DNA of 64,000 nucleotides from positions 3,807,001 to 3,871,000 of the forward strand of contig NZ_CP013118.1 of NCBI RefSeq assembly GCF_001443605.1, in the 5' to 3' direction. The stretch comes from Salinivirga cyanobacteriivorans (GTDB lineage Bacteria; Bacteroidota; Bacteroidia; Bacteroidales; Salinivirgaceae). This document shows positions 1 through 64,000 of this stretch, one piece after another. Under the pieces are notes generated by a model, which made no database searches, was not told the origin of the DNA, and worked only from the letters and a program-made list of their open reading frames with translations. Within the stretch, counting starts at the first letter, position 1. Every line of letters starts with the position of its first letter. Both the position numbers and the translations under genes were made by a program.

Positions 1-1563
1 TATGGCACTATGGCCGATTTTGAAGAATTGGTGGCTGAAGCGCATGCCAGGGGAATTAAAATTATCCTCGATTTGGTAATGAATCATTGTTCCAGTCAAC
101 ACCCCTGGTTTACACAATCAGCCAACAACGAAAATAATTACCGTGACTGGTTCGTCTGGTCCGATACCGACCCTGGTTTTAGTGGCCCATGGGGGCAGGA
201 CGTATGGCATTACATGAATGGAAGTTATTACTATGGAATTTTCTGGTCTGGTATGCCCGATTTGAACTACAGTCATGAACCCGTAAAAACTGAAATGTTC
301 AATGTAGCAGAATACTGGCTCAACAAGGGTGTGGATGGTTTCAGACTCGATGCCATAAAATACCTTGATGAAGATGGTAATGTCGTTGAGAATACACCGG
401 AAACATTCCAGATTCTGGAGGAGTTTCATGATGTTTATAAAGGTGTAAATCCTGATGCATTTACCGTAGGTGAGGTTTGGTCTGGTACAGAAAGTATTGT
501 TCCTTATGTTTCAAACGATCGATTAGATGTGTGTTTCGAGTTCGACCTGGCCGGGTCAATTATCAATAGCGTACAATCATCCAATCCGGGGGCTGTAGAA
601 ACAACATTTCAAAACGTGCAAAATAATTATGCCCGATTGCAATATGCCACATTTCTTACCAACCATGATATGGACCGGGTATATAGTGCGCTGGGAGAAA
701 ACAACCAGGATATGAAGCTGGCAGCTTCTGCTTACCTTACTATGCCAGGAATACCTTTCGTCTATTATGGCGAAGAAGTTGGAATGACCGGTACAGGAGC
801 CCATGAGAATATTCGCCGGCCTATGCAGTGGTCAGCTAATGCCAATGCAGGCTTCTCCACAGTTACACCCTGGTTGGCACTGGGTGACAATTATACGACA
901 CACAATGTGGCGGATATGGAAACAGATCCAAATTCATTGCTGGAATACTACAAAAAATTGATCCACATCCGCAATGGGCATACCCCGCTAAAAAGAGGTT
1001 ATCTTTTGCAGGTTGACAATGACAATAATAATTTGCTTACTTATGCCCGGATTGGTGAGGGCGAAGCTGTAATTGTGGTTTCGAACTATGGAACCACTGA
1101 TGCAGAGCCATACATGTCTTTGGCTATGTCGTCTCTTGCAGCAGGGAATTATGCTGTAACCGAATTAATGTCTGGCACCACCCTCGACAGCCTCACAATA
1201 AATGCAAATGGAGGCTTTGATTCATGGCAACCCGGGACAGCCGGCGTAGCATCTAAAGGTACCGCGATTTTTTATATCAAAAGTGGTACCGGTGTCGGAA
1301 TATCAAATTTAGCAACGGAATCAGAACAATTTTCCATTTATCCCAATCCGGCTACAGAAAAAGTCACTATTTCTGCTTCAAACCCAGTAGATGGCTCAAT
1401 GCAGGTTCAGGTTTTTGATTTAAATGGGAAACTGCTTGTGCAGGATAAATTTAATGCTTCAAAAAGTACATTAAATATTTCCAGTCTGAAATCCGGCGTG
1501 TATTTTATTCGTTGCGCAACATTGCACCATAATGAAATAAAAAGATTAGTGGTTGCTGAATAA
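1..1563 (+). CDS. Secreted GH13 alpha-amylase family enzyme with T9SS sorting domain (5' partial)
   Basis: Hydrolyses or rearranges alpha-glucans outside the cell. The frame is open from base 1 (a Tyr-Gly-Thr codon run before the first ATG at 10), so the 5' end lies outside the window. GH13 catalytic signatures are visible: nucleophile Asp in the GFRLDA motif (codon 349-351), acid/base Glu in VGEVW (472-474) and the transition-state Asp in TNHD (667-669). A C-terminal all-beta amylase domain is followed by about 80 residues starting near FSIYPNPATEKV and ending in a short basic tail; this is the type A Por secretion (type IX) sorting domain, which implies outer-membrane export and cleavage. 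The exact GH13 subfamily cannot be told from the fragment. A hairpin terminator follows. Confidence 0.93.
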   Translation, partial: YGTMADFEELVAEAHARGIKIILDLVMNHCSSQHPWFTQSANNENNYRDWFVWSDTDPGFSGPWGQDVWHYMNGSYYYGIFWSGMPDLNYSHEPVKTEMFNVAEYWLNKGVDGFRLDAIKYLDEDGNVVENTPETFQILEEFHDVYKGVNPDAFTVGEVWSGTESIVPYVSNDRLDVCFEFDLAGSIINSVQSSNPGAVETTFQNVQNNYARLQYATFLTNHDMDRVYSALGENNQDMKLAASAYLTMPGIPFVYYGEEVGMTGTGAHENIRRPMQWSANANAGFSTVTPWLALGDNYTTHNVADMETDPNSLLEYYKKLIHIRNGHTPLKRGYLLQVDNDNNNLLTYARIGEGEAVIVVSNYGTTDAEPYMSLAMSSLAAGNYAVTELMSGTTLDSLTINANGGFDSWQPGTAGVASKGTAIFYIKSGTGVGISNLATESEQFSIYPNPATEKVTISASNPVDGSMQVQVFDLNGKLLVQDKFNASKSTLNISSLKSGVYFIRCATLHHNEIKRLVVAE

Positions 1564-1569
1564 AATACA

Positions 1570-1600
1570 TTTGTTGTTACGATAAGAACTTATATTTTTG
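1570..1600 (+). promoter_or_regulatory. Bacteroidota-type promoter (TTTG-N19-TATTTTTG)
   Basis: TTTG at 1570-1573 and TATTTTTG at 1593-1600, spaced by 19 nt, match the Bacteroidota sigma-A consensus (-33 TTTG, -7 TAnnTTTG). It would transcribe the DUF3857 gene starting at 1682. The predicted start lies near 1606-1608, so the transcript would begin with the hairpin at 1608-1655. Matched by eye only. Confidence 0.45.
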
Positions 1601-1607
1601 TATAATT

Positions 1608-1655
1608 AAAGTGCAGTATCTATGATTTTAAAATATAGATTACTGCACTTTTTTT
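1608..1655 (+). terminator. Hairpin terminator or leader attenuator
   Basis: Near-perfect inverted repeat: left arm 1608-1623 and right arm 1635-1651, with one bulged base, followed by seven T's at 1649-1655. It sits 45 nt after the amylase stop codon and is the natural terminator of that gene. It also lies immediately downstream of the promoter for the next gene. Confidence 0.7.
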
Positions 1656-1681
1656 AATGCAATAGTTTTATACCAACATTT

Positions 1682-3526
1682 ATGAGAGCTTCTCTGCTGT
1701 TTATTATTTTTACCTTCAGCTTGCTGACAAATAATAGTGTGGCACAGGTACTTGATTATTCAACTTCAATTACCATCGACAATAATAAGAAGGTTACAGA
1801 GACCACCTATTTGATTCAAATAAATCAAAAAGAAAGTGCACATTTATCCGATATTACAATTTATCACGATGCCAAAGATAAATTTAAACTTCTGGAGGCT
1901 TATGTTATCGACGCAAATGGCGACAAAGTGAAAAAAGTAAAAAAACGTGATGTAAAGACCAGAAATCGTCGCACTTATAGCACATTTTATCAGGATGATT
2001 TAATTGAAGAGTTCGATCTACATTGGAGTACCTATCCGCATTTGATCAAATACGCTTATCGCATTATTGAAAAAGATTTTGTTTTTATCGCAAACTGGAC
2101 TCCCTACATTAAAGCTGATCTCAAGGTTAAAAGCAGTACGCTAACAGTTGACATCCCAGAGGACTATGGTTTTAAATCAGAATACGCCGATGCGTTCAGG
2201 TTTAAGAATAGTGATGAAAAAGGGAGGAAAGTTTTGGAATGGAATCTTGGAAGTTATGAAACGCCCGAAGATGAGGCTCTTGCACCTCCACTGGCAGAAC
2301 TTATTCCCAGGGTTATAATAGTTCCGCAGAAATTTGAGTATGGTGTAGAAGGTTCGTCAGAGAACTGGCAAACTTTCGGTTTATGGCAATTAAAATTAAA
2401 TGCCGGCACAGACCTGTTAACTACCAGTGAGAAAGAAAAAGTAGATAAATTAATCAAAGGCATTGATAGCAAGCGAGAGATTGCCAGAACTTTGTATCAT
2501 TATATGCAGGATAATACGCATTATATTAATGTTTCAATTGATTTTGGCGGTTTAAAGTCATATCCGGCTTCTTATGTGTGCGACAATAAATATGGCGATT
2601 GTAAGGCCTTAACTACCTATATGAAAGCATTGTTGAAATATGCCGGTATTGAATCTTTTTATACAAAGATTCGTGCTGGCGAGAATACGGCTTCAATAAA
2701 TGAGAATTTGCCTTCGCAGCAGTTTAATCATGTGATTTTATGTGTGCCGATGGAGAAAGATACCATTTGGCTTGAAAATACTTCCAGCACAGCACCATTC
2801 AATTACCTCGGTAGTTTTACCCAGAATCGTAAAGCTCTTGTAGTAAATGGCGACCAAAGCAAACTGGTAAAAACACCAGCAATGAACCTGGGCGATGTTT
2901 TAGAAAAGCGCAATTACAGTTTCACCACAAACAAAAATGGCACTGGAAAAATAAGCATCAACCAAAAACTCAGGGGTGATGCATTTGAAGCTGTTAATTA
3001 TTATAAAAGACAGGCCAGTGAATCAGATCAAAAGGAATTTTTGAACCGTATCTCTAAAGTTGGCCATTTTACCTTGAAAAATTGGAGCTTTAAAAAGGTT
3101 AATCGTGATGCTAAAGAGATTACCGTAAGTATGAATGGCATTGTCAAAAATCAATTTAGGGTGATCGGGCAAATGCTGGTTTTGAAACCTATCGAAATGG
3201 ATATTCCGGAACTTGAAGCCCCCTCTGAAAGAACGCATGATCTGAAAATTTCTATGCCTGTAAATATTTTTGATTCGGCTGTTTACAACATGCCTTTTCA
3301 AGATGGTTTCAATGTAAATGTTCCCCAGGACATGATCATTGAGTCAGACTACGGCATTTACCGGCATCGATACGAAAAACGCAATAGTACAATCACGGTT
3401 ACACAGCGCTTTCAAATGTATCCCGGCCGCTTCCCAAAAGAAAAGTATAAAGATTTTTACGAATTTATAGAATCAATTTTCGAATATCGAAAACAGTCAG
3501 TAATTGTATTAAACCCTAAAGAATGA
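1682..3526 (+). CDS. Exported DUF3857/transglutaminase-like protein
   Basis: 614 aa with a signal peptide (about residues 1-22, ending VAQ). The N-terminal half is DUF3857-like, with the typical Tyr/Trp-rich stretch near residues 115-145. A transglutaminase-like core covers about 250-380, with Cys307 in GDCKAL and His350 in FNHV; the third residue is probably Glu365, where Asp is usual. The C-terminal part is beta-rich. The reaction and substrate of these Bacteroidota proteins are unknown; they are predicted periplasmic or surface proteins. It overlaps the next paralogue by ATGA, so the two are probably co-translated. This is the only one of the three tandem paralogues that keeps the catalytic Cys and His. 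Confidence 0.85.
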   Translation: MRASLLFIIFTFSLLTNNSVAQVLDYSTSITIDNNKKVTETTYLIQINQKESAHLSDITIYHDAKDKFKLLEAYVIDANGDKVKKVKKRDVKTRNRRTYSTFYQDDLIEEFDLHWSTYPHLIKYAYRIIEKDFVFIANWTPYIKADLKVKSSTLTVDIPEDYGFKSEYADAFRFKNSDEKGRKVLEWNLGSYETPEDEALAPPLAELIPRVIIVPQKFEYGVEGSSENWQTFGLWQLKLNAGTDLLTTSEKEKVDKLIKGIDSKREIARTLYHYMQDNTHYINVSIDFGGLKSYPASYVCDNKYGDCKALTTYMKALLKYAGIESFYTKIRAGENTASINENLPSQQFNHVILCVPMEKDTIWLENTSSTAPFNYLGSFTQNRKALVVNGDQSKLVKTPAMNLGDVLEKRNYSFTTNKNGTGKISINQKLRGDAFEAVNYYKRQASESDQKEFLNRISKVGHFTLKNWSFKKVNRDAKEITVSMNGIVKNQFRVIGQMLVLKPIEMDIPELEAPSERTHDLKISMPVNIFDSAVYNMPFQDGFNVNVPQDMIIESDYGIYRHRYEKRNSTITVTQRFQMYPGRFPKEKYKDFYEFIESIFEYRKQSVIVLNPKE

Positions 3527-5516
3527 AATATATTGTAATTGCATTGCTTTTGCTTGTTTCCGGATCTGTATCCGGTCAGTTTGAAGATCAGGAATTTGGC
3601 GTAATCTCCCAAAAAGAGATTGATATGGAATCCTATCCGGAAGATCCTGAATCCGGAGCTGTAGTCTTATTTGATAAAGGAAAATCTGTTTTCTTTGACT
3701 ACAGGGGCGCTTATGACATCAGGTTTACAAGACATAAAAGAATAAAAAATTATTCGATAACTCAGAACTCGATTATGCAGAGGTTGCCATCCCATTTTAT
3801 GAAGATGGTTATGATGCCACAGAAAAGGTGGTCTCCATAAAGGCCGTAACGTATAACTTCGAAAATGGACGTATTATTAAACAGGAACTTGATCCGTCAA
3901 CCGTTTATGTTCAGCGTATTAATGAAAAATGGCGTAGTAAAAAATTTGTACTGCCACAGGTAAAAGCCGGATCTATTATCGAGTACAAATATGTACTGGA
4001 AACGCCTTTTCATTTTAATTTGCCCGATTGGACTTTCCAACACAAAATCCCCACAATATACAGTGGTTATGAGGTACGGATGATACCCTTCTACGAATAT
4101 GTGTTTTTAGCACAGGGTATAAAAGAGTTTGATCACAAAGAATCATACGTCGACGACAGGGTCAGACAATGGGGCGATGTAAATAAAGTATATGGGCAAA
4201 ATGTGGGGAGCGGCGTTGAATTTAAAGAATACGTGCACAAATATGTAATGAGAGATGTGCCTGCATTTAAAGATGAAGCTTATATCAGCTCTATTGATGA
4301 CTATATAATGAAACTCGATTTTCAGCTCGCAAAATTCCACAGTCCGCAAGGTAGTACTGAAGAGATTATTTCTACCTGGCCTGAATTGAATAATGATCTT
4401 CTGGATAGTGATCATTTTGGTAAATATCTGAATAAAGCCAAACGTTTTGCAAAGAAGATACTTGAAGAGGAATTACAGATTGCTACTGATAATTCAATGC
4501 TTAAAGCCAGAAAAATAGTCAATTATGCTAAAAACAGTTTTAAATGGAATGGCGATTATGATAAGTATGCTATAAAATCGGCTAAAGATTTTTATAAAAC
4601 AAGAGTAGGTAATGCTGCAGAAATAAATTTATTTGTGATTGCTCTGATGAGAAGAGCCGGAATTGATGCGGAGCCAGTGATTCTGAGTACACGAAATCAT
4701 GGGAAAATTAACGCAAATTACCCATTCACCAAATTTTTTAATTATGTGATTATTTTAATCAAAGGAGATACACCTTTTTTAACTGATGCTACCGAATCAC
4801 AACTACCCTATAACAGAATACCACCTCGATGTATCAATCAGAGTGGTCTGCTGGTAGAGGAAGATCAGGAGAATTGGGTAGGTTTGCAACACAATATACC
4901 AGCCTCAGAGTTGCATCAGGTTTTATTGACACCTGATCCCGGTTCGGGTAAACTAAAATACCGGGTTACATTGCAAGCCAGAGAATATGCCGCTTATCAT
5001 TATCGCGATAACTACAATAATGAAACAGCAGAATTAAAATCTTATTTTGAAGATAAAATAGGTGGAATGCAAACTGTAATGGCAGTGAATTATGAAAAAC
5101 CGGACAAGCCCTACGTGATCGTTATTCAGGGAGAGCGGGACCTTGAACAACTTGCCGGAAATTTAATTATCAAACCATTTTTGAATCTCAATATTACTGA
5201 AAACAAGCTTACCCAGCCTTCAAGGCGTTACCCGGTAGACTTCCTATATCCACGTAAAGAATTATTCGATGTTTCAATAGCTGTCCCAGCGGGTTATGCA
5301 TTAAATAATTCTGCTGAGCCTGTGAAAATTAGTGATGAATTGGTTGATATTGATCTCAGCTACAGCCAGCAGGGTCAGCTAGTCAAAGCCAACGGGAAGT
5401 ACACGTTGAAAGAATCAGTTTATGAACCGGCTCAATATGATAGTTTGAAATATATCATGAATAAAATTGTAGATAGCTTTAACCGTGATTTGTTACTTGA
5501 AAAGCAATCAGATTAA
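3523..5516 (+). pseudogene. DUF3857/transglutaminase-like protein, frameshifted at an A6 run
   Basis: The gene starts with ATGA overlap on its upstream paralogue and encodes a signal peptide (about residues 1-18). The first frame is closed at 3840; homology to the downstream paralogue continues in another frame from about 3752 to the stop at 5516. The break falls at the run of six A's around 3744-3749 (after the RFTRHKRIK region). Losing two A's or gaining one restores a continuous protein of about 664 aa that aligns with the 679-aa neighbour throughout. The 0-frame reads A AAA AAT, a possible -1 slippery heptamer. In the transglutaminase-like core the usual Cys is replaced (GNAAEIN) and the FNH motif reads FNY, so it is catalytically degenerate anyway. 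It could be a true mutation, an assembly error or productive frameshifting. Confidence 0.8.
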
Positions 5517-5662
5517 ACGATTTTAGTATTTCTTTCCGGGGATGTACGCATAAAGCCGCTCTTATCGTATAATGTATTGGTAGTTAGTGTTTTTTTATTG
5601 AAATTTTTATTCTTTAATAATTTGTTGTTACTTGCTGTAACCAATCCAAAAGAAATGAAATA

Positions 5663-7702
5663 ATGAAAACGCTGCTTACATTGTTGCTGATGAGCTATGC
5701 ATCAATGGCTTTCACTCAAAACATCGAAAAAAAATTTGGTGAGATTTCCCGTGAAGAATTAACCATGACATCCTATTCGAAAGCCCCCGATGCTCCGGGT
5801 GTTGTGTTGTTTGATATTGGTAGTTCCGAGTTTATTGAACCTCAGGGGAATAATGATATTCGGCTTACACGGCATAAGAGTTTAAAGGTTTTTGATGCCG
5901 ATGTGAAGTACATTATTTGTTTCACACGGCACAAGCGTCTAAAAATCTTTGATTCTGCTGCGCTGGACCAGGCTAAAATTACCATTCCATACTATGTCGA
6001 TGGTTATGGAAGCACAGAATATGTAAGAAATATTGAAGCAATAACATATAATACCGAAAACGGTCGGCTTGTGCGGCAGGAACTGATTCCCGGAAATGTT
6101 AAAACAGAAAAAATCGATTCTCACTGGTACCAAAAAACCTTTGAGTTTCCTAATGCACAGGTTGGTTCTGTATTGGAATTTACTTACGTGCTGGAAACAC
6201 CTTTTTTGTTTAATTTGCCTGACTGGAGCTTCCAGAGCAGGTTGCCGACCATTTATAGTGAGTATAAAGCACGCATGGTGCCATTTTATGAGTATGTGTT
6301 TTTGGCCCAGGGAATAGAGCGTTTTGATGTAAGGGAGTCGTACACCACAAATAATACCCGTTCGTGGGGTGAGGTCTCAAAAGTATATGGAAAAAACGTT
6401 GAGAGCGGTATTGAGTTTAAGGAGAATGTATACACCTACGCCATGAAAGGTGTGCCTGCTTTTAAAGATGAGGCTTACATTACTTCAATCAATGACTACC
6501 TTATGAAAATGGACTTTCAACTGGCAAGGTTTCACAGCCCCGCAGGAGGTTCATACGATATTATTTCAACCTGGCCGGAATTGATTCAGATACTCGAAGA
6601 CCATAGCGATTTTGGAAAATATGCAAACCGTGCCGGTAGGTTTGCCAAACGATTGCCCATGTTAGACACGCCTGTAGAAAATAAAAATGAATCTCAGCTT
6701 GCCCAAACCATAATCAATTATGCCAAACAAAATTTTACATGGAACGGTATTTCATCCAAATACGCATCCCAATCGGCACGCTCATTTTATAAAAGAAAAA
6801 ATGGAAATTCGGCAGATATAAACCTGTTTCTCTGCGCTATGCTAAAAGAAGCGGGTATCGATGCAGAACCGGTAATTATAAGTACACGCGACCATGGTAA
6901 AGTTGATTCACAGTATCCGTTTGGCCATTTTTTCAACTATACTGTTTTAGTTGTAAAAACTGATAATCCCTTCCTGGCTGATGCAACAGAAGCTACATTA
7001 CCCTACGACCGTATTCCGCCAAGGTGTATGAATGGTAAGGGATTGGTGATAGACAATAATGCTGTAAAATGGGTTCAGCTTAACCAACAGGTTGCAGCAC
7101 AAAAGGAGGTTAATTTGTTTTTAACCCCTGATCCGCTAAAGAAAATAATGACAGTAAATATGGCGATGCATTTAACCGAATTCGATGCTTATGAATATCG
7201 TCGTAAGTACAAAAATGTATTGAAAATAGAAAAAGAGTTTAGTAAGGTTGTAGATGATGTTGTAAATGTTGCTATCGACAATTGGGCACAATATTCAAAA
7301 CCGCTTGGTATTAGAATAGAAGGTGCTATGAAGATCCAGGGAGAGGGAGGTGTGTTTAAAATCAATCCTTTTATGAACCTGGCTTTAAGAGAGAACCACC
7401 TCCGACAGCGTGAACGGAAATACCCGGTTGATTTTATATATCCCAAATCAAGACTTTTTCACATTAACCTGAATATTCCTGATGGATATAAATTAAAAAA
7501 TGTGCCCGGTAATTATGAAATGGATAATAGCCTTGCCACAATAATGCTCAAATATCACAAGCAGGGCGATCTTCTAAAGATTGAGGGACAATATTCACTT
7601 AAGAAAGCAGTGTATTCACCCGACGAATATTCCCGTATAAGGGCCTATTTGAGACGCATCGTAGAAAAGTTTAATAGTGAACTTGTGTTTGTTAAAGACT
7701 GA
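5663..7702 (+). CDS. Exported DUF3857/transglutaminase-like protein, active-site residues replaced
   Basis: 679 aa with a signal peptide (about 1-18, ending AFTQ), a close paralogue of the preceding frameshifted gene. DUF3857 lies in roughly residues 100-260 and a transglutaminase-like fold in about 350-450. Where the family has a catalytic Cys this protein has Ser383 (GNSADIN), and where it has the catalytic His it has Tyr426 (FNY); only the downstream Asp region is kept. It is therefore probably a non-enzymatic binding or structural protein. Residues around 65-100 hold a diverged internal duplication of the TRHKxLKxFD segment that the paralogue lacks. A 146-bp gap separates it from the gene upstream, in which I see no clear promoter. 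Confidence 0.83.
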   Translation: MKTLLTLLLMSYASMAFTQNIEKKFGEISREELTMTSYSKAPDAPGVVLFDIGSSEFIEPQGNNDIRLTRHKSLKVFDADVKYIICFTRHKRLKIFDSAALDQAKITIPYYVDGYGSTEYVRNIEAITYNTENGRLVRQELIPGNVKTEKIDSHWYQKTFEFPNAQVGSVLEFTYVLETPFLFNLPDWSFQSRLPTIYSEYKARMVPFYEYVFLAQGIERFDVRESYTTNNTRSWGEVSKVYGKNVESGIEFKENVYTYAMKGVPAFKDEAYITSINDYLMKMDFQLARFHSPAGGSYDIISTWPELIQILEDHSDFGKYANRAGRFAKRLPMLDTPVENKNESQLAQTIINYAKQNFTWNGISSKYASQSARSFYKRKNGNSADINLFLCAMLKEAGIDAEPVIISTRDHGKVDSQYPFGHFFNYTVLVVKTDNPFLADATEATLPYDRIPPRCMNGKGLVIDNNAVKWVQLNQQVAAQKEVNLFLTPDPLKKIMTVNMAMHLTEFDAYEYRRKYKNVLKIEKEFSKVVDDVVNVAIDNWAQYSKPLGIRIEGAMKIQGEGGVFKINPFMNLALRENHLRQRERKYPVDFIYPKSRLFHINLNIPDGYKLKNVPGNYEMDNSLATIMLKYHKQGDLLKIEGQYSLKKAVYSPDEYSRIRAYLRRIVEKFNSELVFVKD

Positions 7703-7778
7703 TTTTAAAAAAAATACCTTAGAATCCTGGCAATTGCAGTACACTATATCTAATCTTAATATCTGAAAATAATCAATC

Positions 7779-8594
7779 ATGAAAATCACTAACATAATTC
7801 TTGCGTTGCTGACATTAACAATGCTATTGGCCTGCGGCCAGAAACAACCAAAAGAAAATGAAAAGCACGACAAAAGCCATTCAGAATCAACCATGACTGG
7901 TATCTGGCTCCGCATGAGTCCACAAGGACCTGTAAAGATGGAATTTAAGAAAACAGGCAAGGTGACCATCGACTTTGGAAATGACCAGGCCGTGGAGGTT
8001 TCATCAAATTACACCATTAATGGCGATACAGTGGAGTTTACCGATGTGGAAGGTGAAATGTGCCCTGCACCGGGAACTTACCTAATGGATGAAACGCCTT
8101 ACTATCTGGCCTTCGATGTACTAAACGACACTTGTAACGGCCGTATAAAAACCACAAGTGGCTTTTGGACCAAACCCAATTTCAGAGAGCTTCAGGAAAC
8201 TTTAGATAAACAAATTGCTGCAAATCCTGAAGCTAAGCTACAACTGATGCGTGGACGTTTGTACATGGCTACCGGTAATTCAGAAAAAGCCCGCAAGGAT
8301 TTTAGTGCTTTTATTGCTAAAGATTCATCTAATGCCCGCGTATTTATCAATAGGGCTGCCACATTTTTTCCGGGAGATATGCAGAGTGTTCTTGCCGATT
8401 GTGAGCGGGCCATAGCACTCGACCCTGAAAATAAAAATGCCTGGTTTTTGCGTGGGTTGGCACTTTACGAAATGGACCGTAAAAAGGAAGCTTGCGAAAG
8501 CTTTAGCAAAGCCATTGAATTAGGGTTTTCTGTATTGCGCATTGCTGAAAAACAAAAATGTGCAGAGTATTGGGATATTGAAAATACACCATAA
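7779..8594 (+). CDS. TPR-containing lipoprotein
   Basis: 271 aa. A lipoprotein signal peptide ends in the lipobox LLAC (Cys19), so the mature protein is anchored to a membrane on the periplasmic or outer face. Residues about 40-130 form a small beta-rich domain of unknown family with a GxW-like start. Residues about 140-260 contain three tetratricopeptide-like repeats (for example AIALDPENKNAWFLRG), which usually mediate protein contacts. It is followed after 12 bp by a small membrane-protein gene, so the two may share a transcript. No specific function is recognised. Confidence 0.75.
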   Translation: MKITNIILALLTLTMLLACGQKQPKENEKHDKSHSESTMTGIWLRMSPQGPVKMEFKKTGKVTIDFGNDQAVEVSSNYTINGDTVEFTDVEGEMCPAPGTYLMDETPYYLAFDVLNDTCNGRIKTTSGFWTKPNFRELQETLDKQIAANPEAKLQLMRGRLYMATGNSEKARKDFSAFIAKDSSNARVFINRAATFFPGDMQSVLADCERAIALDPENKNAWFLRGLALYEMDRKKEACESFSKAIELGFSVLRIAEKQKCAEYWDIENTP

Positions 8595-8606
8595 ATACAT
8601 CGTGGC

Positions 8607-8978
8607 ATGAAAACAGTAATCTATATTTCGGGCATTATTGGTGGGCTGAGCATTGTGTTGAGTATAGTAGGTTTGTTCATGGAGTTTCCATTCAATAACC
8701 TTTTATTGATTGTAGGACTCCTGTTGATTTTTGCTGTTTCTATCCCATTGGGGCGTTTTGAACGCCAGCGTTATAAAAAACGCATTGATCATATAAAACA
8801 GCAAAAGCACACCGGAACTGAATCCGGGAAAACTGACACAGAAACAGAAGGCCGGGCTAAAGGATGGGACATGAACACTTCGCCCTTCAGAAAACGTAAT
8901 TCGGGCTTAACCTGGGGAGGTGGAAATGTGAAAGGTGCCAATGCAAGCCGGGGTAAAAGAAGATCTTTTTTACGATAA
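8607..8978 (+). CDS. Small membrane protein with basic cytoplasmic tail, unknown function
   Basis: 123 aa. Two hydrophobic segments (about residues 4-26 and 31-50) are followed by an Arg/Lys-rich hydrophilic tail that ends in a Gly/Arg-rich stretch. I do not recognise the family. It sits 12 bp after the TPR lipoprotein gene and 18 bp before another small membrane-protein gene, so the three are probably co-transcribed. Confidence 0.55.
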   Translation: MKTVIYISGIIGGLSIVLSIVGLFMEFPFNNLLLIVGLLLIFAVSIPLGRFERQRYKKRIDHIKQQKHTGTESGKTDTETEGRAKGWDMNTSPFRKRNSGLTWGGGNVKGANASRGKRRSFLR

Positions 8979-8996
8979 AATAACAATTTCAATAAA

Positions 8997-9455
8997 ATGG
9001 AAAAGGTAATCGCACAAAAATTAAAATCATTACGCTTTGTTTATATGGCACTCATAATTGGTGTCATTTCTTTCATCCTGATTGCTGTAATCATTAATTA
9101 TTTCAATGGTTCCTTTCTTGTACCCGATCAAATAATGTACAACACTTTTTTAATCGTTTCCAATGTCTTTTTTGTAGTTGGGTTATTAGTGGCTGTGTAC
9201 ATCACCAAAAAGAAATTATCGGTCATTACCACTGATGATTTAGAATCAAAACTGGATCAGTACAGAGAGGCTATTTTAACGAGAGGCGCCATTTTAGAAG
9301 GCACTACATTCTTGTTTGTGGCTTGCTATTTAATGATGGGATTCCATATTTTTTTAATTGAGACTATTATTGGAATTTTAGCACTGGCATTCTTTTTCCC
9401 TACCAACAGGAGAATTGCAGAAGAACTAAAAATCGATGTCAGGCAGTTGTCCTGA
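8997..9455 (+). CDS. Four-TM membrane protein, unknown function
   Basis: 152 aa. Four predicted membrane helices (about residues 15-37, 50-70, 95-115 and 118-135) with a short charged connector (TTDDLESKLDQYRE) between helices 2 and 3. The family is not recognised with certainty; similar small proteins are common in Bacteroidota. Last gene of the three-gene cluster. Confidence 0.6.
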   Translation: MEKVIAQKLKSLRFVYMALIIGVISFILIAVIINYFNGSFLVPDQIMYNTFLIVSNVFFVVGLLVAVYITKKKLSVITTDDLESKLDQYREAILTRGAILEGTTFLFVACYLMMGFHIFLIETIIGILALAFFFPTNRRIAEELKIDVRQLS

Positions 9456-9583
9456 TAACTGCAGGCCATTGAAGTTTACCCGTATGTATTTTCTTAAATA
9501 TCTGTGTCGAATGACAGTGCATATTTCAATATTGAAAACATAGAGCTTGCTAATAATCCTTCGGTATGTCTGTTAAAAAATGC

Positions 9584-9591
9584 TATTTTTG
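9584..9591 (+). promoter_or_regulatory. Candidate -7 element TATTTTTG before hldD
   Basis: TATTTTTG matches TAnnTTTG exactly and lies 15 bp before the hldD start codon, which implies a very short leader. No convincing -33 TTTG lies at the right distance, so this is tentative. Confidence 0.3.
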
Positions 9592-9606
9592 TAAAAAAAT
9601 AGCAAT

Positions 9607-10572
9607 ATGATAGTTGTAACCGGAGCTGCCGGAATGATTGGCAGCAATTTAGTGCGTAAACTCAATGATGAAGGCTATAAAGATATTGTAGCAGTAGATG
9701 AATTTTCACGTGAAGATAAAAATAGAAATCTGGAGAATAAACAACTCACTGCCAGGGTAGACCGCATGCGGTTTTTTGAATGGCTCGATGAAAATCATAA
9801 ACTGGTGCAATTTATTTTTCATATGGGCGCTCGTTCGGCCACCACAGGTTATCCAAAAGCTGTATACGATGAGCTGAATTTGAATTATAGTAAAACAGTG
9901 TGGGAGAAATGTGTAGCTTATGGTATTCCGCTTGTATATGCTTCAAGTGCTGCAACATACGGGTTAGGAGAGAAGGGTTACAACGACGATCATACTGTTG
10001 TGGGCGAGTTGCATCCGCTTAATTTGTATGGCGAATCGAAAAACGATTTCGATAAATGGGCGCTTCAGCAAAAGCAACAACCTTTTTTCTGGGCAGGTTT
10101 AAAATTTTTCAATGTATATGGTCCCAACGAGTACCATAAAGGTCGCATGGCCTCAGTAATTCTGCATACTTTTAACCAGATAAAAGAAACCGGGGGCATG
10201 AAATTATTCAAATCGCATCATCCGGACTACAACGATGGCGAGCAAACACGAGACTTTATCTATGTAAAAGACCTTTCCAAAATTATGTTTTTCCTCATGC
10301 ATCATCGGAAAAATAGTGGCATATATAACGTGGGAACAGGCAACGGTCGCACGTTTCTTGATCTTGCTACAAACACTTTCAAGGCAATGGGGAAGGAGCC
10401 AAACATTACATTTATTCCAACCCCGGAGGATATTCGCGATAAATACCAGTATTTTACAGAGGCTAATATGTCCAAATTGCATAAAATTGGATATGATGAA
10501 CCTTTTTATTCGCTTGAAGCAGGTATAGACGACTACGTAAAAAATTACCTGATGAACAATGCTGTGTATTAA
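9607..10572 (+). CDS. hldD: ADP-L-glycero-D-manno-heptose 6-epimerase
   Basis: 321 aa, the usual family length. It inverts C6 of ADP-D-glycero-D-manno-heptose to give the L,D form used for the LPS inner core. The extended short-chain dehydrogenase fold is clear: N-terminal NADP-binding GAAGMIGSN (about residues 5-13), SSAATYG around residue 118, and the YGESK catalytic Tyr-Lys pair near 140. FFNVYGPNEYHKG and the RDFIYVKD segment are typical of HldD (RfaD/WaaD). It stands apart from other LPS genes here; a HAD phosphatase gene follows after about 30 bp. Confidence 0.93.
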   Translation: MIVVTGAAGMIGSNLVRKLNDEGYKDIVAVDEFSREDKNRNLENKQLTARVDRMRFFEWLDENHKLVQFIFHMGARSATTGYPKAVYDELNLNYSKTVWEKCVAYGIPLVYASSAATYGLGEKGYNDDHTVVGELHPLNLYGESKNDFDKWALQQKQQPFFWAGLKFFNVYGPNEYHKGRMASVILHTFNQIKETGGMKLFKSHHPDYNDGEQTRDFIYVKDLSKIMFFLMHHRKNSGIYNVGTGNGRTFLDLATNTFKAMGKEPNITFIPTPEDIRDKYQYFTEANMSKLHKIGYDEPFYSLEAGIDDYVKNYLMNNAVY

Positions 10573-10601
10573 AAGTTAAATAGACAAATGTATTTGTGTG
10601 T

Positions 10602-11429
10602 ATGGGCAACAATATTGGAGCAGTTGTAACAGATCTTGACGGAACTTTACTTACCGATGATAAACGGGTAGGTGATGCCGACCTGGAAGCATTGTATAAA
10701 CTGGGCGATAAGGGTATATTGCGTATAGCGGCTACAGGCCGCAATTTACGCATCTCTGAAGATGTTTTGCCCGAAGATTTTCCGCTGGATTACCTCGTGT
10801 TTTCCACCGGTTGCGGTATTTACGATTGGAAAAAGAAGCAAATCATCCATTCTGATGGTCTTGACTGGAAGCAGACACAAAAAGTAATGAAACAATTCAT
10901 GGCTGAGGAGTTTGACTTCACTGTTCATCAGCCAATACCTGATAATTACCGGTTCTACTATCACAGGCAAAATCCCGCAAACCATCATTTTAACGAGTAT
11001 GTAGAGCGGTACTCCAGTTTTGCCGAACCACTGGAGCATCACGAATTTCAAATAGACAACGCCTGTCAGCTTTTAGCTATTATTGAAACAGATACCAAAA
11101 AATATAATGACCTTATCAATCAGCTCGAAGATGTAAAATTGGTGCGTACCACCTCACCGCTCAATGGAAAGGCCATGTGGATTGAGGTTTTTCCACGGCA
11201 TATCAGTAAGGCCTGGGGCCTGAAATATATTGAAAAAACTTATGGTGTACCGTTCGACAATATGCTGGGAATAGGGAATGATTATAACGATATTGATTTT
11301 TTACAAGAAGTCGGACATCCCAGGGTAGTGGCCAATGCGCATCCGGATTTACTCAAACAGTTCCCGATTGTAGCTTCGAATCAATCTTGCGGAGTAGCTG
11401 AAGCCATAAAAACGGTAGTCGATTATTAG
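10602..11429 (+). CDS. HAD superfamily (Cof-type) phosphatase
   Basis: 275 aa from the ATG at 10602 (a GTG two codons upstream, at 10596, is the alternative start). A Cof/YbiV-like HAD hydrolase with a C2 cap. Motif I is DLDGTLL with the nucleophile Asp, motif II is the Thr in AATGR, and motif IV is GIGNDYNDIDFL with the Mg-binding Asp residues. Family members dephosphorylate sugar phosphates or cofactor phosphates; the substrate cannot be read from sequence. It lies directly after hldD and 27 bp before the relA/spoT gene. Confidence 0.88.
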   Translation: MGNNIGAVVTDLDGTLLTDDKRVGDADLEALYKLGDKGILRIAATGRNLRISEDVLPEDFPLDYLVFSTGCGIYDWKKKQIIHSDGLDWKQTQKVMKQFMAEEFDFTVHQPIPDNYRFYYHRQNPANHHFNEYVERYSSFAEPLEHHEFQIDNACQLLAIIETDTKKYNDLINQLEDVKLVRTTSPLNGKAMWIEVFPRHISKAWGLKYIEKTYGVPFDNMLGIGNDYNDIDFLQEVGHPRVVANAHPDLLKQFPIVASNQSCGVAEAIKTVVDY

Positions 11430-11456
11430 AAAACACAACCCTTTGAAAAACAGGTT

Positions 11457-13637
11457 ATGGAAAATGGAGGATCCCGAAAAAATCTGGAGCAACAAGTTGT
11501 GCGCCTGCTCGATATTGCAGGAAGCCGTTTAAGTGCGCAGGATAAGGCCGATGTGCAATCGGCAGTGGATTATGCCGGCGTAATATTTGGCGAACAAAGA
11601 CGGAAATCGGGCGAGTTGTACATGGTGCATCCACTGGCAGTAGCCATTACTGCCATCGAAGAGCTGGGAATGGCTCGCAGTGCTGTTATTGCTGCCATTT
11701 TACACGATCTTTACGATTTTAAAGAATTTGCAGAACGTGACGTTGAAGAGCGTTTCGGAACCAAAGTGCTTGAAATTATTCGCGGTTTGCATAAAATTTC
11801 GGGGTTGTATACCCACAACATTACTTTGCAGGATCAGAATTACATCAACCTGATATTGAATATTGTAACCGATGTACGCATTATTTTGCTGAAGCTGGCA
11901 GACCGCCTGCAGAATATGCGCCACATAAATAATTTCTCCAAAGAAAAGCAACAATCACTGGCACAGGAAATAGGAGCACTGTATGCGCCAATAGCCCACA
12001 GGCTTGGGCTATACCGGGTCAAAACAGAGATGGAAGATTTTTGGTTGCGAATGACCCACCCCGGAGCCTATAAAAACATTTTGCGCGAAATTGAAAAGAG
12101 CAGTCAGGTGCTGGACAGGTATATTAAACTGTTTATTAAACCAGTAAAGTCTGAACTTGATGCGCTTGGCTATAAGTATGAGGTTAAGGCCCGCGTTAAA
12201 TCTGTGTATTCCATCTGGCGAAAAATGGAGAAACAGCATGTGGCTTTTGATGAGGTGTATGATTTTTTTGCTATTCGTATCATCCTTGAAGCCCTCGAGT
12301 TAAATGAAGAGAAAGGCGCCTGCTGGAATGTTTATTCCATTGTATCAAACCTGTACAAACCAAATCCAAAACGCTTGCGCGATTGGATTTCGTCTCCCAA
12401 GTCGAGTGGTTACGAATCACTTCATACTACCGTAATGGGACCCGATGAGCGTTGGGTCGAAGTACAGATACGCACCCGCCGAATGGACGACAATGCAGAA
12501 AAGGGGCAGGCCGCTCATTGGCGTTACAAAGAAACTGGTTCTGCCAACCGGCACGATCAGTGGTTGGCAAAAGTGCGCGAGGTGCTGGAGTCGCCCGATA
12601 AAAGCGATGAGGATATTTCACTCACCGGTCAACCGGTAGACTATTCGCCCAACGTGTTTGTTTTTACCCCCGCAGGTGATATAAAAAAACTGCCCCGGGG
12701 TGCTACCATTATTGACTTTGCATACAGCATACATAGTCGTGTAGGTGATCAGTGTACAGGTGCCCGTATTGGTGGTAAAATTGTGCCTTTAAAGCACAAA
12801 CTCAGTAATGGTGATACGGTAGAGGTGCTTACCAGTAAAAAGCAAAAACCCAACGAGAGATGGCTCACTATTGCTGTTTCTGCAAGAGTAAAAAACCGTA
12901 TTAAAAGAGCCCTCAGGCAACAACGTTACCAGGAGGCGGAGATGGGTAAAGAGGAGTTGCAACGAAAACTTAAGCAACTTCACTTAAATGAGAAAGAGGA
13001 CTATATTGTAAGGCTGCTTAAGCATTTTAAAATGGATTCAGCTGTTGACCTCTACGTGGCTTTTGCCAGGGATGAGATAGAATTTAATACGATCAGGGAT
13101 GTTTGTCTCAACGAACCCAAAGAGAGCGAGAGCAAACCAGAAGATTTGGTAAGTAAATCGCCTGTAAGCAAGCCAAGGGAAGATGATTATCTGGTGATTG
13201 GTGATGACATCAGTCAGGTAAATTATCAGCTTGCAAAGTGCTGCAGCCCGGTTTTTGGCGATAAAATTTTTGGATTTGTTTCTGTCTCAAAAGGCATTGT
13301 CATACACCGCCTAAAATGCCCGAACGCGGCAGAATTAAAAGAAAAGTATCCTTACCGGGTTATACGTGCAGTATGGAACAACGCAGTGGAGGAAAAACAT
13401 TTTATGACCGATGTGCGGGTAATTGGAATTGACCGCAAAGGTGTGCTCAATCAAATCAGTAAGGTTTTTTCCGATGAGATGAACATCAGCATTCAGTCCA
13501 TGAATATTGCGGCTCATGAAGGTGTTTACGAAGCCATAATAACCTTCAATGTGCGCGATAATGAGCATCTGCAATACATCCTCAATCAATTGATGCAGAA
13601 TAAATCTGTATTGCGGGCCGAAAGGCTTGATTCATAG
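11457..13637 (+). CDS. RelA/SpoT (p)ppGpp synthetase, hydrolase domain partly degenerate
   Basis: 726 aa with the full long-RSH layout: N-terminal HD domain (about 40-200), synthetase domain (about 235-370 with GYESLHTTV and EVQIRT), TGS (about 395-460, starting NVFVFTPAGD), a conserved-Cys region (KCCSP, about residue 590) and a C-terminal ACT domain. It makes or degrades the stringent-response alarmones. In the HD domain His58, His83 and Asp84 are kept, but the following Glu-Asp pair of hydrolase-competent enzymes reads Asp87-Phe88, and the DRLHN motif reads DRLQN. Hydrolysis may therefore be weak or absent, making this the RelA-like synthetase of a genome that should hold a second, SpoT-like copy. 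The latter is inference. Confidence 0.92.
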   Translation: MENGGSRKNLEQQVVRLLDIAGSRLSAQDKADVQSAVDYAGVIFGEQRRKSGELYMVHPLAVAITAIEELGMARSAVIAAILHDLYDFKEFAERDVEERFGTKVLEIIRGLHKISGLYTHNITLQDQNYINLILNIVTDVRIILLKLADRLQNMRHINNFSKEKQQSLAQEIGALYAPIAHRLGLYRVKTEMEDFWLRMTHPGAYKNILREIEKSSQVLDRYIKLFIKPVKSELDALGYKYEVKARVKSVYSIWRKMEKQHVAFDEVYDFFAIRIILEALELNEEKGACWNVYSIVSNLYKPNPKRLRDWISSPKSSGYESLHTTVMGPDERWVEVQIRTRRMDDNAEKGQAAHWRYKETGSANRHDQWLAKVREVLESPDKSDEDISLTGQPVDYSPNVFVFTPAGDIKKLPRGATIIDFAYSIHSRVGDQCTGARIGGKIVPLKHKLSNGDTVEVLTSKKQKPNERWLTIAVSARVKNRIKRALRQQRYQEAEMGKEELQRKLKQLHLNEKEDYIVRLLKHFKMDSAVDLYVAFARDEIEFNTIRDVCLNEPKESESKPEDLVSKSPVSKPREDDYLVIGDDISQVNYQLAKCCSPVFGDKIFGFVSVSKGIVIHRLKCPNAAELKEKYPYRVIRAVWNNAVEEKHFMTDVRVIGIDRKGVLNQISKVFSDEMNISIQSMNIAAHEGVYEAIITFNVRDNEHLQYILNQLMQNKSVLRAERLDS

Positions 13638-13688
13638 GCGCTGCATTGATAAGGCAAATCTGCTTTCAGGCTGTTAGGAGTATAAAAG

Positions 13689-14330
13689 TTAGTCGAGCAG
13701 GCCATGTTTTGAGGCAAATACAGCGAGGGTAACAGCGTTTTTCGATTTGGTTTTTTTGAGCAGTGCGTCTCGGTGCTTTTCCACTGTACGCGGGCTGATA
13801 TCAAGATTAGCAGCAATTTCATTGCTTGATAATCCTTCGCTAATGAGTTTGAGTACCTGCATCTCACGTTTGGAAAGTAAATATTTGACCTTGCTTTTGT
13901 CTTGCCGGTTCGACATATACTCAATGGCATTTTCAAGCAATTGAGGAGAAAAATATTTTTCATTGCGCCACACGCTGTATATGGCTTCAAGTAACTCGCG
14001 TATTTCTGCATTTTTTACTACAAAACCATGCACCCCGGCCTCAATTACCTGGTTGTAATTGTCAAAATCATCGAACATCGATACTGTTATTATTTTGATA
14101 TCAGGGCGGCGCGATAAGGCTCCTCTGGCTGCTTCAATACCATTCATGCCCGGCATGTCAATATCCATCAGCACCATATCGAACTCGATATTATCCATCA
14201 TCTCCAGAAAATCCTTGCCATTGTATGCCTTCCCAACTACTTCAATAAAGTCTTCTTTCTCGAGCATAACTTTCATGCTGCTCAATAATAACTTGTGGTC
14301 GTCTACAAGTACGATGCGTATCAAATCCAT
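13689..14330 (-). CDS. NarL/FixJ-type response regulator
   Basis: 213 aa from the ATG at 14330 (an upstream in-frame ATG would add 15 atypical residues). Receiver domain in residues 1-120, with the acidic pair Asp10-Asp11, phospho-acceptor Asp56 (LMDIDMPG) and the switch Lys in FVVKN. A LuxR-type helix-turn-helix covers about 145-210 (LSKREMQVL, SPRTVEKHR). It is a DNA-binding two-component output protein; no histidine kinase gene is adjacent, so the partner is elsewhere. It is convergent with the relA/spoT gene, with a 51-bp gap. Confidence 0.9.
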   Translation of the reverse strand: MDLIRIVLVDDHKLLLSSMKVMLEKEDFIEVVGKAYNGKDFLEMMDNIEFDMVLMDIDMPGMNGIEAARGALSRRPDIKIITVSMFDDFDNYNQVIEAGVHGFVVKNAEIRELLEAIYSVWRNEKYFSPQLLENAIEYMSNRQDKSKVKYLLSKREMQVLKLISEGLSSNEIAANLDISPRTVEKHRDALLKKTKSKNAVTLAVFASKHGLLD

Positions 14331-14455
14331 GTGTGGTTTTTTTGGTAACCCTCCTAAAACAGGAGTTTGCGCCACAAAAGTTACAATAATAGTGGCTACT
14401 CACAAAATTTAAATTTTTACTTATAATTAGAAATAAAAAGTGTGATTTCTATAAA

Positions 14456-14501
14456 AAGCTGCCCGGTTCTTATTGAACTGCGGGCAGCTTGATTTTTTTT
14501 T
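14456..14501. terminator. Bidirectional hairpin terminator
   Basis: Perfect 10-bp stem: AAGCTGCCCG at 14456-14465 and its complement at 14481-14490, loop 15 nt. On the minus strand it is followed by T5 and ends the 14500-16389 gene; on the plus strand it is followed by a run of T's at 14493-14501. Confidence 0.75.
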
Positions 14502-16389
14502 AATATTCAACAAATACGATGTTTGATTGCAGTATGGAGCCTACGCTTGAAAAGAATAATTTATTGCCGGCCATGTAGAAATCAGCCACTTTGCGGGCTA
14601 CATCTTTTACATATCCACCGGCGTTTGAGAGTTGCATTAATGTATTGTTTTCACTTAAAACCAGTATATCAGAGTCTGGTAAATACTGCAGTTGTTTCAC
14701 AAGCTGCTGGGTTTGCGTAATATTTTTATTCTGGCTGTCCCAAAGGAAAAGATTGAATTCAGGATTGACGCCGGCAGCATAAATAATTCCATCTTTTTCC
14801 ACAAGGTCCAGAATTACAAGCGTGCTATCAAGAAATTCGTCATATTGAAGGTAACCATCATCATCGATATGGCAAATCCAGTTTTTACCGGCAAAAACGT
14901 TTCCTCCCTGGCTGTGTGCAGCAATTGCATTAACACTTCCTTCTGTGGAATAATTGCGGTGCCACTTTTTATCGGCTTCTTTATCAAAACGTACGAGCCG
15001 CATTGTGTTGACGCTATCCATTAAATGGCCGCCAACCAGCATGTCGGAGCCTTGGTGCAGGCTCGAAATTGGGTGCATGGAACCCAGAAATTTCATCCAC
15101 TTTTTTTTGCCTTCATTACTCACGCTCAGCATCCATCCCTGTCCGGCTGTACTGTCGGTTTCGCCATATATGCCCACGCCAAGCAGCGAACCGTCACTTT
15201 GAACAAACAGTTCGTTAATGTGGTCATCGGCCGGAGAGCCAAACTGCTTGTTCCAAACCATTTTTCCGGCAGCATCGAGTTTAAGTAGCCACACATCCTG
15301 GTTTCGCATTGTGTCAAGCTCAATTGTGCCAGCAATGTAGGTATTTCCTTTAGCATCGGAAGCTGCAGCAGAGAATTGGTCGTTGGTCTGGTCGTAGTCA
15401 AATGCGCGTGTCGTTTTTGCATTTTTTATTTCGCTTTTTTGGGCAATGCGTTTACCCAGAGCTTTGGCTTTTAAGTTAAAGATATCCACATAGTACTTTC
15501 CAAAGGGATATTCTTTTACAAAAGCAGTATAAGCTTCGATTGTGTTGATTTTCTTAGCTTTTTCAAACACGAGCTTTTGTCTGAGTTTTTTGGCATCAGA
15601 CAATTGAAGGGCATCCGGATAATCGCGTATAAATCGCTCAATGGCTTCAAGTGTGTTGGTGTTTTTGGCCTTTTCGAAAGCCAGTCTATCCCGCAACAGG
15701 AGTGCTTCGGTTCGTTGTTTCGCCAGTGGATATTTTTCAATAAATTCATTTAGTGCATCAAGTGACTTTTGCGCTTTTGCAGCCTCAAACTTCAACTCAT
15801 GTATCAGTTCCTGGGCCATTTCCTGCTGGGCAGCTTCGGGATATTTGCGTTTAAATTCCAGCAGCGCTTCAACTGTACCCGCATTTTTAGCTTTTATAAA
15901 TGCATAGTGATTTCTGATATGAATGGTATTGTCAAGATATGGTGAGTTGGGAAACATTTCAATGTATTGTGTTGCCAACTCAGGGTCGAGTTTTTCTCTT
16001 ACATAGTTGATGGCAGTTTCTTCTATATCTTTAAATTTTTTCTCGATTCTTTCATCGAAGCTTTTTTTGCGCATCCGGGTCATTTCCTGTTTCATGTATT
16101 CCATCAGGTCCTCTTTGTCTCCTTCATCAAGGTTACTGAGGTTATCGCGGAACACGAGCATGTGTTTATAGGCAGTAAAGAAATCGTCTTCTTCAAATGC
16201 CATCCAGGCCAGGCAAAAATTTGCTCCCGGATCTTGCGGTTCGTCCTCCAGGGCGCGATTAGCCAGTTCGCGGCCTTTCTCAAAATCGTCTTTTTCCATT
16301 TTATTCACAATTCGGCTCACAGACTGTGCTTGAACTGCCAGGCCAAAAAGGATAAAAAAGATTGTTATAATAGATTTTATGTGTATCAT
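14500..16389 (-). CDS. Exported repeat protein with C-terminal propeller-like domain
   Basis: 629 aa with a signal peptide (about 1-21, ending VQAQ). Residues about 130-330 contain at least four alpha-helical repeats of roughly 37 aa, each with a core like FEKAKNTNTLEAIERFIRDYP, resembling TPR/outer-lipoprotein repeats. Residues about 340-629 are beta-rich with WLLKLDAAGKMVWNKQFG and related units, as in the beta-propeller-like sequences of Bacteroidota cell-surface proteins. Function is unknown. The start lies 11 bp after the stop of the OmpA/SprB gene, so the two form an operon and probably work together at the envelope. Confidence 0.7.
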   Translation of the reverse strand: MIHIKSIITIFFILFGLAVQAQSVSRIVNKMEKDDFEKGRELANRALEDEPQDPGANFCLAWMAFEEDDFFTAYKHMLVFRDNLSNLDEGDKEDLMEYMKQEMTRMRKKSFDERIEKKFKDIEETAINYVREKLDPELATQYIEMFPNSPYLDNTIHIRNHYAFIKAKNAGTVEALLEFKRKYPEAAQQEMAQELIHELKFEAAKAQKSLDALNEFIEKYPLAKQRTEALLLRDRLAFEKAKNTNTLEAIERFIRDYPDALQLSDAKKLRQKLVFEKAKKINTIEAYTAFVKEYPFGKYYVDIFNLKAKALGKRIAQKSEIKNAKTTRAFDYDQTNDQFSAAASDAKGNTYIAGTIELDTMRNQDVWLLKLDAAGKMVWNKQFGSPADDHINELFVQSDGSLLGVGIYGETDSTAGQGWMLSVSNEGKKKWMKFLGSMHPISSLHQGSDMLVGGHLMDSVNTMRLVRFDKEADKKWHRNYSTEGSVNAIAAHSQGGNVFAGKNWICHIDDDGYLQYDEFLDSTLVILDLVEKDGIIYAAGVNPEFNLFLWDSQNKNITQTQQLVKQLQYLPDSDILVLSENNTLMQLSNAGGYVKDVARKVADFYMAGNKLFFSSVGSILQSNIVFVEY

Positions 16390-16400
16390 GATGTTGGGGT

Positions 16401-17780
16401 TTATTTTTTAAGAAGGAAAAATTCTACTCTTCGGTTATTGGCGCGCCCTTCGGCTGTTTTGTTAGTGTCAACTGGCTTGTCTTGTCCGTAGCCTTTGTAA
16501 GTGAGTACATCAGGGCTGACGCCTTGCGAAACAAGATAATCGACTACCGCTTTTGCTCGTCCTTCACTCAATTTCTGGTTGTATTGGGGGTTGCCCACGT
16601 CATCGGTATGGCCCGAAATCTCAATTTTACTGATGTTGTTGTCTTTTATAAAAGCGGCTACCTTATCGAGTTCGGTGTATGATTGCGGCAGCAAAGCAGT
16701 TTTGCCTGTTTCAAAAAAGATATTGTTCAGTACAATGGCTGTACCTTCTTTGATGTTAAACAGGTCGTCTTCTTTTTCTGTATCTTCTACCTTGGGTGCC
16801 ACAAACTTAACTTCTCCTTCGCGTATGCAGTTTAAGGCATCGGTTACGGTGTATTTGTAGGTTCCTGCTGCAAGGTTTTTAACCGACATGCTCTCGTTGC
16901 CTGTGTTCCATTGCACATCGTATGGCTTTGTACCACCCTGAACTGATATCCGCACCCGTCCATCGTTCCGTTTTTGGTCTATTTTACCTGTTATGGGGTT
17001 GAAACCACCTGTATAAAACGAATCTACTACAGCTACCTGCAGGTCATGTGGAATGCAGGCGCAGGCCTCGCAGTTGGTTATTTCGCGGACTTCAACCTGG
17101 TCAAAATAGTAATAAGCATAATCTGTTAAACTGTGACTGCTTTTATTTTTCTTTTCCACACCCACGTAATTGGTTTCTTCATAGGAATGGAAATTGCCGA
17201 TAGATAAGAATTGTTCACCGCCATCGGCTTTGTATACCCTGCAAAAGTGTTTCCATTCGTGTGTATTCACAAGGAAAATACCTTTAGGGTTTTTGAGTTG
17301 TGGCTCTACATCGATCTCTTTTTTTGTTTTAAAAGCCAGTTTTTCGTTCGACAGATGCAATCCCAGTTGATCAATGGCAAAACGCGAACCACTTGCCAGC
17401 TTGTAATAGAACGAAACGCAATAGCGCTGGCCTTTTTTCATCGGTTCTGACAGCTCGCCCTGCAAATATTCGCGGTGAGTAAATGTTGACCCGCTTAAAA
17501 TGGCTCCGGCATATCCTTCACCCTGTTTTGCATGGCTGTAGCCTGCAAAGTTCGAAGGTATGCCTGCTCCCTGATCTGAACATTTATTAAAATAGTCAGA
17601 GGCTGTTTTGTTGGGAAAAGTCCAGTGCGGAATTAATACTGTGGTTACATCTTCTGGTGTATGTCGCAGCGGACAGTCAGTGTATTCTTCAAAACCGGGG
17701 TTGAGCACCAGGTTTTCCTGACTGAATGTGAAGTGGGGCATGACTAATAAAATCAATATCCCGAATAAAAATTTTTTCAT
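16401..17780 (-). CDS. OmpA-family protein with SprB-like repeat
   Basis: 459 aa from the ATG at 17780, which begins a clear signal peptide (MKKFLFGILILLVMPHFTFSQ, cut after about 20); the longer reading frame upstream adds 36 atypical residues. The N-terminal region begins with the ENLVLNPGFEEY motif of Bacteroidota surface proteins and resembles a carbohydrate-binding jelly roll. A SprB-type repeat (VQGGTKPYDVQW...AGTYKYTVTD) follows around residues 285-345. The C-terminal OmpA domain (about 360-459) has the peptidoglycan-binding ISGHTDDVG, NQKLSEGRA and NNRRVEF motifs. It probably bridges peptidoglycan and the outer membrane. First gene of a two-gene operon. Confidence 0.85.
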   Translation of the reverse strand: MKKFLFGILILLVMPHFTFSQENLVLNPGFEEYTDCPLRHTPEDVTTVLIPHWTFPNKTASDYFNKCSDQGAGIPSNFAGYSHAKQGEGYAGAILSGSTFTHREYLQGELSEPMKKGQRYCVSFYYKLASGSRFAIDQLGLHLSNEKLAFKTKKEIDVEPQLKNPKGIFLVNTHEWKHFCRVYKADGGEQFLSIGNFHSYEETNYVGVEKKNKSSHSLTDYAYYYFDQVEVREITNCEACACIPHDLQVAVVDSFYTGGFNPITGKIDQKRNDGRVRISVQGGTKPYDVQWNTGNESMSVKNLAAGTYKYTVTDALNCIREGEVKFVAPKVEDTEKEDDLFNIKEGTAIVLNNIFFETGKTALLPQSYTELDKVAAFIKDNNISKIEISGHTDDVGNPQYNQKLSEGRAKAVVDYLVSQGVSPDVLTYKGYGQDKPVDTNKTAEGRANNRRVEFFLLKK

Positions 17781-17913
17781 GAGTATAGAGTTTTGTCTTG
17801 AATTGACTTCCAAAATATTCGCATGTAAATGTTGCAAACAATGCCTGTATCCCCTGTTAATTTCTTTGTTTTGCTTTAAAGCTTGCATAAATTTAACAGA
17901 TACATACCAAAAA

Positions 17914-17921
17914 CAAAAATA
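17914..17921 (-). promoter_or_regulatory. Candidate -7 element for the OmpA operon
   Basis: Reads TATTTTTG on the minus strand, matching TAnnTTTG, about 130 bp upstream of the OmpA start. The only upstream TTTG (17936-17939) is spaced 14 nt away, shorter than usual, so the call is weak. Confidence 0.25.
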
Positions 17922-18027
17922 TAGAAAACTAATGCCAAAATCTAATTTATTTTTGATAATGGATAGATGGTAAAAGTAAGGGATTGTTCCGCAATCATAA
18001 TCCCTAAGAGATGGATATTAAACAACG

Positions 18028-18076
18028 CAATGCCCGCAATGAATGTATCCACTGCGGGCATTGTGTGATATTTTTT
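18028..18076. terminator. Hairpin terminator downstream of the GWxTD gene
   Basis: Perfect 11-bp stem (18028-18038 with 18053-18063, arm CAATGCCCGCA), loop 14 nt, followed on the plus strand by a T run at 18071-18076; the minus-strand side is only T-rich. It lies between the end of the GWxTD gene and the OmpA promoter region. The rest of 17781-18140 shows nothing else clear. Confidence 0.6.
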
Positions 18077-18140
18077 GTTCTTGTATTACTGCGACTAACT
18101 ATTGAGGCACATTGTAAAAATTAAAATATTATTTCAGATA

Positions 18141-19664
18141 TTACCGTTGTCCCGAAAGGAATCTTGACAGTGCCCTGGAAGATTCGCTCTGAATATCTCT
18201 GAGCATTTGGCTGTCAATATCTCTTAGTAATCCGCTCACGGAATTAAAATTCAATCCGTCGTCATACGAGAGTTCTCCTGCCACATCGGTATAGAGCAAC
18301 ACGTATTCGCCGCCAAGGCTGTATTTGTCGAGCCCTTTTACAAAAACAAAGATACGGTCGGTTTGTCCGTTTACTTTGTAGTAGTGCCATATTTGGTAAT
18401 CTACCGCATCAACCATGGTTTGATCGGCACCACCGCCACTAATTATTTGTTGCTGTCCCAAATGGTCTTCTCTTATGGAACTTGGCGGGCCATATTTGAG
18501 GTAAATTCTGCCGAGGTCGGTAGCATAGCCTCTTCTTCGTCCATAGCCAAAGTGTTCCTGTACAATTTTCAGCTGATCTTTGTATATGTTCCATTCAGCT
18601 TCGGGATTGGCCGGGTTGCGTTCTTTCCAAAAATTGTAAAAGAATTGCTGCATGAGTTTCATTTGACCGGGCTTAAAATCCTGTAAAATAAATTTCTGCT
18701 CCATACGATTGGCAATGGGGTAGATCGCATAAATATGATCTTCAAGTTGGTTGAAATTGGTGATCTCCTGTGCAAATGTCCTGGAAATATCTATGCTTGT
18801 GTAGTCTACATCGAGTTCGTTGTATTCAGCATTGGCACGCTGAATGAATTTTTTGTGTTGCCCCAGCAGTTCGTTTTTGCTGTTGCGCACTTCAATCACA
18901 AGGTTGTAGTTGCCTGAGTTTAGTTTACTGATGTCGAACGACTTCATGATGACGTTGATGGGGGCTGCCGTTTTGCGACTTTTGTGTGCAAACTCAGTGT
19001 ACATTCTTTTGGTTGGGTTACCTTCGAGGTAGGTGGTAACCAAAAACACAGAGTCCTGACCTACAGCTTTATCCATGTTGTAGATTTCGGCATAGAACGA
19101 CAATTCATTCACATCGTCAGGGTAAAAGTTGCTCACAAATGGAATAATGTCGAACCCGCTTTTTGTGTATTGATTGCGCTTTTGTGTGGGCTTAATGCTT
19201 TCTGCGAGGGTTATACCACTAAACGCAAGGTCAGTACTGTCAATATTAATGGTGATGATGTCGCTGTAGGTAAATTTTTCTCCTTTGGCATAATTGTCTT
19301 TCAGGGTCAGCTCAAAATTGTAGGTACCATTGTCAAGTGCGAACCGCTCCAGGTTCAAAAAGGCGGGTTTTCCATCTTTTAAAATGTCAAGTTCGGCACT
19401 TTTTAAGTTAAACTTTCGGTAAGCTTTTACAATATCACCATTCTTGAAAATCATGGTAACTTCCACAGATGCCTGTACTTTATCTTCTTCACCTTCTACA
19501 TCTCTGTATTTAACCGAATTTCCGGCTATGGCGAGATAGGTTTCAAGGTAGGGGTCACCGTTAATGTCCATAAACGGTGCATAATGAAAGTATCCGGTTG
19601 GAGTCTGGGCTCTGAGCATGAGGCCCGATAACATAACTGCAATTATGATTACTATGCGGTTCAT
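18141..19664 (-). CDS. GWxTD domain-containing exported protein
   Basis: 507 aa with a signal peptide (about 1-19, ending LRAQ). The C-terminal third holds the GWxTD signature in a variant form, RRRGYATDLGRIYLKYGPP, followed by the usual Trp/Tyr-rich segment (YQIWHYY). The N-terminal two thirds are beta-sandwich-like. The domain is widespread in Bacteroidota and Acidobacteriota but its biochemical role is unknown. It lies 74 bp after the inositol-phosphatase-like gene on the same strand, and I see no promoter in the gap, so it may be the last gene of the mtaB transcript. Confidence 0.82.
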   Translation of the reverse strand: MNRIVIIIAVMLSGLMLRAQTPTGYFHYAPFMDINGDPYLETYLAIAGNSVKYRDVEGEEDKVQASVEVTMIFKNGDIVKAYRKFNLKSAELDILKDGKPAFLNLERFALDNGTYNFELTLKDNYAKGEKFTYSDIITINIDSTDLAFSGITLAESIKPTQKRNQYTKSGFDIIPFVSNFYPDDVNELSFYAEIYNMDKAVGQDSVFLVTTYLEGNPTKRMYTEFAHKSRKTAAPINVIMKSFDISKLNSGNYNLVIEVRNSKNELLGQHKKFIQRANAEYNELDVDYTSIDISRTFAQEITNFNQLEDHIYAIYPIANRMEQKFILQDFKPGQMKLMQQFFYNFWKERNPANPEAEWNIYKDQLKIVQEHFGYGRRRGYATDLGRIYLKYGPPSSIREDHLGQQQIISGGGADQTMVDAVDYQIWHYYKVNGQTDRIFVFVKGLDKYSLGGEYVLLYTDVAGELSYDDGLNFNSVSGLLRDIDSQMLRDIQSESSRALSRFLSGQR

Positions 19665-19738
19665 ATCTGAATGTTTTTTATCTCAGTTTGATGTGCTTTA
19701 TTTTGGGGATAAAGATAATATTTCTGTTCGATATATGC

Positions 19739-20533
19739 TTAATTCATTTTCTCATCTACGACTGATTGTGTTGCTTTTGCCAGGAAGCTGTTGGTGGCAA
19801 TTATTTCTTCTCCAAACAGGTAGTTATTGCCGCCTTTAAAGTCTGTGACAATGCCTCCGGCTTTTTGCACTATATAAGCGCCGGCTGCCACATCCCATGG
19901 GCTCAGACTATACTCAAAAAATGCATCGAAACGGCCGCATGCCACATAAACCAAATCTGTAGCAGCACTGCCGTGTCTGCGTATGCCGCGGGTGTTTTGC
20001 ATCATGTAATCGAGTACTTTCATATAGTTTGGCAGGCGCTTGTAATCGTAATATGGAAACCCGGTTGCGTACAGGCTGTCGGGCATTTTTTTGTGAGTGG
20101 ATGTATGGATAGGTTTACCATTCAGCATGGCCTGTTCATCCTCGAAAGCATAAAATAATTCATCGTGGCCCACTTCATAAACCACACCTGCTACAGTTTG
20201 CTGTTTGTGTTGCAAGGCCACACTTACGGCAACGGGGTAAATGTCGTGAATGTAATTTGTGGTACCATCGAGCGGATCGATTATCCAGCGCCAGTCACTT
20301 TCGCTTTCGCCGGCGGTACCTTCTTCGGCAATAAATCCCGATCCCGGAATAAGCTTTTGAAGGCCTTCCACAAGCATCGATTCGGCCTTTTTATCCACAT
20401 AGGTTACGAAGCTGTTGTGGGCTTTGTCATCAATTTGCTGTTCCTTTATTTTACCTTTTTCATCTCTGATAAAATTGCCGGTAGTTTTTATCAGTTCCAG
20501 CAATGGCGTTTTGATGGTTTCAAGTGTTTTCAT
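19739..20533 (-). CDS. Inositol monophosphatase family protein
   Basis: 264 aa. Mg-dependent phosphatase of the SuhB/IMPase family. Metal-ligand motifs are present in order: EEG (about residue 70), DPLDGTTN (about 88-95) and WDVAAG (about 215), which bind the two or three Mg ions at the active site. Substrates in bacteria include inositol-1-phosphate, other sugar phosphates, or 3'-phosphoadenosine phosphates; this cannot be settled here. Its start codon overlaps the mtaB stop (ATGA), so the two are translationally coupled. Confidence 0.9.
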   Translation of the reverse strand: MKTLETIKTPLLELIKTTGNFIRDEKGKIKEQQIDDKAHNSFVTYVDKKAESMLVEGLQKLIPGSGFIAEEGTAGESESDWRWIIDPLDGTTNYIHDIYPVAVSVALQHKQQTVAGVVYEVGHDELFYAFEDEQAMLNGKPIHTSTHKKMPDSLYATGFPYYDYKRLPNYMKVLDYMMQNTRGIRRHGSAATDLVYVACGRFDAFFEYSLSPWDVAAGAYIVQKAGGIVTDFKGGNNYLFGEEIIATNSFLAKATQSVVDEKMN

Positions 20534-21813
20534 ACAATTGTGCCTTTTACGGTTCCTTCTTCATCCAACTCTGACAAATATACATTCAAAATTGTGTTTT
20601 CCATACCTTCTCTGTAGGGTGTCTTTACCCTGATGTAATTGTCAGTAAATCCAAAAATAAAGTTGTTTTGTATTTCTCTTTCAAAGAGGACCTTGCGTGT
20701 TTGTTGCAGATGGCGCTGGTGGAAGTTACGCGACATTTTATCTGCCAGCTGGTGCATCTCCCTGCTGCGTTGTTGCTTAACCTGGGATTTTACCTGATGA
20801 TTCATTTCTGAAGCTTTGGTCCCGGGCCTTGAGGAGTAGGTAAATACATGAAGGTACGACAAATCCAACGATTCAATAAATTTCATTGCCCGCTGATGGT
20901 GTTCGTCTGTCTCTCCGGGCACGCCCACAATAACGTCAGCTGCAATACATGCATCGGGTACAGTGCGTTTTATTTCTGAAACCCTTTCAGCAAATAGTTC
21001 GGTTGTGTAACGGCGGTTCATTTTTTCAAGCAACTCGTCGGTACCACACTGCAACGGAATATGAAAATGGGGCATAAGTGCCTCCTGATTGGCCACCAGT
21101 TGAATGATGTCATAATTCATTAGGTTGGGCTCAATGGAACTTAGCCTGAGCCTTGGTATATTTTCAAGTTCCACAAGTGCTTTTAGCAGCTCATAAAAGC
21201 TTTCGCCGTGCTGCCTGCCGAAATCACCAACGTTTACGCCTGTAAGAATTATTTCTTTGGTGCCGGTGGCAATAATTTCCTTTGCTGTTTCTACAATGGT
21301 TTGAATTTCGGGACTCCTGCTTAGCCCGCGGGCCATGGGAATGGTGCAATAGGCACAAAAGTAGTTACAGCCGTCCTGCACTTTCAGAAATGTGCGTGTG
21401 CGATCGCCTGATGACCAGGCGCTGTCAAATGTGGTAATTTCTTTAAAAGGATGGGTATATACGGATGGTTGCGCGTCTTGCTCCAGGTAATCAAAAACTT
21501 TAAACTTTTCTTCGTTCCCCAGAATCAGGTCTGCTGTTTCAAGGTTGTGAAGTTCCTCGGGCCGGAGCTGGGCATAGCATCCCAGCACCACAATCTTAGC
21601 ATTGGGGTTTGCTCTGCGTGCTTTTGAAAGCAAATTACGCCCTTTTTTTTCGGCAAGTGAAGTTACCGAGCAGGTATTGATTACTATAATGTCGCTTTCA
21701 ACAAAGTTATTGGTTCTTTCATAACCTTTCTGCTCAAAAACGGTAGCCAGTGATGAGGTTTCTGCAAAATTAAGTTTGCAGCCTAACGTGCGAAATGAGA
21801 CGCTTTTTGCCAT
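20530..21813 (-). CDS. mtaB: tRNA t6A37 methylthiotransferase MtaB
   Basis: 427 aa. Radical-SAM enzyme that adds a methylthio group to C2 of N6-threonylcarbamoyladenosine at position 37 of tRNAs. The N-terminal UPF0004 domain carries three cluster Cys residues (TLGCKLN, NTCSVT, LGCYAQ), and the radical-SAM CxxxCxxC motif reads CNYFCAYC near residue 150. A TRAM-like domain ends the protein. FRTLGCKLNFAE is typical of MtaB/YqeV rather than MiaB or RimO. First gene of a minus-strand group running to the GWxTD gene; it diverges from the MerR gene across 194 bp. Confidence 0.93.
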   Translation of the reverse strand: MAKSVSFRTLGCKLNFAETSSLATVFEQKGYERTNNFVESDIIVINTCSVTSLAEKKGRNLLSKARRANPNAKIVVLGCYAQLRPEELHNLETADLILGNEEKFKVFDYLEQDAQPSVYTHPFKEITTFDSAWSSGDRTRTFLKVQDGCNYFCAYCTIPMARGLSRSPEIQTIVETAKEIIATGTKEIILTGVNVGDFGRQHGESFYELLKALVELENIPRLRLSSIEPNLMNYDIIQLVANQEALMPHFHIPLQCGTDELLEKMNRRYTTELFAERVSEIKRTVPDACIAADVIVGVPGETDEHHQRAMKFIESLDLSYLHVFTYSSRPGTKASEMNHQVKSQVKQQRSREMHQLADKMSRNFHQRHLQQTRKVLFEREIQNNFIFGFTDNYIRVKTPYREGMENTILNVYLSELDEEGTVKGTIV

Positions 21814-22007
21814 GTCAAATTACAATTATTGCTAACTCCTTACAATTATCATACAAAGTAGACCTGATGAAATCAATAATTTATAATTGGGATAAAAATA
21901 TCTGATATGTCTTTTGTTTTAAATGATTTTTTAATTTTGTTTAAAATTCTCCCGTAAATAATAAACAAATTTACAGAAGCCATGTTTTTCGTTAAAAGGT
22001 AATTCAG

Positions 22008-22886
22008 ATGTACTCGATAAAAGATTTGGAAAGACTTACAGGTATTAAGGCGCACACTATACGAATGTGGGAAAAACGCTATGGGATAATAGAGCCAAAA
22101 CGAACTGAGACCAATATCAGGACATATTGTGATACAGATGTTAAAAAGCTTTTGAATATAGCTGTGCTTAATAAGCATGGACTAAGAATATCTAAACTTG
22201 CCGGCCTGTCTGATCAGGAGTTGCGTGAGAAGGTGGTTTCGCTGAATGTCGGACTTAATACATCAAGTGTGCAGATAGAGCACCTCATAATCAGCATGAT
22301 TGATATGGATGAGATCAAGTTCGAATCTGTTTTGAATCGCTCTATAATTAAGAATGGTTTTGAAGAGACCGTTAAAACCCTGCTATTTCCTTTTTTCGAT
22401 CGAATCGGGGTCTTGTGGCAAACAGGCTCCATTAGTCCTGCCCAGGAACATTTTGTTTCTAATCTGGTGCGTCAGAAATTATTTGTGGCCACAGACAGAA
22501 TTGTGCCTGAATCCAATGTAAAAACACCTACCTTTGTTTTCTTTTTGCACGACCACGAATTGCACGAAATCGGTTTATTGTTTTACCACTACATAGCCAA
22601 AAAGTGGGGTATGAAAACGCTTTATCTCGGGCAAATTGTACCATTTGACGATTTAAAGGAAGTTCACAAGAAAGTTAAACCCCAATATCTATTTACTTCG
22701 TTCACGGCCAGCATGGACGAAGGCTGGATAGAAAATTATATCAAGGAACTGACTGCGGAATTTTCTGATGCAACCGTCTATATTAGCGGTTACCAGGTGA
22801 AAGAAATGGTAGATTTGCCCAAAAATGTACAGATGGTAAAAGATATAGAAGACTTTAAAGAAATTGTAAAAGAGATAGTCAATTAA
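22008..22886 (+). CDS. MerR-family regulator with B12-binding domain (CarH/LitR-like)
   Basis: 292 aa. N-terminal MerR winged helix (residues 1-70; MYSIKDLERLTGIKAHTIRM, WEKRYG). Residues about 95-170 form a helical cap carrying W-x9-EH (WQTGSISPAQEH), and residues about 180-292 a Rossmann B12-binding domain with HDHELHEIG, which fits the E/D-x-H-x-x-G axial-His motif. In CarH-type proteins adenosylcobalamin keeps the repressor on DNA in the dark and light releases it. The gene leads a tight cluster with a lipocalin and a photolyase, the usual LitR/CarH regulon company. Light sensing here is inferred from these motifs and from the neighbours. Confidence 0.88.
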   Translation: MYSIKDLERLTGIKAHTIRMWEKRYGIIEPKRTETNIRTYCDTDVKKLLNIAVLNKHGLRISKLAGLSDQELREKVVSLNVGLNTSSVQIEHLIISMIDMDEIKFESVLNRSIIKNGFEETVKTLLFPFFDRIGVLWQTGSISPAQEHFVSNLVRQKLFVATDRIVPESNVKTPTFVFFLHDHELHEIGLLFYHYIAKKWGMKTLYLGQIVPFDDLKEVHKKVKPQYLFTSFTASMDEGWIENYIKELTAEFSDATVYISGYQVKEMVDLPKNVQMVKDIEDFKEIVKEIVN

Positions 22887-22903
22887 TGTAATTCAGGCAA
22901 TTT

Positions 22904-23437
22904 ATGTATAAAAGTCTTGCGTTTAGTATAATATTGAGTATTGTATTTTTTTCGTGCAGCATGCCAAAATTTAATCCCGATACAACCCAGGCCATAAAAT
23001 CCCTCCATGTAGATCGATATATGGGCAAGTGGTACGAGATATACCGTCTGCCCATGCGTGCAGAGAAAGACCTGGTTAATGTAACAGCCACTTACACACT
23101 TCGCAACGATAACCGCATCGATGTTTTGAACGAAGGATATAAGCACCACCCCGGGGGAAAACATAAAAAAGCAAAAGCGCTGGCCTGGCAGCCAAACCCG
23201 GAGATTGATGGAGCCCTTATTGTAAGGTTTTTCGGATTATTTAAAGCCGATTACCTTATTCTGGCGCTCGATGATGATTATCAATGGGCAGTTGTAAGCA
23301 CCCTAAGCCGGAAGTATGCATGGGTTTTGGCACGTGAACCTGATATTTCAACCGATCTCGAACAAAAATTATTGGATACCGCTCAAAGTTTTAACATCGA
23401 TACATCACGTTTTATAAAAACAGTTCAGCAATGGTAA
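22904..23437 (+). CDS. Outer-membrane lipocalin (Blc-like)
   Basis: 177 aa. Lipoprotein signal ending in FFSC (Cys18). The lipocalin fold is shown by the GxW motif (MGKWYEIYRLP, about residue 40) and the C-terminal YAWVLARE signature. Blc proteins bind lysophospholipids or similar ligands at the outer membrane. It starts 17 bp after the MerR/CarH-like gene and overlaps the photolyase start by 7 bp, so it belongs to one operon, a pairing often seen with light-induced photolyases. Confidence 0.9.
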   Translation: MYKSLAFSIILSIVFFSCSMPKFNPDTTQAIKSLHVDRYMGKWYEIYRLPMRAEKDLVNVTATYTLRNDNRIDVLNEGYKHHPGGKHKKAKALAWQPNPEIDGALIVRFFGLFKADYLILALDDDYQWAVVSTLSRKYAWVLAREPDISTDLEQKLLDTAQSFNIDTSRFIKTVQQW

Positions 23438-24732
23438 ATGCTGCCCCTGTATTATTCTGGCTCAGAAGAGACCTGCGCCTGACTGATAATCGCGGACTTT
23501 TTGAAGCGCTCAATTCGGGCCACAAAGTTCAGCTGCTTTTTATTTTCGATACTGATATTACTGACGAATTACCTGCCGATGACCATCGTATATCGTTGAT
23601 TTATGATCAATTAAAATTGCTACATGAGGCTGTTAAACCTTATAACAGCAGTCTGTTGGTGAAGTACGGCAGGCCTGCTGAAGTTTTTCGTGAGGTTTTT
23701 GAGCGCCTTAAACCTGCTGCAGTTTATACCAACGAAGACTATGAGCCTTATGCCGTTGAACGCGATGAGCATATCGCGCAATTGTGTGATGAATACAGCA
23801 TAGGTTTTGAGAAGTTTAAGGACCAGGTGATTGTACATCCCCGGGACGTTCTGAAAAAAGACGGGAAGCCCTACACGGTTTTCACACCATGGTCTAAAAA
23901 ATGGTTTGCTGCATTCGATGCAGAGCGTTTATCAATTTACCATAGTGAACAACATTTGCAGCAACTGGCCCCAGGCAATTATGAATTGCCGAAGCTCGAC
24001 GCAATGGGCTTTCAGTACAATCCCCGGGAAATTCAAACTGAATTTCCAGCGTCCGGTTTGCTGAAAAACTACGATGATCAAAGAAATTTTCCGGCGGTAC
24101 CGGGTACATCGAGACTTAGTGCTGCATTGCGGTTTGGTTTTATCAGCATCCGCAAGTTGGCAAAGCATGCTGCAGCCTATGGCACTTTTTTAAACGAACT
24201 GGCCTGGCGGGAGTTTTATATGATGATTATTTACTACTTTCCGCATGTGGTGAGCAAATCATTTAAGCCACAATACGACAATATACGCTGGCGCAATAAT
24301 GAGGATGAATTTGCCCGGTGGTGCCAGGGGAGTACAGGTTATCCCATTGTGGATGCGGGTATGCGCGAGCTCAATCAATCGGGTTATATGCACAACCGGG
24401 TGCGCATGATTACGGCCAGCTTTCTTACAAAGCATTTATTAATAGACTGGCGGTGGGGTGAAGCCTATTTTGCTCAAAAACTGACCGATTATGAATTGGC
24501 TTCAAATAATGGAGGATGGCAATGGGCTGCAGGAAGTGGCTGTGATGCTGCTCCCTATTTCCGCGTTTTTAATCCCGAATTGCAAACCAAAAAATTCGAT
24601 CCGCGCTTCAGTTATATTAAAAAATGGGTGCCTGAATACGACACTTTCAATTACGTTAAACCCATTGTTGATCATAAGTTTGCCAGGGAGCGGGCTTTGA
24701 ATACCTATAAATCAGCGTTGAAAAAAGCTTAA
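23431..24732 (+). CDS. phrB: Deoxyribodipyrimidine photolyase
   Basis: 433 aa. Class I photolyase/cryptochrome: N-terminal antenna-binding alpha/beta domain (LFWLRRDLRLTDN, residues about 8-20) and C-terminal FAD domain (about 210-430) with RMITASFLTKHLLIDW, the FAD-contact WQWAAGSGCDAAPYFR segment and ELAWREFYM. It uses blue light to split cyclobutane pyrimidine dimers. The gene overlaps the lipocalin gene by 7 bp and ends the operon. A cryptochrome-like signalling role is not excluded, but every repair-type motif is present. Confidence 0.92.
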   Translation: MVNAAPVLFWLRRDLRLTDNRGLFEALNSGHKVQLLFIFDTDITDELPADDHRISLIYDQLKLLHEAVKPYNSSLLVKYGRPAEVFREVFERLKPAAVYTNEDYEPYAVERDEHIAQLCDEYSIGFEKFKDQVIVHPRDVLKKDGKPYTVFTPWSKKWFAAFDAERLSIYHSEQHLQQLAPGNYELPKLDAMGFQYNPREIQTEFPASGLLKNYDDQRNFPAVPGTSRLSAALRFGFISIRKLAKHAAAYGTFLNELAWREFYMMIIYYFPHVVSKSFKPQYDNIRWRNNEDEFARWCQGSTGYPIVDAGMRELNQSGYMHNRVRMITASFLTKHLLIDWRWGEAYFAQKLTDYELASNNGGWQWAAGSGCDAAPYFRVFNPELQTKKFDPRFSYIKKWVPEYDTFNYVKPIVDHKFARERALNTYKSALKKA

Positions 24733-25007
24733 TTTTTACTGCTAAAACTAAACTTTACAAAGCATTCTGATGTTTTAAAATTAGTTGATATGGGGCTGTT
24801 TTCTGTTTTTAGGCAAGAATAGATTTAAACCCGGTTAAAAATTTTTTATACAATTTTGCTATTTGTTCTGAATTTAAATGTATTTGTAAATCAGTGCTAT
24901 ATGATGATATTTAGGTTTTTCTTAGATGTTTTTTAACATTAGTTTAAAGATAAATAATTGTAATCGAATTTAAATTTTCATAATTTACTCAAAATTAGAT
25001 TGTAGAA
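24733..25007. other. 275-bp AT-rich intergenic region
   Basis: No gene, RNA or terminator could be recognised. The region is strongly AT-rich, with several TTTG words but no TTTG-N19-TAnnTTTG pair. It probably holds the promoter of the TIGR01777 gene that follows. Confidence 0.4.
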
Positions 25008-25928
25008 ATGGTAATACTTGTGTTTGGCGGAACCGGATTAATTGGACAGGAGTTTTGTGCTCATGCCCTTATGAATAATCATCAGCCCATTGTGGTATCG
25101 CGTTTTCCTGAAAGGTATAACATACCTTATCAGATTATCGGTTATGCCGATGCAGCCAAACCCCCCGTGCAGCGAATGTTAAGCGGAGAATTTGCTGCAG
25201 TAAATCTTACTGGTGCAAATATTGCCTCGAAATCATGGTCAGACTCCCGAAAAAAATACCTGTTAGAGAGTCGGATAGATATTCTGGACCGCATAGAACT
25301 TTTTCTCCAACAAGCTCCACAGGAACCCGATGCGCTCCTGCAATCGTCGGCTATTGGTTATTATGGCAATACAGGATCGAAGAAAATTGACGAAAACTCA
25401 GCACCAGGGTCAGGTTTTTTATCTGAACTTGCCCAAAAATGGGAAGAACGTTTCCAAAAAGTAGAACTTGAAGATACCCGCAAACTTATCATGCGCACAG
25501 GTATAGTGCTGTCGAACAATGGAGGCATGCTGCCCAAAGTATTGAAACCATTTAAGCTGTTTGCTGGTGGTGTAATCGGTTCCGGTAAGCAATATGTTTC
25601 CTGGATCCATATTCAGGACCAGGTAAGAGCCATGATGCACTTAATTGAGGATAAATATACCCATGGTGTTTATAATTTAACTGCGCCCGAACCAGTTACC
25701 ATGAAAACTTTTACCAAAGCTGTTGGCAAAACATTGCGCCGGCCGGCCTTTTTTAAGGTGCCATCATTCGTAATAAAAGCAATGTACGGGCAAATGGGCA
25801 AAGAGACCATACTTGAAGGAACAAGGGTGTATCCGAAACGTTTGCAAGATTATGAGTTTGAATTTATTTTTACTGATGTAAACCTTGCGCTGAAAAATTT
25901 GCTCATTAAACAAAAGAAGCAGAAATAG
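25008..25928 (+). CDS. TIGR01777 family NAD(P)-dependent epimerase/oxidoreductase
   Basis: 306 aa. Extended short-chain dehydrogenase of the YfcH/SDR39U1 group: nucleotide-binding GGTGLIGQ (about residues 7-14), NLTGANI, the SRIDILD segment, SSAIGYYG with the catalytic Tyr (about 121-126), and a C-terminal DUF1731-like region (KVPSFVIKAMYGQMGKE). The substrate of the family is unknown. It follows the photolyase operon; this gene is often found near photolyase genes, which is why I group it loosely with the light cluster. Confidence 0.88.
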   Translation: MVILVFGGTGLIGQEFCAHALMNNHQPIVVSRFPERYNIPYQIIGYADAAKPPVQRMLSGEFAAVNLTGANIASKSWSDSRKKYLLESRIDILDRIELFLQQAPQEPDALLQSSAIGYYGNTGSKKIDENSAPGSGFLSELAQKWEERFQKVELEDTRKLIMRTGIVLSNNGGMLPKVLKPFKLFAGGVIGSGKQYVSWIHIQDQVRAMMHLIEDKYTHGVYNLTAPEPVTMKTFTKAVGKTLRRPAFFKVPSFVIKAMYGQMGKETILEGTRVYPKRLQDYEFEFIFTDVNLALKNLLIKQKKQK

Positions 25929-26012
25929 TTTTTTATTAAAAAATTCTACCACAAACAACATTTTTTGTTTATTGTTGTTTAGTTTTTTGAGTTCATATCT
26001 TAAACAAAAACT

Positions 26013-28406
26013 ATGCAACGTAGTATTCTGTTAATCATATTTCTGGCCCTGTCTTCCTGGCTGTACGGGCAAAATGCAAAGCTGGAGGGTCGTGTTTTTG
26101 ATCCGGTGAACAATGAACCCGTGCCATTTGCAAATGTTATTGTAAGTGGTACAAATACGGGTGCCATAACCGACATCGACGGAAAATTTAAATTTACAGG
26201 GCTTGAGCCGGGCTATATTCGCCTGGAGGTATCGTCGCTTGGGTATGAAAAAATTATTACGAAGCAGGTGTTGGTAACCAATGCCAAAACCGCCTATTTG
26301 GATATTGAACTGGAACAGGTTGCCAAAGAACTCGAAACTGTAGATGTGGTTGCCAGCCGTTTCCGTAAGAAAGTGGAGAGCCCCATCTCAATGCGGTCCA
26401 TTGGTGTGGCCGAAATTGAGAAAAACCCGGGCGCCAACCGCGATATCTCGAAAGTTATTCAATCATTCCCCGGTGTGGCATCTACACCGGCGTTCAGAAA
26501 CGATGTGATTGTGCGGGGTGGAGGAGCCAACGAGAATGCTTTTTACCTCGATGGTGTGGAAATACCCAACCTGAACCACTTTTCCACGCAGGGTGCTTCC
26601 GGAGGGCCGGTGGGCATCATCAATGTGGATTTTGTGCGAGAAGTGGACTTTTACTCTGGCGCTTTTCCTGCTAACAGGGGAGGTGCTGTAAGTTCAGTGC
26701 TCGATTTCCGGCAAATCGATGGCAATAAGGAAGAGATGAAATACCGGGCTACTATTGGTGCTTCGGACCTGGCCTTAACGCTCGATGGCCCGCTGGCCGA
26801 CAATGCCAGTATTATATTTTCGGTGCGCCGGTCGTACCTGCAATTTTTATTCAGTGTGCTGGAGCTGCCTTTTCTGCCCACTTATAACGATGCGCAGTTT
26901 AAGAGCCGCATACGGCTTGACGAGAAAAATGAGATTATACTTATTGGATTGGGAGCACTTGACCAGTTCGAACTCAATAAGGACGCCAATGAAACACCCG
27001 ATCAGCGGTATATTCTGAACTATTTACCCGTTAATGAGCAGTGGAACTATACCGGTGGTATGGTATACAAACATTACCGCGATAATGGTTACCACACATT
27101 TGTACTTTCGCGAAACCATTTGAATAACTCGGCCTATAAATACCAGAATAATGTGGAAGAACCTGAAAACCTGCTGTTCGATCTTGATAGTGACGAGATA
27201 GAGACAAAATTCAGATATGAAAATAATATCAGGCTCGATAACCTCAAAATTATTTATGGTGGCGGGGCAGAGTATGCCGAGTATTTTAATCGCTCATTTA
27301 ATAAGATTTTTCGCAACGGACAAACCCTGGAAATTAATAATGAGTCGGACCTCGATTTTATAAATTACAGCGCTTTCGGGCAGGTTAGCCGGGGTTTCTT
27401 TGCCGAACGGCTGAAACTTTCATTGGGCCTGCGGTTCGATGGTAGTAGTTACGATAAAGAGATGGTGAGCCCCTTTTCGCAATTTTCGCCACGCTTTTCG
27501 GCCAGTTACGGACTTAATGAAAAATGGTTCCTGAATTTTAATACCGGCCGTTTTTACCAGTTACCCGCTTATACCACCATGGGTTACCGCGATGAAAATG
27601 GCGAGCTGGCTAACAAGCAAAACGGATTGGAATATTATTATGCCGACCATGTTGTGGGTGGAATAGAGTACCAACCCAACAACGATAGCCGGGTTACGCT
27701 GGAGGCTTTTTATAAAAATTACGGCGATTACCCCTTTTCTGTGCAGGATTCAGTGGCCATATCTGGTAAAAGTGCCGATTTTGGCGTATTTGGCGATGAG
27801 GAGGTTACAAGCACCGGCGAGGGCCGGGCCTATGGCCTTGAGTTTTTGGTGCGCCACAACGACTTATTGGGCTTTAACCTCATAAGTTCACTGACATTGG
27901 TGCGTAGTGAATTCAAAGATATTGAAGGAAACTACGTCCCATCGGCATGGGATAACCGCATTTTGTATAACCTTACCGCCACGCGTAAAATTGGAAAAAA
28001 CTGGGATGTGGGAATGAAATGGCGTTTCGTGGGTGGAGCACCTTATACCCCTTACGATTTACAAACCTCCAGCCTTGTTTCCGCCTGGGATCGAAGAAAC
28101 CAACCTTATCTGGATTACGACCGATTTAATGAGAAACGGCTCGGAGCTTTCCACCAGCTCGATTTGCGTGTCGACAGGCAGTTTTATTTCGACAAATGGT
28201 CGCTGATGCTGTATTTAGATATTCAGAATGTGTACAACTTTAAGTCAGACGAGCAGGATAATTATATTAACGAGGATGAGGATGGTAATGTGGTTATTGT
28301 GAATCCGTCTGCACCGCCCGAAGAGCAGCGTTATGATCTGCGCAGAATACCCAGCGACGGTCAGGGTACAGTTTTGCCCACCATTGGCGTAATGGTAGAG
28401 TTTTAA
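26013..28406 (+). CDS. TonB-dependent outer-membrane receptor
   Basis: 797 aa with a signal peptide (about 1-19, ending LYGQ). A CarboxypepD_reg-like beta-sandwich (about 24-105; VFDPVNNEPVPFANV, LGYEK) is followed by the TonB plug (about 115-225; VIQSFPGV, VRGGGANENAFYLDG) and a 22-strand-type barrel that ends in IGVMVEF with the terminal aromatic residue needed for BAM insertion. No SusD partner gene follows, so this is a stand-alone receptor, more likely for a metal chelate or small ligand than for polysaccharide; the ligand is unknown. The next gene begins 19 bp downstream and is probably co-transcribed. Confidence 0.92.
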   Translation: MQRSILLIIFLALSSWLYGQNAKLEGRVFDPVNNEPVPFANVIVSGTNTGAITDIDGKFKFTGLEPGYIRLEVSSLGYEKIITKQVLVTNAKTAYLDIELEQVAKELETVDVVASRFRKKVESPISMRSIGVAEIEKNPGANRDISKVIQSFPGVASTPAFRNDVIVRGGGANENAFYLDGVEIPNLNHFSTQGASGGPVGIINVDFVREVDFYSGAFPANRGGAVSSVLDFRQIDGNKEEMKYRATIGASDLALTLDGPLADNASIIFSVRRSYLQFLFSVLELPFLPTYNDAQFKSRIRLDEKNEIILIGLGALDQFELNKDANETPDQRYILNYLPVNEQWNYTGGMVYKHYRDNGYHTFVLSRNHLNNSAYKYQNNVEEPENLLFDLDSDEIETKFRYENNIRLDNLKIIYGGGAEYAEYFNRSFNKIFRNGQTLEINNESDLDFINYSAFGQVSRGFFAERLKLSLGLRFDGSSYDKEMVSPFSQFSPRFSASYGLNEKWFLNFNTGRFYQLPAYTTMGYRDENGELANKQNGLEYYYADHVVGGIEYQPNNDSRVTLEAFYKNYGDYPFSVQDSVAISGKSADFGVFGDEEVTSTGEGRAYGLEFLVRHNDLLGFNLISSLTLVRSEFKDIEGNYVPSAWDNRILYNLTATRKIGKNWDVGMKWRFVGGAPYTPYDLQTSSLVSAWDRRNQPYLDYDRFNEKRLGAFHQLDLRVDRQFYFDKWSLMLYLDIQNVYNFKSDEQDNYINEDEDGNVVIVNPSAPPEEQRYDLRRIPSDGQGTVLPTIGVMVEF

Positions 28407-28424
28407 AATTTAAAATCCGGAATC

Positions 28425-29147
28425 ATGAAAAAAATAAATGTGTTAATTATCGTTTTAGTTTCGGTGGCTGCAACAGTTAGCGGCCAAACTGAAGCAATTA
28501 CCGCAAACCAGGCTGCCAAAGGCACAGCACTGCAGTTGCATTTTGAAGCGGGCGAGGCACACAATCACCCCAGTTTTGCTGTTTGGGTGGAAGATTTACA
28601 GGGCAATTTCAAACAAACCCTGTTTGTTACAAAATCGGTAGGAACCGGTATTTATCCTTACAAACCTGCCGGCGACCTGAAATGGGAAAAAGGGCCGGGC
28701 AGGGCACACCGCCCCGCAGCTTTACCCTATTGGTTTCATAAACGCGACGAGGAAAAACTTCAGGATGCCAACATTCCTGATCCTGATAATCCGGTCCCAG
28801 ATGCCTACACCGGAGCCACACCAAAGCAAAACTTCAACCTTGCAGTAAGAACCGATGAGCCGCTGCAAGGTAAGGTGCGCGTATTGCTCGAGGTGAACCA
28901 GCCCTGGGATGTGAACGAATTTTGGACCAATGCCAAACATCCGGAAAATACGCAATACCTGACCTCATGCCAACCAGCTGTAATTTATGCCGTAACCATA
29001 GATTTAGATAAACCCATGGATATGTATTACCTGAACCCAATAGGGCACAGCCACCCATATGGCGCCGACGGTAAACTATATACCAACCTGACCACACTCA
29101 CAACGGCACTCGATATTTTTACTAAAATAAAACTGAAAATCGAATAA
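28425..29147 (+). CDS. Exported DUF2271-like protein
   Basis: 240 aa with a signal peptide (about 1-20, ending VSGQ). The order of motifs FAVWVEDLQGNFKQTLFV, DAYTGATP and a following WDVNEFW resembles DUF2271 periplasmic proteins, but I cannot verify the family. It may cooperate with the TonB receptor encoded immediately upstream; that link rests only on the 19-bp spacing. Confidence 0.65.
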   Translation: MKKINVLIIVLVSVAATVSGQTEAITANQAAKGTALQLHFEAGEAHNHPSFAVWVEDLQGNFKQTLFVTKSVGTGIYPYKPAGDLKWEKGPGRAHRPAALPYWFHKRDEEKLQDANIPDPDNPVPDAYTGATPKQNFNLAVRTDEPLQGKVRVLLEVNQPWDVNEFWTNAKHPENTQYLTSCQPAVIYAVTIDLDKPMDMYYLNPIGHSHPYGADGKLYTNLTTLTTALDIFTKIKLKIE

Positions 29148-29200
29148 CCTGAAAGCATTGTAAATTATTGCTGTAAGTCAGAAGCCGCATTTCAACCACT

Positions 29201-29228
29201 CTGCATAGATTTTCTGTGCAGTTTTTTT
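29201..29228 (+). terminator. Hairpin terminator of the TonB receptor operon
   Basis: Nine-bp stem with one G-T pair (29201-29209 with 29213-29221), loop TTT, followed by seven T's. It lies 53 bp after the stop codon of the DUF2271-like gene. Confidence 0.75.
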
Positions 29229-29284
29229 GTTTAAAATAAAATAGGAATTTTCTGCAACCTTTGTTTACGGATTCGTTGACTGGT

Positions 29285-29313
29285 AATCCGATGACATTTT
29301 GTGTTATCGGATT
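29285..29313. terminator. Hairpin between convergent genes
   Basis: Twelve-bp inverted repeat with one wobble pair (AATCCGATGACA at 29285-29296, partner 29302-29313). It ends 7 bp before the stop codon of the minus-strand restriction-modification gene. The T-rich flank is on the plus side, so it serves the plus strand better. Confidence 0.5.
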
Positions 29314-29320
29314 ATTCTTT

Positions 29321-32300
29321 TTACTCAAACTCAATTTTATCCACTTCTTGCATTAACCAGTCGGTTTCGGTGAGTGCCACTATAATTTTTTGATAGTGAA
29401 GTATGTCTTCATACGAAAGTGTTCGTCCGGGTTCTCCTTTCTTTGGTGCACGGTCTTTTAGCCACTTTTGGGCGGGTTGGTAACCACCAATGTAAAACTC
29501 CCAGGCAACAAGCGGTATATTTTCAAAATATTGCTCATCATTAATCCAAATGCGGCCAAGTTGTTTTTTGGTATCGGTTATTTCCCAATCTTTTTGCGCG
29601 ATTTTTCGGGTAATGGTGTTATCTCCATCTTTCGGATAGCTTGTAATATATTCTTCTACTTTAGAGCTTTCGAGTAAGTGTATTTCTCTTATTTGTTTCC
29701 CCAACTCAACTAAATTCCAGAATGTTTCTTTGTATTTTGGGTAAGGTATGCGTGGAAAATCTGTTTTAAGAAACTCTTTGTATTTTTTTCGGTATGATGG
29801 AGAGTGTAAAACGGCGTATATGTAGTCGAGGAGGTCGATGGGGGCGAATTTGTTTTTATTCGCCGATTTTTCCGATTCAAAATCCAGACCCAATTTCTCT
29901 TCTATTTGCACCACTATTTTCATATTCAAATTGGGCTTGCTGCCTTTTTTACTTAATTTTTCGATGGCGTACATGCCGTCGTTTTGGGTGTCGGGGTAAA
30001 GGTAGAGAGGGAAATAATTTCCTGAACCATAACGGCCCGCTGTTCCTGTTAAATTAAATTCGCCAATTAATTTTGAAATAAAAATATATCTCCAATCGCT
30101 TGCACATTGTCTTGCTACAACCAAACCAATATTTTCATCTTTCAAAAAATGTTGCATTACTTCTTTTCTTGGATAGCAATGAAAACCTTTAGACTTGCCT
30201 GTAAAAAAAGTCCATTTATCATCAAAAGGGCGATATGATATTTTTGTAAAACTACCTTTATCTGGATAATATTTATTTAAATCTGCTTTAGCATAACTTA
30301 CTTTCCAGTCTCTGACATCTTTACCAAGATTAAACTTTTTCCGGGCATCCTCATCTTCAAGAGATAAAAACTCATCTATTGTTGATTTTACTTCTTCTTT
30401 AGATTGATGTATTGTGAATTCATCCCTTGAAGTAACAATTCCTACATTGCTTAATGAAAAAAGTTTAGAAACTAAAAAACCTTCATCATATGTTTTTTGA
30501 GCTTCAAAATCTTTTTGCACCATAAAATACATTGGAGCCACATTTGTCAACTCATTAAAATCAATGGATTGGATTGATTTTTTATTTAGAAAATCGTATT
30601 TAAAATCGCGTTTCCCATAAAGGTCATAATGTAAAACATTAGCTAACTTATTAACTTGCTTTTTTCCTGTTTTCACAAATATATTGATTGAAACTCCTTG
30701 TTGAATATCAAAGACATTAAAGTCCAAACTTCCATCAGGTGCGGTTTCTTTTTTCTTGCTGTTACCGTGTAAATCTATTGTGTAAATTTTATCGTAAGTT
30801 TTAAGCAAATTCCAACGCATCCCTCTGAAAGTTGGATTATCTAAAAAACCGTGCGGATTTATATATGCCAAAACTCCACTACCATTTTTTTCAATATAGT
30901 ATTGCCCATAACGTAGAAACTTCACATAATCATCATTTATCCATTTTGGATTTCGTTCCTTTAATTTCTCCTTCCCACCTGGTTCCCTTTTATAATCCTC
31001 CATTAAGTTCATTATCCATTCACCTTTATTAGAGCTTTCTCCAGAATACGGCGGATTCCCAATCACACACATTACAGGTGTATCGCGCTTAATGTGATTT
31101 GCTTCGTTGGCTTCTGTGCTGAGCCAGTTAGAAAATAACGTTCCGGTATCGGGGTGGTGTTCTTCCAATGAGTTGGTGAGGTAAATGTTAAACCGTTGAG
31201 TTTTGGTGGGGTTGTAGCCAGTTTCCTGCAAAAGCATATCTAATTTGAGGTGCGCCATAGAATACGAAGCCATGAGTAGCTCAAAGCCATTTAAACGTGG
31301 GATTAAGTGCTCATCCACATAACTACTCCAAGCACCCTGCATGGCTTTGAATTTTTTGTTGTAAATGAATTTTACCACTTCGGCCAAAAATGTTCCGGTT
31401 CCGGTGGCCGGGTCGAGAATCTGTACTTTGTGTACCTCTTTTTCCATGGGCTTTTTAGAGCCCGCAACAGGGACTTTAATTTTTGTTTTGGTGGTATCGG
31501 CAAGGCCGTCGGGTAAATTAAATTCCGTTTTAAGAATATCGTCCACGGCACAGACTATGAAATTTACAACAGGTTCCGGTGTATACCATACTCCGCGGGT
31601 TTTGCGTAGTTTAGGGTCGTACTCGGCCAAAAATGTTTCGTAAAAATGAATAATGGGGTCGTGGGTTTGTGTGGTTTTACCAAAGTTTTTCAGCAGCTCT
31701 CGTATATTGGTAGCTCGAAAAACATCGGCAAGGTTATCAACAGTGCGCTTAATACGTTCATCAATATCGGGGCCGGCTACATATCCGAATAGTTTTCTCA
31801 GAAAAGGATTTGATTTTGGTATAAGCTCAGCTGCTTCTTGTCGGCTGAAATCTTCTAATGTTGTGTCATGCAAACGGGCTGCAAACATTCCATAAGCCAA
31901 TGTTTGTGCATAAATATCGGCAAAGCCTTTTGGCGTAAGATCATGAATAAGTATGTTTTGAAAGGTTTTATACTGGCCTTGCAGAGAAGTGTTTTCTTGT
32001 GTTTCTTCATCGGAGGTAACGGCATTTTCCAATATATTTTGCAATAGTTTTGCTTTAGCAGCCATCATTTCAGCCAGTTTTTTTGGCGATTTGATGGTTT
32101 GGCCTATAAAAGTAGCAAAGTTTTGTATCAGGTTTGTGAATTGTGCAAAATTCCCGTTCAAAGGTTTAATTTGGTTGTTTTCAATTTCACCAATGCGTAT
32201 TTCGTGCACCAACTCTCCGTTTTGAAAAAACTGAAACCAGGTATAATCTGTGATAATCAGATTTTCCAACGCATTCCTGTAACGGTCGAATTGCTCTTTG

Positions 32301-32542
32301 TAGCCTTTGTTGTTCAGGTCTTTCCCGATATCTTTTGCCTCAATATAGCCAATGGGTATTTTACCTTTTGTAATTACATAGTCAGGGTTTCCGCAATCGG
32401 TAACATTAGCGGGTTCGTTGGTTATTTCTATTCCGGGAACAAGTTCACGAATTAGCGTTTCCAAATCGCCACGGTACGAGTGTTCCTTGGATATTCCGTT
32501 TTTAAAGCGGGTATTGATTTTATTGAGGTAGGTTTGTATCAT
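29321..32542 (-). CDS. Single-chain restriction-modification enzyme, type ISP-like without helicase
   Basis: 1073 aa. An N-terminal PD-(D/E)xK nuclease (about 20-120; Asp54 in GNPDYV, Glu68 and Lys70 in IEAKD) is followed by a helical linker, an N6-adenine methyltransferase (motif I DPATGTGTFL near residue 375, catalytic NPPY near 493) and a C-terminal target-recognition region like that of type ISP enzymes (about 650-1050). Nuclease and methylase in one chain, with no SF2 helicase domain, is a type IIG-like arrangement; it would methylate host DNA at its site and cut unmodified phage or plasmid DNA. No separate S or R gene is adjacent. Methylation type is inferred from NPPY. Confidence 0.88.
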   Translation of the reverse strand: MIQTYLNKINTRFKNGISKEHSYRGDLETLIRELVPGIEITNEPANVTDCGNPDYVITKGKIPIGYIEAKDIGKDLNNKGYKEQFDRYRNALENLIITDYTWFQFFQNGELVHEIRIGEIENNQIKPLNGNFAQFTNLIQNFATFIGQTIKSPKKLAEMMAAKAKLLQNILENAVTSDEETQENTSLQGQYKTFQNILIHDLTPKGFADIYAQTLAYGMFAARLHDTTLEDFSRQEAAELIPKSNPFLRKLFGYVAGPDIDERIKRTVDNLADVFRATNIRELLKNFGKTTQTHDPIIHFYETFLAEYDPKLRKTRGVWYTPEPVVNFIVCAVDDILKTEFNLPDGLADTTKTKIKVPVAGSKKPMEKEVHKVQILDPATGTGTFLAEVVKFIYNKKFKAMQGAWSSYVDEHLIPRLNGFELLMASYSMAHLKLDMLLQETGYNPTKTQRFNIYLTNSLEEHHPDTGTLFSNWLSTEANEANHIKRDTPVMCVIGNPPYSGESSNKGEWIMNLMEDYKREPGGKEKLKERNPKWINDDYVKFLRYGQYYIEKNGSGVLAYINPHGFLDNPTFRGMRWNLLKTYDKIYTIDLHGNSKKKETAPDGSLDFNVFDIQQGVSINIFVKTGKKQVNKLANVLHYDLYGKRDFKYDFLNKKSIQSIDFNELTNVAPMYFMVQKDFEAQKTYDEGFLVSKLFSLSNVGIVTSRDEFTIHQSKEEVKSTIDEFLSLEDEDARKKFNLGKDVRDWKVSYAKADLNKYYPDKGSFTKISYRPFDDKWTFFTGKSKGFHCYPRKEVMQHFLKDENIGLVVARQCASDWRYIFISKLIGEFNLTGTAGRYGSGNYFPLYLYPDTQNDGMYAIEKLSKKGSKPNLNMKIVVQIEEKLGLDFESEKSANKNKFAPIDLLDYIYAVLHSPSYRKKYKEFLKTDFPRIPYPKYKETFWNLVELGKQIREIHLLESSKVEEYITSYPKDGDNTITRKIAQKDWEITDTKKQLGRIWINDEQYFENIPLVAWEFYIGGYQPAQKWLKDRAPKKGEPGRTLSYEDILHYQKIIVALTETDWLMQEVDKIEFE

Positions 32543-32739
32543 TTTTTATTTGGCATTTTTAGTAAAAATACGAATTTCTGATCGTTTCAAATTTGCGTTT
32601 TGTCAATTTGCACCAACAAACCGCAAAAAGCAACCCGGCGTGTACAAAATGAATGAACCAAGTTGCTGCCGCAAGAATGGAAAACAAAAGTTCACAAAAT
32701 TTTTGATTATTACAAACCATTTTGTTAATTTCGATCATT

Positions 32740-32798
32740 CAGGATTGAAGATGTAAGTCACATTGGGAGTTATCCCTTTGGTGCATTCTTCAATCCTG
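32740..32798 (+). promoter_or_regulatory. Long stem-loop in the leader of the LRR gene
   Basis: Perfect 12-bp inverted repeat (CAGGATTGAAGA at 32740-32751, complement at 32787-32798) that can be extended by two pairs past one bulge, with a smaller GGGA/TCCC hairpin inside the 35-nt loop. It ends 30 bp before the LRR start codon. Role unknown: RNA leader structure or remnant of a small mobile element. The remainder of 32543-32828 shows no gene. Confidence 0.5.
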
Positions 32799-32828
32799 TT
32801 TTCACATAATACTCAAAAACTGACAATT

Positions 32829-34547
32829 ATGGATATGGATACTGATTTTCTTAAGTTTGGCCCCATAAAATCTTTTCCAAAAGTAGAGCACAAAGCTGTA
32901 GAAACTTTCAAAAAAGAGATACACCTCGAAAAAGCCGGTACGCTTCATCAATTTCTTACATTAAATGAAAGAGAGTATGTAACCCATTTGAAAATTACGG
33001 GTTACCTCAATATCGACGACATAGATAATGTACTCGACAAAATGACAACCTGTTACGAAACATCCGATGCCGACGAAGGGCCTATAATCAGAGAAGACTT
33101 TCCACCATACCTGAAAGTGCTCGATTTGGGCGAAAGTGAACTGGTTGGAACCGATTGTATAGAAGAATTTACCTTTCAGTCGAGGCTCGAGCACGTAGTA
33201 TTGCCCTCCAATTTAAAGGTGTTGGGCCACTGGTACGATGGGGTATTTGCCGATTCAGACCTGTTAGAAACCATCATATTTCCTGATTCGCTGGAAGAAA
33301 TAAAAACTGTCAGTTTTCAATACTGTATAAAGCTTAAAAACGTTCGCTTTCCGAAAAACCTAAAGATTATCGGCGAATTTGCCTTCGATGGTTGTGTATC
33401 CATTACACACATACATTTACCTGCATCGGTTGAACAGGTACAATGTGCTGCATTTTCGGGGTGCGATGCTTTACAAAAATTTACCTTAGACGAAAACCAC
33501 CCGTGGTTTTCGGTTAACGATGGGGTGTTGTTCTCGAAAGACCAAACGAAACTAATAGCTTTTCCGGGCGGTTACCCGCATAAACATTACTGTGTACCGC
33601 ATGGTACAAAAATAATAGGTGAAGGGGCATTTTCGGCATCTCTCATTGAAAGCATCGAGTTTCCCGATACCCTGATAGAAATAGAAGGATGGTCGTTTCA
33701 ATTTTGCGAAAACCTCCAACGTTTAGTAATCCCACCATCGGTACAAATAATTGGTGAATTGGCTTTTCGACAATGTAAAAAATTAAAATCGTTGACACTC
33801 CCAAATTCAATATCGGTGTTGCCGAAACAGGTATTTGGCGGATGCAAGAACCTGATTGAAATCGAAATTCCGCCATCGGTCAAAACCATTGAAGCATACG
33901 CTTTTGGGGGCAGCAAGAATTTAGAAACGGTAATATTACACGATGGATTAGAGGAACTGAATGGCTTCGAATATTGCCCAAGACTAAAACACATTCGTAT
34001 ACCCAAAACAACACGAATAATTCATGCGCCGGTTTTCACCGGATGTACAAGTTTGAAGAAAATCGACATTGATCAGGAAAACCCTTATTTTATCGAAATA
34101 GATGGCATGCTATTAACCCGCGATAAAACAAAATTGCTCGAAGTTCCATTCAGTGAAAACCATTCGGTAAAAATTCCCGATGGTGTAGAAATAATAGGCG
34201 ATTTTTGTTTCCAAGAATTAATCCACCTCGAAACGGTACACATCCCGTCAACACTGCGAATTATTGGTCATCGTGCATTCGAGGGCTGCACTAACCTGAA
34301 AAAAATCGACCTGCCCAAAACCATTGAATCCATCGACTACAGAGCATTTGACGATTGCCCAAACCTGGCCCACATGCAAATATACGCCGAGAAACCACCC
34401 AAAATAACCAATCCGGAAAATTCAAATTGGGGCTTTTTGAAAGATTCCGGTAAATTAATCATTCATGTGCCCAATGTATTAGACGCATATTTGTCGGAAC
34501 CCGGCTGGAACGAGTTTAAGAACATTAAGAATATTAAGAATATGTAA
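32829..34547 (+). CDS. BspA-type leucine-rich repeat protein
   Basis: 572 aa from the ATG at 32829; an upstream in-frame start at 32763 would run through the leader hairpin. About fifteen LRR_5 (BspA-type) repeats of 22-24 aa fill most of the chain; a typical unit reads LPKTIESIDYRAFDDC. Such proteins usually bind other proteins or surfaces. No signal peptide, lipobox or T9SS tail is visible, so this copy is predicted to be cytoplasmic or to have lost its signal, which is unusual for the family. Neighbours are a restriction enzyme and a toxin-antitoxin pair, suggesting accessory DNA. Confidence 0.82.
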   Translation: MDMDTDFLKFGPIKSFPKVEHKAVETFKKEIHLEKAGTLHQFLTLNEREYVTHLKITGYLNIDDIDNVLDKMTTCYETSDADEGPIIREDFPPYLKVLDLGESELVGTDCIEEFTFQSRLEHVVLPSNLKVLGHWYDGVFADSDLLETIIFPDSLEEIKTVSFQYCIKLKNVRFPKNLKIIGEFAFDGCVSITHIHLPASVEQVQCAAFSGCDALQKFTLDENHPWFSVNDGVLFSKDQTKLIAFPGGYPHKHYCVPHGTKIIGEGAFSASLIESIEFPDTLIEIEGWSFQFCENLQRLVIPPSVQIIGELAFRQCKKLKSLTLPNSISVLPKQVFGGCKNLIEIEIPPSVKTIEAYAFGGSKNLETVILHDGLEELNGFEYCPRLKHIRIPKTTRIIHAPVFTGCTSLKKIDIDQENPYFIEIDGMLLTRDKTKLLEVPFSENHSVKIPDGVEIIGDFCFQELIHLETVHIPSTLRIIGHRAFEGCTNLKKIDLPKTIESIDYRAFDDCPNLAHMQIYAEKPPKITNPENSNWGFLKDSGKLIIHVPNVLDAYLSEPGWNEFKNIKNIKNM

Positions 34548-34559
34548 ATAAATTGATTG

Positions 34560-35063
34560 CTATAACTCATGATCATCTAATAATTGCTCACCTTGATCTT
34601 GAAGAATAGTATTCAGCAATTCAATAGAATAGAAACGTTTGTTTGCAATAAATGTGACAAAAATTGGCTTCAATTCTTCTATCAAGCCTTTATTTTTTGC
34701 AGATACTAACAAACCTAAAGTTCCAACACATTGTATTTCAAAGTTCTCTGCAACTTTTCTTGCCTTTTTATCATCTATCAATAAAAAATCGGCTTGCAAT
34801 TCTTTGTACAAAATCACAGCTTCCGATTCCCCATAATCCATTATGAATGTTAATTCATTAAAACTACTGATTTCAACTACTTTGTTCGTGAAAAAGGTTT
34901 TAAGGTCATTGTAAATCAAAGTTTTATCATCTAATGTAATTTCATTCCACACAGCTTTGGGAATTTTAACACCATCGAACAGTCGAGTTAATAAACCCAA
35001 TTGTTTAACAAGGGCTAGTGAAAATATGGGGCCGGCGTCAGCAACTATAAGTCCGTTTTTCAT
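34560..35063 (-). CDS. DUF3368 PIN-like toxin
   Basis: 167 aa. PIN-like fold as in DUF3368/VapC relatives: N-terminal VADAGPIFSL with the first acidic residue, the central ESEAVILYKE, and LLIDDKKARKVAE with the later acidic pair, as expected for a metal-dependent ribonuclease. It overlaps the UPF0175 gene by one base, the usual antitoxin-first order (UPF0175 then DUF3368). RNase activity is inferred from the family. Confidence 0.82.
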   Translation of the reverse strand: MKNGLIVADAGPIFSLALVKQLGLLTRLFDGVKIPKAVWNEITLDDKTLIYNDLKTFFTNKVVEISSFNELTFIMDYGESEAVILYKELQADFLLIDDKKARKVAENFEIQCVGTLGLLVSAKNKGLIEELKPIFVTFIANKRFYSIELLNTILQDQGEQLLDDHEL

Positions 35064-35329
35064 TAAAGAAGTTTTTCAGAATCGGAGTAAACATCATCAA
35101 TATCCAAATGCGAAATAGGTATTCCATTCTCAGCTAACAGCTTTTCAAAGTTAAGCCTCGACACACCAGCCAACTGAGCAGCCTTGCCAAGTGTTAATTT
35201 TTGCTGCTGAAATAGTCGCAATGCCAATGATATTTTTATATGACTCTTCAACTCTGCTTCGTTTGAATTCAAAGCCAACAAGATATCAGATGGTAATTCA
35301 ACAGATACGATTTTTTGTGTATTATTCAT
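35063..35329 (-). CDS. UPF0175 family antitoxin
   Basis: 88 aa. Small helix-turn-helix protein with the UPF0175 pattern (ALRLFQQQKLTLGKAAQLAGVSR). It probably binds its own promoter and neutralises the DUF3368 protein encoded immediately downstream. The start at 35329 leaves about 200 bp to the next plus-strand gene. Confidence 0.82.
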   Translation of the reverse strand: MNNTQKIVSVELPSDILLALNSNEAELKSHIKISLALRLFQQQKLTLGKAAQLAGVSRLNFEKLLAENGIPISHLDIDDVYSDSEKLL

Positions 35330-35530
35330 TGCTTTGGATTTTAAACAAATTTAGTTGATATTTTTTGGATTCCAATATATTTTTTCGAGCTCAAACCAAT
35401 AGGTAAAAATCATGTAGGTTTCCTTAATCGATTAAAACAAAAATTGCAGACTTTAGTTTGCAAGCAGCATCGAACCAGGCGTCCCTTCGCCTTTTCATAG
35501 AACAAAAAAACATTATGTAATTATCAAATA

Positions 35531-35746
35531 ATGCTTTACATTTACTTAAAAATCACGATTATGATATTTGCAATTGTTGTTTCACTGCTGTTTATCATCG
35601 TAAGTTTTCTAATTCATGAGAAAATCGGCATTATTGCTATTGTAATCACCATTGTAGCATGGTTACTTATGGGGCTCATCAGTCTTTTAATCGATCCTTC
35701 GCCGTTGTGCGAGTTTTGGCGCAAGCGCAAATGGCCATACTTGTAA
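35531..35746 (+). CDS. Small membrane protein, unknown
   Basis: Up to 71 aa; the second ATG at 35561 is an alternative start. Two hydrophobic helices with a short charged turn and a basic C-terminus. It is weakly supported: no homologue is recognised, and it is listed because of its composition and its position 11 bp before a signal-peptide gene fragment. Confidence 0.4.
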   Translation: MLYIYLKITIMIFAIVVSLLFIIVSFLIHEKIGIIAIVITIVAWLLMGLISLLIDPSPLCEFWRKRKWPYL

Positions 35747-35757
35747 AAGTCTATTTT

Positions 35758-35919
35758 ATGAAGTTTTTGTATTCCATAATATTGATGTTGGTTTTTGGTT
35801 TTTCCGGTCTTCTAAGTACCGGCCAAGGTATGCAAAATATTGATTCGGTTTTAAATCTGCAATCACGCCCTTTTGACCGAAATAGTTATTGTATTCAGAC
35901 GGTTTTCAATAAATTGAAT
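35758..35919 (+). pseudogene. Signal-peptide gene truncated by IS copy 1
   Basis: The frame opens with a clear signal peptide (MKFLYSIILMLVFGFSGLLS) followed by about 33 residues of normal coding sequence, and then enters the IS end at 35919; the frame closes at 35949 inside the element. No continuation of this gene is found on the other side of the IS, so the interruption came with a deletion or rearrangement. Confidence 0.55.
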
Positions 35920-37317
35920 CATTACTGTCCGATAAAAGCACGGAATTGATCAATTGATTTTTCAAAACTATGATTTTCTGAGAATTAAGGTTTGCATTTA
36001 ATGAATTTTTTAAAGTAAGCCTCAGAATAGAGAGGGCTGCATCAATTCGTCATAAGTTTTCTGCCAATCTTTGTCCGGATGCTCAAGAAACCTGAATAAA
36101 TGAATGTAGTTAAACAAATGAATTTTACAGAAGCTAACTAAATTGGAAAACGCCCATTTCCTCTTGAGCGTTTTTTGGATAACAGTCATCAATAGGTTTG
36201 CGATTAAGGCACAGTATATCTGTATTTTAATCGCATTTTCATTGTCCCCGAGAAAATATTTTAGCGGGAAATTTTGTTTTAATTGTTTGAACAGAAGTTC
36301 AATTTGCCATCGTAGTTTGTAAATAGCAGCTATTAAATCAGCCCTCATTTCAAACAAGTTAGTTAAAAACTCAAACCGTCTTTTAAGGGTTCTGTCGTAG
36401 AACTGGACTTTACGCAGCTTTAAAGGGCGTGTGTTATTCTCATATTTTACCTGAACTTCTATGATTTCATCTTTTTCAACCCCACTATGAATATGTTCTT
36501 CTATCTTACAATCATTTAGCGTTTTATATGCTGCATTGTCTTTTATTCGGGTGACAAAACCTGTATCTGTTTGCGAAAATTTATCAAAGGCTTTGTAGTC
36601 ATTATAGCCTTTGTCAAATACGTATATTGTGTTTGCATTATGCTTAAGACTATTTAACAATACATGGTCATGAGTGGCAGCACTGGTGAGCCAAACCATC
36701 TTGGGTGCAGTTTCGTCTACATTTATCGTTGCATGAAGTTTTATACCGCCTTTCTTTTTACCGGTTTTAGGATGCCGTCCAACACACTTCAATATATCCT
36801 TAAACAAACTGATGGTTGAGCTGTCAATAATCTCTACTTGTTTGTTTATTACATCTTTAATTCTGCTGTCCGAAATATAATGACCATATTGTTTGAGTAG
36901 CTTATTGTAGATTTCTCCGAACACATCACAATCTCTACGTTTAGTTGAATCTGACAAGGTACTTTTCTTTGGAATATGATTTAACTGAAAATGTTTGGTT
37001 TTACCTGATAAACCAAGCATTGCACCACTTACTTCGCGTAAGGATGTGCATTTGGCAAAAGAACAAAACAACATACTAATTAAGTGATCTTTTGTTTTGA
37101 ACTTCTTCACATAGTGATCTGAATTGTGCTTTTTTGCACTTGCAGTAATGATTTTTGAATCAATTAAGGAAATCAGCTGTCCGAAAACCGATGTTCCAAA
37201 AAAATGTGTAGTTTTATCCATAAGTAGAGTGTTTGTGGTAAAACAAATTTACTAAAAAAGAGAGAAGGAAGGCTACTGCAGTCTTCCTCCTCTCAAATTT
37301 TTATCGGACAACAGTGA
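35919..37317 (-). mobile_element. IS4-family insertion sequence, copy 1
   Basis: 1399 bp. Ends are imperfect inverted repeats, TCATTACTGTCCGATAAAA at the low-coordinate end and the complement of TCACTGTTGTCCGATAAAA at the other. It encodes one transposase, minus strand. No clean target-site duplication: the flanks TTCAATTT and TTAATTTT differ. Its 5' leader (37222-37317) contains a 12-bp hairpin (GAGAGGAGGAAG, one mismatch) followed by T6, which may block read-through transcription into the transposase. Nearly identical to copy 2 except in that leader. Confidence 0.9.
36022..37221 (-). CDS. IS4-family transposase (copy 1)
   Basis: 399 aa. DDE transposase: first Asp in EIIDSSTIS, second in VFDKGYNDY, and the IS4 signature Y-x2-R-x3-E-x6-K in YKLRWQIELLFKQLK. 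A DUF4372-like N-terminal domain (residues 1-75) precedes the catalytic core. Differs from copy 2 by only three residues. Intact, so probably still active or recently so. Confidence 0.95.
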   Translation of the reverse strand: MDKTTHFFGTSVFGQLISLIDSKIITASAKKHNSDHYVKKFKTKDHLISMLFCSFAKCTSLREVSGAMLGLSGKTKHFQLNHIPKKSTLSDSTKRRDCDVFGEIYNKLLKQYGHYISDSRIKDVINKQVEIIDSSTISLFKDILKCVGRHPKTGKKKGGIKLHATINVDETAPKMVWLTSAATHDHVLLNSLKHNANTIYVFDKGYNDYKAFDKFSQTDTGFVTRIKDNAAYKTLNDCKIEEHIHSGVEKDEIIEVQVKYENNTRPLKLRKVQFYDRTLKRRFEFLTNLFEMRADLIAAIYKLRWQIELLFKQLKQNFPLKYFLGDNENAIKIQIYCALIANLLMTVIQKTLKRKWAFSNLVSFCKIHLFNYIHLFRFLEHPDKDWQKTYDELMQPSLF

Positions 37318-37510
37318 AAAATTAATGTAAAAAAATCAAACCAATGCCTGTTGTTTTGGGATAAAAAAAACTTATCTTTAACGGAATAAATGATTAACCG
37401 AATGTATAAACGTTTAAATAAACGTTTAAAAACGGAAATAAGCGTACCCAAAGGTACACATATCTACCCCACGGTGGCAGGATATGGGGAACAGGTGCAC
37501 ATATTTACTA

Positions 37511-37519
37511 GTTGGGGCA
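37511..37519 (+). other. R'-like core box at the start of module 1
   Basis: GTTGGGGCA, an exact 9-base complement of the R''-like box at 49514-49522 at the far end of the same module. It resembles the integron R' consensus GTTRRRY except at the last base. No attC-like palindrome lies to its left, so this junction looks like insertion into a simple site. Confidence 0.5.
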
Positions 37520-37676
37520 CATGCAAAAAAAGACAACGGACACATTGACAATGACGAGTAACGACAGACATAATAGAATACATACCGACATTACGACAGG
37601 ACTAACTCGACTTGACCAACAGTGCAACCGGACAAGGACAATTGACCAGAAAGAAAAAATAAAAAGCCCACGCTTC

Positions 37677-37694
37677 GCATTTTTGAAAATTTCT
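37677..37694 (+). repeat. Module 1 inverted repeat, left copy
   Basis: GCATTTTTGAAAATTTCT, a perfect 18-bp complement of 49387-49404. It lies 11 bp outside hairpin A, mirroring the right copy outside hairpin C. Confidence 0.6.
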
Positions 37695-37705
37695 GCAACC
37701 GCACA

Positions 37706-37767
37706 TTGCACACATTTGCAAAGCCGCACAGGCCAACCCACAGACCAAGCTTTGCAAAAGAGTGCAA
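37706..37767. repeat. Hairpin repeat, copy A
   Basis: 19-nt arms (37706-37724 and 37749-37767) pair except for two A-A mismatches; 24-nt loop CGCACAGGCCAACCCACAGA and following bases. Family members B, C and D share the loop, the CACACATT/AAAGAGTG arm ends and the mismatch positions, while the inner arm sequence differs and co-varies. It lies 33 bp before the first defence gene. Confidence 0.75.
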
Positions 37768-37800
37768 TTTTGCCAGCGCGCAAAAGACCTTAATGGAAAT

Positions 37801-40647
37801 ATGAATTATCTCGAATGGAATAATGCGATCGGTAAATGGTTTTTCAACGAAGAGAAAGCCGAACAAGAAGTACAACTGTTTATTTCCAAGCATGATTTAG
37901 TTAAAATTGGCAGGGAGAAAGAACTTGACGGAGATACTGAAAAAATATTCCTCGATTTTATAGAAGCCATTAGAAAAGGTATTCCTGGGCAATCCTTGAA
38001 CGGTAATATCCTCGAACATGCCCTTTATGCCTATAATAAATGGCAGGAGAGCCCTGCAAAAATAGACGGGATACCAGTTGAGTACCCTTTATACTTGGGC
38101 TATTTAACCATATTTGTTTTGCCTTTAACAGAGAGTAATCAACCTGATTTACGTGTTGATGCTTATTATCCACGGGTAAGAACTTTTTTGAAAAAGTATG
38201 AGCTTCCCACAATGCCAACGCAAAATGAGTATTATAATTGGAACTCATTATGGGATGACTTATTTAACTGGAGCTTTGAAGAAAAGAATACTGAATTAGG
38301 ATATTTTGAAGTCCATCCATTTAAAAATGAAAGATGGGTATATGTAGGTAAACCCCTTTCGCAGAGTATTTTCCCCATTCATGCCCTCAGACAACTCCCT
38401 CAGTTTTTTGAAACTTCCGGTTTGGTTCCAGGAGAGGAAATAGAAGACAACACATTTAGGAAGCTTCTGTTAGCAAATGGGGAGAGAGGTTTAGGATTGT
38501 CAGAGAGGGTACTTAATGCCATACGTCAATCCAGTAATGAATTAGGACAATCCATTATAAGTATAGTGAAAAAGAACTACCTGGAATGGACTGGTAATAC
38601 GGATCAATATGATTCGGAAACTGAAACCATCAAAAAAGGAAATACAGTTGCCCAATTGCGTCTTTGTATTGAAGGAGACAAGGCCAGAGGATACAAGACT
38701 TATTACCGGCTATACACTAAACTGGACTTTCCCGAAGATTTGACATTCTTACATGATGAACGGGAGCATAAATGTCAGCAATTCGGCAAGGGGTGGTCGA
38801 AACCCTTATTCCTTCCGTTCAGCGAAGGAATGGAGCTTCAAGATGATTTGAATAAATGGAAAGCAAAGTTTCCAGAAAAGGATGTGAGGTTACTTATTGA
38901 AGGCAAAAACTTCCATTTGAGTGGTTGGGTTGAAGTACCATACATGGTTACATCAAGGATGTTGTTACTGGTAAAGGAAGAACAATCTCCATCCATAGAG
39001 GAATGGGGCGATTGTTTTTCAAAAGGTGATTTTAAAAAGATCCCAGCAACGGGAATACCCGATAGCCATGTTCTCTACGAAATATGTAATCCTCCCATCA
39101 ACCATCCTGACATTCCGGTGTTGCAATTTAAATCTGAGAAAAGGGTAATGATAACTGGCGGGCTTAAAACCCGGGCACGGACATGGCTAAATGACTTGCT
39201 TCCTGATGTTGAACTGGAGAATGGGCGTGGCAAAGAAACCGTTTACCTCGTATATGAAGACAGTGATGAAAAGATTCCGTTGAAGCGAAAGGATATTGAC
39301 CAACCTGTTTGGACACTTCCCCCAGACATCAAAATCAACAGGGGTTTTCATGTAAAAGTTGAAGGCAGTAAGGTAAAAGGAGAACAGTTAAGAAACTTTA
39401 TTGAAGGTTCCCAAGGTAAGGTAGAATTGCTTAACGAAGGGATGCTGCCAGCCCGTAATCAATTCGGTCAGATCATTAGCAGTGAAGAAAGTAATTCGTA
39501 CGTAATTGGAAGTAAGTTATTGACTGAAGATGAAAGAAAGTTATGGCTGCGTCAAGCATTATATTCGCGTGAATTCCGACCACAAATAACAAAAGGCAAG
39601 TACCTATCATCCGTGGAAAATGATTTCACCGGGTATAATAATTTACTTGTGAGTTTCCTAACTGTAAAAGGTGAAAGTTCTTCAAAAGATTATTTTGAAG
39701 CTTTTGAGTCAGTCTATCAAGAAAAGTTTGGTCCAGAAGAAATAGAATCACATCCAATTGAACTTTCCAGGTTAAAACGCTGGTCTCTAAACTACTTGGA
39801 TTACATGGGAATTTTGGATTACGAATATTCCACAAAGAAAATTGTAGTTAATCCCCCGCAATTTCTACTTATACCAACATGCAGTGGCAGGAAAGTGCTT
39901 TTGATTGGAGGCAGGACACCAGAGCTAATGCAAAAAGTCAAAGCGGAAACTGAAAAGGAAGGGTTGCACTTGAACCTTGAACCACAGGACATCTCTTTAT
40001 CCCCTTTCATCTTGCCACCAACTGTATCTGTTACGGGTTTTGATGAAAATGATGGGAATAGAATAGAGAGAAAATTGAGAAAAGTCGCTGAAGCCTGCTC
40101 CATATCCTTCGACCCAAATAAACTTCCACAGTTCAGGCTTGCAGAATTTTCGGGTAATATTGATGATTACAAAAGTCAACTGACACCCGATGAAAGATTT
40201 GATGATTCTGGTTGGCCTGCAAGGGTTTTTGACGTTGATCAATTACATTTTATTCCAATAGAAACACGAAGAATAGATAAAGGCTTCTCTCTCGTGGAAT
40301 ATCGGTTGACAGAATACAGCTTTAAACACAGGTTATGGATGAATGACCATCCTTATGATGTTAATAAGAACTGGGGGCGCTTTATGATTCTCAACCGTTA
40401 CAGAAAGGAAGTAATAATTAATGACAGAAAAAAGAACATAGTTGCTATTCCAGCAGCGTTGCCACTACCAAGATTAATTTCAGAAGCTATGACATTATTC
40501 AGTGGTAAAGCTCCTAAAAGGCTGTTTCTGGAAATTGAAGGAATCAATACATGGTTCAATATTTATGAAAATATTCCACCAATATTTGCTTCAAACTACT
40601 TTAGGAAAGTAGGACAAACGAAAAAAGAATTGACAATAAATTTATGA
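37801..40647 (+). CDS. Large defence-operon protein of unknown fold (Druantia-associated type)
   Basis: 948 aa from the ATG at 37801; an ATG 39 bp upstream would begin inside hairpin A. No signal peptide, membrane segment or recognisable enzyme motif; the chain is rich in beta-strand and aromatic residues. Large proteins of this kind are encoded beside DUF1998 helicases in Druantia systems (DruF/DruG or DruH), and by position this is the best candidate for one of them, but I cannot tell which. Its stop overlaps the helicase start (ATGA), so both are made together. Confidence 0.75.
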   Translation: MNYLEWNNAIGKWFFNEEKAEQEVQLFISKHDLVKIGREKELDGDTEKIFLDFIEAIRKGIPGQSLNGNILEHALYAYNKWQESPAKIDGIPVEYPLYLGYLTIFVLPLTESNQPDLRVDAYYPRVRTFLKKYELPTMPTQNEYYNWNSLWDDLFNWSFEEKNTELGYFEVHPFKNERWVYVGKPLSQSIFPIHALRQLPQFFETSGLVPGEEIEDNTFRKLLLANGERGLGLSERVLNAIRQSSNELGQSIISIVKKNYLEWTGNTDQYDSETETIKKGNTVAQLRLCIEGDKARGYKTYYRLYTKLDFPEDLTFLHDEREHKCQQFGKGWSKPLFLPFSEGMELQDDLNKWKAKFPEKDVRLLIEGKNFHLSGWVEVPYMVTSRMLLLVKEEQSPSIEEWGDCFSKGDFKKIPATGIPDSHVLYEICNPPINHPDIPVLQFKSEKRVMITGGLKTRARTWLNDLLPDVELENGRGKETVYLVYEDSDEKIPLKRKDIDQPVWTLPPDIKINRGFHVKVEGSKVKGEQLRNFIEGSQGKVELLNEGMLPARNQFGQIISSEESNSYVIGSKLLTEDERKLWLRQALYSREFRPQITKGKYLSSVENDFTGYNNLLVSFLTVKGESSSKDYFEAFESVYQEKFGPEEIESHPIELSRLKRWSLNYLDYMGILDYEYSTKKIVVNPPQFLLIPTCSGRKVLLIGGRTPELMQKVKAETEKEGLHLNLEPQDISLSPFILPPTVSVTGFDENDGNRIERKLRKVAEACSISFDPNKLPQFRLAEFSGNIDDYKSQLTPDERFDDSGWPARVFDVDQLHFIPIETRRIDKGFSLVEYRLTEYSFKHRLWMNDHPYDVNKNWGRFMILNRYRKEVIINDRKKNIVAIPAALPLPRLISEAMTLFSGKAPKRLFLEIEGINTWFNIYENIPPIFASNYFRKVGQTKKELTINL

Positions 40648-43600
40648 AAGACCCTATTGGATCATTTGAAACGATAAAAGAGAATTTCGTCCGGTACGTT
40701 AAAACGGCTTTCAAGACCAAATTTGATAGCCTGGAAGATGAACGTGAAGCGCTGTTAAACGAAGACAAAGTTCTTTACCGGCAACCCTGGATTGAGCCAT
40801 TACCTGAATACAAATCGAGTGGAAAAACTATCAACGACCTTTCTTCCGAAGATTTACCAGGGTTAAATGAGGCGCAACAGGATACGTTCAAAGGCTTGGT
40901 CAGTCAAGGGCTTATACCCGGTTATCAACTTCATGCCCATCAAGCTCAAATGTTAAAAGAAGCATTGTCTGGAAAGAATTGTATCATAACCTCCGGAACC
41001 GGCTCTGGGAAAACCGAATCATTCCTTTTACCCCTGTTTGCACAAATATCGAAAGAATTTTCTTCATGGAGTGCTACCGGCCAGAAAGAGCAATATGCAG
41101 ATAGTTGGTGGAGGGGTACTCTAAGCGCACGGGAGATTGTTGACACAGAAAACGGTTTTGTCCTTAGTAATGAAGTCCGGCAAAGGGCGCACGAAACACG
41201 TCCCCAAGCAATGCGGGCAATGATACTGTATCCCATGAATGCCCTGGTGGAAGATCAAATGACCCGGTTGAGAATTGCACTGGATTCAAGCCCTGTAAGG
41301 CAATGGCTTAATGAGAACACTGGGGGCAATACTATTTCATTTGGAAGGTACAATGGTTCAACACCGATTGCGGGAAAACTGGAAAGGTTGAATGAAGATG
41401 GGATTCCCGGAATCAACACCACGAAGGTTAACTCACTTATGCGGGAATTACAGGCAATCGAAAGGAACCAACAAAAGGTTGAGGAATATATACGGCAGGA
41501 AAGGCAAAAAGGAAATGAAGTGGATGAGAAAGAACTGAAGTCTTTTTTTCAGAGGCTCGATGGTGCTGAAATGAGATGCCGGTTTGACATGCAGGTTGCC
41601 CCACCGGACATAATGATCACCAACTTTTCCATGCTTAGTATCATGCTGATGCGGGATATTGACGGCCCGGTTTTTGAAAAAACACGCCAGTGGCTTGCTT
41701 GTGAAGACCTGCCGGAAGATAAGCGTGACCAGGAAAAACAAAACAGGATATTCCATCTTGTCATTGATGAACTGCACCTGTACCGGGGGACACAAGGAAC
41801 AGAAATAGCATACCTGTTGAAACTGGTTATGAAACGCTTAGGATTGCATCCAGGCCACCCACAATTGAGGATATTGGCTTCCAGTGCTTCTTTGGAACCA
41901 AATGATGAAAAGAGTTTAGAGTATGTAGGAGATTTCTTCGGGTTCAGGAAAGAAGATGTCAAAGATAAGTTCGAGATTGTTACAGGTGAATTAAGTCCGG
42001 TGGATCCACTGCCGGAAGAAGATGCCCCATTGCCAACCAATCCCTTTATTGAAGTTTGCAAGGCATACACATCAACGAGACATCAGGTTGACGATCCTGC
42101 ATTTTCGGAAGCATGTGTATCCGCAGGTAATACGTTACGTCAAGTCTTCGGTATTGACGACAATGTTTCGTCTATTCAGGACTTCTTACAATTACTCCTT
42201 CACCCAGAAATCAAGCTTCGTGAAAGGTTTTTTGATGCATGCAGTGTAGTACATGATGGGAAAAAAGTACCCCGTCCAGTTTGTACATTCAGGAAGCCTG
42301 GGGATGGTAACCCTCCTGACCTTCCTTATTTTTTTGAGGCCTTGTTTGGGCAGGTGAATGAAGAAAAATTACGCCACGCAGCAAGGGGACTGTTAATAGC
42401 CCGTTCCCTGTTTGATGAACCCCAATATAAGAATCTATTCCAGCAAGCTGGAAGGAGCTTGCAAAGATTCCGATTTCATTACTTTTTCAGGAACATTGAA
42501 GGAATGTGGGCTTCTACATCATCAGAAAACCCGGAAGATTCAAGGACATCAGGTAAACTCTATCCTGTACCGAGAATCAAATCGGAAGATGGGCACCGTG
42601 TATTGGAACTTTTATATTGTGATAATTGCGGTACAACACTGTTTGGAGGTAAGAGGGGAGCGCCAGGTGATACGAATGCTTTCTGCGAATTACTTCCGGT
42701 AAGCCCTAACATCGAGGGCATCCCTGAAAAAACACCGGCAAAACTGGTTGAGAAAAGAACATACCAGGAATATGGTGTATTCTGGCCTCAAGGTGACCAG
42801 GAGTTTATTGCACATGAAAGGACACGGGGTGAATGGGATCACCCCCACGATGCCTGGTGGAGGCAATTAACAGTAGAAGGTGCAACTTCCACTGAATATA
42901 CCGCACAATGGGTTGAAGCCTATCTGAACAAGCATTCAGGCGATGTAGTTCCATACAGCATTGAGGTTGAAGAAAAACCTGGAAACTGGGTAAAAGGATA
43001 CTTTTTCAGGGTACTCAGGGATTCGGATAACTCCGGTGTTGCTGATACCAGATTACAAGCGAACAAGGATGAGTTTGGAAATATGATTGACACGCATAAA
43101 GCACTTCCTTGTACTTGTCCGGGGTGTGGTGTCAATGAACAGTACAGAGCTAAAGGATCATCTATTCGTGGATTCAGAACTGGATTTGCTAAAACTACCC
43201 AGTTATTTGCAAAGGAACTTGTTTACCAGTTGCCAGAGAGTGCAAAACAGAGAAAACTCGTTGTGTTTTCGGATAGCCGGGAAGATGCAGCACAAATAGC
43301 GAATGGTATTGAAAGAAACCATTTTACAGATTTATTGCGTGAAAATTTGATTAAGGAATTGCATGACACAATAATTACAAGAGCCAGAATAATAGAAAGG
43401 TATAATTCAGGTGAAGATTTAGATGAACTAAGAACTACCTACCAGGAAAAGATAGATGAAGTAGAGGAAGTAATTGAAAACAGCGAAATAAGTCAAGACA
43501 CACCGAACCAGAGAAAACAAGAAAAGAGACGAAATGCTATCCAGCAAATTCAAGAGATCAAAAACCGGATAATCAAAGTAAGAGACCTTGTACGTTCTGT

Positions 43601-46600
43601 GGACCCTGATAAATGCGCTCCGTTAATCAAAAGGTTCATTCAGCTTGGAGTCAATCCTGGCGGACCTTCCATTAATCTTCAGGAGATACAGGATGGCGAC
43701 ACTGCCAAAGAGTGGTACAAGTTGTTTGACTTTACAAAAGGAACTGAAAAATGGATAGACGATGAATCTAATTTCCGGGGACAAATCGAAAGGGGAACAT
43801 TTGTTCAATTGGCCAGCTTGTTTTTTGGAAACCTGTTTTACTCCCTTGAAGCATCAGGATTAGGTTATCTGACGGTCAATACTACTGCTGAACCTTTGAC
43901 ACATAATGCTGCCAATGCCGGATTGATTCGTGACCGATTCCTGGAGGTAATCAATTCATCTATCCGCATACTTGGACATAAATATAAATACATGCCTAAT
44001 GATTTTGACAACCCCCGAATTCTGGATGTAACTGATTATAATTCGTTTCCATCACTATTCAAGAAGTATATCCGGAAGGTCGCAGAACTCAACAGTATTG
44101 AAGAAACTGACTTGGGTGAAGCAGTATTAAATGCTTTGACAGCTCTTGATGTGTTGACTGGTCAGGGGATTAATACGCAGGAACTTTATATAAAGGTAGC
44201 AACCGGGGACGATCCGGTATGGGAAAGTCCAAGAGGGAGCCGTCCCCACCTTCATAAGTCTGCCGGTGTTTGCACCCAGTTTCCAGAAGGGCCACCAATA
44301 CCTGAAAACTCAACCAGTATTTGCAAAAACTTCTGGAACAATAATTACCTTTCGTATCATTCTGCGGTTGAAAACCGGAATCCCATCCGGCTGCATTGTG
44401 AGGAATTGACCGGGCAAACGGATAACCAGTTTGAACGTCAAAGGCATTTCAGGGACATTATCCTGCAAGATGACGGGCAACCGTTGGCAAAGAGCATTGA
44501 CTTGTTAAGTGTAACAACAACCCTGGAAGTTGGCGTTGATATTGGTTCCCTGCAAGCCGTGATGCTGGCTAACATGCCACCACAACGGTTTAATTACCAG
44601 CAACGGGTAGGCCGTGCCGGACGGAGAGGTCAGGCATTTTCAGTGATCCTCACTTTTTGCAGGGGGCGCAGCCATGATGAATTTTATTTTAACCATACCC
44701 ATAAAATCACTGGTGATCCACCTCCCCCTCCCTTCTTGACAATGGGACAAGACAGGATTATCAAACGGCTGCTTTCAAAGGAGGTATTGAGACAAGCCTT
44801 TATACCACTCATGGCTGACATACGGGAAGATATATTAACCCTTTCCAGGAACGAAAGGCAAACAAGTGTTCATGGGGAATTTGGAAAGACCGACCATTGG
44901 CAGAATTACAGGGAAAGCGTCCAGGAATGGATTAACCGTAACCGTGCGGAAATAGAGAGAACAGTCGAGGCATTGAAGCCGGGTATTGACCCAGGCAAGA
45001 AGCAAGAGCTAGCCGACTGGATAATCAGTAACAGTGATGATGGTTTTATGGTAAAAGTTAACCAAGTAATTGAGAATGATGAAATTTCAACAATTGACAT
45101 ATCCGAAAAACTTGCAGAGGGTGGTGTGTTACCCATGTTTGGTATGCCAACTTCAGTGCGTAACCTATACCATGAGATAGCTTATGACGGACGGGATTAC
45201 AACCTTAAATCCATTGATAGGAATACAGACCTTGCCATATACGAGTTTGCCCCAGGTGCTCAAAAAACAAAAGACAAGGCTATCCATACTTCAATCGGCT
45301 TCACAGATGATTTTATTACAAGAAATGGCCGGTGGGGTGATCCGGTAATTGTTAATGGCTCCCCGTTTTATAACGAAAGGTGGATGGTTAAATGTAAAAC
45401 ATGCAATTTCATTGCAACACAACGGGAAGAACCAGAACAAAACATTTGTGAATATTGTGGGGAAACAGAAAGGGTGGATATTTTCCCAATAAAGTCCCCG
45501 GTTGCATACCGTACAAACCTGTCGGGCGGAAACGATTCAAAGGAGAACTCTGAAATAACCCTTTCAAGGCCTCCGATACTTGCTGAAAGCAATGATGAGG
45601 AATCCCTGGTACAAGAAGCATCAGGCAACAACTTCCTGGCTAAACTCGCAGACAGAGATATTACATGGCGGGTCAATACGAATGGAGATTTGCTGTTTGA
45701 AGGGAAACAGGTAAGAACAGGGAACTTGTTCCCTTTTAACCGGAACCAATGGGTTAATTTCAGTAACCAGTGGATATTGAGGGGAATAGAAGATAATAGT
45801 GAATCCGGATACCGGTTTAATGTCCACGACAATGAAGATGCTTATGAAAAAATTGCGCTTGCAGCACATAAGAACACTGAAATTTTAAGGATTCACCCCA
45901 TTCACATTTCACCGGCCCTTACTCTGGACATGTTTAACCAGGTATCGTCTCTGAATTATGCCGGAATACGGTCAGCATTTTACTCCGCAGCATTCCTGTT
46001 GCAAAGGGTGATAGCAGACAAGCTCGATGTGGATCCAGTTGAAATAGAGATAGCAGACATACGGAAGATATCTTCGGAAAACGGCAGGGATATGGCTGAA
46101 ATCATTCTGACTGATGAGCTTCCGAATGGTTCCGGGTTTGTCCGGCATTTATTCAATAATATCAATGAAACTATCCAGGAAGCCATAACACCACAGGAAG
46201 GAATAACCTATTTGGGCAATATTCATTCTGAATCGCACAGGCAATCGTGTAAAGATGCTTGTTATGATTGCCTGAAGGTTTTCAGGAATATGAATTATCA
46301 TGGCTTGCTTGACTGGCGGTTAGGTATTGCCTTGATGCGGGTAATGACAAGCAGGAATTATCTGGCAGGGGCTGACGGTCAATTCAACGGATTTCTTGAA
46401 CTGGAAGGATGGCCTGAAGATGCTACACGGTTGCGGGATAGTTTCGCAGAAAGTTTTGAGTTTGATGTACTGGAGGGATTTGAATTGCCTGCGGTTCTGG
46501 TCTCTAAAACCAGAATATATTATGTAATAATCATTCACCCACTTTGGAATTGCAAAATTAATGAAAGCGGGATACCGGATGTCCCTGATAACACTTGGTT

Positions 46601-46724
46601 AGCTGAACGTGTATTTGAGGTTTATCAGAAAGCGCAGGAAAATAATGGAGTAATACGGTTCGTGGATACTTTTAATCTTCACAGGAGGCCGGGATGGTGC
46701 TATCAAAAATTGTTTACTGAATGA
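40644..46724 (+). CDS. Giant DEAD/DEAH helicase with DUF1998 domain (DruE-like)
   Basis: 2026 aa. SF2 helicase of the YprA/COG1205 type: Walker A GTGSGKT at 118-124, Walker B DELH at 375-378, a SAS-like ASSASLE, and motifs V-VI TTLEVGVDIGS and QRVGRAGRRGQ around residues 1290-1330. A long insertion separates the two RecA folds and carries Cys pairs (CDNCG, CPGCG). A zinc-ribbon pair (CKTC, CEYC) lies near 1590 and the C-terminal DUF1998 domain has C1869, C1873 and C1876 followed by NYHGLLDWR. Size and layout match DruE, the defining protein of Druantia, rather than DISARM, where helicase and DUF1998 are on two proteins. ATGA overlaps with both neighbours. Confidence 0.88.
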   Translation: MKDPIGSFETIKENFVRYVKTAFKTKFDSLEDEREALLNEDKVLYRQPWIEPLPEYKSSGKTINDLSSEDLPGLNEAQQDTFKGLVSQGLIPGYQLHAHQAQMLKEALSGKNCIITSGTGSGKTESFLLPLFAQISKEFSSWSATGQKEQYADSWWRGTLSAREIVDTENGFVLSNEVRQRAHETRPQAMRAMILYPMNALVEDQMTRLRIALDSSPVRQWLNENTGGNTISFGRYNGSTPIAGKLERLNEDGIPGINTTKVNSLMRELQAIERNQQKVEEYIRQERQKGNEVDEKELKSFFQRLDGAEMRCRFDMQVAPPDIMITNFSMLSIMLMRDIDGPVFEKTRQWLACEDLPEDKRDQEKQNRIFHLVIDELHLYRGTQGTEIAYLLKLVMKRLGLHPGHPQLRILASSASLEPNDEKSLEYVGDFFGFRKEDVKDKFEIVTGELSPVDPLPEEDAPLPTNPFIEVCKAYTSTRHQVDDPAFSEACVSAGNTLRQVFGIDDNVSSIQDFLQLLLHPEIKLRERFFDACSVVHDGKKVPRPVCTFRKPGDGNPPDLPYFFEALFGQVNEEKLRHAARGLLIARSLFDEPQYKNLFQQAGRSLQRFRFHYFFRNIEGMWASTSSENPEDSRTSGKLYPVPRIKSEDGHRVLELLYCDNCGTTLFGGKRGAPGDTNAFCELLPVSPNIEGIPEKTPAKLVEKRTYQEYGVFWPQGDQEFIAHERTRGEWDHPHDAWWRQLTVEGATSTEYTAQWVEAYLNKHSGDVVPYSIEVEEKPGNWVKGYFFRVLRDSDNSGVADTRLQANKDEFGNMIDTHKALPCTCPGCGVNEQYRAKGSSIRGFRTGFAKTTQLFAKELVYQLPESAKQRKLVVFSDSREDAAQIANGIERNHFTDLLRENLIKELHDTIITRARIIERYNSGEDLDELRTTYQEKIDEVEEVIENSEISQDTPNQRKQEKRRNAIQQIQEIKNRIIKVRDLVRSVDPDKCAPLIKRFIQLGVNPGGPSINLQEIQDGDTAKEWYKLFDFTKGTEKWIDDESNFRGQIERGTFVQLASLFFGNLFYSLEASGLGYLTVNTTAEPLTHNAANAGLIRDRFLEVINSSIRILGHKYKYMPNDFDNPRILDVTDYNSFPSLFKKYIRKVAELNSIEETDLGEAVLNALTALDVLTGQGINTQELYIKVATGDDPVWESPRGSRPHLHKSAGVCTQFPEGPPIPENSTSICKNFWNNNYLSYHSAVENRNPIRLHCEELTGQTDNQFERQRHFRDIILQDDGQPLAKSIDLLSVTTTLEVGVDIGSLQAVMLANMPPQRFNYQQRVGRAGRRGQAFSVILTFCRGRSHDEFYFNHTHKITGDPPPPPFLTMGQDRIIKRLLSKEVLRQAFIPLMADIREDILTLSRNERQTSVHGEFGKTDHWQNYRESVQEWINRNRAEIERTVEALKPGIDPGKKQELADWIISNSDDGFMVKVNQVIENDEISTIDISEKLAEGGVLPMFGMPTSVRNLYHEIAYDGRDYNLKSIDRNTDLAIYEFAPGAQKTKDKAIHTSIGFTDDFITRNGRWGDPVIVNGSPFYNERWMVKCKTCNFIATQREEPEQNICEYCGETERVDIFPIKSPVAYRTNLSGGNDSKENSEITLSRPPILAESNDEESLVQEASGNNFLAKLADRDITWRVNTNGDLLFEGKQVRTGNLFPFNRNQWVNFSNQWILRGIEDNSESGYRFNVHDNEDAYEKIALAAHKNTEILRIHPIHISPALTLDMFNQVSSLNYAGIRSAFYSAAFLLQRVIADKLDVDPVEIEIADIRKISSENGRDMAEIILTDELPNGSGFVRHLFNNINETIQEAITPQEGITYLGNIHSESHRQSCKDACYDCLKVFRNMNYHGLLDWRLGIALMRVMTSRNYLAGADGQFNGFLELEGWPEDATRLRDSFAESFEFDVLEGFELPAVLVSKTRIYYVIIIHPLWNCKINESGIPDVPDNTWLAERVFEVYQKAQENNGVIRFVDTFNLHRRPGWCYQKLFTE

Positions 46725-47788
46725 TGCAGGAATCAACTACCATACTAAAACCGCTTAAACGGATTTCTCCAAGCCGATACACTGCTATAAATAGGTGTCC
46801 ATACAGAGTAGTTCTCGCTAACTCGTGTTCCTCTCCTTTATTGCCTTATCCGCCTGCAAGCCACTTAGGGAATGTCATACATGAATGTATCCGGTTTATT
46901 GTAATAGGTAAAATAGGAACAAGTGCGGAGTTTGATGAGATATGGAACCGATTGCTGGTAAAGGAAGGAAAAAAACTTGAAGATATGGGGTTCGGATTTT
47001 TTACCCCATTGAGTGAAAATGTATCTGGTTACACCATCAAGAAATTGCAGGTAAAATCCCTGCTCAAAAGCCGGATCAAAACCGAAGTACAAGAAGAAAG
47101 GAAAACAGATACCAATATCCTGACTGAAAAATGGCTCGAAGCGCAAGATTCATTGATTGGGGGATATGCCGACATAATTATAAATCTGAATGGCTATATC
47201 AAGCTGTCAGACTTCAAAAGTGGAAAGATACTTCTTGAAGAAGGGGAGATTAAAGAGGAATATGAGGATCAGCTAAAGCTGTATGCTTATTTGCATAATG
47301 AAGTATTTGGAAACTACCCAGATGAGCTTTCTATCATAGACCTGGAAAAGAAGGAGTATCGAGTAGCCTTCACTCCACAGGAGTGTGAAGCACTTGCACA
47401 CAAGTCAACGGAAGCACTGTCGGAGATAAACAGTCTTATTGAAAAGGACGAGCGCAAAGCACTCGCAAAACCCGACCTGGATCATTGCAAAAGCTGCCTT
47501 TACCGTCCAGCATGTGATTTTTACTGGGGCCTTCCGTTGTCAGAAACAGATTCAATATTCAGGGATGTAAGGGGAAATGTTGCAGCGGTGAAGCAGTTCC
47601 GTAATGGAAATTTGAATGCCACCTTGAATAAAGGTGACAGTGAACTAACCGTTTCCCACATCAATGGCGAACACCTGTCTTTTCTGACCAGTGTTGTTGG
47701 AAAGGAAGTAGCATTTTATAACGTTAAGCAAGGTGGGATACCAGAAAGGTATCAGGCTCTTAAAACAATACAAGTATATGAAGCATAA
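46721..47788 (+). CDS. RecB-like PD-(D/E)xK nuclease with probable Fe-S cluster
   Basis: 355 aa. PDDEXK_1/Cas4-like nuclease: Asp151 in GGYADII, then Asp164-Phe-Lys166 (SDFKSG) as the metal-binding pair and catalytic Lys, then the QLKLYAYL motif, with an upstream GNVIHECI His motif. Four Cys residues (Cys26, then Cys256, Cys259 and Cys265) are placed as in the 4Fe-4S nucleases AddB and Cas4. It probably degrades DNA delivered by the helicase encoded just upstream. Overlaps that gene by ATGA and the methyltransferase gene by 11 bp. Role in the system inferred from context. Confidence 0.85.
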   Translation: MMQESTTILKPLKRISPSRYTAINRCPYRVVLANSCSSPLLPYPPASHLGNVIHECIRFIVIGKIGTSAEFDEIWNRLLVKEGKKLEDMGFGFFTPLSENVSGYTIKKLQVKSLLKSRIKTEVQEERKTDTNILTEKWLEAQDSLIGGYADIIINLNGYIKLSDFKSGKILLEEGEIKEEYEDQLKLYAYLHNEVFGNYPDELSIIDLEKKEYRVAFTPQECEALAHKSTEALSEINSLIEKDERKALAKPDLDHCKSCLYRPACDFYWGLPLSETDSIFRDVRGNVAAVKQFRNGNLNATLNKGDSELTVSHINGEHLSFLTSVVGKEVAFYNVKQGGIPERYQALKTIQVYEA

Positions 47789-48950
47789 TAATCAAGAAAA
47801 TAAAATACCCCTCTTGTCATTTTTTAGTGGTGGTGGCTTTTTAGACATGGGTTTTGAAAAAGCGGGATTTGAAGTTGCCTTTTCAAATGAAATAGATGAG
47901 GATTTTGCCCGGTTTTATAATGAAGGCATGAGTAGTTGGTCTGGTGAAAAAAGAGAAGTAAGCGCAATATGTGATATTGATGAAGCTTCCACTAAAGAAA
48001 TAGAGGGACGATTGAAAGGACGGTTCGGAATTATTGGTGGTCCTCCTTGCCAAGACTTCTCGATACAGGGTTCAAAAAATGGTTTTGATGGATTGAGAGG
48101 AACGTTGACCTATCATTATTACGAACGGATTATGGATTTGCAACCTGACTTTTTCTTGATGGAGAATGTACCTGGACTAGTACTGTTGAAGAAAACAAAG
48201 AAAGCTTTCAATGCAATACTGGATCTGTTCCGTGAAGAATACTTGATAAGCACTGAAAGACTCAATGCCTTGCACTATGGTGTTCCTCAAAATCGGGAAA
48301 GACTTTTTGTGTTTGGGGTTAAGAAAAGCCTTGTAAAAGATACATCTCTCTACACACTTAATGATTTATGGTTCAACTGGCCTGTACCATCCTATCCCAA
48401 AGCAGAAACATCTTATAATTGGGGAGAACCTAAAGGCCGGGGTTTGGAAATAAAAGGGAAAAAATTGCCAGAACCACCTCTTGAATTATGTATTGGAGAC
48501 CTACTGATAAGCAATAATGAAAAACGGACAATTCCAAATGCTAACGAGTTTTTTAAGCTCAAGAAACTCTCTAAAATTAGGAAGATTGTAGAAGGGGATA
48601 CTTACCGACCTTCTTTTAAAAGACTTCATCGAAAGAAATACAGTCCCACTGCTTGTTATGGAAACAATGAGGTTCATCTTCATCCAGTGTACAACAGAAG
48701 GCTGTCTGTACGGGAAGCCCTAAGAATACAAGGCGTTCCCGATTCTTATATTATTAGTACACAAGGAAAACTAAGTAAAAAATTCAAAATGATTGGTAAT
48801 GGTGTTCCTGTTCCATTGGCACATCAAATAGCATTGTCAATCAAGAAGTTTCTAAGTGAGTTAGAACACTATAAACCAAAAATGAATGGACATTTGGTCA
48901 AAGGAAAAACGAAGCCAAGTGATGTCAAAAATTCGGTCGAAGAACACTAA
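47778..48950 (+). CDS. DNA (cytosine-5)-methyltransferase (DruM-like)
   Basis: 390 aa from the ATG at 47778; an in-frame start 45 bp upstream would add residues that do not fit motif I spacing. Motif I SFFSGGGFLDMGF, catalytic Cys91 in GGPPCQDFS (motif IV), motif VI ENVPGL, motif VIII QNRERLFVFG, motif IX around RRLSVREALRIQG and motif X IGNGVPVPLA are all present. It makes 5-methylcytosine at a target I cannot predict, presumably marking self DNA for the defence system. It overlaps both the nuclease gene (11 bp) and vsr (65 bp). Confidence 0.93.
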   Translation: MKHNNQENKIPLLSFFSGGGFLDMGFEKAGFEVAFSNEIDEDFARFYNEGMSSWSGEKREVSAICDIDEASTKEIEGRLKGRFGIIGGPPCQDFSIQGSKNGFDGLRGTLTYHYYERIMDLQPDFFLMENVPGLVLLKKTKKAFNAILDLFREEYLISTERLNALHYGVPQNRERLFVFGVKKSLVKDTSLYTLNDLWFNWPVPSYPKAETSYNWGEPKGRGLEIKGKKLPEPPLELCIGDLLISNNEKRTIPNANEFFKLKKLSKIRKIVEGDTYRPSFKRLHRKKYSPTACYGNNEVHLHPVYNRRLSVREALRIQGVPDSYIISTQGKLSKKFKMIGNGVPVPLAHQIALSIKKFLSELEHYKPKMNGHLVKGKTKPSDVKNSVEEH

Positions 48951-49296
48951 ACCGGAGATAATATTAAGGTCTGTTTTGCATCAACTCGGTTATAGATTTA
49001 GAATACACAAAAAAGATTTACCTGGGAAGCCAGATATAGTCCTTCCCAAGCATAATACTGTAATCTTTGTTCATGGATGCTTTTGGCATTACCATGAAGA
49101 TTGCAAGGAAGGTAGAATACCAGATACTAATTCAAAATTTTGGAAAGAAAAACTATTTAAAAATGTAGAAAAAGATAAAAAGCATCAGAAAAATTGCAGA
49201 GAATTAGGTTGGAAAGTGATTGTTGTATGGGAATGTGAAGTAGAGAAAAAAATTAATGCAACGTTAGAAAAAATAATTGGGGTATTAAATGAATAG
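48886..49296 (+). CDS. vsr: Very short patch repair endonuclease Vsr
   Basis: 136 aa. Vsr nicks next to T-G mismatches that arise when 5-methylcytosine deaminates. Family signatures: N-terminal RSQVMSKIRSKNTKPE, the PGKPDIVLP metal-site Asp, the FVHGCFWH zinc motif and the C-terminal WECEVEKK. Its first 65 bp overlap the methyltransferase gene, the usual coupling with a 5mC methylase. Last gene of the operon; hairpin C begins 13 bp after the stop. Confidence 0.93.
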   Translation: MDIWSKEKRSQVMSKIRSKNTKPEIILRSVLHQLGYRFRIHKKDLPGKPDIVLPKHNTVIFVHGCFWHYHEDCKEGRIPDTNSKFWKEKLFKNVEKDKKHQKNCRELGWKVIVVWECEVEKKINATLEKIIGVLNE

Positions 49297-49309
49297 CCAA
49301 CGCAGCAGT

Positions 49310-49368
49310 CACACACATTGGCTGGCTGCCCAAAGCCACCCGCAGACCAAAGCCAGCCAAAGAGTGTG
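49310..49368. repeat. Hairpin repeat, copy C
   Basis: 17-nt arms (49310-49326 and 49352-49368) complementary except for the same two A-A mismatches as copies A and B; 25-nt loop with the shared core CACCCGCAGACCAAA. The inner arm is TTGGCTGGC here, TTTGCAAAGC in A. Begins 13 bp after the vsr stop codon. Confidence 0.75.
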
Positions 49369-49386
49369 CCTGCCCAGCCCGGAAAA

Positions 49387-49404
49387 AGAAATTTTCAAAA
49401 ATGC
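49387..49404 (-). repeat. Module 1 inverted repeat, right copy
   Basis: AGAAATTTTCAAAAATGC, the perfect complement of 37677-37694. It lies 18 bp outside hairpin C. Confidence 0.6.
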
Positions 49405-49513
49405 CCCACGCGCGACTAAAAAAGGACAATAACAATGACACAGACAGACAATAAAGGACTTCTTAACCGGTTGACAATGTGGACGGAAAAATAAAAAAGA
49501 ATGAAAAGCACGA

Positions 49514-49649
49514 TGCCCCAACATTGTATAAGCGTAATGCGGGCTAAAGTGGTAAAATTGAGCACTTTTGCTCCTAATAAACTTTGAGGTAAGCGGACAG
49601 TGAATCGCTCCGAAACTCCGCACTACGCTTATACTTGACCGTTAGCTGC
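49514..49649. repeat. attC-like palindrome E1 at the end of module 1
   Basis: R''-like TGCCCCAAC (49514-49522), left arm GTATAAGCGTAATGCGG (49526-49542), about 75-nt central part with AGCGGACAG and GCTCCGAAA, right arm 49618-49634 (16 of 17 complementary), then CC and R'-like GTTAGCTGC (49641-49649). The same frame recurs at 58053-58187. R'' pairs with the R' of its own module (37511), not with the R' beside it. The region 49297-49905 holds no protein gene. Confidence 0.65.
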
Positions 49650-49739
49650 AAGTGAACGAAACTGCAACATTAAAACCGGATTATAAAAATTGAAAAAACG
49701 GACAGAAGATATTAGCTCTTTGATTGATGGTAGGTGCAA

Positions 49740-49755
49740 GAAAAAATTAGTTTTT
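49740..49755 (+). repeat. Module 2 inverted repeat, left copy
   Basis: GAAAAAATTAGTTTTT, perfect complement of 57961-57976, located 47 bp outside hairpin B. Low complexity alone, but placed exactly as its counterpart in module 1. Confidence 0.5.
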
Positions 49756-49802
49756 GCCCACCCGCTTCTGCCCTTCGGGACAGTTGGGGAAGCCACCGCA
49801 CA

Positions 49803-49863
49803 TTGCACACATTTGCAAATCGCACAAGCCGACCCACAAACCGAAATTTGCAAAAGAGTGCAA
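49803..49863. repeat. Hairpin repeat, copy B
   Basis: 18-nt arms (49803-49820 and 49846-49863) with the two conserved A-A mismatches, 25-nt loop CGCACAAGCCGACCCACAAA and following bases. Inner arm TTTGCAAAT versus TTTGCAAAGC in copy A, each matched by its partner arm. 42 bp before the AraC start codon. Confidence 0.75.
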
Positions 49864-49905
49864 TATCCCAGCCCACTTGTCAATAATCCTTTTTAATTTA
49901 GTAAA

Positions 49906-50901
49906 ATGATTATCGAATTTACAGCAGATAAACCTCAAAACTGGCTTCAACACATAGCAAAACAATTTGGTGTTGAACTGGAAGAAAACACCATAAATTT
50001 TCCATCCCATATGGGCGAAGGTTTTTTAAGGCATTATTATTTAACAAATGGTATTACTCTAAACTACTTACGTTTTAGATTCTATCAGGAAATAACATTC
50101 TCAAGAAAAGCAGGTAAAGAAGTTCCTTTCTCCCCAATCATGTTTTATATACATGAAAAGAAATGTAAACAGGATATTGAAGATGAGATTAAAGAAATAT
50201 TTTCGAATTCACCGAATGGTGTTTTCTGGCCTTCATCTCATATAAGCTCCGTTTGGAAATTCCCTGTAAACGAATGGTTGTCGAATATTACGATAGCCAT
50301 CAATCATGAATGGTTATTAAAAAATTGTGATAGCGGAAAGGGTAATTATATACATCAACTTCTTACATCAGGTAAACCATTTTATGTTTTCGAAGAAATT
50401 ACTTCAGAGATGCACCAAATTATATCGGATATTGTGGATATAATTGGCAATAATTCCCATGCTTGTGTTGCTAATCTTTTTTTAGAAAGTAAATCTACTG
50501 AATTGTTAGCCCTTTTTATTGAAAAGTTAGTTGACAGACCACTAAATGAAAATACATCCAACCTAAATTCCTCTGATGTTGAGAAACTATTTAAAATTAA
50601 AGAAATAATTCTCAAAAATATCTCCGACACACCATCATTGAATAAATTAGCTGATACCGTTGGTTTTAGTGAAAGTAAATTGCAAAAATCATTTAAACAG
50701 GTTTTTGGTAAGAGTATTTATCAATACGCTTTATACGAGAAAATGCTCGTAGCTCAAAAGATGCTCAAAAGTAAGAAATACAGTGTGTCTGAGGTGGGAT
50801 ACGAATTGGGCTATTCTAACCTAAGCCATTTTACAAAAGCTTTTAAAAACCAGTTTGGGGTTAATCCTAAAACCTACGCTTCTAAGACACATTATTCTTA
50901 A
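49906..50901 (+). CDS. AraC-family transcriptional regulator
   Basis: 331 aa. The C-terminal 100 residues are an AraC double helix-turn-helix: first helix pair at LNKLADTVGFSESKLQKSFK, second at VSEVGYELGYSNLSHFTKAF, ending in the NQFGVNPKTY signature. The N-terminal 220 residues are a sensing domain of no recognised family, like other Bacteroidota AraC regulators of exporters. It is the first gene of module 2 and probably regulates the export operon 174 bp downstream; a terminator separates the two. Confidence 0.9.
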   Translation: MIIEFTADKPQNWLQHIAKQFGVELEENTINFPSHMGEGFLRHYYLTNGITLNYLRFRFYQEITFSRKAGKEVPFSPIMFYIHEKKCKQDIEDEIKEIFSNSPNGVFWPSSHISSVWKFPVNEWLSNITIAINHEWLLKNCDSGKGNYIHQLLTSGKPFYVFEEITSEMHQIISDIVDIIGNNSHACVANLFLESKSTELLALFIEKLVDRPLNENTSNLNSSDVEKLFKIKEIILKNISDTPSLNKLADTVGFSESKLQKSFKQVFGKSIYQYALYEKMLVAQKMLKSKKYSVSEVGYELGYSNLSHFTKAFKNQFGVNPKTYASKTHYS

Positions 50902-50923
50902 CATACAGATTATCTTTACATTA

Positions 50924-50956
50924 TACCTCTAAAATATGCTTTAGGGGTATTTTTTT
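50924..50956 (+). terminator. Terminator of the AraC gene
   Basis: Ten-bp stem with one wobble (TACCTCTAAA at 50924-50933, TTTAGGGGTA at 50940-50949), loop 6 nt, followed by T7. Confidence 0.75.
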
Positions 50957-51003
50957 ACTTTTTAAGAGTGTTTTTGTGTTGTTTAGGGGTATTCCTATCC
51001 ATA

Positions 51004-51041
51004 TTGCGGTTATTTCACCCCTGAAATGTCATGTACTTTTG
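51004..51041 (+). promoter_or_regulatory. Candidate promoter and operator of the export operon
   Basis: A -7 element TACTTTTG (51034-51041, exact TAnnTTTG) lies 35-40 bp before the operon start. Immediately upstream is the palindrome ATTTCA-CCCC-TGAAAT (51012-51027), a possible operator for the AraC regulator encoded upstream. The -33 element is poor (TTG at 51004-51006, spaced 27 nt), which fits an activator-dependent promoter. Confidence 0.4.
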
Positions 51042-51075
51042 TTAGTGTAAATTATTTCAAACACGAATAAAATAT

Positions 51076-52365
51076 ATGACAATGAAATATTTAACTTTTT
51101 TAATTAGCCTGTTCGGGCTTTCAATGTCGCTGTTTTCCCAAAGTTTATTCGAAAGCGCATTATCATCTGGAAGCCCTGATGAAAAAAACTTTGAAATAAA
51201 CGGATTTGTCCGAAGCGATGTTTTTGCAAATGAAATAGATATCCGTTCAGTTTATGGAGAAACTTCTCTAAGAATTGAAACCAAATCATTTCAATTTGGT
51301 AATGCCTACTCTGAATTTCGTATCAAACAAAACCTTCTCGAACCGAATCAACCAACAAGTGTAGATTTCAGGGAGGGATACATTAAACTATATTTGTCGG
51401 ATTTTGATTTTCGTATAGGACAACAGGTTATTGCATGGGGACGTGCCGATGGTTTTAACCCTACTAATAATCTCACCCCGCATGATTTTACTGTGTTCTC
51501 ACCTGATGAAGATGACAAACGTTTATCTAATTTTGCATTTTCCGGTATTTACAACTTCAATCCTTTCAAGTTAAATATTGTATGGATTCCTCTATATAAA
51601 AGCAGTGTTCTACCATTTAAAAAAGCAAGTTTACCGGAAGGTGTTAGTTGGTGCAATGAGGACTTCCCTGAAAGCCAATTATCCCAAAGCAACGTTGCCT
51701 TAAAACTTACTATTGAAAAAGCATCCTTTGATGGCTCTCTTTCCTGGTTCAATGGCTACCATAAATTACCCGGATTGAAAAACCAGTCGATTGACAATTT
51801 AAGTAGTCAGGTGTTTTTAACTACACACCGAACTAATATTTTTGGTTTTGATTTCTCAACAACTTTTGGGAATTATGGATTACGTGGCGAATTTGCCTAT
51901 TCTCATCCCAAAGAGCAAAATGATTCTTTACATGCAACCCCTCTTCCTCAAATAGAATACACAATTGGTTTGGATAAAGAATGGGGCAATTTTAGCCTGA
52001 TTGTTCAATACATAGGTAAATATGTAAGCGATTTTAATGAACATAATGGATTGGTAACAGATTTTAGTTCCCAATTATCGATATGGAACGATATGATTTA
52101 TGGTCAGCAAAACGAATATTCCCATACAGCATCAATCAGACCTTCTTTATCGCTCGTGCATCAGACATTAAATTGTGAAGTATTAAGCCTTTACAACTTT
52201 ACAACACAAGAACTATTTTTTAAGCCCAAAATTACTTACAAGCTTTCCGATAATCTTTCATTAACTGCCGGGGCACAATATTACTATGGCATTGAAAATA
52301 CACTTTTCGAGATACTTAGTAAAGGGTTAAATGCCGGGTTTTTGGAATGTAAAATCAATTTTTAA
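51076..52365 (+). CDS. DUF1302-like outer-membrane beta-barrel protein
   Basis: 427-429 aa (ATG at 51076 or, more likely, 51082) with a signal peptide ending LFSQ. The chain is made of alternating aromatic beta-strands and ends in CKINF with a terminal Phe, as in outer-membrane barrels. The segment FRIGQQVIAWGRADGFNPTN is typical of DUF1302 proteins. Together with the MMPL transporter and the LolA-like gene that follow, it suggests a trans-envelope export route for a lipid or other hydrophobic compound; that role is inferred. Confidence 0.78.
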   Translation: MTMKYLTFLISLFGLSMSLFSQSLFESALSSGSPDEKNFEINGFVRSDVFANEIDIRSVYGETSLRIETKSFQFGNAYSEFRIKQNLLEPNQPTSVDFREGYIKLYLSDFDFRIGQQVIAWGRADGFNPTNNLTPHDFTVFSPDEDDKRLSNFAFSGIYNFNPFKLNIVWIPLYKSSVLPFKKASLPEGVSWCNEDFPESQLSQSNVALKLTIEKASFDGSLSWFNGYHKLPGLKNQSIDNLSSQVFLTTHRTNIFGFDFSTTFGNYGLRGEFAYSHPKEQNDSLHATPLPQIEYTIGLDKEWGNFSLIVQYIGKYVSDFNEHNGLVTDFSSQLSIWNDMIYGQQNEYSHTASIRPSLSLVHQTLNCEVLSLYNFTTQELFFKPKITYKLSDNLSLTAGAQYYYGIENTLFEILSKGLNAGFLECKINF

Positions 52366-52388
52366 ATCATCATTAAATAAATATAGCA

Positions 52389-54674
52389 ATGAAAAAATTA
52401 TCAAAATTTACGATTCGATTTCGGTGGCCTATCATCCTTTTTTTTCTGGCAATAAGCTTATTTACAGGCAGCCAAATTAAAAATGCCACCATGAACTCTG
52501 ACATGATGACCTATCTGCCCGATGATATGCCATCGCGTGTTAACAAACGAAAAGTAGAAGAACTTTTCGGTGGTACCGAAATGCTTATGCTTATTGTAAA
52601 ATCAGAAGACGTTATTAACTCATCAACCTTAAAAAGGGTTCATAAATTCTCCCGTGAGATGTCTCGTATAAAAGGTGTTGATAAGGTATTGTCTCTTTTC
52701 GACCTGAAGTATGTGCGCAATGAAGATGGTGCAATGATGGTTGACCCGGCTGTAAAGAAACTGCCTCGCACAGCGGAGGATATTAAGGAAATAAAATCCG
52801 ACCTCAAAAACAATGATATGGTTTACGGTAATGTTGTATCGAAAGATTTTACAACAACCGCCGTAATCGCTCTTTTAGAACCTGATGTATCTGATAAGGA
52901 AATGGTAGAAAAATTCCAACAACTAATTGACAGTATTCCCGGAGATGAAGAAGTAGTTATTGGAGGCACACCATTTTCACGAATGCACACCGCTAAAAAC
53001 ACCATGAAAGATTTAGGCAGGTTATTGCCTTTGGGCTTATTGATTATGTTGGTGTTTCTTTTCATTTGTTTTAAACAATTCAGAGGTGTTTGGCTGCCTT
53101 TTGTGGTTGTCCTTATGTCCATTTTTGTTTCTATGGGAATAATTCCTTTATTAGGATGGGAAATAACAGCTATCACCATTATTCTACCTGTTTTGCTTAT
53201 TGCTGTGGCAAATGATTATGGTATTCACATGTTCTCGAAATATCAGGAAGATAATGTTCCCGGTGAAATGCTTACAAGAAAACAGTTATCTGCCAGAATG
53301 TTGCAAAGTATGGGTAAACCTATTTTATTGGCAGGTTTCACAACAATTATTGGGTTATTATGTTTGAAAGGACACATATTAATACCTGCCGGGCAGATGG
53401 GTATTTTAGCTGCTATAGGTATTGCATTTGCATTGGCTACTAGTTTAGTATTTATTCCGGCTGTTAGTTCTCTATTGCCAAAAACAAAACCAATATTAAA
53501 ATCAAAAGATGCGCAACCAAAGAAATCAATTGTGATAAATCTTTTATCAGGCTTTGGAAAACTGGTTTCACGAAAACCCAAATTGGTTATTATCTTTTCT
53601 CTTTTATTTACAGCGTTGATTTCAATTGGCATTTCTAAAGTCGCAGTAAATACCGACCCGATTAACTTTTACGAAGAAGACCACCCTGTAAAATATTCTG
53701 CTGAACTTATCAATAAAGAACTGGGTGGCTTTTTCCCTTTATCCATTGTCTTTAACGGCGACATAAAAGACCCTGAGGTGTTGAGTGAGATTGATGAAAT
53801 AGAGAAACAAATTCAGCAAATACCTGAAGTTGGCAACACTACATCAATAGCAAGGGTAATACGCCAAATGTCAAGGGCTTTGAATGATAGTAACGATTGT
53901 GCTTATGACAAAATACCTGACACCTACAATGCCTCTGCCCAGTATTTTGAATTATACATGATGAGTGGTGAACCGGAAGATTTTGAAAAAATGGTGGATT
54001 TCAATTTTGAGCATGCCATGATTTTAGTTCGTCTAAATCAGTCAAGCACGCCGGTAATGCGAAAAGTAATAAAACAAATTAAGGAAATAACCTGTGATGA
54101 ACCTTATGTAGAATACATTGGCGGCGCATCCGATATTTTTTCAGAACTGGATATCAATGTTGTTCGTGGTCAGTTTATTTCATTGGGCTTGGCTCTTGCC
54201 GTAGTATTCATCATTTTACTAATCGTATTCCGTTCGTTCAAAGGAGCCTTTATTTCTATTCTCCCGTTGGTATTGTCTATGCTAATACTGTTTGGTCTAA
54301 TGGGATATTTAGGTGTTGAGTTAAACCTCACGACTGCACTTTTATCTTCAATAATGATTGGTGTAGGGATTGATTATACCATACATTTTATTTGGCGGTT
54401 AAAAGAAGAACGTGCAGCAGGAAATTCTTTTGAACAAGCAGCTATCAATACCTTAAAAACTACAGGCAGAGGCATTGTTTTTAACGCTTTATCGGTAATT
54501 ATTGGCTTTTCTGCACTTCTGTTCTCCAGCTTTATTCCGGTCAAGTTTTTCGGTTTTTTAGTAGTAGTATCCATATTTGCCTGCCTTGCCGGGGCATTAT
54601 TGCTTATTCCTGCAATATGTGTGCTTTTCAAACCAAAATTTCTTGAACCAAAAACAAATAATAACAACAACTAA
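52389..54674 (+). CDS. MMPL/RND-family exporter
   Basis: 761 aa. Twelve predicted helices in two homologous halves: helix 1 at about 12-30, large periplasmic loop, helices around 213-375, helix at about 400-418, second loop, helices around 605-750. The sterol-sensing-like/RND motifs include VANDYGIHMFSKYQ and GVGIDYTIHFIW with the membrane Asp residues of proton-driven transport. MMPL proteins move lipids such as hopanoids or surface lipids. No adaptor (MFP) gene is present; the LolA-like protein downstream may play that part. Starts 23 bp after the barrel gene. Confidence 0.9.
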   Translation: MKKLSKFTIRFRWPIILFFLAISLFTGSQIKNATMNSDMMTYLPDDMPSRVNKRKVEELFGGTEMLMLIVKSEDVINSSTLKRVHKFSREMSRIKGVDKVLSLFDLKYVRNEDGAMMVDPAVKKLPRTAEDIKEIKSDLKNNDMVYGNVVSKDFTTTAVIALLEPDVSDKEMVEKFQQLIDSIPGDEEVVIGGTPFSRMHTAKNTMKDLGRLLPLGLLIMLVFLFICFKQFRGVWLPFVVVLMSIFVSMGIIPLLGWEITAITIILPVLLIAVANDYGIHMFSKYQEDNVPGEMLTRKQLSARMLQSMGKPILLAGFTTIIGLLCLKGHILIPAGQMGILAAIGIAFALATSLVFIPAVSSLLPKTKPILKSKDAQPKKSIVINLLSGFGKLVSRKPKLVIIFSLLFTALISIGISKVAVNTDPINFYEEDHPVKYSAELINKELGGFFPLSIVFNGDIKDPEVLSEIDEIEKQIQQIPEVGNTTSIARVIRQMSRALNDSNDCAYDKIPDTYNASAQYFELYMMSGEPEDFEKMVDFNFEHAMILVRLNQSSTPVMRKVIKQIKEITCDEPYVEYIGGASDIFSELDINVVRGQFISLGLALAVVFIILLIVFRSFKGAFISILPLVLSMLILFGLMGYLGVELNLTTALLSSIMIGVGIDYTIHFIWRLKEERAAGNSFEQAAINTLKTTGRGIVFNALSVIIGFSALLFSSFIPVKFFGFLVVVSIFACLAGALLLIPAICVLFKPKFLEPKTNNNNN

Positions 54675-54685
54675 AAACTATAAAA

Positions 54686-55483
54686 ATGAAAACAATAAAG
54701 ATTATATTATTAGTAGTGACAACTTATGTCACATCAATGTCTGTTTATTCTCAAAGTAGTTTAACAGCAAAACAAATTCAGCAAAAATCCATTGAAGCAA
54801 CTCGTATCGAAGGCACTGAGGCAATCAGTAAAATGACTATCATTAATAAAAATGGTCAGCAGCGGGTGCGTGAAATGGCAGTTTTAACAAAACTTTTCGA
54901 TAATGGTAACACCGAAAAGAAACTTATTCGTTTTACTTCACCTGCCGATGTTAAAGGTATCGGTTTTTTAACCTACGATTATAATGTAAAAAACGATGAT
55001 AAATGGATTTACATGCCTGCATTAAGAAAAACCCGGCGTATTATCAGTTCAGAAAACGCCAAAAGTTTTATGGGTTCTGAATTTTCTTATGCCGATATGA
55101 CTTTGCCAAATATTAATGAATACACCTATTCATTATTGGGCGAAGAAACTATAAATAGTACTGCATGTTACAAAATCAAAATAATTCCTATTAACGATGA
55201 TGTGATGGATGCCAATGGTTTTTCAACAAAGGTATCCTACATCGGTAAAAGCGACTTTGTGCTACGCAAAGCTGTTTATTATGATTTATTTGACGAAAAA
55301 GAAAAAGTTATGGAATTTGAATCTATTGTTGAAGTTGATAAAACAAACCATAAATACAGGTTTAAAAAAGTTGTGATGACAAACCTGCAAAATGGCAGGA
55401 AATCCATTTCTGAAATCTTGCAAATTAAGTTTAACCCTTCTATTACTGATGAATATTTTACTACCAGGTATATTGAGAGATAA
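54686..55483 (+). CDS. LolA-like outer membrane lipoprotein-sorting protein
   Basis: 265 aa with a signal peptide ending VYSQ. The LolA_like fold (PF17131-type) is indicated by LLGEETINSTACYKIKIIP, DKWIYMPALRKTRRI and the SENAKSFMGSEFSYADM segment. Such proteins are regularly encoded beside MMPL exporters and are thought to carry the hydrophobic cargo across the periplasm. It begins 11 bp after the MMPL gene and is clearly in the same operon. Confidence 0.88.
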   Translation: MKTIKIILLVVTTYVTSMSVYSQSSLTAKQIQQKSIEATRIEGTEAISKMTIINKNGQQRVREMAVLTKLFDNGNTEKKLIRFTSPADVKGIGFLTYDYNVKNDDKWIYMPALRKTRRIISSENAKSFMGSEFSYADMTLPNINEYTYSLLGEETINSTACYKIKIIPINDDVMDANGFSTKVSYIGKSDFVLRKAVYYDLFDEKEKVMEFESIVEVDKTNHKYRFKKVVMTNLQNGRKSISEILQIKFNPSITDEYFTTRYIER

Positions 55484-55512
55484 TTATTAAAATTACTACA
55501 AACAATAGGAAA

Positions 55513-55962
55513 ATGAAAACAAATAAGATATTACCCCCAAGAGTATTTCAAATAGCCCTGTTAGTTATTGTTGTCATACATTTTTTAATACCTGTTCGGT
55601 TTATATATAATTCTCCTGTACGTTTTTTTGGTGTAATACCCATTGCTTATGGGGTTTACCTGAACATTTATTCCGACTGGCTGATAAAAAAATATAAGAC
55701 TACCATAAAGCCGTTCGAAAAGCCAACTTCATTAATCGAAAAAGGTACATTCAGTTATTCCAGAAATCCTATCTATTTAGGTATGGTGCTTATTGTTTTA
55801 GGCTGTTCCCTTTTGTCGGGCTCGGTATTGTCTTTTGTTGTACCGGTAGCATTTGCCTTTATTCTTCATTTTAAATACATTATTGTTGAAGAAGTTAATT
55901 TGGCAAGTCAATTCGGGGAAATTTACCTAAGTTATAAATCAAAAGTGCGTTGTTGGATATAA
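55513..55962 (+). CDS. ICMT/PEMT-family membrane methyltransferase
   Basis: 149 aa, four membrane helices. The isoprenylcysteine carboxyl methyltransferase signature is present: SRNPIYLGMVL and, at the end, EEVNLASQFGEIYLSYKSKVRCWI-type spacing (EE then FG, Y and the final W). It methylates a small membrane or lipid substrate with S-adenosylmethionine. In this operon it may modify the exported compound; that is a guess from position. Confidence 0.85.
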   Translation: MKTNKILPPRVFQIALLVIVVIHFLIPVRFIYNSPVRFFGVIPIAYGVYLNIYSDWLIKKYKTTIKPFEKPTSLIEKGTFSYSRNPIYLGMVLIVLGCSLLSGSVLSFVVPVAFAFILHFKYIIVEEVNLASQFGEIYLSYKSKVRCWI

Positions 55963-55973
55963 ATACAGGAATC

Positions 55974-56669
55974 ATGAAAAAAATAATTGCCTTGCTCATA
56001 TGCATGATTATTACTTTGCTATATCCTAAAATGGGTTATGAAATAGCAAGTACTTTTAGTCAGCAATTCGGAATTACCTGGAACTACATTCATCACTTGG
56101 TACAATTTGCTCTGGCCTTACTCACAATTCTTATATTTCTTAGAATCAGGAAAGATAAATCTATTTCAGATTTTGGATTCAACTTGAAAAATAGAAAGTG
56201 GTCATTAAAAACAGTTTTAAATTTCACTATTGGTTGGATTTTAATAACTACTATTTTTAACCTGATATTTACATTTAAGAATCATGTGTCATTTGAGACA
56301 AACGGCTTAAACATTTTTACATCGTTATTTTTCGATTTTATTATTACGCCGATTTCTGAGGAAACCTTGTTTCGGGGATTAATCTTCAGCCTTTTGTTGA
56401 TGTTTTTTCCTGGAAAATTACGAATTGGAAAATTTTCTGTTTCATATTCTGTGTTGCTTTCCACATTATTCTTTTCATTGGCACACATTGGAATTGATTA
56501 TCAAAATCTCACAATTATTTATATTGATTTCATACAACTTGTATTTACAATTGGCTTAGGAATATTTTATGCAATAATGCGAGAAAAATCACAAAGTTTG
56601 TTGGGACCAATGATTGCCCATGGCGTTTCTGACGGTGTGATTAAAACCGTTCAGCTCATTATACCTTAA
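55974..56669 (+). CDS. CPBP-family intramembrane glutamic endopeptidase
   Basis: 231 aa from the ATG at 55974, 11 bp after the ICMT stop; the frame is open further upstream to 55950. Rce1/CAAX-like protease with seven or eight helices: the EExxxR motif reads EETLFR (Glu129-Glu130), followed by SLAHIG (FxxxH) and AHGVSD (HxxxD/N). In eukaryotes ICMT and Rce1 process the same prenylated proteins, so their adjacency is suggestive; in bacteria CPBP proteins often give immunity or mature peptides. Confidence 0.87.
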   Translation: MKKIIALLICMIITLLYPKMGYEIASTFSQQFGITWNYIHHLVQFALALLTILIFLRIRKDKSISDFGFNLKNRKWSLKTVLNFTIGWILITTIFNLIFTFKNHVSFETNGLNIFTSLFFDFIITPISEETLFRGLIFSLLLMFFPGKLRIGKFSVSYSVLLSTLFFSLAHIGIDYQNLTIIYIDFIQLVFTIGLGIFYAIMREKSQSLLGPMIAHGVSDGVIKTVQLIIP

Positions 56670-56695
56670 ATATTGTTTTACCAATATTATTGTTT

Positions 56696-57076
56696 ATGTC
56701 AGATTCATACAAAATAGATATTGCGGGAGACTTTTATGTTAGAAAGTTTTATGGAGAAATTTATTTGAACACAATTCAGAATTCATGGATTGAGCTTATG
56801 GCTTTGGATAATTATTTAATGTATAAGGGATTTTTAACTGATTTTTGTGCCGCAAGAGTTATTATAACAAAGAATGATTTGGATGATATTATTTCGTTCT
56901 ACAAATCGAACTCCATATACTTGACAAATAAAAGAAACGCTGTTATTAGCCTTCAACCTAGCATGATTGCATTTATAATGCTTTTGAAAATGAATTTAAA
57001 TTGTCTTGACATCCGTTATTGTTTAAAACCTTTCTCAACTTATGAGGCTGCCCTTCATTGGTTGAAAAAACATTAA
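56696..57076 (+). CDS. STAS/SpoIIAA-like small protein
   Basis: 126 aa from the ATG at 56696 (a TTG at 56690 is also in frame). The pattern of short strands followed by YKGFLTDFCAARV and KRNAVISLQPS resembles STAS/SEC14-like proteins of Bacteroidota, but the similarity is weak. It has no signal or membrane segment. Located between the CPBP protease and the DUF6544-like gene with short gaps (26 bp and 4 bp), so it belongs to the operon. Confidence 0.55.
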   Translation: MSDSYKIDIAGDFYVRKFYGEIYLNTIQNSWIELMALDNYLMYKGFLTDFCAARVIITKNDLDDIISFYKSNSIYLTNKRNAVISLQPSMIAFIMLLKMNLNCLDIRYCLKPFSTYEAALHWLKKH

Positions 57077-57080
57077 TAAT

Positions 57081-57857
57081 ATGTACTTAAAAACAAATAT
57101 TCTTTTGTGTTTATTAATTATAATCTTCTGTCAAAGTGTATTTTCACAAATATGCGGTGAATATGATTCAATAAATAAAACAAATGCTATGGACAACCAG
57201 ATTGTAAACGATTTGCCAGAACCAGTCGTTAAATATTTTTCTTATGTTTTGCCTAATAAAGAAAAGAGGATTAGCGAAGTTTATTTAAAACATTCGGGCT
57301 TTTTTAAAACATCGTTGAAAAGTAAATGGATTAAAATAAAAGGTGAACAACACTTTTTAACTAAGCAACCTGAATTTAAATGGATTGGCAGAACCTTAAT
57401 GTTTAAAGCAGTTGACCAGTTTATAAACGGCAAAGGGTCATTAAAAGTTAGGTTGTTTTCCTTATTTCCTATTGTAAATGAACAAGGAAAACATGTTGAC
57501 GAGGCTGAATTACTCCGTTGGTTAGGTGAAAGCGTTTGGTTTCCCACTAATCTATTGCCATCAGAAAATTTAAAATGGTTGGCTATTGATTCCTCATCAG
57601 CAAAACTTACATATTCTTACAAAGGTTTGGAGGTATATTACATTGTCCGTTTTAACGAAAATGGTGAAATAATTCAATTAGAGACAGAGCGTTATATGGA
57701 AAAAGGCAGACTTGAAAAATGGATAGGAAAAGTCGCTGAATATAAAGAATTTAATGGTATAAAAATTCCGACACATATTGAAGCTATTTGGAAATTGAAC
57801 TCTGGAGATTTTAAATATGCCGATTTTTATGTTGATACAATTGAGTATGAATATTGA
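57081..57857 (+). CDS. DUF6544-like exported protein
   Basis: 258 aa with a signal peptide ending VFSQ. The layout (LPEPVVKYFSYVLP, HSGFFKT, GEQHFL, then LLRWLGESVWFPTNLLP) is that of DUF6544 proteins, which have no known activity. Last gene of the module 2 operon; hairpin D begins about 15 bp after its stop. Confidence 0.75.
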   Translation: MYLKTNILLCLLIIIFCQSVFSQICGEYDSINKTNAMDNQIVNDLPEPVVKYFSYVLPNKEKRISEVYLKHSGFFKTSLKSKWIKIKGEQHFLTKQPEFKWIGRTLMFKAVDQFINGKGSLKVRLFSLFPIVNEQGKHVDEAELLRWLGESVWFPTNLLPSENLKWLAIDSSSAKLTYSYKGLEVYYIVRFNENGEIIQLETERYMEKGRLEKWIGKVAEYKEFNGIKIPTHIEAIWKLNSGDFKYADFYVDTIEYEY

Positions 57858-57872
57858 TTCAGCCCACACAGC

Positions 57873-57930
57873 CAAGCACAATTACAATTCGCACAAGCTA
57901 ATACACGACCAAAAATTACAAAAGAGCTTG
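57873..57930. repeat. Hairpin repeat, copy D (diverged)
   Basis: 17-nt arms (57873-57889 and 57914-57930) with five mismatches, including A-A at the positions conserved in A-C; 24-nt loop CGCACAAGCTAATACACGAC and following bases clearly related to the other loops. A decayed member of the family, just after the last gene of module 2. Confidence 0.6.
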
Positions 57931-57960
57931 TCTGCCTGCCATTGCTTTTTTGCCGACCCT

Positions 57961-57976
57961 AAAAACTAATTTTTTC
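57961..57976 (-). repeat. Module 2 inverted repeat, right copy
   Basis: AAAAACTAATTTTTTC, perfect complement of 49740-49755, 30 bp outside hairpin D. Confidence 0.5.
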
Positions 57977-58052
57977 GGGAACAGCAGTGCTTCTATTGAA
58001 TGGATTAACGATTGTAATATATTGATAATTAACTAATAATGAATGAACACCA

Positions 58053-58187
58053 GCACCTAACAAAGTATATAAAACATTTGGCGAATAGTGCTAGTTTTAA
58101 AGCAGTTACATTTAATGTAAATTGTAGCGGTTTGACAGGTTTGCTCTCCGAAATGCCAAACGTTTCATATACATGGCCGTTAGAGCG
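58053..58187. repeat. attC-like palindrome E2 at the end of module 2
   Basis: R''-like GCACCTAAC (58053-58061; ACCTAAC fits RYYYAAC), left arm GTATATAAAACATTTGGC (58065-58082), centre with AGCGGTTTGACAG and GCTCTCCGAAA, right arm 58155-58172 (16 of 18 complementary), then CC and R'-like GTTAGAGCG (58179-58187). It shares its frame and central words with E1 at 49514-49649. Confidence 0.65.
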
Positions 58188-58433
58188 CATATCCCACAAA
58201 TCTCAAACTGTACACTCAAAATTTGACCTACAGCAATGCTTGTTGTATCATTGTTTAAGCGTTTTTTTAGATTTAAACTACACATAACATTTGAGCACGC
58301 AACAATATAATTACGTTTTAAAACACTTCATCAATAATATAAAAATGGAAAAATATTAATTTGTATTTGGTCTAAATTAAAATATAACAAGTTGAAATAC
58401 AAGGGATTCCAAGAACAGAAAAAAAAAAAATAC

Positions 58434-58466
58434 GTATTTCTACCCATTAGCTATGGGTGGAAATAC
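58434..58466 (+). promoter_or_regulatory. Operator-like palindrome upstream of the RiPP precursor
   Basis: GTATTTCTACCCAT (58434-58447) and its near complement ATGGGTGGAAATAC (58453-58466) pair in 13 of 14 positions around a 5-nt centre. It ends 14 bp before the -7 element TATGTTTG, covering the place of the -33 box. No regulator gene is adjacent. Confidence 0.55.
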
Positions 58467-58480
58467 TCAAAAATAGTTTG

Positions 58481-58488
58481 TATGTTTG
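58481..58488 (+). promoter_or_regulatory. -7 promoter element TATGTTTG of the RiPP locus
   Basis: Exact match to TAnnTTTG, 76 bp before the precursor start. No -33 TTTG at standard distance; the palindrome lies there instead, which suggests regulated transcription. Confidence 0.45.
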
Positions 58489-58564
58489 TTGTGCAATTCA
58501 AATGTTACGCACGGGCAGGAAGATTGCAAAAGGTAATTTTTTTATGAACTAAAATTTAATTATT

Positions 58565-58723
58565 ATGAAAGAGTTAAAATTAGAGGAACTTAGTGAAGTT
58601 CAAGGTGGATATATTACTTGGACTGGTGGTGAATTGTATGAACAACTAACAGGAACACAAGACATAGGTACATATGTTGACGGTTTCAATATGGGCACTG
58701 ATGGATATGAAGATGCTTATTAG
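58565..58723 (+). CDS. Grasp-with-spasm RiPP precursor peptide
   Basis: 52 aa, too short for standard gene callers. The leader MKELKLEELSEVQGG ends in the double-Gly typical of Bacteroidota RiPP precursors (LxxLxxVxGG). The probable core (residues 16-52) is Cys-free and rich in Thr (six), Tyr (five), Asp and Glu, which suits ATP-grasp-made side-chain ester or amide links between Thr and Asp/Glu. It lies 51 bp before the ATP-grasp gene. The bonding pattern cannot be predicted. Confidence 0.85.
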   Translation: MKELKLEELSEVQGGYITWTGGELYEQLTGTQDIGTYVDGFNMGTDGYEDAY

Positions 58724-58730
58724 TAACTTA

Positions 58731-58762
58731 CTGGAGGAGAGAAAGCTCTCCTCCAGCTTTTT
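58731..58762 (+). terminator. Strong hairpin terminator between precursor and maturation genes
   Basis: Perfect 11-bp stem CTGGAGGAGAG (58731-58741) with its complement at 58746-58756, loop AAAG, then C and T5. It starts 7 bp after the precursor stop codon. It probably limits read-through so that the precursor is made in excess of the enzymes. Confidence 0.85.
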
Positions 58763-58774
58763 GTATATTTTAAT

Positions 58775-59731
58775 ATGGTACTTATAATATCAATAGAACA
58801 AGATGAAGCAACCAATGATGTAATTAAATGGCTTCATAAAAAGGGAGAAACAGTAAGGCGAATAAATGTGGAAGATGAGATTGATGAATTAAGTATTACT
58901 ATCAATCGTACAATCTTAAGATACAAAACCGTTATTGGGGCCTATGTAGAAATTAATTTAGATAAAGTTAGTGCTTTTTGGTACAGAAGAGGAAATTGGC
59001 CGTTCAGGGAATTAGTAAAACATAATGATGATTGGAAAGTTTACGATAATACGGGGCGATTTATAAAAAGTGAAAATGATACGCTCCGAAAATACTTGCA
59101 TTCATATCCTTTTCCAAAGAAACTGGGAGACTATTACAAAAAAGATGCGCATAAACTTCTTACGCTAAAAATCGCGAAAGAGGTTGGGTTTGCAATTCCT
59201 GAGTTTTTGGTAACTAATAATGTTAATGAATTGAATTCCTTTGTAGAATCTCAAAAGCAAGTAATAACAAAGGTTTTGGCAATTCCCATTAGTTTGTACA
59301 TGCCAAAACAATGGCTGCCAATGTATACAACTGAAGTTAATTCGAAAGATGTTGTTAAAAACATTGGCATTTCATATTTACAAAATAAAATAAATAAAAA
59401 ATATGAGCTAAGAATTTTTCACCTTAATCCAGATTTTTATACGGCAGCTATTTTCTCGCAGTCCAATAATCGAACCATAACCGATTACCGTAAATACGAC
59501 TACGATAGGCCCAACAGAATGGTGCCTTTTAATCTTCCGAAAAGTGTGGTTGAGAAGTTAAAAGAATTAGTGAAGAAACTTGAATTAGAAACATGTTCTA
59601 TCGATATCATTGTTGATGATAATGATAATTATATTTTTTTAGAAGTAAATCCAATTGGCCAATTTGGTGATATCTCCTACAATTGTAATTACTATTTAGA
59701 AAATAAAATTGCAAATTATTTGTCATTATGA
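58775..59731 (+). CDS. gwsG: Grasp-with-spasm ATP-grasp peptide maturase
   Basis: 318 aa. ATP-grasp ligase of the graspetide (omega-ester-containing peptide) type. The N-terminal part has the RxR-like AFWYRRGNW segment (about 68-76) seen in these maturases; the ATP-grasp domain (about 130-318) has ITKVL, KYELRIFHLN, and the metal-binding EVNPIGQFGD near the C-terminus. It should activate Asp/Glu side chains of the precursor for macrocyclisation. The next gene overlaps its stop (ATGA). Confidence 0.9.
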   Translation: MVLIISIEQDEATNDVIKWLHKKGETVRRINVEDEIDELSITINRTILRYKTVIGAYVEINLDKVSAFWYRRGNWPFRELVKHNDDWKVYDNTGRFIKSENDTLRKYLHSYPFPKKLGDYYKKDAHKLLTLKIAKEVGFAIPEFLVTNNVNELNSFVESQKQVITKVLAIPISLYMPKQWLPMYTTEVNSKDVVKNIGISYLQNKINKKYELRIFHLNPDFYTAAIFSQSNNRTITDYRKYDYDRPNRMVPFNLPKSVVEKLKELVKKLELETCSIDIIVDDNDNYIFLEVNPIGQFGDISYNCNYYLENKIANYLSL

Positions 59732-59925
59732 AAAAAACAAACTACACCCAGATTTTTGAGGAAATGAAAACAAGTCAAAAGGATCTTCTACCTTTAATTT
59801 TAGTGATGAATAATTTCATTAATATTTCAAAACGAAGTTTGCAATTAGCTCAAAACAGAGTCTATGACTCTGAAATTGGCTGTCGATACGTATTACGCAA
59901 AAGAGCAAACAAACTACTATTTTAA
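59728..59925 (+). CDS. 65-aa small protein of the RiPP locus
   Basis: Translationally coupled to the ATP-grasp gene (ATGA overlap) and 5 bp before the SPASM gene, so it is a true gene. Helical and Lys/Arg-rich, no signal peptide, one Cys. I do not recognise the family. It could be a leader-binding helper or a second, non-GG substrate; neither is shown by the sequence. Confidence 0.65.
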   Translation: MKKTNYTQIFEEMKTSQKDLLPLILVMNNFINISKRSLQLAQNRVYDSEIGCRYVLRKRANKLLF

Positions 59926-60087
59926 AAACTATGGGTAAATATGTAAAACTCTTCGCAAATTGCGTTCCGGTAAAGGGCAGGCAAAAAGCATTAATTTATG
60001 ATCTGCAAAGAGAAAAACTGCATGCTATTCCTCTATCGTTCTATGAGCTTATTGGTTATTTTGAAAAATACCCAATCGAAGAAATAT

Positions 60088-60095
60088 ATAATGAA
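60088..60095 (+). repeat. Target-site duplication of IS copy 2, left
   Basis: ATAATGAA, repeated at 61493-61500 on the far side of the element. 7 or 8 bp depending on which base is assigned to the IS end. Confidence 0.7.
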
Positions 60096-61493
60096 TCACT
60101 GTTGTCCGATAAAAAAAATTAAGAGTGAGGAGACTTGAATGCCCCCCCAACTCTTTTTCGTAGTTTTGTTTTACCACAAAAAAAACTACTATGGATAAAA
60201 GTACACATTTTTTTGGCACATCGGTTTTCGGACAGCTGATTTCCTTAATTGATTCAAAAATCATCACTACCAGTGCAAAAAAGCACAATTCAGATCACTA
60301 TGTGAAGAAGTTCAAAACAAAAGATCACTTAATTAGTATGTTGTTTTGTTCTTTTGCCAAATGCACATCCTTACGCGAAGTAAGTGGCGCAATGCTTGGT
60401 TTATCAGGTAAAACCAAACATTTTCAGTTAAATCATATTCCAAAGAAAAGTACCTTGTCAGATTCAAATAAACGTAGAGATTGTGATGTGTTCGGAGAAA
60501 TCTACAATAAGCTACTCAAACAATATGGTCATTATATTTCGGACAGCAGAATTAAAGATGTAATAAACAAACAAGTAGAGATTATTGACAGCTCAACCAT
60601 CAGTTTGTTTAAGGATATATTGAAGTGTGTTGGACGGCATCCTAAAACCGGTAAAAAGAAAGGCGGTATAAAACTTCATGCAACGATAAATGTAGACGAA
60701 ACTGCACCCAAGATGGTTTGGCTCACCAGTGCTGCCACTCATGACCATGTATTGTTAAATAGTCTTAAGCATAATGCAAACACAATATACGTATTTGACA
60801 AAGGCTATAATGACTACAAAGCCTTTGATAAATTTTCGCAAACAGATACAGGTTTTGTCACCCGAATAAAAGACAATGCAGCATATAAAACGCTAAATGA
60901 TTGTAAGATAGAAGAACATATTCATAGTGGGGTTGAAAAAGATGAAATCATAGAAGTTCAGGTAAAATATGAGAATAACACACGCCCTTTAAAGCTGCGT
61001 AAAGTCCAGTTCTACGACAGAAACCTTAAAAGACGGTTTGAGTTTTTAACTAACTTGTTTGAAATGAGGGCTGATTTAATAGCTGCTATTTACAAACTAC
61101 GATGGCAAATTGAACTTCTGTTCAAACAATTAAAACAAAATTTCCCGCTAAAATATTTTCTCGGGGACAATGAAAATGCGATTAAAATACAGATATACTG
61201 TGCCTTAATCGCAAACCTATTGATGACTGTTATCCAAAAAACGCTCAAGAGGAAATGGGCGTTTTCCAATTTAGTTAGCTTCTGTAAAATTCATTTGTTT
61301 AACTACATTCATTTATTCAGGTTTCTTGAGCATCCGGACAAAGATTGGCAGAAAACTTATGACGAATTGATGCAGCCCTCTCTATTCTGAGGCTTACTTT
61401 AAAAAATTCATTAAATGCAAACCTTAATTCTCAGAAAATCATAGTTTTGAAAAATCAATTGATCAATTCCGTGCTTTTATCGGACAGTAATGA
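60096..61493 (+). mobile_element. IS4-family insertion sequence, copy 2
   Basis: 1398 bp, plus orientation, with ends TCACTGTTGTCCGATAAAA and (reverse complement) TCATTACTGTCCGATAAAA. Flanked by a 7-8-bp direct repeat, showing simple transposition into the SPASM maturase gene. The 5' leader (60113-60190) differs markedly from that of copy 1 although the rest is almost identical. Confidence 0.93.
60191..61390 (+). CDS. IS4-family transposase (copy 2)
   Basis: 399 aa, intact, DDE catalytic residues and Y-x2-R-x3-E-x6-K signature as in copy 1. The three substitutions relative to copy 1 are at residues 28 (Thr for Ala), about 97 (Asn for Thr) and about 277 (Asn for Thr). Confidence 0.95.
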   Translation: MDKSTHFFGTSVFGQLISLIDSKIITTSAKKHNSDHYVKKFKTKDHLISMLFCSFAKCTSLREVSGAMLGLSGKTKHFQLNHIPKKSTLSDSNKRRDCDVFGEIYNKLLKQYGHYISDSRIKDVINKQVEIIDSSTISLFKDILKCVGRHPKTGKKKGGIKLHATINVDETAPKMVWLTSAATHDHVLLNSLKHNANTIYVFDKGYNDYKAFDKFSQTDTGFVTRIKDNAAYKTLNDCKIEEHIHSGVEKDEIIEVQVKYENNTRPLKLRKVQFYDRNLKRRFEFLTNLFEMRADLIAAIYKLRWQIELLFKQLKQNFPLKYFLGDNENAIKIQIYCALIANLLMTVIQKTLKRKWAFSNLVSFCKIHLFNYIHLFRFLEHPDKDWQKTYDELMQPSLF

Positions 61494-62288
61494 TAATGAA
61501 TTGAAAGTCCAAAGAGAAACACTGGATAGATACTTTAGTTTTCTGGAAAAAGAAGATTTGATACACTATTGCACGGAAGAGACAAAAGGCTTATTTCCGG
61601 ATCTCCCTAAATTCTGGGATAGTTATTCTTTGTGTCAAAACTTTGTTATTGAGTTATCAAAAGAAAACTTGAATAATAGAAATCGGCTTGAGCACATTAT
61701 AAAAGCTTTAAAATGCGAGAATATCACACTATATATAACTGAAAATACTGACTATCTTGATCATGGCGGCTTAAAAAAATGGATGCAGACTATTAATGGC
61801 TTGCATAATTTGTCAATTTGTATTACAACCTCCGATTTTGATAAGAATATAATTAAAGAATTTAAAGACCTAAAAATTTTCAATTCTATAATAGCGTATG
61901 ATGCAAATATAGAAATACACAACGAAAAGTGCTTTGTAATAGAAGAAAGTAATAAAGCATTAATTATGCCTCCAAATATAAATTTATATATGGAATCTCA
62001 ATTTTATCACCCATATTATAATGGAAGAGTCGTTGTGGATTTTAAAGGAAAACTTAAAAACAATTTATTGAGTTCAGAGGATTTTGGGCAAATTTTTGAA
62101 ATAAATAATTCTGAAGAGCTAAAAAGTATAATACAATCGAAACAATTTCGAAAATTAGCTGACATGAAGCGCGATTTAATTGATGATTGTAAATATTGTG
62201 AATATCGCTATTGCTGCATGAATTCAAATCTGCCTCGCCCAACTTCTACAGGTTTAAAACTTAGCAAACCATGTTTACAATAAAGCGC

Positions 62289-64000
62289 ATGAAATATTTT
62301 TTACTTTTCTTTTTTATTCAGTCGATAACGTTCGCTCAATCATACAATAACATTCAAATCCTCGATGCTAGTAGTGGCAGCCCTTTGGCTTATGCTAGAA
62401 TATACAATACCGAAACCGGTCGGGGATTCATAACCAACGAAGATGGGGTTTTTCGCAATGCTTTTAGCGATTCTACGAATGTCAAACCCATCGTACGTAT
62501 TAGCTATATAGGTTACGAAACGGCGTTTTATAGTCCGGCAATGCTAACCTCTTTGAGCAGAATAATGCTGAAAACCAATACGTATTCACTGGCTGAGGTT
62601 GTTGTAAGGCCCAAATCGTGGGCAATGGACTTTTTGCATGAGGTGATTAAACGACATAAAAAACTTCAAGTTAAGCCCACTCTTGCAAAAGCTTATTATT
62701 CAAGCTACTCAACTATTGACAACCAACCGGTAGAAGTGCTTGAGCTTTTGGCAAACGGTGCAGCCGATCTTACAGAGGTTCAGGAATTGCGCTATAAATC
62801 GGGGCGAATTGCTCATGCTCCTTTCAACAACACTTATTTCCTAAACCTTCAGCCACGAAAATATATTACATCGTTTAAGCCTTTCGATAATCAGCGAACA
62901 ACTTTTCCTGCGACATTTACAGGTAATAATCGATTGGCAAACAACCTGTTTTACGATGTGACTTTTGTAAAGGAGGAGTATACTACCGATGATACATTAT
63001 ACCACTTTGAATGCAACTCAAAAAAAAGTTGGTTGATGCATGCTAAACTTATTGCCAGCAAGAAACATCGCTTGTTTCAATCGGTAAAATACAGCCATGA
63101 ACAAGTTCCCCCCGATTTATTTCAGCCAATTAATCCCACCGACAGAATTACGTCAGGTCAATTTAGCATTACTGCCACCTACGATTTAAAGATGAAAACG
63201 ATTAACTCCGTTTCATTGGGATATAACATTGATTATTTGTTTGCCAATGGAAAACAAAGTAAAATCAAAATGCAAGCAAATAACTTATTTTACGATTTCA
63301 ACATTACATTTATCGACATTTTAGGAATAAACACCAATGATATAAACGACTATGATTTGGTTTACAACATGCCGTATTTTGAACAATTGTGGCAACACGA
63401 AACACAAGGTATCAGTAAGCGTCAAGAAACCTACATTGATTTTTTTAAGAAAAACGGGAGCCTGGTTAATTACGGTACTTTACAAACATATTTAGAGACA
63501 TACATTGACCGGTTTCGTCGGTGGACTCCCCGACGCCTGCAATTTGAAGAACTCAATGCTGCCAGTTTGTATTGGTATAAAAAACATGAAAATGATCATT
63601 TGGATTATAATCCGGCGGAATTGATTCGCATTGAAGCACAAAATGTTTTTGATGTTGTAGAATTAAACGATACCGTGCTTTGGGATATGAAAACGATTAT
63701 TGACCTCAATGAATCGTTTTGCTTTTTAGTACCCGACACTTCCCTTTATGCTTATATGAATATTTATTTTGACTTATACAAAATCACAGAAAATGAATTA
63801 TCACGCGCAATATCACAATCAAAACAACCCCAATCCGTGGTAAATATAATCAAAACGATTGACCAAATGTCTAATAAACGATTAGCTGAATACATAAAAA
63901 ACGTCCGCCTAGGAGGAAACACAGGGGAATTAGCGCACTGGAACAAAATAATTGATAAAGAACTGAATATTAATAACATTGATTCTGCAAGGATATACTA
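62289..64000 (+). CDS. CarboxypepD_reg-like surface protein (3' partial)
   Basis: Open from the ATG at 62289, 5 bp after the SPASM gene stop, to the window end (570 codons visible), so it was missed by simple ORF calling. Signal peptide MKYFLLFFFIQSITFAQ, then a carboxypeptidase-regulatory-like beta-sandwich (about residues 20-105; GSPLAYARIYNTETGRGFITNEDG, ISYIGYE, LAEVVVRPKS), then about 450 residues without a recognised domain. Not a TonB receptor so far, since no plug is seen. Tight spacing puts it in the RiPP operon; it may be an outer-membrane partner of the modified peptide. Confidence 0.8.
   Translation, partial: MKYFLLFFFIQSITFAQSYNNIQILDASSGSPLAYARIYNTETGRGFITNEDGVFRNAFSDSTNVKPIVRISYIGYETAFYSPAMLTSLSRIMLKTNTYSLAEVVVRPKSWAMDFLHEVIKRHKKLQVKPTLAKAYYSSYSTIDNQPVEVLELLANGAADLTEVQELRYKSGRIAHAPFNNTYFLNLQPRKYITSFKPFDNQRTTFPATFTGNNRLANNLFYDVTFVKEEYTTDDTLYHFECNSKKSWLMHAKLIASKKHRLFQSVKYSHEQVPPDLFQPINPTDRITSGQFSITATYDLKMKTINSVSLGYNIDYLFANGKQSKIKMQANNLFYDFNITFIDILGINTNDINDYDLVYNMPYFEQLWQHETQGISKRQETYIDFFKKNGSLVNYGTLQTYLETYIDRFRRWTPRRLQFEELNAASLYWYKKHENDHLDYNPAELIRIEAQNVFDVVELNDTVLWDMKTIIDLNESFCFLVPDTSLYAYMNIYFDLYKITENELSRAISQSKQPQSVVNIIKTIDQMSNKRLAEYIKNVRLGGNTGELAHWNKIIDKELNINNIDSARIY

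Follow-up and report, generated by a model that had tools for sequence, protein, structure and literature searches.

The 64,000-nt stretch of Salinivirga cyanobacteriivorans DNA analysed here (NZ_CP013118.1, positions 3,807,001-3,871,000; assembly GCF_001443605.1, genome size 4.81 Mb; hereafter the window) contains two operon-sized blocks that each end in a palindrome, raising the question of whether whole operons can be organised as integron cassettes where no integrase adjoins them. The order found in the window is attI, cassette 1 (12.1 kb, a complete Druantia system) and cassette 2 (8.5 kb, an MMPL exporter operon), with no integrase; this order is read from the attI-like left edge together with the crossed pairing of R' and R'' boxes. 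Taken as a whole, the explanation that 37425-58187 is an integron minus its integrase, comprising an attI-like site and two attC-ended cassettes and most likely served by a host recombinase outside the canonical IntI clade, is one that we hold with high confidence.

Anatomy of the window

Both palindromes and their flanking boxes, as described in a previous sequence-only reading of this DNA, are present on the plus strand. Site E1 (49514-49649) comprises R'' TGCCCCAAC (49514-49522), stem arms GTATAAGCGTAATGCGG (49526-49542) and CCGCACTACGCTTATAC (49618-49634), and R' GTTAGCTGC (49641-49649); site E2 (58053-58187) comprises R'' GCACCTAAC (58053-58061), arms GTATAT..AACATTTGGC and GCCAAACGTTTCATATAC, and R' GTTAGAGCG (58179-58187). 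E1 scores 112.5 bits with covariance model R2 (filters off) and 139.4 bits with model R1, E1 itself being in both training sets, and E2 scores 110.2 bits with R2; an Rfam scan of the window gave no match, and a covariance search with filters off found no further attC within either module. Related hairpins (H), recognised from inverted repeats, fold and pattern, occur at 37705-37768 (plus strand, near the cassette 1 5' end, where sequence also supports the assignment), 49305-49373, 49792-49864 and ~57860-57945, so that one lies near either end of each cassette.

The exact complementarity of E1 R'' to the box GTTGGGGCA at 37511-37519 is confirmed; apart from 37511, the window contains this 9-mer nowhere except, as its complement, in E1 R'' (expected 0.35). 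Similarly, E1 R' matches the complement of E2 R'' (GTTAGGTGC) at 8 of 9 bases. By chance, a match at all six variable bases would arise with probability 1/4096, and one at five or more of the six, as for E1 R' with E2 R'', with probability 0.0046. The E1/E2 pair carries one mismatch, and the 8.5-kb module depends on this 5/6 match; no partner for E2 R' was found downstream.

The left edge is an attI-like site (37425-37513, plus strand) with its insertion point between G37511 and T37512 (..GGTGCACATATTTACTA G/TTGGGGCA), the cassette 1 edge TTGGGGCA that follows attI being the exact complement of E1 R''. When the 1207 GTT positions of the window are scored with a 14-nt matrix derived from 17 attI belonging to other arrays, position 37511 comes first. 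End-to-end alignment gave z values of 7.3 with the attI of Algoriphagus ornithinivorans and 4.4 with that of Cyclobacterium, similarity being strong to three individual attI only and not significant when combined over all 17 (z 1.7). The attI-like character of the 37511 site had been missed in the sequence-only reading. Across 20 attI loci from named species or from the host itself, the reverse complement of R'' of the first attC follows the integrase stop codon with all six variable bases matched in 17, mostly within 57-156 nt; these 17 thus have attI beside the integrase gene, and G/TT is the point at which the first cassette begins.

Cassette 1 (37512-49641, plus strand, 12,130 nt) consists of the Druantia operon and attC E1. 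Its genes, all on the plus strand, encode a 961-aa DruF-DruL fusion (37762-40647; PADLOC DruF4, 284 bits, residues 14-592; DruL4, 165 bits, residues 629-959), the 2026-aa helicase DruE (40644-46724; PADLOC DruE2, 1951 bits over the full length; DEAD, Helicase_C and MZB domains), the PD-(D/E)XK nuclease DruK (46721-47788; PADLOC DruK, 1.9e-26; PF12705), the cytosine methyltransferase DruM (47733-48950; PADLOC DruM2, 563 bits; PF00145) and a Vsr-type nicking endonuclease (48886-49296; PF03852, 4.9e-33; PADLOC Vsr). The PADLOC matches thus supply DruE with M, F, L and K partners, the combination by which Druantia is recognised; relative to Druantia generally, DruF and DruL are here fused, Vsr is added, and an integron cassette contains the whole system. 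Cassette 2 (49642-58179, plus strand, 8,538 nt) consists of the MMPL exporter operon and attC E2. Its plus-strand gene region (49906-57857) was annotated with Pfam and encodes an AraC-type regulator (49906-50901), a DUF1302-like protein (51076-52365), the MMPL exporter (52389-54674), LolA-like (54686-55483), PEMT (55513-55962) and Rce1-like (55950-56669) proteins and DUF6544 (57081-57857), and also includes a 128-aa ORF (56690-57076).

A family of attC sites and a linked recombinase

Searching the host genome (4.81 Mb) with a covariance model derived from three of the copies gave 21 sites, the weakest at E = 0.002, and in all the host contains ~24 copies of the E1/E2-type attC, including several attC clusters without an integrase. 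Among 149 genomes sampled from the host's order, 97 have copies, as do 61 of 99 from its class (the latter counted from listings); R2-model sites are present in further classes of the phylum too. The exact central-word pattern (GCGG..ACAG..CCGAAA) occurred at chance level in the 149 relatives, and covariance models were used instead. Among 24 aligned copies, double-changed cells number 134 as against 40.7 in shuffles, 89% of cells are paired as against at most 40% with the partner slid, AAC-GTT is nearly invariant, and the covariation score is 0.659 (0.120 when shuffled), describing R''/R' boxes around an imperfect, sequence-variable stem of conserved structure.

The palindromes follow cassette boundaries in many genera, and crossed complementarity in other copies proved to be far above random. 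Of 54 consecutive pairs, 45 match at all six variable bases, with a mean of 5.5 matches per pair compared with 2.11 in situ and 2.13 on shuffling, where the highest value in 20,000 shuffles was 3.02. Since AAC-GTT is the sole pairing of the R boxes in the covariance model, the variable R bases were not selected for. The remaining nine pairs lack a full match, six of them being poor, probably because of missed sites such as those of a ~190-nt subtype. Neither random complementarity nor palindromes unlinked to boundaries was therefore encountered, supporting the integron-cassette interpretation first offered from the sequence alone. The accompanying view of the two units as giant cassettes stands in so far as both exceed the usual size, but giant cassettes are the exception: the 45 exactly paired cassettes have a median of 0.92 kb, of which the window modules are 9 to 13 times the length. 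Other large cassettes that pair fully are a 6.0-kb DdmD-like cassette and cassettes of 4.8 kb and 4.1 kb. The similarly large Septu/RM module downstream (C1:3878482-3885104) was considered as a further giant cassette and set aside, having no cross-pairing. Cassette mobility is supported by a 1.3-kb cassette that is present twice at 99% identity, its copies parting at G/TT of R'. No empty site was found in two same-genus genomes (one genome per species), in which the left flank has no match.

Within the host genome, a 481-aa tyrosine recombinase (C1:477547-478989) heads its own attI and same-strand array, 1.4 Mb from the window. The expectation that an integrase might be found in the host is accordingly borne out by a dedicated recombinase heading such an array, though not by a canonical IntI: the enzyme scores 189 bits against TIGR02249 (IntI), for which the cut-off is 265, and the search of the host genome yielded no protein above it. 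The canonical IntI clade (support 100/100) contains none of 31 members of the recombinase family. Aligned to the profile of 28 family members, IntI4 and 12 canonical IntIs have ~45 extra residues; the family lacks this IntI-specific insert, a domain that in IntI lies between the conserved catalytic patches, and has an N-terminal extension of HARP-like repeats. Its R, K, H, R, H and Y residues are invariant in both alignments, and its best PDB match is the IntI4-VCR complex. The family is common in Bacteroidota, and its co-occurrence with attC in the 149 relatives is significant (Fisher p 1e-7); an integrase gene adjoins the array in many relatives, as it does in the host's other array. The gene is co-directional with the array, and the 69 plus-strand sites found in named species' loci are without exception downstream of the recombinase, on the recombinase strand. 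Tandem 310/288-aa recombinase pairs (C1:108-303 kb) were also considered as the integrase and rejected, the 310-aa type scoring 92 bits against IntI compared with 189; no array was seen near these pairs in ~3.5-kb loci, and the neighbours of the 310-aa recombinase are ATPase-like genes and transposases.

The sites are also asymmetric between strands. Folding energies favour the bottom strand of attC in 64 of 75 sites (p 6e-9), and on the top strand A.C mismatches outnumber G.T (189 vs 74). Group II introns (RF02001) are inserted in R'' at xTGT/T, in the opposite orientation to the cassettes, as for group IIC-attC introns, whose published target is TTGT/T, located in R'' when the bottom strand is folded (PMC7923331), the difference being that the subclass here is assigned by Rfam RF02001 and a group II RT/maturase model alone. 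These R''-inserted introns appear to be an independent kind of element that recognises the bottom strand of attC in its folded form.

Proposed movement and alternative explanations

These features suggest that in the cell attC most likely folds as a bottom-strand hairpin with R'' paired to R', and that a tyrosine recombinase would cut R' between G and TT, so that an excised cassette circle would contain complementary R' and R''; this circle could then be integrated again, either at attI or at a different attC. The enzyme in the host is most likely the 481-aa recombinase, which could serve the window sites in trans, and we infer that recombination occurs at sites of the E1/E2 type. The absence of an integrase from the window, as originally reported, holds for gene and remnant alike, including the interval between the IS and attI, where a remnant was sought. 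An IS copy (DDE_Tnp_1 + DUF4372; 35904-37317, minus strand) lies upstream of attI in the position expected for the integrase gene and, unlike the other copies examined, has no target-site duplication; a local integrase may have been lost via this adjacent element.

The same IS offers a different account of the modules, as a composite transposon brought in by flanking inverted copies (35904-37317 and 60096-61506, 97% identical) with attC sites as passengers. However, the genome holds ~16 near-full-length copies of this element, the right copy is bounded by a 7-nt target duplication of its own, and the module borders fall at G/TT rather than at IS ends; as the main explanation we reject this as highly improbable. 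Composite-IS and cassette origins could both hold, at different times. Were the palindromes instead RNA terminators, REP-like repeats or MITEs, irrelevant to module movement, their intergenic position would be expected and covariation alone would suit an RNA element as well, but crossed pairing between neighbours, attI pairing after the integrase gene, strand bias and a stem with almost no G.U cells are unexpected for RNA elements or MITEs, leaving this account a negligible likelihood.

It is also very unlikely that these are ordinary attC of a canonical integron with a canonical IntI, the window being a plain CALIN. The anatomy is the same, with R'' and R' boxes, a variable stem and a bias to the bottom strand, and other classes of the phylum do have canonical IntI, yet above the cut-off it is absent from the host and present in just 1 of 99 sampled genomes of the class (counted from listings), against sites in 61; the linked recombinase has no IntI insert and falls outside the IntI clade; and canonical loci mostly have no R2 sites, or weak opposite-strand ones, divergent from intI. 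The length of the modules and the unpaired Septu/RM neighbour would fit fusions of several cassettes or host genes following internal attC loss, but we think this unlikely, given that cassette 1 has full cross-pairing and is one coherent system, that no internal attC remnant was found in the modules, and that the other large cassettes pair fully.

Relation to known integrons and implications

The integron reading places these loci close to sedentary chromosomal integrons with canonical IntI, such as Vibrio IntIA/VCR, with which they share a recombinase, attI, tandem cassettes, R''/R' boxes, a variable complementary stem, crossed complementarity, bottom-strand bias, homogeneous attC length per genome and a recombinase fold matching IntI4 bound to VCR. 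They differ in having a recombinase outside the IntI clade with no insert and a HARP-like N-terminus, an integrase gene co-directional with the array, and a few cassettes that are 4-12-kb operons. In Vibrio and mobile integrons, the known phage-defence cassettes mostly hold one or two genes; anti-phage banking is common to both, whereas here a complete five-gene Druantia occupies a single cassette. As in integrase-less attC clusters, the attC sites here lack a local integrase, but the window retains an attI-like site. The usual clustering rule allows <4 kb between attCs (PMC9668308), a spacing that the window cassettes exceed, so they are too long for it.

Because cassette-like block edges are accompanied by a matching array with a non-IntI recombinase in the host, a widespread, apparently undescribed integron branch that moves whole operons seems to exist. 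No description of this attC/recombinase family was found in the open-access literature, subscription papers and preprints being outside the scope of the search. We give roughly even chances to the broader proposal of a separate Bacteroidota integron class, in which an Xer-like, non-IntI lineage would recombine attC as folded single-stranded hairpins while lacking the insertion regarded as essential in IntI, perhaps using HARP-like repeats to read single-/double-stranded DNA junctions instead, and would bank multi-gene defence operons of up to 12 kb.

Integron surveys rely on IntI with its extra domain and on a spacing of a few kb between cassettes; they would therefore overlook, or count as rare, a platform carried by over half of the Bacteroidia genomes sampled. 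Should the recombinase prove active in the absence of the IntI insert, comparing both lineages would directly test how tyrosine recombinases acquired the use of folded single-stranded sites. Complete Druantia or DdmD-like cassettes would mean that multi-gene immunity can be moved by integrons in one step, and operon cassettes of this kind would account for some of the defence-gene turnover in the phylum.

Crossed pairing of attC boxes

The palindromes E1 (49514-49649) and E2 (58053-58187), with their bordering R'' and R' boxes and the other named elements, were all found at the positions assigned by the sequence-only reading, and the window has two occurrences of the 9-mer GTTGGGGCA, one starting at 37511 and the other, in complement, forming part of E1 as its R''. 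A covariance model trained on E1, E2 and a motif-found third copy (C1:942654-942791) retrieved 21 sites from the 4.81-Mb host chromosome, clustered at 462-509, 934-943, 3857-3887, 4412-4448 and 4600-4605 kb, plus singletons. Aligning 24 copies shows pairing in 89.4% of stem cells (at most 40% if the partner is slid by 1-3 columns), double-changed stem cells number 134 versus 40.7 in shuffles and just one cell is G.U, although this covariation is supporting, not independent, evidence because the alignment was fitted to structure. One stem position is non-paired in all 24 copies and is A.C in the three founding copies; read on the bottom strand, a top-strand A.C becomes a T.G wobble. Across 87 sites mismatches are more often A.C than G.T (189 versus 74), and 64 of 75 sites are more stable as the bottom strand than as the top. 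A longer attC subtype (approximately 190-200 nt), which the 136-nt model mostly misses, has a conserved inner hairpin (GCCAAAACTTCGTTTTG..CAAAGTTTTGGC) and occurs at L056 7300-7490, L033 13130-13290, L032 10030-10210 and host C1:941702 and 3592425.

The covariance model pairs AAC with GTT only, leaving the six outer R bases free. The host genome and a dozen loci elsewhere supply 54 consecutive pairs; in 45 of them R'' is complementary to the preceding R' at 6/6 bases, bearing out the crossed pairing proposed for the two modules (mean 5.5, versus 2.11 in situ and 2.13 shuffled; top of 20,000 shuffles, 3.02). Crossed R'/R'' pairing is the bookkeeping that defines cassettes.

Introns and a duplicated cassette add independent evidence. 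Group II introns (RF02001) are inserted in the R'' of several sites, at L058, L057, L059 and L033 in the host genome and L199 on a Chryseobacterium plasmid. In their orientation, opposite to the cassettes, and their xTGT|T exon junctions they resemble group IIC-attC introns, for which the same insertion, with recognition of the folded attC bottom strand, has been described (PMC7923331). Among the copies, several of which are almost the same in sequence, there are both full-length introns (~2 kb, with RT) and short ones (~0.56 kb). The 3' boundaries of a 1.3-kb cassette present in two copies (99% identity) part at G|TT of R' (GTTAGCTGC versus GTTTGCCAAC).

Cargo and ends of the cassettes

Cassette 1 (37512-49641) carries a complete Druantia system and Vsr, and cassette 2 (49642-58179) an MMPL exporter operon and AraC regulator. 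Three further large host cassettes show 6/6 pairing: a DdmD-like system (C1:511290-517270, ~6.0 kb, once an intron is removed from R''), a PLD-domain, Zac-like pair (~4.8 kb) and one of 4.1 kb. The 45 fully paired cassettes have a median length of 0.92 kb. In a 6.6-kb Septu/RM module (L056 7482-14241; host C1:3878482-3885241), comprising Type I MTase, specificity subunit, PtuA and PtuB in a Septu-like operon, R' and R'' do not match when tested for crossed pairing; it shares the conserved ends of the large cassettes.

These ends, ~200 nt at both 5' and 3' sides, surround a second structured element, a 50-75-nt double-stem hairpin (ACATTTG..GCC.ACCCAC..CAAAAGAG) with variable but complementary arms, oriented with the cassette. 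Copies lie at 37705-37768, 49305-49373, 49792-49864 and about 57860-57945 in the window, and elsewhere at L032 3544-3595 and 7429-7479, L033 13463-13513 and 19094-19143, and L034 5191-5241 and 832-881 (minus strand). Possible roles for the element are terminator, promoter or a further recombination site.

A recombinase distinct from canonical IntI

Among 25 Phage_integrase domains in the host, one belongs to a 481-aa recombinase (C1:477547-478989) heading an array on the plus strand where every R'' carries the complement of the R' before it. Of 149 genomes sampled from the host's order, one per species, 59 encode a relative; 53 of these also have attC sites, against 44 of the 90 genomes lacking a relative (Fisher p 1e-7). 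Loci were also compared in named species (Rufibacter, Arundinibacter, Algoriphagus, Algibacter, Seonamhaeicola, Winogradskyella, Flavobacterium and others). There, each of the 69 plus-strand sites is downstream of the recombinase gene and on the same strand as it; matches on the minus strand number just two, both in one Calditrichota locus, whose enzyme lies within the canonical IntI clade. The platform also occurs on Chryseobacterium and Rufibacter plasmids. Close plasmid relatives outside Bacteroidota (H16-H40), mostly annotated just "integrase", include Acinetobacter TnpF-like tyrosine recombinases (41% identity). Separately, host C1:108000-303000 (L008-L030) holds about 12 near-identical tyrosine recombinase pairs (310 + 288 aa) over 200 kb, adjoining an ATPase-like gene.

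The family recombinase is not a canonical IntI. Its nearest fold is IntI4 bound to VCR DNA, and a 28-member family profile aligns with IntI4 and 12 canonical IntIs in two stretches, with ~45 residues absent between them; in the literature this extra domain is taken to define IntI (PMC2426708, PMC9668308). The host enzyme scores below the IntI cut-off, and family members fall outside the IntI clade (support 100/100). Their N-terminal extension weakly resembles HARP (PF07443; E-values of 3e-5 and 0.05 in two members), with scores short of the curated cut-off. In the phylum sample, 104 of 297 genomes outside the host's class have a canonical IntI above the cut-off but just 1 of the 99 inside it does, whereas sites matching the attC covariance model R2 occur in 61 of those 99. 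At L208 5834-13329 (G153, another class), strong R2-type sites (66-97 bits) lie upstream of a canonical-type IntI on the same strand. IntegronFinder 2 reported Bacteroidetes with In0 elements only, before one complete Salinibacter integron (PMC9024848); novelty of the family is judged against open-access literature only.

The attI-like edge of the window

In most arrays the first R'' complement sits just past the integrase gene, with core consensus ..TATA.A.TA|GTT. The left edge of the window, 37511, ranks 1st of 1207 GTT positions by the attI core matrix and aligns with the Algoriphagus attI along their length, and the window is accordingly best read as an integron without its integrase. An IS copy 194 bp upstream of this putative attI lacks the 7-nt target duplication that other resolvable copies show, which suggests that the integrase gene was removed by an IS-linked rearrangement.
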